Positions 1 to 29,559 of a stretch of 29,559 nucleotides of DNA are shown here, in pieces; position 1 is the first letter of the stretch, and every line of letters begins with the position of its first letter. The stretch covers positions 1,366,781-1,396,339 of the forward strand of contig NW_003155237.1 of NCBI RefSeq assembly GCF_000003605.2. Direction: 5' to 3'. The notes under the pieces were generated by a model. That model was given only the letters and a program-made list of their open reading frames with translations, was not told the DNA's origin and ran no database searches. This DNA is from Saccoglossus kowalevskii. Its lineage: Eukaryota; Hemichordata; Enteropneusta; Harrimaniidae. Position numbers and translations under genes: made by a program.

Positions 1-87
1 GGGACTAAAAAGCAAAGTATATCAGAACAAACCACGACTTGGCATAATATACAAGTTGGATGACGGCACAGGCAGAGTAGTAATCAC

Positions 88-238
88 CTCTGAACAGCAT
101 AAGCCCTGTGATCGTATAATCCACCTCAAGTAGCATTTCATTAGCAGACACAGAGAGAGAATGCAAGTGATCACTTATCGCATCGTCCAAATCACAGTTT
201 GATGGTGCTGACTCATTGCCAAGTTTGATTGGATGCGC
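88..238 (-). CDS. Candidate internal coding exon of an unidentified gene
   Basis: On the minus strand an intron-like TTTTCAACAG acceptor is followed by 50 open codons and a TTCAGAG|GTGATT donor, giving a 151-nt exon. The peptide begins AHPIKLGNESAPSNCDLDDA and contains SLSVSANEMLLEVDYTITG. An in-frame TGA lies just upstream of the acceptor with no ATG between, so this frame is only usable as a spliced internal exon. If the donor is not used the frame stays open to about base 5. The mixed composition looks like protein rather than low-complexity translation, but I recognise no family. A longer minus-strand ORF at 648-451 could be an upstream exon of the same gene. An open frame with chance splice signals is the main alternative. 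Confidence 0.3.
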
Positions 239-450
239 CTGTTGAAAACGCGCTCAATCAAATGCTGTGTAACATTGCGCGATAAGCTAAAGAATGAAAT
301 GGCGACGTGTAGCACAGTTACTTCAAAATTCTTCTAGTAACCGTGTGTGTTTAGGTGGTTTGCCAAACCAAAAAAACGGCACTGAATTTTTTCACCCAGT
401 TTACCACAATTTTTGATGCCAATGTTGCAGGCTGTTTGAGGCATACTTCG

Positions 451-648
451 TCAGCAAAGTGACAAATATATATGTCGACCATGTTTCAACAAAGTAATGA
501 AACTGTCAACTCTGGAAGAGTTGCACAATTTTCGTGATTTGCCACTCCCTGTCCTCGTTGCACCAAACTCATCCTTTTCAGCTAGTAATGCCTCGGTGAG
601 GCTTTTTATCTTGAATAACTGCATGATCTGTTCTGCCTGGGTCGCCAT
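451..648 (-). CDS. Possible N-terminal coding exon (65 codons), unidentified
   Basis: ATG at 648 opens a 65-codon frame starting MATQAEQIMQLFKIKSLTEA, followed by ALLAEKDEFGATRTGSGKSR, which is helix-like and lysine/glutamate-rich. The end of the frame (KHGRHIYLSLC, stop) loses this character. A +1 frame overlapping that end stays open for about 44 codons (MVDIYICHFADEV at its start), so a splice or frameshift could lie there. A weak donor TCCAGA|GTTGAC in phase 0 would fit the phase-0 acceptor of the candidate exon at 238-88. No family is recognised. The whole call could be a random ORF. Confidence 0.2.
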   Translation of the reverse strand: MATQAEQIMQLFKIKSLTEALLAEKDEFGATRTGSGKSRKLCNSSRVDSFITLLKHGRHIYLSLC

Positions 649-844
649 TAAAAAAACGGTCTACTATATTTTGATACAAAATAGCTGATTGGCTGTTTAT
701 ATTTTTGCCGCGTCTCTCCTCCTTGTCGATCAGGGAGTCTATTAAACACACACTGTAGTAGTTCAATATGCCAAAGTTAGTTTGGAGGGATGACCCAAAA
801 CAAACGTTCATTGGCCGGATGATGATGCACTTATGATAGCTTCT

Positions 845-1255
845 AAGTGGATGGTGTAGGACAGCAAGTACTGATGATGTTATAATAGATGTTGAAGAAG
901 ACATCTCGATGTATGTGCCAAATATGAATAAAAATGGTCCATAAGCCTTGGAGATATAGTATGGTCAGAAACCAAGATGGCCACCAGTCAGCCATTTTTG
1001 ACCTGATCGCAAAAGGAATCCTCATAGACAAAGCATGCATAAAATACCACATTTTCAAAAAAAACAAAATGGCTGCAAGTCAGCCATCTTGGATTGAATA
1101 AGTAAACCACTGCATGTTCATTTGGCACATGCAACAAAAAAACAGATTTGGTCCAAAGGGTTCTGAAATATGATTTTGTAAGGACAGACGAATGAACGGT
1201 TGGGAAGGAGACCAAATTATAATTCCCATTTTGAACTTTGTTCGAACAGGGACTA
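845..1255 (+). repeat. Dispersed repeat with 'aagatggc...cagtcagccat' hairpins, copy 1
   Basis: This block carries the same sequence blocks in the same order as 8005-8660: a 'tgtgccaaatatgaataaaaatgg' phrase, an inverted-repeat phrase (aaGATGGCcaccagtcaGCCATtttt and a second one near 1070-1090), 'aaaccactgcatgt', 'ggtccaaagggttctga', and a terminal phrase 'gagaccaaattataa'. It is an interspersed, internally tandem, non-coding repeat. The ORFs across it are shadows. Confidence 0.6.
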
Positions 1256-1376
1256 AAAAAATAATTGACTATTTGCATTAGCAAGTAACTCATTGCAAAA
1301 ATTCATCTCTCTTGTATAAAAATAAATAGACGCCAAAGAGGGCGCCATCACACACATAAAAACAAAAAGAATGCAC

Positions 1377-1587
1377 TACTGTGGAATACTTTATTTTCAC
1401 TGGAATTAATTTTCGCTGAAAAGGCTTTTTGGGCGTTTTGCTTGGAATTTATTTTCACTGATTTTTGATGAGGTTAATGTGAAATATAGAAAAAAAGTAT
1501 ATTCGCTGAATTTTATTTTCACGGAATCATCCTTTCAGCGAAAATAGCGAAAATAAATTCCAAGCGAAAATAAAGTATTCTACAGTA
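1377..1587 (+). mobile_element. Mariner-type MITE, 211-bp copy
   Basis: The element is bounded by TA dinucleotides and has long terminal inverted repeats. The left end reads CTGTGGAATACTTTATTTTC and the right end, reverse-complemented, CTGTAGAATACTTTATTTTC. Both arms continue with ggaattnattttcgct, so the arms pair over about 45 bases around a short unique core. TA target duplication and CTGTAG ends suggest mobilisation by a Tc1/mariner transposase. No transposase is present. A second, shorter copy lies at 18577-18690. Confidence 0.7.
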
Positions 1588-1673
1588 TATCATTACAGGG
1601 GATGCTGTTCACAATACTACACAATTCCACCTTGATTGACACATCAAGAGCATGAAACATTGTTTCAGTTAAA

Positions 1674-1679
1674 TTTATT
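1674..1679 (-). promoter_or_regulatory. Candidate AATAAA poly(A) signal of DNPH1 copy A
   Basis: The plus-strand TTTATT reads AATAAA on the minus strand, about 155 bases beyond the TGA of DNPH1 copy A. It is the first good hexamer after the stop. Supported by position only. Confidence 0.35.
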
Positions 1680-1831
1680 GATATAACTGCATCCCAACAA
1701 TATAGAAAGCATTTTGCAATAGAAAGTAATGTACATTCTACAACATTCAATATATAGATCTTCAAAAAAGTAATATTTACTACTATGACATTATACACCA
1801 CAATAATAGATAATAATTTTCACAGAAAGCA

Positions 1832-4800
1832 TCACAGGGCAGCAAAATAATCTTTGAATATTTTAGGTAATTCTTCTTCTTTGTAATCAAAGACTTTGAT
1901 AGAATCCCCGTCATGTGCACCTCGAATCATACAGGACAGCTCTTGGGAATGAAAAAAAAAAAAAAAAATGGTGGTAACATTTCAAAAAATACTCCAATAG
2001 ATTCATATATGTCTGCATTATAAAATGTATATTATTTTAAGATCTTGAAAAAATATTTATTTTTTTTCATTTTCACAACCACTACACATTGTACTCACTT
2101 TTTCCTGGGTTTGTTGGTCTGTACAGACAGAGAATTTTCTTCTTCATAGCAACAGCTCTACCAATTTCATACCCAACTCCAAGAGATGGTTGTGTTACTT
2201 CAGCTACAACAACTTGAAATAATGAACAGTAAAAACTGATTCTATTTGGGTGTAACTAAGGTTTCATCAGTTGAGTGTTTACAGTAGATGCAGATAAAGT
2301 AAAATGATGAATATTCATATATATGATAGTTACACAGAAGGAGATAAATTAATAAACTCAGTTCAACAGCATATCAGCTGTTTCTACTTTGGAAACTATT
2401 CTTTTTCACACCTAAATATTTTTTTAAATAATTTTCTATTAATTAAAACATAGATTAAATTACGATGATTTTAAAGTAACTAGAGGTATTGATTAACATT
2501 TTTTGAAGAATCAGAAATAAATTATGCATGTGACATTTAAAAAAGTGTTAATTAGCCCAATGCGATATGAGTTGACGAACCCTCACACCCACCAAAACTC
2601 TATGAATGTAAGTGAATTACCCACCATTTGAAGTCTCCAACCAGTCAATGTCTCGATCATGAATAAATTTAGCGTCAAGTTTTTCTGCTTCTGTAAAATA
2701 AAATCAAAGAAAGCTTAGAAAGAATTCCCGTGTGCTGAGAGTATTAGAGACACAGTAAAAATTAATTCAAAATTACTTGCACTTGAGATATTGATGGAAA
2801 AGCTGAAAACTAATTATGCAAATCAGAAAATTAAAATGAACAGATTTGAGTGTAAAACTAATAAGATATGCGCAATGTAACAGACCATCTATGTACCAAG
2901 TTTTATTGAAATGTTATCAAAAAATTATGAATTATTATGCTAATTAGGGAATTAATATGAACAGATTTTAACCCAAAACTGATCATATTTGTACATTGTC
3001 CTAGAGCATCTATGTACAAAGTTACAATGAAATGTTATGATTAGTACTCGAGATATCAAGGAAAAAGCTGAAAATGAAAATAATTATGCAAATTAGGTAA
3101 TTAATATACACAATTATTTACCCTAAAACTAATCAGGTCTCTGCATAGTCCTAGAGAACCTATGTACAAAGTTTCATTGAAATGTGATGATTAGTAGTTG
3201 ACTATCAGTGGGAAAGCCGAAAATTTACTAATCATTATGCAAATTAGGTAATTAATATACACAGATTTTCACCCAAACCTAATCAAAACCTAGCATTAGT
3301 TCAGAGCATCTATGAACCAAGTTTCATTGAAATCCAATGAGTGGTTCTTTAGATGTCAGTGGAACAGTCATGGAACAGCTAAAAATCAGCTAATTATCAT
3401 GCAAATTAGGTAATTAATATGCAAAGATTTTTACCAAAAACTAATCGAATCTGCGCATAAGGTCAGAACATCTATGTACCTAGTTTCATCAAAATTCAAT
3501 GAGTGGTTCTTTAGATATCAGTGTAACAGTCATGGAACAGCTAAAAATCAGCTAATTATCATGCAAATTAGGTAATTAATAAGCATGGATTTCTACCACA
3601 ACCTAATCAAATCTGCGCATTGGCCCAGAGCATCTATGCACCAAGCTTCATCAAAAACCGATGTATGGTTCTTGAGATATCAGTGGAACAGACGGACACA
3701 CATACACACACACACATACACATACAGACAAGCTAACTGCAAAGACTCCCATTGTGTGCTTTGCACACAGGAGTAAAAAAAAAACAAGATATGATAGTGT
3801 TTTCAATTTTCCAGCTATGTCATTTACCGGTATATTGTCACATTTACTGGTGATATTTTAGTATCTGGTTTTTGTTACACTACTTATTTTTCTAACTTAT
3901 CTTTAAAGTGCAATAGTCATTCATTACATTATTTTCAAGGAGAGCTAGTCCCATGTGTGACATATACAATGTTTATAAATTCATTGTTTGTTTACATTTT
4001 TTATCAGTGGCATCTAAAAATTAGATACATAATAAGTCCAGTATTGCTTTTTCGGTTTGAAAATCATTGCTAATAATACTTGTATGCATAGTGACAAGTT
4101 CTAAGCTTCGTTTCAAATTGCAAGAATGACATTGAATAGATCTTTGATGACATTCTTATAATAATAATATTGTTAATGGTATACAAATAAAAATATACGG
4201 TAATACATGGGAATGGCAAGCTGTTGGTCTTTTTATTTCCTTTCTACAAAAAACTGTATATATACCGGTTTATTATTTGACAAAAATAATCAATAATTTA
4301 GATTAAAACAACATTGACACATCAGCAAGTCAATGAAATTTCACATCAAAACAAAAGGAAAGATTGAAGGCATGAAATATTAATAATGTAAATTAATTAA
4401 AATAAGTTTGAGCCTTTTCAAACATAATAAAGCTCAACTACAAGTATGCAAATGCAATAAATTTACTATTTTATAATACTTTCATCATACACACGTAAGC
4501 AATTTCCTTCAGTCAAAACAGTGGTTGAAATACAACTGCAACATACAGAGTTGACTTGTTCTTCTATTATGTATCAGCAAATTATTGCACATCAATTATA
4601 ATATAAAAATAATCATTTTAATAAACTATCACATACAAGTATCTCTGAGTAAGGTATATATAGTATTTTAATTTTACAGCATGAGGTATATATAACTATT
4701 TTAGTTTGGATGTCGGGGTATATATTTTTGATCAGTTTTGCAACTTGAGGTATATATAGAATTGTATTTGGTCAGCCTAATGTATATATCCTTTACCTCA

Positions 4801-6012
4801 AAATTCTTAACTGCCAATTAGCTCACTTCATCCAACTGTGAGGTAGAAACAAATATTTTTTTCTTTCACAAAGTGAGTATTTGACTGGGTTTCCAGTTTG
4901 AAATTTGCAGGTTTTTTTTCTATTGACTGAAACAGAAAATCACCCCGTCCCTCCCAAGGGGTAATATGATTGATAGAACCTTATTGAAATACATTGGCAG
5001 TTTATAGAAATTTTTTTTGTAGTTTTTAAGTTTGACAGCCTGAGGTATATATAGTAATTCAAAATGAAATAATCTAATAGAGGTCTACCCAAGGTACATG
5101 TACATATATACTGAGTATCAAATTGAACTAGCAGTTATCAGGAAGAGACCAAATAGCATTTTTTATAAAAAAATGACAAAAATATTCAAAAAGTAACGTA
5201 AATGAAAGTATTGTAACAAAGTGTTCAAATAAAGGTCCACCCAAGGTACACACATAAGTATCTAACCAATATGAGAGGTGGTTTTCATAACAGCATATTT
5301 CACTAGAAACGACACAATGTATAAATGTATAAAAGCAAAAGAGTTAGCAGTTTTAAAGGAGAAGTCATTTAAAGGAACAGTTGACACAGGAGGAGGCATG
5401 CCAAACAACGACGATGGAAAATCACCTATATCAACAGTTCCAAATGGGCTTTTTATCTCTGATCACATCAAAGCTAAAAATTCCATAAATATTATCATGG
5501 TACTGTGAAAGAGAAATAATCAGCTTTCACTAAACCTAAGTATTGGAGTACAATATGCAACTTGTATGTACAGTAATATCTAATCCTACCTTTCAAATTT
5601 AGCTAGTATATCGGTAACTTGGCTTAATTTAAAACCAACAGAGCTTAATTATCAAAATAGTCTAGTACCATTTTAAATACATGTGCAGAGTAACCTGACA
5701 GTGAAATATTGAAATTATTGATGAAAATGATACTCACTGTTAGAACAAATAACCAGCTGAGAACGAGCAGTAGTTAATTTACACCGGAACTGTATTGTAT
5801 ATACTAGTATTATGAACATTAATAAAAATACACAAAGTGTTACAATTTTTAATTAAATGAGATTGAATGTTACCTTTTTCAATTTCAACTTTCCCAACAT
5901 GTTCTGTCAGTACCTCCCCATATTCCTGTAGTTGTTTAATAATTCTGGCATAGAGATTGGCATCTTGGCGGCCGCCGTGTATACTTCCACAAAAATATAT
6001 ATTTAGACTCAT
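1832..6012 (-). CDS. DNPH1: 2'-deoxynucleoside 5'-phosphate N-hydrolase 1 (DNPH1/Rcl), copy A, four exons
   Basis: Coding exons on the minus strand are 6012-5874 (139 nt), 2690-2625 (66), 2212-2099 (114) and 1941-1832 (110). Each junction is GT-AG and each intron is phase 1, giving 142 aa. DNPH1 hydrolyses the N-glycosidic bond of deoxynucleoside monophosphates, including 5-hydroxymethyl-dUMP, in nucleotide-pool clean-up. It belongs to the nucleoside 2-deoxyribosyltransferase fold. Visible signatures are [13 protein letters not shown] (Y6, S10), the HDRDIDW segment (D60), [20 protein letters not shown] with the nucleophile-type E84, and [12 protein letters not shown] (S109). These match the Tyr/Ser/Asp/Glu/Ser active-site set known from mammalian Rcl. 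The protein is shorter than human DNPH1 mainly at both tails. Its first intron (5873-2691) is 3.2 kb and full of tandem repeats. An AG acceptor (TTTTATTCAG) ends 14 bases 5' of the ATG, so an untranslated upstream exon is likely. A paralogue lies at 26565-24871. Family assignment is firm. Exon limits rest on phase agreement and homology. Confidence 0.93.
2755..3785 (+). repeat. Degenerate tandem array, unit about 120-162 bp, in DNPH1A intron 1
   Basis: Six 'atgcaaattaggtaattaat' anchors occur at 2816, 2937, 3086, 3237, 3399 and 3561, spaced 121, 149, 151, 162 and 162 bases. Each unit also has 'agagcatctatgtaccaag', 'tttcattgaaat' and 'agatatcagtggaa'. The rightmost units are the most alike. 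The array ends in 'gacggac', a CA-rich microsatellite and a short A-tract, the usual ending of this kind of invertebrate interspersed repeat. It is non-coding. Confidence 0.8.
3696..3727 (+). repeat. (CA)n-rich microsatellite
   Basis: A run of ca/cata dinucleotides closes the tandem array in DNPH1A intron 1. Confidence 0.8.
4653..4812 (+). repeat. Five diverged 32-bp tandem units headed by GGTATATATA
   Basis: The motif ggtatatat(a/t) begins at 4653, 4685, 4717 and 4749, with a decayed tgtatatat at 4781: exactly 32 bases apart each time, although the rest of each unit has drifted strongly. One more 'cctgaggtatatatag' stands alone at 5044. It lies inside intron 1 of DNPH1 copy A. It is non-coding. 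Confidence 0.75.
5080..5255 (+). repeat. Pair of related phrases 'aggtc(t/c)acccaaggtaca'
   Basis: Near-identical 20-base phrases at about 5080-5100 and 5231-5250, some 150 bases apart, mark a short diverged duplication in DNPH1A intron 1. The rest of the interval is AT-rich sequence with no coding signal that I trust. Confidence 0.4.
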
Positions 6013-6081
6013 TTTGTACCTTGTCCTGAATAAAAGCTGGAAGAGTGAATGTTCAACCACATCAATTTATCAGGTTGTCAG

Positions 6082-6193
6082 AAAATGGTCACACCTATTT
6101 AACCCAAGGGGTGGTTCCGCATTTATCATTAGTTTGGCAATGGTCACAACCATTTTTATACAGGGGGGTGGTAGCATATCATTTATTTATAGA
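6082..6193 (+). repeat. 55-bp tandem dimer just 5' of DNPH1 copy A
   Basis: Two head-to-tail units share atggtcaca(c/a)c(t/c)att, a g-rich ggggtggt core and catttatc. The atggtc phrases start at 6085 and 6140, 55 bases apart. It lies 70-180 bases upstream of the DNPH1A ATG, in the promoter or 5' leader region. Confidence 0.55.
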
Positions 6194-6199
6194 AATTGA

Positions 6200-8000
6200 T
6201 TCCATGGGAAACAAATATACAAAAACATATTTTGATACTAATCAATATTGGTGATCAATATAAAACATCAACAGAACTCTAGCACCCAATTAAAATCTAA
6301 AACGTCGTTATTTTTCTTCAATAGAAACCGAAAAGAATGCAGCTTACTTCAGATTTACTCAAATTTGTGTGCTAGTATACATGAACAAATGTTGATATAT
6401 AAGTAGTGAATTGTTTCAGAATATTATAAAAACATTATGGTAGTCAAGTAATGCACTCCCACAAAACAAAATAAAGAACACCTACTAGAAACAAATTTTG
6501 TTCTTGTCTTTGAAAACTCAACTTCATCACTAAAATTGTTCATATCTATAACGCATTTCAATCAAGGAATGAAAATGCCATTTGATATGTAACACTTGCT
6601 TTATCCTATTAACAACTAACTTTCTTTTTGTAGTAGTAGTTATCACAACTAATCTTTATCGCTATTAACTGATAGAAACATTGTATTTCTAAGGATGCAA
6701 TAAAGTTATTATTATTATTATTATTATCTAAGTGATAAGTAGGCATTACCCGGTATGTCAAATATTTTATGAGGTCGCATATTCCCTTTGGTCAACCAAA
6801 GTTATGTATCTATAATGAACATATATGAGGTAGGTCTACTTGAGATAACTATATATTCAATAGCAAAACAATCAGACTTTTCAAGAAGAAGTCAAAAATG
6901 TAAAAAATGTACACGGACACCGACCGGACGAACGATGAAAGACAGATGACGAAGGACAATCGGCAATATTAAGGTTGTACAATGCACAATACTCCAAAGC
7001 GGTCGTCAATTTGGCGCAAAACACAATTTATATTTCCACATGGTGAATTGCGAAGCATTGTGATATCGCATCTATCAGAATATTTTATGTTATCTTCAGC
7101 TTTACCACGCTTTTTTTCAATAAACTGAATCATGGATATACTAATTGTCAAGGTTATATTTTTTTTGTCTCCACAAATCAAATTTAAGTACCACTAAATA
7201 CGCCCCTAATTAGACTTCCCTCAGTGTGTATCTTTTAGCGCCAGCATAAAATGTAGAAGCACTTAGTTTGAAAGGAATATAGTTTATTAGTATACATACT
7301 ACAATGTACGGAAATATACAATTTATTGGAAAGTTCAAAGGTAAAACCATCTTGCCTTTTCAAAGTATAATGGGGATGTCAAATTCAAATTTGACTTGTT
7401 CCAATTATAATCAGACACAATGAGGTTATACTGATAAAGATAAAATAATAATAATATTGATATAAACGAAAACAATAGAAAACAGTTACGTTAACAGTTA
7501 TGTTAAACAGTTACGAAGAGGGCTGAAATACCCACAAAATAACAGGAAAGTAACCAAGCTACTAGAAACAATGTACCGGGTACGGCAGTTATGCACTGCG
7601 TTTTATGTCAAAGGGGTATTACCTGCACTTGAGACTCAAAGTAACAAGCTCTTCAAATGTCCAGTCTGTGAGATATCGGCATAATATGTCACACATCAAA
7701 AAGTCAATTTGAAAAAAAAAAAAACTGAGGCAGATGTAGATGCATGGTATCAAAACATTTAAAATATACTTGTATTTGGAATGGAAATATTATGTTCAAA
7801 TGAAATATTCTAGTATCACACTACAAGTAATTGTAATTAAATAACACACAACAGATGACATACTTCAACACAAACATCTAAAACTGAAGTGACAAGTCAT
7901 TGAAAATGACACAGTCCCCGTTAAATTTTTGAAAGTTCTCTTTTTGCTCGTCATATTAAAGCGGAGGGGTTGTTGTGAGCGTGTCCTTGAAACTTGAGTT
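6200..8000. other. Gene-free intergenic stretch
   Basis: AT-rich sequence with a short (TTA)n microsatellite at 6706-6727 and a 'cggacaccgaccggacgaacg' remnant near 6915. Open frames are short, lack family similarity and are not flanked by convincing splice sites. I see no RNA gene here. Confidence 0.6.
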
Positions 8001-8004
8001 CCAA

Positions 8005-8660
8005 GTGGCGTATACAACAGATTGTTTATTTACATCAAAACATGTGTTCCGTGTAGTAGTAATATGGCCAAAAATAAAAACAGCCGTTATTCGGCCATCT
8101 TTGATCTGATTATGAAACACACTGATATGTATGATGTATGTACCAAATACGAATGAAAATGGTACATAAATTGTGGAATATAGTAGTAAGGCCAAAAAGT
8201 CAGATGGCTGTCAATCGGCCATCCTTGACTAGATTTTGAAACAAATTGTCATGGACATGCGTCCTAACATGTATAAAGTACATGTATGTGCCAAATTCGA
8301 ATGAAAACTGACAGAGCACGTTCAAGATACCGCATAAAAAAAACAAGATGCCTGTCAGTCGACCATCTTTGATCCAATTGCGAAATAAATCGTCATGGAC
8401 ATGTATCCTAACATGTATAATCTATGTACCAAGTTTGAATGAAAACTGACAAAGCATGTCCAAAATACAACATTTTCAAAAAACAAGATGGCTGCCAGTC
8501 GGCCATTTTCAATCGAATCGCTAAACCACTGCATGTGCATATGTCCCACATAAAGTACTAGGCACATGCAAAGAATGAACGGAATCGGTCCAAGGGATTC
8601 TGAGATACGACTCCGGACGGACGCACAGACGGAGACCGAATTATAAGTCCCCGTTTTGAA
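8005..8660 (+). repeat. Dispersed repeat with 'aagatggc...cagtcggccat' hairpins, copy 2, internally tandem
   Basis: About four units of 130-140 bases repeat a GATGGC-x-CAGTC(G/A)GCCATC inverted phrase, 'gatttgaaacaaatcgtcatggacatg', 'cctaacatgtataa', and 'taccaaattcgaatgaaaactgac'. The right end shares the terminal phrases seen at 845-1255, including aaaccactgcatgt and cgacggagaccgaattataa. It is a non-coding interspersed repeat. Confidence 0.7.
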
Positions 8661-8670
8661 TTGGGGGCAT

Positions 8671-8776
8671 TTCGCCCAATTACCACTTCGCCCGAACGGT
8701 TTCGCCCGATTACCTGTTCGCCCGATTACCATTTCGCCCGATTGCCATTTCGCCCGATTACCAGTTCGCCTGATTC
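8671..8776 (+). repeat. 16-bp minisatellite 'ttcgcccgattaccat', seven units
   Basis: The ttcgcc phrase starts at 8671, 8687, 8701, 8717, 8733, 8749 and 8765, a 16-base period with one 14-base unit. It abuts the end of the preceding dispersed repeat. Open frames across it are translated repeat, not genes. Confidence 0.85.
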
Positions 8777-9434
8777 CTTGTATGTTTGGTATTTACGTGT
8801 AGTCAAAACAAGATAACGTAGAAGTCGAAATTTGTTTTTATAAGGTGACAAATGTGAAGTTTACAACAGGGTTGTAACGTAATTTTATGCCATTGCGGCC
8901 ATCTTGTGTGGGTCATACCATTTGTGTATTGGGAGGAAACAATGAGTTGAGGGACAGTCACACCTTTTTGTTTGATGGTGGTAGTTCCTTTAGTTAAATG
9001 CCAATATAATACCCAAAGTTCGGAGACCGTCACAATTACTTGATTGCAGAACCACCTTTTATTTAGGCCAGTGATCTCGATAATAAAGACACCGTGTCAG
9101 GAACATTCGATGTACTAGTCAGGGCTTTTTTAGATAATGTTGACTGTGGTCGATTTCATGTTAGACAATTAATCGTTTCGCAACTATTAAATTTGAAAGC
9201 AACTTTCATGATTATCATGATTGGGCCCGGGGTTTAAGCAATGTGCCCACTTGAAAATGAAATAACTGCAACCTCCCGGAGTTCTTGAAATTAAAAAAAA
9301 ATAACAAAAGCTAATATGCCCAGTGTAAAAATAAAAAACATTTTAAAAGTTTGTGTACATGCATTTTACTATTTAAAAAACAAATTCATTGAAAACAGTA
9401 AATCACTTCACCACGTAAAACTTGCATTTATTTT

Positions 9435-9805
9435 GTAATGAAAGATTAGCACAGAGATAAACCCCATTAACAGCGGTACACTTTCGTAATAAAAGATTAA
9501 CACTGGGAGAGACTCCGTTAACAGCGGTACACTTTCGTTATAAAAGATTCAAGCGAGAGGGTCGTCACCTGCGCACGCGCAAGAATTGAGTCCCAAGCGA
9601 CGATAACAACACACGCTGAACGCAAAGGTTCATGCGTAGACGCTTGTTTGTAAACAATGACACGCTATGGCCATCTGACGCATGCGCAGGTGACGACTCC
9701 CCCGCTTTAACACTGGGGTAGGCCCCGTTAACAGCAATACACCTTTGTAATGAAAGATTAGCACTGAGATAAACCCCATTAAACAGCGGTACACTTTCGT
9801 AATGG
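9435..9805 (+). repeat. 51-bp satellite, five units, interrupted by a MITE
   Basis: Units carry g(t/a)aat-aaagatta(g/a)cac(a/t)g, acccc(a/g)ttaacagcggtacacttt. Equivalent g(t/a)at phrases fall at 9435, 9486, 9537, 9747 and 9799. The third step is 210 bases. Removing the 160-base MITE plus target duplication at 9551-9710 leaves 50, in step with the 51-base period. Confidence 0.85.
9551..9710 (-). mobile_element. TTAA-flanked MITE family 1, copy 1 (inverted)
   Basis: Terminal inverted repeats: the left end reads AGCGAGAGGGTCGTCACCTG and the right end, reverse-complemented, AGCGGGGGAGTCGTCACCTG. The right flank is TTAA (9707-9710) and the left flank is TTCA, a one-base decay. Neighbouring satellite units show the uninterrupted site gaTTAAcactgg, so target duplication of TTAA is directly visible. 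TTAA specificity points to a piggyBac or Kolobok transposase. The interior is non-coding. Relatives are at 12396-12556 and 23920-24074 in the opposite orientation. Confidence 0.85.
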
Positions 9806-10384
9806 AACACTGGGACACGCCTCATCATCAGCACAATGTTAAAAAGAAAAAAAATCTGAAATGTGAAATCCTATTGTATTCAGGTAAACGAATCTTTGCC
9901 AACAAAGACCCTACTCAACTTCTGTAGACAAATCTATGTAACTCACCGTAGTCCTAGTATTTTTATTTTTATATTTCCATTGAACAAGCCAATGGAATCA
10001 ACACATGAGTGAAAGAAACACAGACAACATATTTATTGTAACATTTATTGTATACACACATTCGTCAGTTTAAAACATTTTCAAGTATGACTGTCAATGG
10101 CCAATTTAGCGTCATTTTTCACATGACGTTTGCCGAATGCACACATATAGCACGTAATATGTGCGTTGAAATATCACCATGACCAAGTGTTAAATCATTA
10201 TTCCATTATGACACAATATGTAAATATCTTTAGACTCTACAAGATAAAAAAGAAATGAAATATTTATTATTTCGGAGTGTCTCGTGCCACGGGCGTGGCA
10301 GGAGACAATGTGGCTATTGCCACGTCCCGGAAGTAAACGTACCGACGTTCTATGTGTAGTTTTGGCCGTCATATACAGATTTTT

Positions 10385-10672
10385 CACCATCGATGTTTGG
10401 ATAAAATACTATAACAGTAGTGTCGTTGGCAGAAATAATTTCAATTTGCGCACTTTATACCGAAATGCGAAGTCCAACCATTGACCGAATCTTTGTACGC
10501 CCTCTGGTGTTTGGAACTTGGAACACTACGTTTACCTAAAGCCAACCTCGGCATTTATCAACTTGACTAATAAAACTCTCGAATCACCGTCGACGTTTTA
10601 ATAAAATACTGTTACAATAGTTTCATTGTTGTGTACGGTAGAAATAATTTTAATTCGCGCATTTTATACCAG
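10385..10672 (+). repeat. Diverged direct duplication, about 80 bp, 200 bp apart
   Basis: The segments starting caccatcgatgtttgg (10385) and caccgtcgacgtttta (10585) both continue with ataaaatact, a (t/g)taaca(g/a)tag phrase, agaaataatttcaatttgcgc-like sequence and a (a/t)tttataccsag end. Neither copy contains a gene I recognise. Confidence 0.6.
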
Positions 10673-10821
10673 TGTAATAATTGCATCGGTTAACGGTTAA
10701 CGACTAAATAAATGGGGGAACATGTAAAAAAATTTTAATGTACTATGCTAAGTTTCGGGAAAATTTCAAAGTAATCATGGTGTAATTGCGTCGATTAACG
10801 ACTTGTATAACAGGGAAATAG

Positions 10822-10871
10822 NNNNNNNNNNNNNNNNNNNNNNNNNNNNNNNNNNNNNNNNNNNNNNNNNN
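10822..10871. other. Assembly gap, 50 N
   Basis: A run of exactly 50 N. It cuts the 3' side of the ZAD-like exon, so the splice donor of that gene may be missing. Confidence 0.99.
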
Positions 10872-11236
10872 TCAGTGATTTCGGTGATCTTACAACTAGA
10901 CAAATTGGAGTGTTTCTTAAAGCTTTTTCCTTCAGCAACCAATGGAGATCTCGCACATCGCTTCACATTCGAATTTAGTCTGCTCGAAGTTTGGCATTTC
11001 TCTCGAAATTCATTCACCTGACGATCTAGTGTCAACAAATGGCGTTCACAATTCCTACAAATCAAACCCTCAATCACCTCTACTTCGCCATATTTCGACA
11101 ACAACAACTTCAAGTTATGTTTCCCGGTACCTTCGTGGATTTTTTTTGTTCGTGTCCCCACTGTACTACAAACAAAACACGCTTGAGATGAATTACTTAT
11201 CTTGACCGGCGTACATGTCACAGTGGAGGCAGCCAT
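10872..11236 (-). CDS. ZAD-like Cys2-Cys2 domain protein, N-terminal exon, truncated by gap
   Basis: ATG at 11236 opens 121 codons up to the N run. The peptide has C20FVC23 and C60RNC63 (CX2C-X36-CX2C) with 'KHNLKLLLSKYGEVEVIEGL' between and a helical 'LDRQVNEFREKC' after. This is the layout of a ZAD-type treble-clef zinc-binding domain, usually a protein-protein module at the N-terminus of nuclear or transposon-related proteins. After residue 85 the chain is Ser/Lys/Arg-rich linker. The frame beyond the gap closes within 14 codons, so the coding part must leave by splicing or continue inside the gap. The start sits in AAAATGGCTGCC, a good Kozak context that also resembles a YY1 site. Downstream exons were not found in the window. 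Assignment to ZAD proper rather than a look-alike is uncertain. Confidence 0.55.
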
Positions 11237-11275
11237 TTTGTTTGTTGCGAAGTAACCATGTGACCATCATGTGAC
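11237..11275 (-). promoter_or_regulatory. Possible promoter with two CACATG E-boxes
   Basis: Immediately 5' of the ZAD-like ATG, two GTCACATG phrases on the minus strand lie 12 bases apart. The ATG is embedded in a YY1-like CAAAATGGCTGCC. No TATA box is evident. Motif-level inference only. Confidence 0.3.
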
Positions 11276-12029
11276 TGTCATCCATTTTGGCCAGAAATCT
11301 GACCAAGATGTCGGCCCGTACCTGACCTTGTTTTTCTTTGAGCCCTCAGCGGTGAAAACTTGGGCAGGGAACCAGACTAGGGGAAATATGGAAATCATTC
11401 GCACAGCATTCTGGGCATCATCGCGTTTGTGTCAAAGAATGCGTTTATTCCGGTATTTCGTTTTTACGATTCAGCCGTTGGTGGCGCGTTCAAGAAACCA
11501 AGAGAGATACAGTCAGTTTATAACCATAATCCTGGAACTATATACATAATAAACATTGTTCCAGGGTCGCAGAGCTGTGAACAGCGATAGCCTATCCGAG
11601 GTTGACCATTTGAAATCTGGAAGATTTGTTTTAAAAAAATCACAATTCGACACCGAGTAAAAACATATGGCATCCAATGCGAAAAAAAAAAAATTGCACT
11701 GGTTAAACTCTTCCACATACCTCGTTGAACTCAAATATTCGACCCCTAATTTATGTCTTCGTTTCAGTTATATTACTAAAGAGACAACACATCTTTTATT
11801 CATTCTTTTTTCACAAAAACGTCTGATTGAATCAGAGTTTGCCGTTTGTTTTTCACACATGTCTGGCTGATTATTATCTAGCTGGTTGCAATAGTTTGAT
11901 TCAAAATGTCCAGCCATTCATTGCCGGTTCTTATGATTAAAGTGCTTGGCGTACATGTGCACTTTATTCTAGTATAGCGACAATTTTATCCAGACTCCTC
12001 ACTTTGTCCTCATCTGTATTTTTGGCATT

Positions 12030-12380
12030 CCAGAGCTAATCACATTAAAACTTCACAAACATTGGGATATGTATGCATGCCCATTTGTTTTTAAGATCAG
12101 ATTTAAAATGTTATAAAGTAGTGTATGGATAGATTTTGTTCAAACTTGTATTGAATGCTATGCAACCTTGATACATGTCATTTTGCTTGTTGTATCGGAT
12201 TTAAAATGGCCAACTGGTCACCATTTTGTTTTAATTAAATTTGGTTCCAGAGCTGTATCTCGGCCATGCTTTGATCGATTATGTTCAAACTTTATGGCCA
12301 ACAAATGGCTGCTGTTCCAAAAACAGTTGCAGAACTCTGACGTGCTTTGACCAATCATGTTCAAACATCATTTATACATC
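12030..12380 (+). repeat. Diverged interspersed repeat with 'aaaatggcc..actggtcaccatttt' hairpin
   Basis: The phrase '(a/t)tgttcaaac(t/a)t' recurs at about 12137, 12273 and 12358, with 'tcggccatgctttgatcgatta' and 'tgacgtgctttgaccaatca' marking two units. Another inverted phrase, aaaatggcc-aactg-gtcaccatttt, lies at about 12204. The style resembles the repeats at 845 and 8005. No coding content. Confidence 0.5.
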
Positions 12381-12395
12381 AATTCAATTCATTGG

Positions 12396-12556
12396 TTAAA
12401 GCAAGGGAGTCGTCACCTGCGCATGCGTCAGATGGCCATAGCATGTCACTGTTTACAAACAAACGTCTACCCATGAGCCTTTGCGTTTTAGCATGCATTG
12501 TTATCGCTTGGGGCTTGATTCCTTTGCGTGCGCAGGTGACAACCCCTTCGCTTTAA
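12396..12556 (+). mobile_element. TTAA-flanked MITE family 1, copy 2
   Basis: Both flanks keep TTAA (12396-12399 and 12553-12556). Ends read AGCAAGGGAGTCGTCACCTG and, reverse-complemented at the right, AGCGAAGGGGTTGTCACCTG. The interior matches copies 1 and 3 (agatggccatagc, gtttacaaacaa, cctttgcgtttt). It is non-autonomous and about 160 bases. Confidence 0.85.
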
Positions 12557-12580
12557 TGTTAAAAATGCAAACACTGCACA

Positions 12581-12594
12581 ATATATATATATAT
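12581..12594 (+). repeat. (AT)7 microsatellite
   Basis: Simple AT dinucleotide run between the MITE and the zinc-finger gene. Confidence 0.85.
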
Positions 12595-12868
12595 GGCAAA
12601 TTCTTCAAGATTAATGAACAACTTGGATGAACATTTTATTAAACGCTTTTTTTTTAAAGTGGTTACAGTATCTGAAGTCTCTAATCGGGAAAACTATTCA
12701 TAAACTACATTTTCAGGCACATTCATGCTCATGTGTTTGTTTTTCAGAATGGTTTTGTTAATCAAAAAAATGCTTTGTTATTGCATGAACACAATTACAG
12801 TTTTTCCTAACTGCTATGTTGCAGCGCTAAGCACATGGCTTTGATTATACCATGTTCAATTCTAGCTT

Positions 12869-12874
12869 TTTTAT
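12869..12874 (-). promoter_or_regulatory. Candidate AATAAA poly(A) signal of the zinc-finger gene
   Basis: The plus-strand TTTATT reads AATAAA about 75 bases beyond the zinc-finger TAG stop. It is well placed for a short 3' UTR. Confidence 0.45.
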
Positions 12875-12945
12875 TAGTTTTCCTACTAACAAATTACAAT
12901 TTCATTCGTACCAGCAAAGTAATCTAATTAGTTATACCATGGTAA

Positions 12946-14847
12946 CTATAGCTTTTTTGTCAGATCTTCTTTTATGTGAGTCTTCATATGTGAATCCAGC
13001 CCAGTTTTTTGTGAGTAACAATTTCCGCAGCGGTCACATTGGTACGGTTTCTCTCCAGTGTGTATTCGCCTGTGTTTCACAAGATTGTCTGTCCATGAGA
13101 AAGTTCTATCGCATTCAGGACAGCGAAATGGTTTTTCCCCTGTATGTACCCGCATATGTTTCTTCAGACTGCTTTTAAGTGTGAATTTCTTGTGGCAGTC
13201 ACCGCACTCAAAATTTTTATCAGTTCTGTGAGTTTGCATGTGTTGGTATAACCGTTTTTTCATTGCACACACGTAACCACACTGTTTGCATTGCATAGGT
13301 TTCTCACCAGTATGGATTACTTTGTGCTCAGCGAGCAATTTTGGTGTAGTGAATGACCTTCCGCACTCGTTACACATGTGTCTTTTCTCACAAGCATGTG
13401 ATCTCACATGTGTGATCAAGAAACATCTGTTTGCAAATCTTTTGTCGCATTCCGTACATACAAATGGTTTGTCACTTAAGTGCGTTTTTCTATGAGACAC
13501 TAAACTGCCTTTGTTTGATACAACCTTACCACAATCTGGGCATTCAAACTCTCTAAGGGGGCCAATCATCATACTATTTTTTAGGTAGGGTGACTGATCA
13601 TCCACGCAGCAACAACTACCCTTGCAACCACCCCCGTCATACTTCTGAGGTCGGTGAGTTTTCCGTCGAGTCCAGGTCAGTGTAGGATTTTCTGCAAAAC
13701 TCTGAGCATAATCATGAAAGTGATCTAGTCTTTCTGCGTCTGTTGAACATGCAGGAAGATTCATGCTTGATTGCTCAATGGAATATTGAATGTGGTCTTG
13801 TCTGTTTTCAAATCCAAGAAAGGCATCTTCATGCTGACCAAATGTTTCTGTACCATCTGAATCTACGATCACACCTGTGATTGTTTCTTCTTCGGAACAT
13901 GTACTGCTCTCTTGTTTGATTTCAACATCCATAAAGACTTGTTGATGCTGAACAACATTTTCTGCATCAGTTGAACCTACTGGAATACCGACACTTGTTT
14001 CTTTTTGCTGAGAAGTGTGGCTTTGTATGACTTCACAAAACAATACATTATCATTACATTTTTCGTCAGCAATTGATTCTAAATAAGAACTTGTGTTTGC
14101 TTTATCTTTTGATTGTAAGATTCTGTCTTCTTTTTGGAAACCATGTAATTCATTATTACAACATCGGATGTCTTCTTCAGTTTGTATTCCTATGTCAACA
14201 AATTTTTTTTCATTTTTTTCAAGGTCCTGGTCATCACCATTATTGGTGACAACACTTGTGATAATGTGTACCTTCCTTAGAGATGATTGGGAATCATTGT
14301 TCTGGATTGATGAACTCCCTATAGTATGTGTGACCAATTCAGAATTGGTGAAAATATTCTGTGGATAAACAGTGTTGTGTTGGCAAGGTCTTTCTTCTGC
14401 ACACGTTCCTGGGTCATTTTTACTGGTAGTCAGTATATTGTGACCAACGAATTGATGACCCAAATTATTGTGTAATACGTTTTTATTGGTGTGCGTCTGG
14501 GTGTCAAAATTCCCTCCAAAACTCTGTCCAACTTCAGGTCTTGATGTATCTGATGCCACAAATACGTTAGGGGTGACAATTTTATCACACTGTTGATTTG
14601 CAAGCACCTGCGGCTCAATTTTGATGACAACATTCCCCGGCACAGACAGGCAACCATCTTTTCGCTGGGATGGTTTTTCCACGGTATGTGTGCTCATTCC
14701 TGAATTGGTGGTGGGACTGTTGTTTAACCAACTGCCACCAATATTGGGTTGGTATGATATTTCTTTCGAACATGGTGGCATTCCTTTAAGTGGACGTGAA
14801 TTATCAAAGCTCCGCTCACTTTCTTGGCATTCTCGTGTCATACTCAT
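12946..14847 (-). CDS. Seven-finger C2H2 zinc-finger protein, probable DNA-binding regulator
   Basis: One open frame of 633 codons from ATG at 14847 to TAG at 12946. Residues 1-430 are acidic and Ser/Thr/Asn/Gln-rich, probably disordered. Seven classical C2H2 fingers follow at about residues 434-624, the first FECPDCGKVVSNKG... and the last YQCDRCGNCYSQKTG.... Three linkers are canonical TGEKP, and the others (LSDKP, ACEKR, RTDKN) are degenerate, so the later fingers probably do most of the DNA binding. The N-terminal half has a repeat of about 38 residues in three copies (from residues 286, 325 and 363), two SUMO-type sites (VIKIEP, EIKQES) and a DIGIQTEE segment like dynein light chain LC8 ligands. 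No KRAB, BTB, SCAN or ZAD domain is present. The frame extends open upstream of the ATG for 11 codons and beyond, with several AG dinucleotides, so an upstream exon is possible. It is likely nuclear. The orthologue is not recognised. Confidence 0.9.
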   Translation of the reverse strand: MSMTRECQESERSFDNSRPLKGMPPCSKEISYQPNIGGSWLNNSPTTNSGMSTHTVEKPSQRKDGCLSVPGNVVIKIEPQVLANQQCDKIVTPNVFVASDTSRPEVGQSFGGNFDTQTHTNKNVLHNNLGHQFVGHNILTTSKNDPGTCAEERPCQHNTVYPQNIFTNSELVTHTIGSSSIQNNDSQSSLRKVHIITSVVTNNGDDQDLEKNEKKFVDIGIQTEEDIRCCNNELHGFQKEDRILQSKDKANTSSYLESIADEKCNDNVLFCEVIQSHTSQQKETSVGIPVGSTDAENVVQHQQVFMDVEIKQESSTCSEEETITGVIVDSDGTETFGQHEDAFLGFENRQDHIQYSIEQSSMNLPACSTDAERLDHFHDYAQSFAENPTLTWTRRKTHRPQKYDGGGCKGSCCCVDDQSPYLKNSMMIGPLREFECPDCGKVVSNKGSLVSHRKTHLSDKPFVCTECDKRFANRCFLITHVRSHACEKRHMCNECGRSFTTPKLLAEHKVIHTGEKPMQCKQCGYVCAMKKRLYQHMQTHRTDKNFECGDCHKKFTLKSSLKKHMRVHTGEKPFRCPECDRTFSWTDNLVKHRRIHTGEKPYQCDRCGNCYSQKTGLDSHMKTHIKEDLTKKL

Positions 14848-15374
14848 CTTTGCTATTGCAAATATAGCTGTAGCTAACAATGTTTTATTTTTTATGTATA
14901 CAAACTACATACAGTACAAACTGGTACTCTTCAAACTATATAATTCATATATAGTTCTTGCGTAGTTCTCAGTCACTATTGTTTTCTTGTTTAATTCACC
15001 AGTTTGCTTTTCTTTATGCAGGTCCTTTCATTCATATGTTGAATATTGCTTCTGAAATCAATGGACTTCACGCTAAAAAAATGAAAAATTATATAAATTA
15101 ATCATATAATAAATAAAACTCAGATATTAAAGTGAAAAGATATATGGAGTAAACTATGCAGGGAAAAACTAAATTATTTAAAAGAAATCATTAACCAGCT
15201 CTGAGGTAATACGTTCAACCTTATATGGTAAACGCGCATCATATTTTAAACACATTTGAACATTTTTCTTTGTTTAGATACAGAAACAATATTTAGCGCA
15301 TGACAGGATTAGAATCACATCAAAATGCAAACAATCAAAAATCTTGTTTTGCTGGCATTTCAGACTGTTATATT

Positions 15375-15546
15375 TTAAAGGGGAAGTCCGGGCAAACAAC
15401 ACAATGTTCCCGGATAAAAAAGCGCCATAAATGTAGAAGAATACAATCTACGTTTTTTTTATATTACTTTTTCATTGCCTTCTCCTACATTTGTGGGATT
15501 CTTTCATCTGAAACTATTATGTTGTTTGCTCTGACTTCCTGTTTAA
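15375..15546 (+). mobile_element. TTAA-flanked MITE family 2 (AGGGGAAGTC ends)
   Basis: TTAA stands at both borders (15375-15378 and 15543-15546). The left arm AGGGGAAGTCCGGGCAAACA pairs with the right arm, reverse-complemented ACAGGAAGTCAGAGCAAACA, and the match runs on for about ten bases (ACACAATG against ACATAATA). The element is 172 bases and non-coding. A shared TTAA-AGGGG(A/C)A terminus links it loosely to 19085-19247 and 21915-22045. Confidence 0.75.
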
Positions 15547-15606
15547 CACATCGCCTACTGACACTTCCCATTCATTCAAATTATGACTGCCATAATAAAT
15601 AGTTCG

Positions 15607-15860
15607 GTCACTGGTAGCATAGTGGTTGTCGCATCAGACTCATGATCGATAGACCCAAGTTCAAATCCTACCTTAGGCAGAATATTAAAAAGGGTTAACT
15701 CCCTACCCTGTGTGAGTGTGCAACAGACTCACTGGCCAAGATTCATTCACTAACAAATGCAACTTTGGGGGAACCTTGGTTAAGGTCCGCAGGTGCTTGT
15801 GTTCGACCAGACCTGGTTGACACCAGGATAACACATTAAAATTGCCATTTGACAGAGAGA
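15607..15860 (+). mobile_element. tRNA-derived SINE
   Basis: The 5' head is tRNA-like: an A-box TGGTAGCATAGTGG at 15612-15625 and a B-box AGTTCAAATCC at 15658-15668, spaced as in a real tRNA. Between them CAGACTCATGATC resembles an anticodon arm with CAT. The arms no longer pair fully and there is no acceptor stem, so this is not a functional tRNA. A non-tRNA body follows (gggttaactccctaccctg, accagacctggttgacaccagg). The 3' end is unclear and may reach about 15955, where a short A-tract occurs. Pol III would transcribe an active relative. Confidence 0.65.
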
Positions 15861-15955
15861 TGGCTGCACAGCCCTGTCATGTTATCCCAAACATGAACAT
15901 GACTCTTGTGGCAAAAATGTGTCATCACTAGCACTTGCACATACAAAAAAAGTCA

Positions 15956-16810
15956 AAAGAGACAACAGTGACATTCAATGTCAGGAACTAGCATAGCCTA
16001 GCATAAAAACATTATTTAAAAAAAAAAAATATTCTTTTGGGAGGGGGGGGGGGGGGAGGCAGTGCATGTGAATGGTTGCTTTAAAGTCCATGTATTGTGC
16101 AATCTGGATCAGTCTTTTGCATTTCCATGGAATTTGAAATCCCAATATACCATATTTCCTTCAAGTTAAAAGCCAACTCATATTTGTAGAGAAAGTTGTC
16201 GACAAATCACATGACATTGTTGGTTTATTATGTACTGGTACAACCCATTGAGAATGTCACAGCCCCCTCTGTTCATGTACATTACAGTAATACATGACTA
16301 ATGAAATGTCAGCATTTATACGCTCCTTTTTGATCAAGTACATGTACCAGTTCTACAGTGAACTAATGTCTTGGACTGCCAGACAATTTAACATGTGCGG
16401 GTCTCTAATGTCCATGTTGGCAAAATGTAAAACATGTATCACAATTCAGAATTATAGTGCATTGTGGGATAGTTACATCAGATTGCGGGAGCAAACAACT
16501 AAATATAACACATGCTTAAAAATTGCAGAGGTGTATCTCAACATGCAACAAATGCAATTTTGGGTTTATGTGTGCTTGTATTGGGGATGCACTTCTGATT
16601 GACCAGATACGTTCTAGACAATTTGACCTTTGCAGCTGTGTAAGAATTTTAAGAATTTACCAACAATTAGGTGTGCTACAAGTAACTGAATGTCTTAGTG
16701 TTTACCTCAAATAGTTTTTGAATATATAATGAGCAACTTTGAAACAATATTACTCGCTGCTGCAGATTTTGCAAAGGTTTCCAATATTTTTTTCTGAGAG
16801 AGCATATCGC
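15956..16810. other. Gene-free stretch with A-run and G-run
   Basis: It contains a poly-A run at about 16018-16029 and a G13-type run at about 16041-16056. Open frames of up to 102 codons are low in plausible structure and have no family resemblance. No splice-supported exon was found. Confidence 0.5.
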
Positions 16811-16946
16811 TGTGTTTCGAGCGATCAAACCACTTTGTGTGTTACCCGTTTTGTTTTCGTGTTCTGGGGTACCGAAACATGGGATAGCTAGTGTCATGTA
16901 CATGATATCTCTCAGCGTAATCCGGTTAACGTTAAAAACTGGAGGT

Positions 16947-17040
16947 CAGGGTTCTGCCCATGCTGGTCGGCGGCGGTCACTAGCGACCCGCACTCAGAAT
17001 TTCCGACCAGGACAAAAAGTTGGCGACCAGCACTATTTGT
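16947..17040 (+). repeat. Fragment of a hAT-like repeat (CAGGGTTCTGCCCA end)
   Basis: It starts CAGGGTTCTGCCCATGCTGG, a typical hAT-type terminus, followed by inverted phrases tgctggtcg (16961) and cgaccagca (17024). No matching right end with GGCAGAACCCTG was found, so it is truncated or decayed. Confidence 0.35.
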
Positions 17041-17367
17041 TTATGATACACACAGGATGTCGGCCACTGGACCATCATCCTATTGTCCTTGTTGATTTTA
17101 ACACACAACACAATGCAAAAAATTAACACACAACAAAACTTGAAAGAAGATACCGCTGTTCAAAATCAACGTACACGTGTGACATCGGCCCACTCTCCAC
17201 ACAGAGGGCCCTCACTCCCAGCATGCTTCACACTCGCGCGTGTGTTATTTTTGTCGCGTTTGACTTCATAGTATGCGATCTACGCATTGTTCAGTGACTG
17301 TTTCAATGGTCTATTGTGTGTCAGTATTGTTGCTATTTAGAGTTTCACTGATTTTGTTTGACTTCTG

Positions 17368-17586
17368 TCATAGTTTTGTATATAAATAGCCCACTATATT
17401 TCTATTTATTCTTAATTTCAGGAAATTGAAAACAAGATCGCTCAGAGGTTGCCATCTAAGACTGCTAAGTTCTTCAGAGAAATTGTCATTATCTTCGTCA
17501 ATGTCCTCGTCAAAATGTTCTCCTAAAATAGCTTCCCAGTCATAATTATCATCCTCAGATTTGCCAAATTTCGCCGTGAATGCCAT
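17368..17586 (-). CDS. Short acidic ORF, possible first coding exon
   Basis: ATG at 17586 in a good context (GAAAATGGCA) opens 72 codons beginning MAFTAKFGKSEDDNYDWEAI, then LGEHFDEDIDEDNDNFSEEL, strongly acidic. After SSLRWQPLSDLVFNFLK the sequence looks less constrained, so the true exon may leave earlier, for example at a weak GATCTT|GTTTTC donor. The next minus-strand gene is the zinc-finger protein at 14847. A phase-0 AG just before its ATG would allow joining, but nothing proves it. A CpG-bearing palindrome and further CGCG sites lie 65-115 bases upstream, as expected of a promoter. No family recognised. It could also be a transposon remnant. Confidence 0.35.
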   Translation of the reverse strand: MAFTAKFGKSEDDNYDWEAILGEHFDEDIDEDNDNFSEELSSLRWQPLSDLVFNFLKLRINRNIVGYLYTKL

Positions 17587-17651
17587 TTTCAAAGTTCATT
17601 GCAGTTCACTGACAACTACTGTCGTCTATGCCACTTTTCTGTGTTTATGTC

Positions 17652-17667
17652 TCGCGATGCATCGCGA
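17652..17667. promoter_or_regulatory. Perfect 16-bp palindrome TCGCGATGCATCGCGA
   Basis: A perfect palindrome within TCTCGCGA-type sequence, 66 bases upstream of the acidic ORF. A second TCTCGCG stands at 17691. In animals TCTCGCGAGA-like elements mark TATA-less promoters. Promoter function here is inferred from motif and position. Confidence 0.4.
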
Positions 17668-17699
17668 TAGTTGGTTGTAATATGAATAGATCTCGCGTT

Positions 17700-18570
17700 A
17701 CTTTGTGAGATCTAATGATAATCTTGTTGCTCCGCAACTTTTACTCGGTACGATAAGAACTGATAACTTAAACAAACGTGGCACGCATGACTTCAAAAGA
17801 AGATGCCGTGTTGAGAGTCTGTTGTATTACTAGTCTGAGGATACAGTAACTAATTTTGTTGGAAATATAACAGCGACTTTGACAAAATTTAGTCACTGCC
17901 ACACCACCCATATGAAAAAAGTGACTGAATTGTAATAATTTCCATTGGCGAAAGCTTCAACGGTTAAGGAGACTGGTGTACATTTCATAAATTTATGGTT
18001 GCACTGATAATCTAATTTGTGGGACACCATTAAATTATGAAAAAGATTAATCTTTTAAAAAATGCTTTTGAAATTTAGAGAGCTTCGAAAATTAATTAGG
18101 GGGCTAAGATTCTAGTGGCATGGCATGATATTGCTTGTGTTGTGTGCTTTTCAAAACAATGAAATCATAATCCCTGATATCAGGATTGGCATCCAAAGTA
18201 AGATTCTTGGTGTACCAGGGTATTATGGGGGAAAAGTGGGTCAACTAAATTACAAATGTCAGAATATAGATACCATAATGGACTGGTGACAGAGCTTCTA
18301 TAGAACAATTATTAATTTGGATCACTTTGACATCATTATCAGCAATTTTGGGTTTACAAACTTGCCTATACTATACTGCTCAGATTGCTAACGTGGTACA
18401 TGTACATGTAATTGCTTGCTTACATACAACAGTCATTGTTTATGCATAAACTCTTGAAACAATTAATTAAAGCCCATTTGTTAAGCATCTTTAGGGTGCC
18501 AACTGCCTGTCTGTGAAAATATTAATATAGGGTATCAAGTAAATACAGAAAGCCTGCTTAGAAACAGATA
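17700..18570. other. Gene-free stretch
   Basis: AT-rich sequence with no ORF of note, no splice-bounded exon and no repeat I could pair within the window. Confidence 0.5.
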
Positions 18571-18576
18571 ACAGAG

Positions 18577-18690
18577 TACTGTAAAATACTTTATTTTAGT
18601 TAGAATTAAATTACGCTGGAAAGACTGAATCATTCCTTCAGCGAAAATAACGAAAATTAACTCCAAGCAAAAATAAAGTATTCTACAGTA
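18577..18690 (+). mobile_element. Mariner-type MITE, 114-bp copy
   Basis: TA at both borders. The left arm CTGTAAAATACTTTATTTTA pairs with the right arm, reverse-complemented CTGTAGAATACTTTATTTTT, continuing into cgtta/cgctg phrases. Same family as 1377-1587 but lacking about 100 bases of the core. Confidence 0.7.
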
Positions 18691-19084
18691 GTTAATTACA
18701 GTAACTGTTACATAACTGATTGAGAAGAGTTTATTTACAAGGGATATCTACGTTTCTTCACTGCCCTGGAATCAAACTAGGTTTTCAAAGAAATCATCCT
18801 GAATTTGGCATACATGTACAAACTTTATTATTGGCTATTATAACACAATGCTGTGTATATGATTACAGAGTGTTGAAGTCAGAAACAAATGTACAAATGC
18901 AGTTTGGGAGGCCCAAACCAGTCTGAACTACATTATACTGTTCGTAAACCAACAACCATTATATAACTAATAAACACCTCAGGAATTAACATTTCAGTTT
19001 ACTCAAACTATTTATGACAATTAGCACGTTGAATACATTACATCATTATTCCCACTACCTAATGGAACTAGAACAAAGACAACC

Positions 19085-19247
19085 TTAAAGGGGAACTGCT
19101 CAATCCCATGGATTGCACTAACGAATCATGGGACACTATTGTTTATGTTGTTTACAATGTTAATCTATCTTTTGTTATCCATTGCTATTTTAATCCAGGA
19201 AGTAAATATGTTGTGGGATTAGGCTTGACTGGAAAGTGCCCCTTTAA
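19085..19247 (+). mobile_element. TTAA-flanked MITE family 3 (AGGGG(A/C)ACT ends)
   Basis: TTAA at 19085-19088 and 19244-19247. Ends are AGGGGAACTGCTCAATCCCA and, reverse-complemented, AGGGGCACTTTCCAGTCAAG. Terminal identity is short but clear. The interior (catggattgcac, aatcatgggacactattg) recurs at 21915-22010. Confidence 0.7.
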
Positions 19248-19249
19248 AG

Positions 19250-20250
19250 ATGTTTAACTGCCTAGAGCACGCCATTTTACAAGTACTTTTAGTTTTGCAT
19301 GCATTTGTAAACTTTTTGTGTAAAATAAAGCTTATATATTAAGATGATGTAGTCCGGCAGACAAGGTGACCAGCCTGTATTTGGAGTCTAAACAAAATGT
19401 TTAAAGGATTTTGGTTTCTGATTCGCAATGTTTGACTACTGCCAAGACAGATATTTGACAAATACTGTAGCTTTTGTGTTTAATACTGTACCAGTATTAC
19501 TTAACACATGTCAAAGGCCTCAAAAAAATTGTTGGCTTCCAGCCAAGTAATCTTCACACATTTGCTCTGCTGATCAATAATGTTAGGTTACTTAGTCGCT
19601 TCATTGCTGTGACTGTTTTATCTTTTTCAATATAAGGAGTTGTTATTTTATTTGTGCTTGTTATATTAAATATTAATGATGTATTGGGGTGATCAATAAA
19701 TTATTTCTTTCAAAAAGGAATATTTCATGACTCGACTTTCTGTGTTTTAAAACTCAGTTTCACTGTAAGTTAAATGGGTCGGTATCCTGGTGTATTATTA
19801 TCAATCTGTGGATTGGAAATCATTACAAATGTTGTGACACACAAAACGTACGCGGAGTTGATTGAGAACGCAAACCAATATTTACATAGCTATACCTGCA
19901 TAATTCTGCCCATGGCACTTTGCGAAGGAGTTTTTCACATTTCCTAGTCTGTCAAAAACCCCAACAGACAAGGGGAATCATTGGTCCATTCAAGATATGC
20001 TAAGAGTTGCAGTTTGACCTCAAAATATCGTAACTTGCATATTTCTTGAAGCACTCGGCCATGCGATGCTACTGTCTTGGGTTAGATAACATACTAACTT
20101 TATTAGTTCAGCGGTTAGATAAATGTACTTTATTTATTAAATGCTTGTGATAACCAAAATTTGGGTTGTAAAGCTTTTCGATGACGGAAAATCTGTGATA
20201 ACACTGCAGTAAGGAAGAGCATCTTAAAAACATATTTATAGAGTACATAC
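19250..20250. other. Gene-free stretch
   Basis: AT-rich sequence without a supported gene. Short runs of T/A and a few stop-rich frames only. I see no RNA gene. Confidence 0.5.
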
Positions 20251-20254
20251 TCAT

Positions 20255-20372
20255 AACAGCACATTCATATTTTAGTAAATTTCTCTGTTTATTTAATTGT
20301 AGATGAAGCAATTAACAGCACATTCATATTTTAGTAAATTTCTCTGTTTATTTAATTTTAGATGAAGCAATT
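20255..20372 (+). repeat. 59-bp tandem duplication, nearly identical
   Basis: The unit starting aacagcacattcatatttta at 20255 repeats at 20314. I see one mismatch (attGtag against attTtag), so the duplication is recent. Confidence 0.9.
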
Positions 20373-20489
20373 ACACTGTAGTCTGTAGTTCAATGGAGGT
20401 CAAAAATATGCATTCGTCTACCCTTACTAAATTTGCAATCGAGAGGATGAGAGGTTTGTGACGAAAATACCTCTATTCAGGGATTTTTT

Positions 20490-20960
20490 TAAACAAGGGA
20501 ACAGGCCCGGGGGGCACAGTTGTCCTCACGACATGGCTATGCACCCCTTACCCTGGGGAGCAGATCCTCTTGGCAACCATAAAATTCTTGATGGGATCAC
20601 ATGAGGCCACAGTCTTCAACTGTGACCTGCCTAATAGTAATTTTGGTTCCAAGGAAGCCATAAAATGCTCCATTTTAACTTAGAAATATTAAAAACTTCT
20701 CACCCTGGTAGGGAGAACCTTATTTCCCCCACTTGGTGGCGCCGCTGAATTTCAGTGCTCCCTCTCTCTTGCAGTTTTTTTCTAGAAAAATCCCAGTCCA
20801 TTCACACATGAAATACAAACACAAGTGAAGGTCACACCAATTCAAAAGTGGAGCAGTTAAAAAAAATTGCTCAAGCGAGAAGGTTTTTTTTCTAAAAATG
20901 AAAAAAAAAAAAAAAAAAAACCTGCGAAGCCAGGAATGTTGCTGTCCCCACCCATGACTT
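20490..20960. other. Non-coding stretch with A-runs
   Basis: Locally GC-richer sequence (ggcccggggggcac, ggtggcgccgctg) of unknown nature, then a broken A20-type run at about 20900-20919. No gene support. Confidence 0.4.
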
Positions 20961-21050
20961 CAAATGGGACACTCCCGAAGAATGAGCATAAACGAGAGAT
21001 CAGTGTTTATTTTGAAGCCGGCATTGTTACCTCGAAACGTTTCATTCGCC

Positions 21051-21203
21051 ATGTTTTTTTTATACGTGTTTGCGGCTGTGGTGTGGGCGGTTGTGGGACT
21101 CACTGGCGTCCACAGGCTCTTTGTACTGTGTGTCTGGAGGAAGAGAATGTTGGAGAGAGGGGTCTCTTACACGCTACAGCCACCACACCTAGCCTGCGAC
21201 TAG
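21051..21203 (+). CDS. Small ORF with a hydrophobic N-terminus, doubtful
   Basis: ATG at 21051 (CGCCATGTTT) gives 50 codons: MFFLYVFAAVVWAVVGLTGV, then HRLFVLCVWRKRMLERG and a short tail. The first 28 residues could be a signal anchor followed by a basic stop-transfer stretch, as in membrane-anchored enzymes. The interval is locally richer in CpG than its surroundings. No convincing donor follows before the TAG, and I recognise no family. It may be a first exon or a chance ORF. Confidence 0.2.
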   Translation: MFFLYVFAAVVWAVVGLTGVHRLFVLCVWRKRMLERGVSYTLQPPHLACD

Positions 21204-21914
21204 CATTTTAGTAACGTATCTCGTAATTCTTAAATCAACAGTACAACGCACACAACATACTAGTTACTCTTACTGCAGTGTCAGTGATCCGTTAGGGACA
21301 GTCCGCCGTGATATGTTACGTACAGCGTCAATACATCAATGAAAATCATAGTATACTGCAAGGCAATGTCTTACTCACCTTGAAGAGGAAACATACAAGT
21401 AATGGAGTTCAAGTTTCAGCGCAAAAACGCACAACACGGTCGTTGGGTTTTTCAATACGTACAACAGTGCACGCGAGGGAGGAGTCAACTGACGCTAATT
21501 AACATGTTGAGGGCGCTGTAACAATTTTTCTGAATAAAGTCGCAAGCTTATGTGGCTGTCAATCAGGATTTGGCCACGGGAAAAGGTGCCTTTAGGATTA
21601 AACCGTCAACTGCGATTCATTTTTCGTTGTGTACTCAAAGGCTCACATGCTAGAAGCTATGTGGATTATAGGTGTGGCCTTTTCAATTTCAATGTTGAAT
21701 CACGTGCATTTTCATTGCCAACAGTGTCGATCTTGTATATACTGCAGTTACATAGTTAAACCACGTGAATCATCGTGAAAGAGCTACCTTTTATATTATA
21801 TAGTATTATATTATCTTATTATCAAAATTAAAAACAATTGATGAGAAATTAAAATTTAAAAATAAACTAAACACCAACCATGAAGCAATAATAAAATAGA
21901 ACTAGAAAACTTAT

Positions 21915-22045
21915 AAAGGGGAACCGCTCAATCCCATGGATTGCACCAAAGAATCATGGGACACTATTGTTTATGTTATTTACAAAGTTAATCTATCTTT
22001 TTTTATCCAGAGATTAGGCTCAGGGGCACCTCCCTGCCCCGTCCC
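21915..22045 (+). mobile_element. MITE family 3, 3'-truncated copy
   Basis: From aaaggggaaccgctcaatcc onward it matches 19085-19200 closely (cccatggattgca, aatcatgggacactattgtt, gttaatctatctttt), then jumps to gattaggct and ends in a decayed ggggcacc. The left TTAA has become TATAA. A C-run lies just right of it at 22066-22077. Confidence 0.65.
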
Positions 22046-22408
22046 TACCCAGCTATGTATGACTGCCCCCCCCCCCCGGCGTCTTCCGACCACTCGCGAG
22101 ATGACTATAAGTATGAGCCCAGGTCATTTTCATTTAGATGTCTTTTAACGGCGACAGACATTTTTCGGCGGCCAGGTTTTTTTTTTCATTTTCAGAACTC
22201 CCTCCCATGATTACATTATGTTATTACTAGTAGCTTCGCGACGAGTGACTTTCGTGGTTAGTGGCTTTCGCAGTAACTGGTCCTTTTATCAGAGTTGAGA
22301 ATTAATGTTTTATGTGTCTTTAACAACTGGTGCAAATCTGGGAATACCACTCTAGTAGCTGTTAATTTGCCCTTATGATTTATGAAGTTACTCTGGCAGG
22401 AGTTCCTA

Positions 22409-22660
22409 AAGCAAGGCTGACACTTGCTCGGATCTGTGGCACGCAGTGGCAGTGCGCAAACTAGTCGTAAACTGGCGTGAAGTGTATGTAAAGCAAGGCT
22501 GACACTTGCATGACTTTTGGTCATGATCTTGTCGTGCCATTTCGTGCCATTTTGGGGCACGAACTGGGAGGCTGGTTCACGCATAGTTCACGACGAGTTC
22601 ACCGATAGTTTGCGCATAGTTTACGCACTTCCCACATTGGCACGACGAGTTTGCGATATG
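22409..22660 (+). repeat. Short duplicated phrases 'gcaaggctgacacttgc' and 'cacgacgag/agtttgcgca'
   Basis: gcaaggctgacacttgc occurs at 22411 and 22493. Phrases cgtgccatt, agttcac/agtttgcgcatag and ggcacgacgag recur several times in 22520-22660. It looks like a decayed compound repeat. The minus-strand frame across it is not credible as a gene. Confidence 0.45.
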
Positions 22661-23915
22661 TAAATGTATGGAAGACCCACAACTAGATTGTTGGGAATAA
22701 ACCAAAATTACTCACCAAATGCATCGCGCACAGTAAATATGGACCAAAGATAAATAAAAGTACTCAATATTATGTTTCATAATCCGAAATTTGTTCAAAA
22801 TTTTTTTCCTTGTGCCCCCCTTGCTACCTTAAAATCGATAATTATTAATATTAAATCTATAGGATATTGTTCACTTGGTATAGATCAAACTGTAATTATA
22901 AATATTAATAAAAAGAATTAAAAGTAAAAGTTAAGGAAATAATGGATCATTTTGAAGAATCCTTCGTTTAAGGTATCATGGCAGCTACCACTCTACTAAG
23001 AACTTGAAAATATGCACACACTATAAAAAGGCGACAAATACCAGTTATTGCACACGCACACAAACGCGCAAACAAGTGCGACGGTCTATACTCCAGAACG
23101 GGCTCTTCAAATAGTGCCATTCGCATTTTGAATTCTGACCTGTTCTATATTTTTATTATACGTCACCGAGCAAAAAGTTTGAGATAATTAGATTAATCCT
23201 TGCAATGGGAAACACTAGTAAACGTACTAATAACTTGTATATAGAGGCTGCATCGTGAAGCTGCAAACGGTGCGCTCAATAACATAATGAGAAAGATGCA
23301 ATTTAGTGACGCTGCCTCTCGCTCAGGCTGCTAATCACCTTTTGTCGAGAAAAAAAAAAACATGACAGAACACTTATGAAACGAGTTTTGATGATTTTGT
23401 TTAATATTTTTATCGGAAGAGTACATATCCAATACATCAGTGATGCAAAAACGTGAGTTTTTGCTTCAGATTTTGCGAAAGCTGGAAAACCCCGTTGCAA
23501 AACTTTCACTTTACTTTGTTTCCTATTTTGGGGCGGACATCCGGGCATTTTCACCGCCTGGCAACCATCACAGTGAAAACAAACGTACTTTGGGATAGTT
23601 GTCGGGACTCTCCTGAACAGTGTAACAATATTACCCCTACACATGCAACTAATATAAATTTAGTTGCTCAGGATTACTTCAAAGTTGAGTTTGTGCTGTT
23701 TTCTTGACTTTAGCCGCGGCTGTTTTCACCGGCTCTTCGACCGGCGTTCCACAGCAGCTTGCACAGAGCATGTTTATACACAGAGCCAATAGAAATACAA
23801 GCGGTGTAGTAGAAAGTTCTGTGACGTAGCTCCGCCCCGAGATACTGTGCATGCAGCCTCCCAAGTGGTGATTTATTTGGCTCATCACCGAAAAGACGAT
23901 TCAAATAATTTCTTC
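22660..23915. other. Gene-free stretch
   Basis: No splice-supported exon or recognisable protein. Frames near 23300-23900 on both strands are overlapping and mutually exclusive, with no family features. Confidence 0.5.
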
Positions 23916-23919
23916 AATA

Positions 23920-24074
23920 GCATTCGTCACCTGCGCATGCGTCAGTTGCCCATAGCGTGTCATTGTTTGCAAACAATCGTCTACCCATGAGCCTTTGCGT
24001 TTTTAGCGTGTGTTGTCATCAACTCTTGGGACTCAATTCCCGCGCGTGCGCAGGTGACGACCCTCCCGCTTTAA
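23920..24074 (+). mobile_element. TTAA-flanked MITE family 1, copy 3
   Basis: The interior and right end match copies 1 and 2 (tcgtcacctgcgcatgcgtc on the left; right end, reverse-complemented, AGCGGGAGGGTCGTCACCTG followed by TTAA at 24071-24074). The left terminus is decayed to ttcaatagcattcgtcacc. Confidence 0.8.
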
Positions 24075-24225
24075 TCATTAGAAACATAACAAAGCATATA
24101 TTGCATGCATTATTTCAACCTGAGACTCGTTAACGGATGTTTATGACTAAACGCTACGGATGTGTTCGACACCATGTAAACGCACGAGGCTAATGTTCAC
24201 CACATCGTCGACGTTTATAACCGTT

Positions 24226-24804
24226 ATTTTATTTAATTTATTAACGCACAACATCCCCCGGGGGATGAAAAGGGTTACAAATCAGATATTAGTATAAGAA
24301 AAATAACTATATAAAAAGTAAAGAAACAAAAAAGCATAAATAAAAGGAAATGATAAAAAATTGTACACACTCAATGTGTTACTGGCTTAGTTTATGTAGG
24401 TGCTGCTGTCTTATATTAAAACAGTTTTTTAAATATTGTGCTAAAGGAATTGACATTTTCTCGTCACTTAGTAATGATATGAATTTATTTTCATTACTAA
24501 ATTTGGCAAAATTTGGTATACATTTATTAGTTACAATGTAAAGTTTTAATCTTATTTCATTGTAATAAGGACAATTTATGACAAAATGTTCATCTTCAAC
24601 ATAACCATTGTCGCACATATTGCAGACTCTGTCTTTAAAATCCAATCATGTATGCCGGTCTGTTTCAATTTTCAGACAGTGGTTGCCAAATCTAGATTTT
24701 GTTAAGGATTTGCGAAGTTCACTGTTTTTCATAATTGTTAAGTAGTTTTCTTGTTCTATTTTGTTTTTTAAAAGTTTGTAGGTTCTTAGTTTTTTTTTAG
24801 AATT
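24226..24804 (-). mobile_element. 5'-truncated LINE (non-LTR retrotransposon) 3' end
   Basis: On the minus strand: the C-terminal end of a reverse-transcriptase protein (from about 24804), a stop at 24379, a 3' tail with the phrase ccccgggggat, and AATAAA signals near 24237-24242 and 24228-24233. The 5' truncation is the usual outcome of target-primed reverse transcription. It sits about 65 bases downstream of the DNPH1 copy B stop, in the same orientation. Confidence 0.75.
24379..24804 (-). pseudogene. LINE ORF2 C-terminal fragment with premature stop
   Basis: The frame reads NSKKKLRTYKLLKNKIEQEN ... LRKSLTKSRFGNHCLKIETD-RHT, an in-frame TGA at 24648-24646, then DFKDRVCNMCDNGYVEDEHF and INCPYYNEIR. 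The CNMC...EDEHF...CPYYNEIR pattern is the zinc-knuckle-like C-terminus common in CR1/Jockey-like invertebrate LINE reverse transcriptases. The polymerase domain and everything upstream are gone, and one stop breaks the remnant, so it is dead. Confidence 0.75.
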
Positions 24805-24870
24805 TGATTTGATTCACCACTAAACACGCTCCAACTTGTGCGAATACCTATACTAATTGTTTGTGTTCTA

Positions 24871-26565
24871 TTATATATTTGCAAAAAAATCGTTAAAAAT
24901 CTCTGGCAAATCTTCTTCTTTGTAATCCAATACTGTGACGTTATCTTCGCGATGTGCACCCCGAATCATACAGGACAACCCTAATAAATAATCAAAGAGT
25001 GAAACAAAACACGAGACAAATGATTACAAACATACAGTGTTAGTGGATTGTTAGTCTGAACGAATCGAGAGAACATCACTGGAAGGTAAAGGGGTAGTAC
25101 TGAATAACATATGTGAACATCGGTGTAATTTTAGTCCTAATATTCGAAACCTAAGGGGGCCACCAGGGGCGGATCCAGCAAAATGTGATAGGGGGGTCCA
25201 AGCTTCGCTTAAAATTTACGGAACGTAAATCGCAAAGAAGCTATGCGTAATCCAGATGATATGAATAATCGTGTGACCGCCACTGGGAACCACATGCAGC
25301 ATTGTCTCAATTGATTTTAAAGGTAAACTTACATTTACTTGTAAATGGTCTGTACAGACAGAGCACTCTCTTCCTCATAGCCACAGCTCTACCAATCTCA
25401 TAGCCAACTCCGTGCGATGGCTGCGTTACTTCAGCTACCACAACTAGAATTGAAAAGTTTGCTATTTTGAATAAGTATAATAACAGCGTTATTAACAAAA
25501 CAAATTATAAAACAATATCCACAATATTTTGTCTAATAAATGAACAGGTTTAAATAAACGTCCCCAATAAATAAAAACGCCAGACGATATTTCAATACTA
25601 TGGCTTGGAATGAGTTATTTATCAGGACTAAGAAATTGTCACCTTCATGGTTTCAAACCGTATTAATCCTGATATGGTCAATCTGCATATAAACGAATAA
25701 CATAATATCAATATGAATGTGTACTAAACTGACTAATCTATATGAATAAACAACAACAATGTATATACCATCGGAAATGTTCAGCCACTCCATATCTTGA
25801 TCATAAATGCTTTGTGCGTTACATATCATATCCTCTATAAGGAAAGAACAAAACAATACAATAATGTATTTATTTAAATGTGTCATGAAAATAGTTCAGA
25901 GTCGTAACAAAAATACTCACTGAAATCAGAATCATTGTATGACATGTATTCGATTTTATTTTATACATTTAATTTTTATTATTGTTTTATTATTAGTTTT
26001 TTATTAAGTACATCTTTTTTTCTATTACTTTAACTTTCGTTCTTTCACGATTACCAAAAGTGTTAAAAAACTGCCAGCAAATAACAAATTTAAATGAAAT
26101 AAAATAAAATAAAGTATATGATGAAATAAATATTTGGAAATGTATTTTTAAAAAATAAGAACAAAAATCAAATTGTCTATACACTACAGTTTATGCTTAA
26201 ACCTTATAAAGATATCTTACAGCTCTATGTACATATTACTTACACTAAAATACAATGATGAGATATAAGCATATGAAACATACCAATTCAAACTAAGTGG
26301 ACATTTTACGCGTTTATGTTACCAAAGCCATAACTATCATTCAAATTAGCAAACACATTTGGGGACTAATACCAATCGACTTAGCAATTATATTTGCCTT
26401 TTTCGACAGTAAAAATTATGCCACACCTTTTTCAATACCAGCATGTCCAACAATTTCTGTCAGTACCTCGCCATATCCCTGTAGTAGTTTGATAATTCTT
26501 GCATAGAGATCGGCATCTTGGCGGCCGCCTTGAATGCTTCCACAAAAGTATATACTGCGACCCAT
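24871..26565 (-). CDS. DNPH1: 2'-deoxynucleoside 5'-phosphate N-hydrolase 1 (DNPH1/Rcl), copy B, four exons
   Basis: Exons are 26565-26427 (139 nt), 25834-25769 (66), 25443-25333 (111) and 24980-24871 (110), with three phase-1 GT-AG introns at the same positions as copy A, giving 141 aa. Signatures: IYFCGSIQGGRQD (Y6, S10), YDQDMEW (D60), [20 protein letters not shown] (nucleophile-type E84), [10 protein letters not shown] (S108). By hand count about two thirds of residues match copy A. Most change is in exon 2 (8 of 22 identical, D60 and W63 kept). TEHV of copy A is TEIV here, so a His near the substrate pocket is replaced. The first donor is the less usual GTGTGG. An AG acceptor (GTTATTATAG) ends 4 bases 5' of the ATG. 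Expected role as for copy A. Differences may shift substrate preference or tissue use. A LINE tail lies directly downstream. Confidence 0.92.
25164..25285 (+). mobile_element. hAT-type MITE, 122 bp, in DNPH1B intron 3
   Basis: Ends CAGGGGCGGATCCAGC and, reverse-complemented, CAGTGGCGGTCACACG share CAG(G/T)GGCGG. The 8-base flanks ggggccac (25156-25163) and ggaaccac (25286-25293) agree at six positions, as expected for an old hAT target duplication. No coding content. Confidence 0.65.
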
Positions 26566-26799
26566 TCTCCTATAATAACAATATTTATGGGCATAAATCG
26601 TGATGATATAATCTCAAATACTCAGTGTAGTTTATATACTGACTTCCAAAATATGCTGAATCTATAAATATATACCCAAATGCATCTATATACGTGTTAC
26701 CAGCCTTGATTGACACGAGGTCACTTCATATTGGAAAAATTAGCATGTCATGGATAATAATCCCAAACCATATATCACATGGGGTGAGAATACCGCCAA

Positions 26800-27080
26800 A
26801 ATTAGCTTGGTGCCATTATTTGAACATTGTTTAGTTGTTTGGTCTTTATTTGGAAACTCTTGGTTGTTATTTAGTCATTATTCGGTTATTTGGTATTTAT
26901 TTAAACATTATTTTACGCTTATTCCATTATTGTGTTATCGTATTGCTATTGTTTCATTATTTCAACTTTATTTCTTAATTATTTCATTATTGTGTAATTG
27001 CTACAATATTATTTTGTCATTGTTTCATTATGTTATAATTGTGTCGTTATTTAGACATTATCTTGAAGAAGAAGTGAATT
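26800..27080 (+). repeat. Degenerate 10-bp repeat around (c/g)(a/t)tattt
   Basis: T-rich cores such as cattatt, gttattt and tttattt recur about every 10 bases (for example 26866, 26876, 26885, 26896, 26906). The plus-strand frame 26750-27088 crosses it and gives a hydrophobic 112-aa translation, but its pattern simply follows the DNA period, so I do not call a gene. Confidence 0.6.
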
Positions 27081-27089
27081 ATATTTGAG

Positions 27090-28180
27090 TTAGGCCTGAG
27101 CCCGATTTGTTTTGTAAATATTGAGTTAATGGCCGAATATGCAAAACTGGTTGAATTAAATACCTAAAGACTTTAATTTCTTATGGAACTTAATATTTCA
27201 ACTACTGGAGGAGTTACTTGAGGTGTTAGTGAACTTGACAGATAGACGTGGTGAACTTTTATCTTTTATGTCGACAGTTTTGCTTCTTCAATGAGACTAA
27301 AGAGTAATAATAAGACAACCGATGGGTTTATAGCCAGGAGATATTATTGATGACATGTGTGCACCCTGTGCTGTCGTTGTGTATTTGTTTGTATGCCGTA
27401 ATTGTCAAATATAGTGACTGTACACAACTACACCTATTAATTGTGGCAGGGGGTTACAGCGTCACCAAGTGTCCTTTGAGTCAGTTTGAGTGAAATGTTT
27501 GATGCATTTTTATGCTAATGAAGGTAATCGGAGAAATGTGCTTCGCGGGATTGCTGTGCCGGAAATCTGATAGTCTAAATGAAATCTGTGAAAGGATCGT
27601 TGGGTTTGCAGGCATCGTGCAAAGCAAAAATATGTCAGCATGCTTCAATGAAAGTGTGTACCTAACTTCATTGTGAACAGTGAAGCCATTTAATGCGTTA
27701 TCTCAATTTCTGCAGTTTGAATCAACGTTGCTAATGTATGAACATGGAAGGTACTAACGTTAGTAGTATGTCGAATGTACTAACGTTAGTACCTGGTATG
27801 AACAAGTTGACTCCATGGTTTGCGTCTTGATCATCAATGCAGTAAATCGACAACTCAAGTACTAGTACTAGTACTCGCTATCTCCGGATTCTCGCTGTGC
27901 CTGTTGATGATTTTCGTGAACTTAATAAATGATATTGAAAAATTTGATCAATGACCAATATACTTAATTTACCTTTATTTAGTTTGTACTTCATCCATAA
28001 TGTTAATTTGATACCCATCATTACAATAGTGGCACGTTGTGATACGTCAGACGTACATATTTGCATATTCATGTAATGTGCATTTTGTGGTATTATTCAG
28101 ATCCATAAAATTCGGCAAAGCCCAGCAAAATTTTCCAAGTCTTTTTTTAGTACAGTTTCGGTATTTTCGGCATTATTTAC
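27090..28180. other. Intergenic, with palindromes and possible plus-strand promoter region
   Basis: No supported exon. It contains the inverted repeats at 27750-27793 and a gtactagtactagtac palindromic run at about 27857-27873. If the exon at 28185 is real its promoter should lie here, but no TATA box stands out. Confidence 0.4.
27750..27793. repeat. Inverted repeat of palindromes, GGTACTAACGTTAGTA arms
   Basis: The left arm GGTACTAACGTTAGTA and right arm TACTAACGTTAGTACC flank a loop of about 12 bases. Each arm itself contains the perfect 14-base palindrome TACTAACGTTAGTA. Either a tight hairpin/cruciform or a paired protein site is possible. Confidence 0.75.
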
Positions 28181-28184
28181 ACGG

Positions 28185-28303
28185 ATGGCCTTACGGGGGA
28201 ACATGCAAAACGAATTCGAAATTACGGAGAAGGAAACAAATGTTGCCAAAAAAGCACCGGGATCTCGTGGAGCGTTATTCCAACGAACCTCGGAGAGAGG
28301 CTG
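28185..28303 (+). CDS. Candidate first coding exon, unidentified
   Basis: ATG at 28185 followed by 39 codons plus two bases and a strong donor GGCTG|GTGAGC at 28304. The peptide starts MALRGNMQNEFEITEKETNV and continues AKKAPGSRGALFQRTSERG, hydrophilic and protein-like. The same frame is open upstream to before 28100, so the exon may begin earlier, perhaps after the TTTTTTTAG at 28150. No downstream exon was found before the window edge, which would imply a long intron or a false call. Family not recognised. Confidence 0.35.
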
Positions 28304-28319
28304 GTGAGCAGTGACACCC

Positions 28320-29030
28320 CGAGCACGCATACGACTGACATTGTGCCTGTATATAACATTTTCATACAGCTACCTCACCGCTTCTCATTACCAACCTGAC
28401 ACTGACTATAATTACTATAGGACGCAGAAATACAATTACAATTCACTTATAAACAAGTACCGTTTCCATTGTTGACTGGCATATCATACCCGATGGTGTC
28501 ACCAATGCCAAGTGTACCGTACATCTCCATCACCACCACTTGCAACCGAACCGATTAACCCACCAGTGCCATCGACCGAAAACTTGTTTGTTTAATGATC
28601 TATAAATAATACTAAGCTATTCGTTATATTACATTAACTATCATGAGTATTACTGGTCGCTATTTTTATATTAAATATTATTTTTAAACATTCAACGTTA
28701 CCAATTTTCAATGCTTTGTGTGTTTGTCAATAGACATTAGCCATGGACAGTGTGTATGTCCATAAAGTTGCTAATATTTGCAGTTGGTCTTCGATTGACC
28801 ACACATGTTTGTGTCTTGGTACTGCAATAATATATTAATACTCGTGACATTGTACTGTTGTAAAAAATGCATAATAATGTTTCACCTTTTTAAAAAAAAA
28901 CATGATTGACAACGTACATGTTGTATACACCTACCAATGAACAACATAAACTGGCTTTTGGTGAAAATCTGGGTTTCCAGTTAATTTATGCCGCCTGTGC
29001 TTTATTTGGTTATTCATGTGACAATATGCG
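28320..29030. other. Gene-free stretch
   Basis: AT-rich; no exon, RNA or paired repeat that I can support. Confidence 0.5.
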
Positions 29031-29178
29031 CTAAATTAAAACCCAGTGAATATTTAAAATTGAGCATAGAACACATTATCTAAATGATAAAACCGTGAAA
29101 TTAAAACCCACTGATTATGCCTGAAATGCTAAATCAGTGAAATTTAAACCCAGTGAAAATTAGTCATTTTACAGTATT
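29030..29178 (+). repeat. Decayed repeat with 'gtgaaattaaaacccagtga' phrases
   Basis: Phrases like aattaaaacccagtgaa occur at about 29035, 29098 and 29138, in direct order, ending in gtcattttacagtat. The style is that of a decayed long-inverted-repeat MITE, but I could not pair both ends. Confidence 0.4.
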
Positions 29179-29391
29179 TTGATGTTCCCAAAATATGTAC
29201 AATTGATGCAAAAAACATTCCACATTGCAGTGATACAACAAAACATGAATCTGAATATATCATAATATAATTCGTATCTCTCTGACTGGTTTTAGGCCTG
29301 GTATGTAATGTTAAATGAAACTCATTTTCTATGCCAATAGCTTTATGACATCTCTAAATTAGCATAAAAAAACATAAAATAGCCAACTTAC

Positions 29392-29462
29392 AGATGAATC
29401 AGAGTCTTGAGAGTACTTTATCGGTCTCGTGGCCTTGTGATACGAGAGACCGGTTTCTGATG
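29392..29462 (-). CDS. Candidate internal coding exon at the right edge
   Basis: On the minus strand a good acceptor (ATTTTATTTTAG) and donor (CATCT|GTAAGT) bound 71 bases. Only one frame is open throughout: SETGLSYHKATRPIKYSQDS then DSS. The RPIKY-x-x-DSD pattern recalls C-terminal ends of type II DNA topoisomerases (KPIKYLEESDEDD in human TOP2A), but it is too short to assign. The exon would belong to a minus-strand gene starting beyond the window. No following exon was identified to its left. The DNA also forms an imperfect hairpin (cggtctcgt ... acgagagaccg). Confidence 0.35.
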
Positions 29463-29559
29463 CTAAAATAAAATATGCATTTTTATTTCTGAATTATTGT
29501 AGTTACCAGTAGAAATCCGAAAATGTGACTATTAAAATGATAAACCACGCAAAATGCCC

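Follow-up and report, generated by a model that had tools for sequence, protein, structure and literature searches.

The window analysed here, a stretch of 29,559 nucleotides of Saccoglossus kowalevskii DNA, contains two genes of the DNPH1 family in the same orientation, copy A at 1832–6012 and copy B at 24871–26565, both on the minus strand. Each copy is an uninterrupted frame of four exons with start and stop codons and GT-AG junctions throughout, coding for a protein of 142 residues (A) or 141 residues (B). Exon lengths are 139/66/114/110 nt in A and 139/66/111/110 nt in B, and cumulative exon lengths place all three introns of each copy in phase 1. A first-pass annotation had described two such four-exon frames about 19 kb apart; its coordinates, strand, exon lengths and phases were all verified, and the gene ends are 18,858 bases from each other. 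Since a gap of 50 Ns (10822–10871) separates the two genes, their linkage depends on the scaffold. The introns are 3183, 412 and 157 bases long in copy A and 592, 325 and 352 bases in copy B. Intron 1 of copy A includes a diverged tandem array at 2798–3694 with copies spaced 121–162 bases, which explains part of its excess length (3.2 kb compared to 0.6 kb in B).

We mapped the positions known to be important in the human enzyme onto the individual exons, all of which lie on the minus strand. In copy A exon 1 (5874–6012, 139 nt) carries the start codon, the YFCGS motif, H12 at the site of human R30 and an LTEH motif with E37 and H38, corresponding to human E55 and H56. Exon 2 (2625–2690, 66 nt) contributes H57 and D60 (human H77 and D80), exon 3 (2099–2212, 114 nt) S78, L79 and E84 (human S98, L99 and E104), and exon 4 (1832–1941, 110 nt) S109, the equivalent of human S128, which is given to the partner subunit, followed by C110 and the stop codon. 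In copy B the YFCGS motif is again found in exon 1 (26427–26565, 139 nt) together with Q12 at the R30 site, E37, and I38 at the H56 site. Exon 2 (25769–25834, 66 nt) holds Y57 and D60 (human H77 and D80), exon 3 (25333–25443, 111 nt) S78, H79 at the L99 site and E84, and exon 4 (24871–24980, 110 nt) S108 (human S128), C109 and the stop codon.

Several other features lie between the two genes. A single-exon frame of 652 residues with C-terminal C2H2 zinc fingers is located at 12946–14904 on the minus strand, and an open frame with spaced cysteine pairs at 10874–11266, also on the minus strand, adjoins the scaffold gap and has no Pfam match at E 0.1. A short dispersed element occurs three times and in both orientations, at 9543–9711, 12395–12578 and 23924–24096. 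These occurrences are 72–93% alike where aligned and may represent a non-autonomous transposable element.

A search for further copies by tblastn at E 5, covering the window and 100 kb on either side (161,460 of 229,559 bases readable), revealed no third copy nearby; outside the two genes only three weak matches appeared (E 0.05, 1.8 and 4.2), which we took as chance. A Pfam profile search of the 572-Mb genome (4830 contigs) gave no match at E 0.001 and is uninformative on copy number, as even A and B were missed, probably because each exon is short. The excerpts of open-access literature on DNPH1 paralogs and on duplication in invertebrates contained no duplicate of an animal DNPH1.

Both proteins can be assigned to the DNPH1 family. 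When compared to the Protein Data Bank with phmmer, the best DNPH1 chains were those of rat and human, with E 3.2e-47 and 2e-45 for copy A and 1.5e-39 and 4.6e-39 for copy B. Matches to rat and human DNPH1 span nearly the whole length of both proteins, with E-values between 3e-47 and 6e-38 overall, and the Pfam family PF05014 was found at 63.7 bits (A) and 60.4 bits (B), above its cut-off of 28.8 bits. These scores exclude a chance likeness. As copy A is only 55% identical to the human and 58% to the rat protein, a comparison with mammals is of little use. A maximum-likelihood tree was calculated from 44 sequences, namely A, B, human, rat and 40 prokaryotic homologues, a sample from which the duplication is not datable relative to speciation. 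A and B form a sister pair with an ultrafast bootstrap of 100 and an SH-aLRT of 97. The node uniting this pair with human and rat has 96/71, its SH-aLRT of 71 staying below the usual 80. The 40 prokaryotic loci are all those confirmed by one genome scan out of 117 pattern matches, 27 of the 40 being labeled as Bacteroidota or Bacillota; none of 58 pattern matches on viral contigs was confirmed as a relative.

The roles of individual residues have been described for human DNPH1. According to excerpts of PMC10603095, the catalytic triad is Y24-D80-E104, E55 serves the second step of the reaction, and the phosphate is held by S98 and by S128 of the partner subunit, which is donated across the dimer. 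The same excerpts assign reading of the base to H56 and to R30, which D73 holds, and positioning of the hydroxymethyl group to a backbone amide of the helix that includes A129. For rat Rcl an ionic pair Arg19-Asp62 was reported to close the active site (PMC12884076, in excerpt); judged by alignment it is probably the same pair as human R30-D73.

The triad, E55 and the phosphate positions are identical in both copies (Y6, D60, E84, E37, S78 and S109 in A or S108 in B). The first-pass annotation had listed Y6, S10, D60, E84 and S109/S108 as kept active-site positions, and all five are indeed present in either copy. The mammalian enzyme is not matched at two more active-site positions: R30 is replaced in both copies, by H in A and Q in B, whereas H56 is retained in A and replaced by I in B only. 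The codons at the H56 site, CAT in A and ATT in B, are two bases apart, hence a single base error cannot account for I38. In addition L99 is conserved in A and replaced by H in B. Both copies have a C at the A129 site, which adjoins the partner serine, and both have a shorter loop, with D73 aligning to a gap or to an alanine depending on the alignment.

We then compared these sites with the 40 prokaryotic DNPH1-like proteins, which share the motifs of A and B. Sites 80, 98, 104 and 128 are identical in all 40. At site 56, which is absent from both search patterns used for collecting the homologues, 39 of them have H and one has R; at site 99 L occurs in 36, I in three and M in one, so that copy B differs from them at both sites. 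Site 30 is R in 39 homologues and H in one, a figure biased by the collection, as 35 of the 40 match a search pattern demanding R, H or Q at this position; R is also present in each of the five that match the other pattern alone. Copy A looks fairly conventional, but as it too lacks R30 this is a relative term, and its R30 change may be ordinary in its lineage. Since site 73 is variable, with D in 23 of the 40 homologues, we placed no weight on the loss of D73. Y at site 77 is found in 16 of 40, thus the H77Y exchange of copy B is common elsewhere.

Among related enzymes, the nucleoside 2'-deoxyribosyltransferases belong to the same Pfam family as A and B but match weakly in sequence, the best such chain reaching E 0.016 for copy A, and in contrast to them both copies keep the DNPH1 phosphate serines. 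MilB, a bacterial hmCMP N-glycosidase, is a related hydrolase in which the H56 position is changed as well. According to excerpts of PMC10603095, its residue at the Y24 site is F and that at the H56 site is E, and the partner serine is missing, whereas both copies have Y6 and keep the serine, with H38 in A and I38 in B. Near whole-length homology, the catalytic triad, the second-step glutamate and both phosphate serines are shared by A and B with mammalian DNPH1. From these residue states we would assign both copies, by sequence and by catalytic core, to the DNPH1 family, but class neither of them as mammalian-type in base recognition.

The two proteins are 68% identical (96 of 141 aligned residues). 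Four estimators gave dN 0.19–0.20 and dS 0.53–0.80 between the genes, showing that the duplication is old yet unsaturated. Identity at the base level is 117/139 in exon 1, 40/66 in exon 2 and 80/110 in exon 4; exon 3 is of unequal length and was not counted. In a blastn comparison of locus against locus exons 1, 3 and 4 aligned and exon 2 did not. The sole other match was a 105-base inverted one at 1377–1481 (E 2e-4), which is part of a dispersed repeat. The proposed old age of the duplication with introns no longer alignable therefore holds. A mis-assembled or unmerged haplotype is ruled out by this dS and by the lack of any aligning intron or flank, and a retrocopy by the presence of all three introns at matching positions in both genes. 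The identities of exons 1, 2 and 4, which are no formal conversion test, gave no sign of recent gene conversion. A local duplication at the DNA level, introns included, would have produced this pair of DNPH1 genes with their shared orientation.

Evolutionary rates of the two copies were unequal. In the full tree the terminal branch of A measures 0.072 and that of B 0.34, and in a test with fixed topology on 16 of the 44 sequences 0.09 and 0.38, the branch of B being longer in 199 of 200 bootstraps. At the amino acid level B thus has a branch four to five times that of A. Counts of copy-specific changes point in the same direction without being significant (11 in B versus 5 in A with human as reference, p 0.21; 12 versus 5 with rat, p 0.14). 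Selection against amino acid change, which the first-pass annotation had named as support for two functional genes, is seen as a dN/dS of 0.25–0.36 by the four estimators, which is an average over the pair and cannot separate the branches of A and B; the rate difference shows it to be uneven.

We also simulated neutral change from copy A as a stand-in for the ancestor, allowing base changes only, with 4000 runs per d. An intact frame survived in 12.5% of the runs at d 0.1, 2.6% at d 0.2, 17 of 4000 (0.4%) at d 0.3 and 4 of 4000 (0.1%) at d 0.4. Half of the observed dS between A and B corresponds to 0.26–0.40, a depth at which neutral survival is rare, which argues that B was constrained for much of its history. 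B may nevertheless have lost this constraint recently, given the survival seen at d 0.1 and 0.2.

We consider it somewhat better than even, at roughly 55%, that an old local duplication left copy A with the ordinary DNPH1 job and copy B as a retained hydrolase that is relaxed or re-specialised. Copy A would catalyse the dimeric, double-displacement N-glycosidic hydrolysis of a 2'-deoxynucleoside 5'-monophosphate, a candidate substrate being 5-hydroxymethyl-dUMP. E84 would act as the nucleophile assisted by D60 and Y6, E37 would take part in the second step, and the phosphate would be held by S78 together with S109 of the partner subunit. The histidines of copy A at both base-reading sites may, as a guess, partially compensate for R30. 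In copy B all of these catalytic and phosphate residues are present, both base readers are missing (Q12 for R30 and I38 for H56) and L99 is replaced by H79. Copy B would most likely still be a dNMP N-hydrolase, but one whose base preference is relaxed or altered and from which the base departs more slowly.

The expected size of this effect can be estimated from mutants of the human enzyme. R30A is about 6-fold slower, and in H56A turnover falls about 11-fold while KM rises only modestly, as given in excerpts of PMC10603095. In the part of PMC12751057 dealing with H56A the effect is about 12-fold and lies in the first half-reaction, H56 is rated as modestly important, and R30 and H56 are proposed to stabilise negative charge on the leaving base. 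With both side chains missing, slow cleavage of hmdUMP would be expected of copy B, provided that the rest of its pocket resembles the human one. As the odd substitutions of B affect these base-recognition residues and none of the five positions listed by the first-pass annotation, sub-specialised nucleotide sanitation, raised in general terms by the first-pass annotation, becomes a concrete hypothesis. Overall that earlier interpretation is partly supported. Neofunctionalisation in the strict sense, in which the pocket of B without R30 and H56 and with the new H79 acts on another dNMP, modified or purine, than A does, is a tentative proposal to which we give clearly less credence than to retention as such; if it applied, the organism would have two complementary nucleotide sanitisers. 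Given the roughly 11-fold slowing on loss of H56 and its modest rating elsewhere (PMC10603095 and PMC12751057, both in excerpt), a weakened enzyme is equally possible.

Alternatively, copy B may be a duplicate in decay, which is slow or inactive and drifts under relaxed constraint without having been interrupted so far; we regard this reading as possible but doubtful. It would fit the longer amino acid branch of B, its departure from highly conserved sites 56 and 99, the low identity of exon 2 (40 of 66 bases shared with A) and the activity cost reported for human H56A (PMC10603095, in excerpt). On the other hand frame and splice dinucleotides of B are intact although few neutral frames would survive to such a depth, seven catalytic, second-step and phosphate-side residues are kept, and pairwise dN/dS is well under 1. 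We consider it distinctly unlikely that B acts mainly as a partner subunit in an A:B heterodimer in which one site would be fast and the other slow or tuned differently. Completion of the human active site by S128 across the dimer (PMC10603095, in excerpt) and the strong conservation of the partner serine and the exon 3 region in A and B would be compatible with this role, but two homodimers would predict the same conservation. Least probable of all is redundancy of A and B for reasons of dosage with functionally near-neutral substitutions in B, since despite the identical triad and phosphate positions and the common Y at site 77 the replaced sites 56 and 99 hardly vary elsewhere and human H56A is slower (PMC10603095, PMC12751057, both in excerpt).

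Among metabolic genes it is common for one copy of a duplicated pair to evolve faster, for which reason the pair as such is of modest interest, and if B is only slow it is an ordinary old duplicate. The faster evolution of B together with odd changes on base-recognition residues turns the general question into a direct test of two proteins: a natural paralogue that has the cutting residues but neither H56 nor R30 offers a ready means of telling residues needed for rate from those needed for base preference. Substrate choice of DNPH1 is under current study; loss of the enzyme sensitises BRCA-deficient cells to PARP inhibitors, hence the interest in it as a drug target (PMC10603095, in excerpt).

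Ion-channel frames occur in the flanks of the locus, as does a Sec23/Sec24 trunk exon. A second duplicated pair was noticed about 12.6–18.8 kb before the start of the window (L049), consisting of two near-identical open frames about 5.7 kb apart, the first of which matches Ion_trans_2. The frames resemble what we take to be exons of a two-pore potassium channel, and this duplication is far younger than that of the DNPH1 pair.
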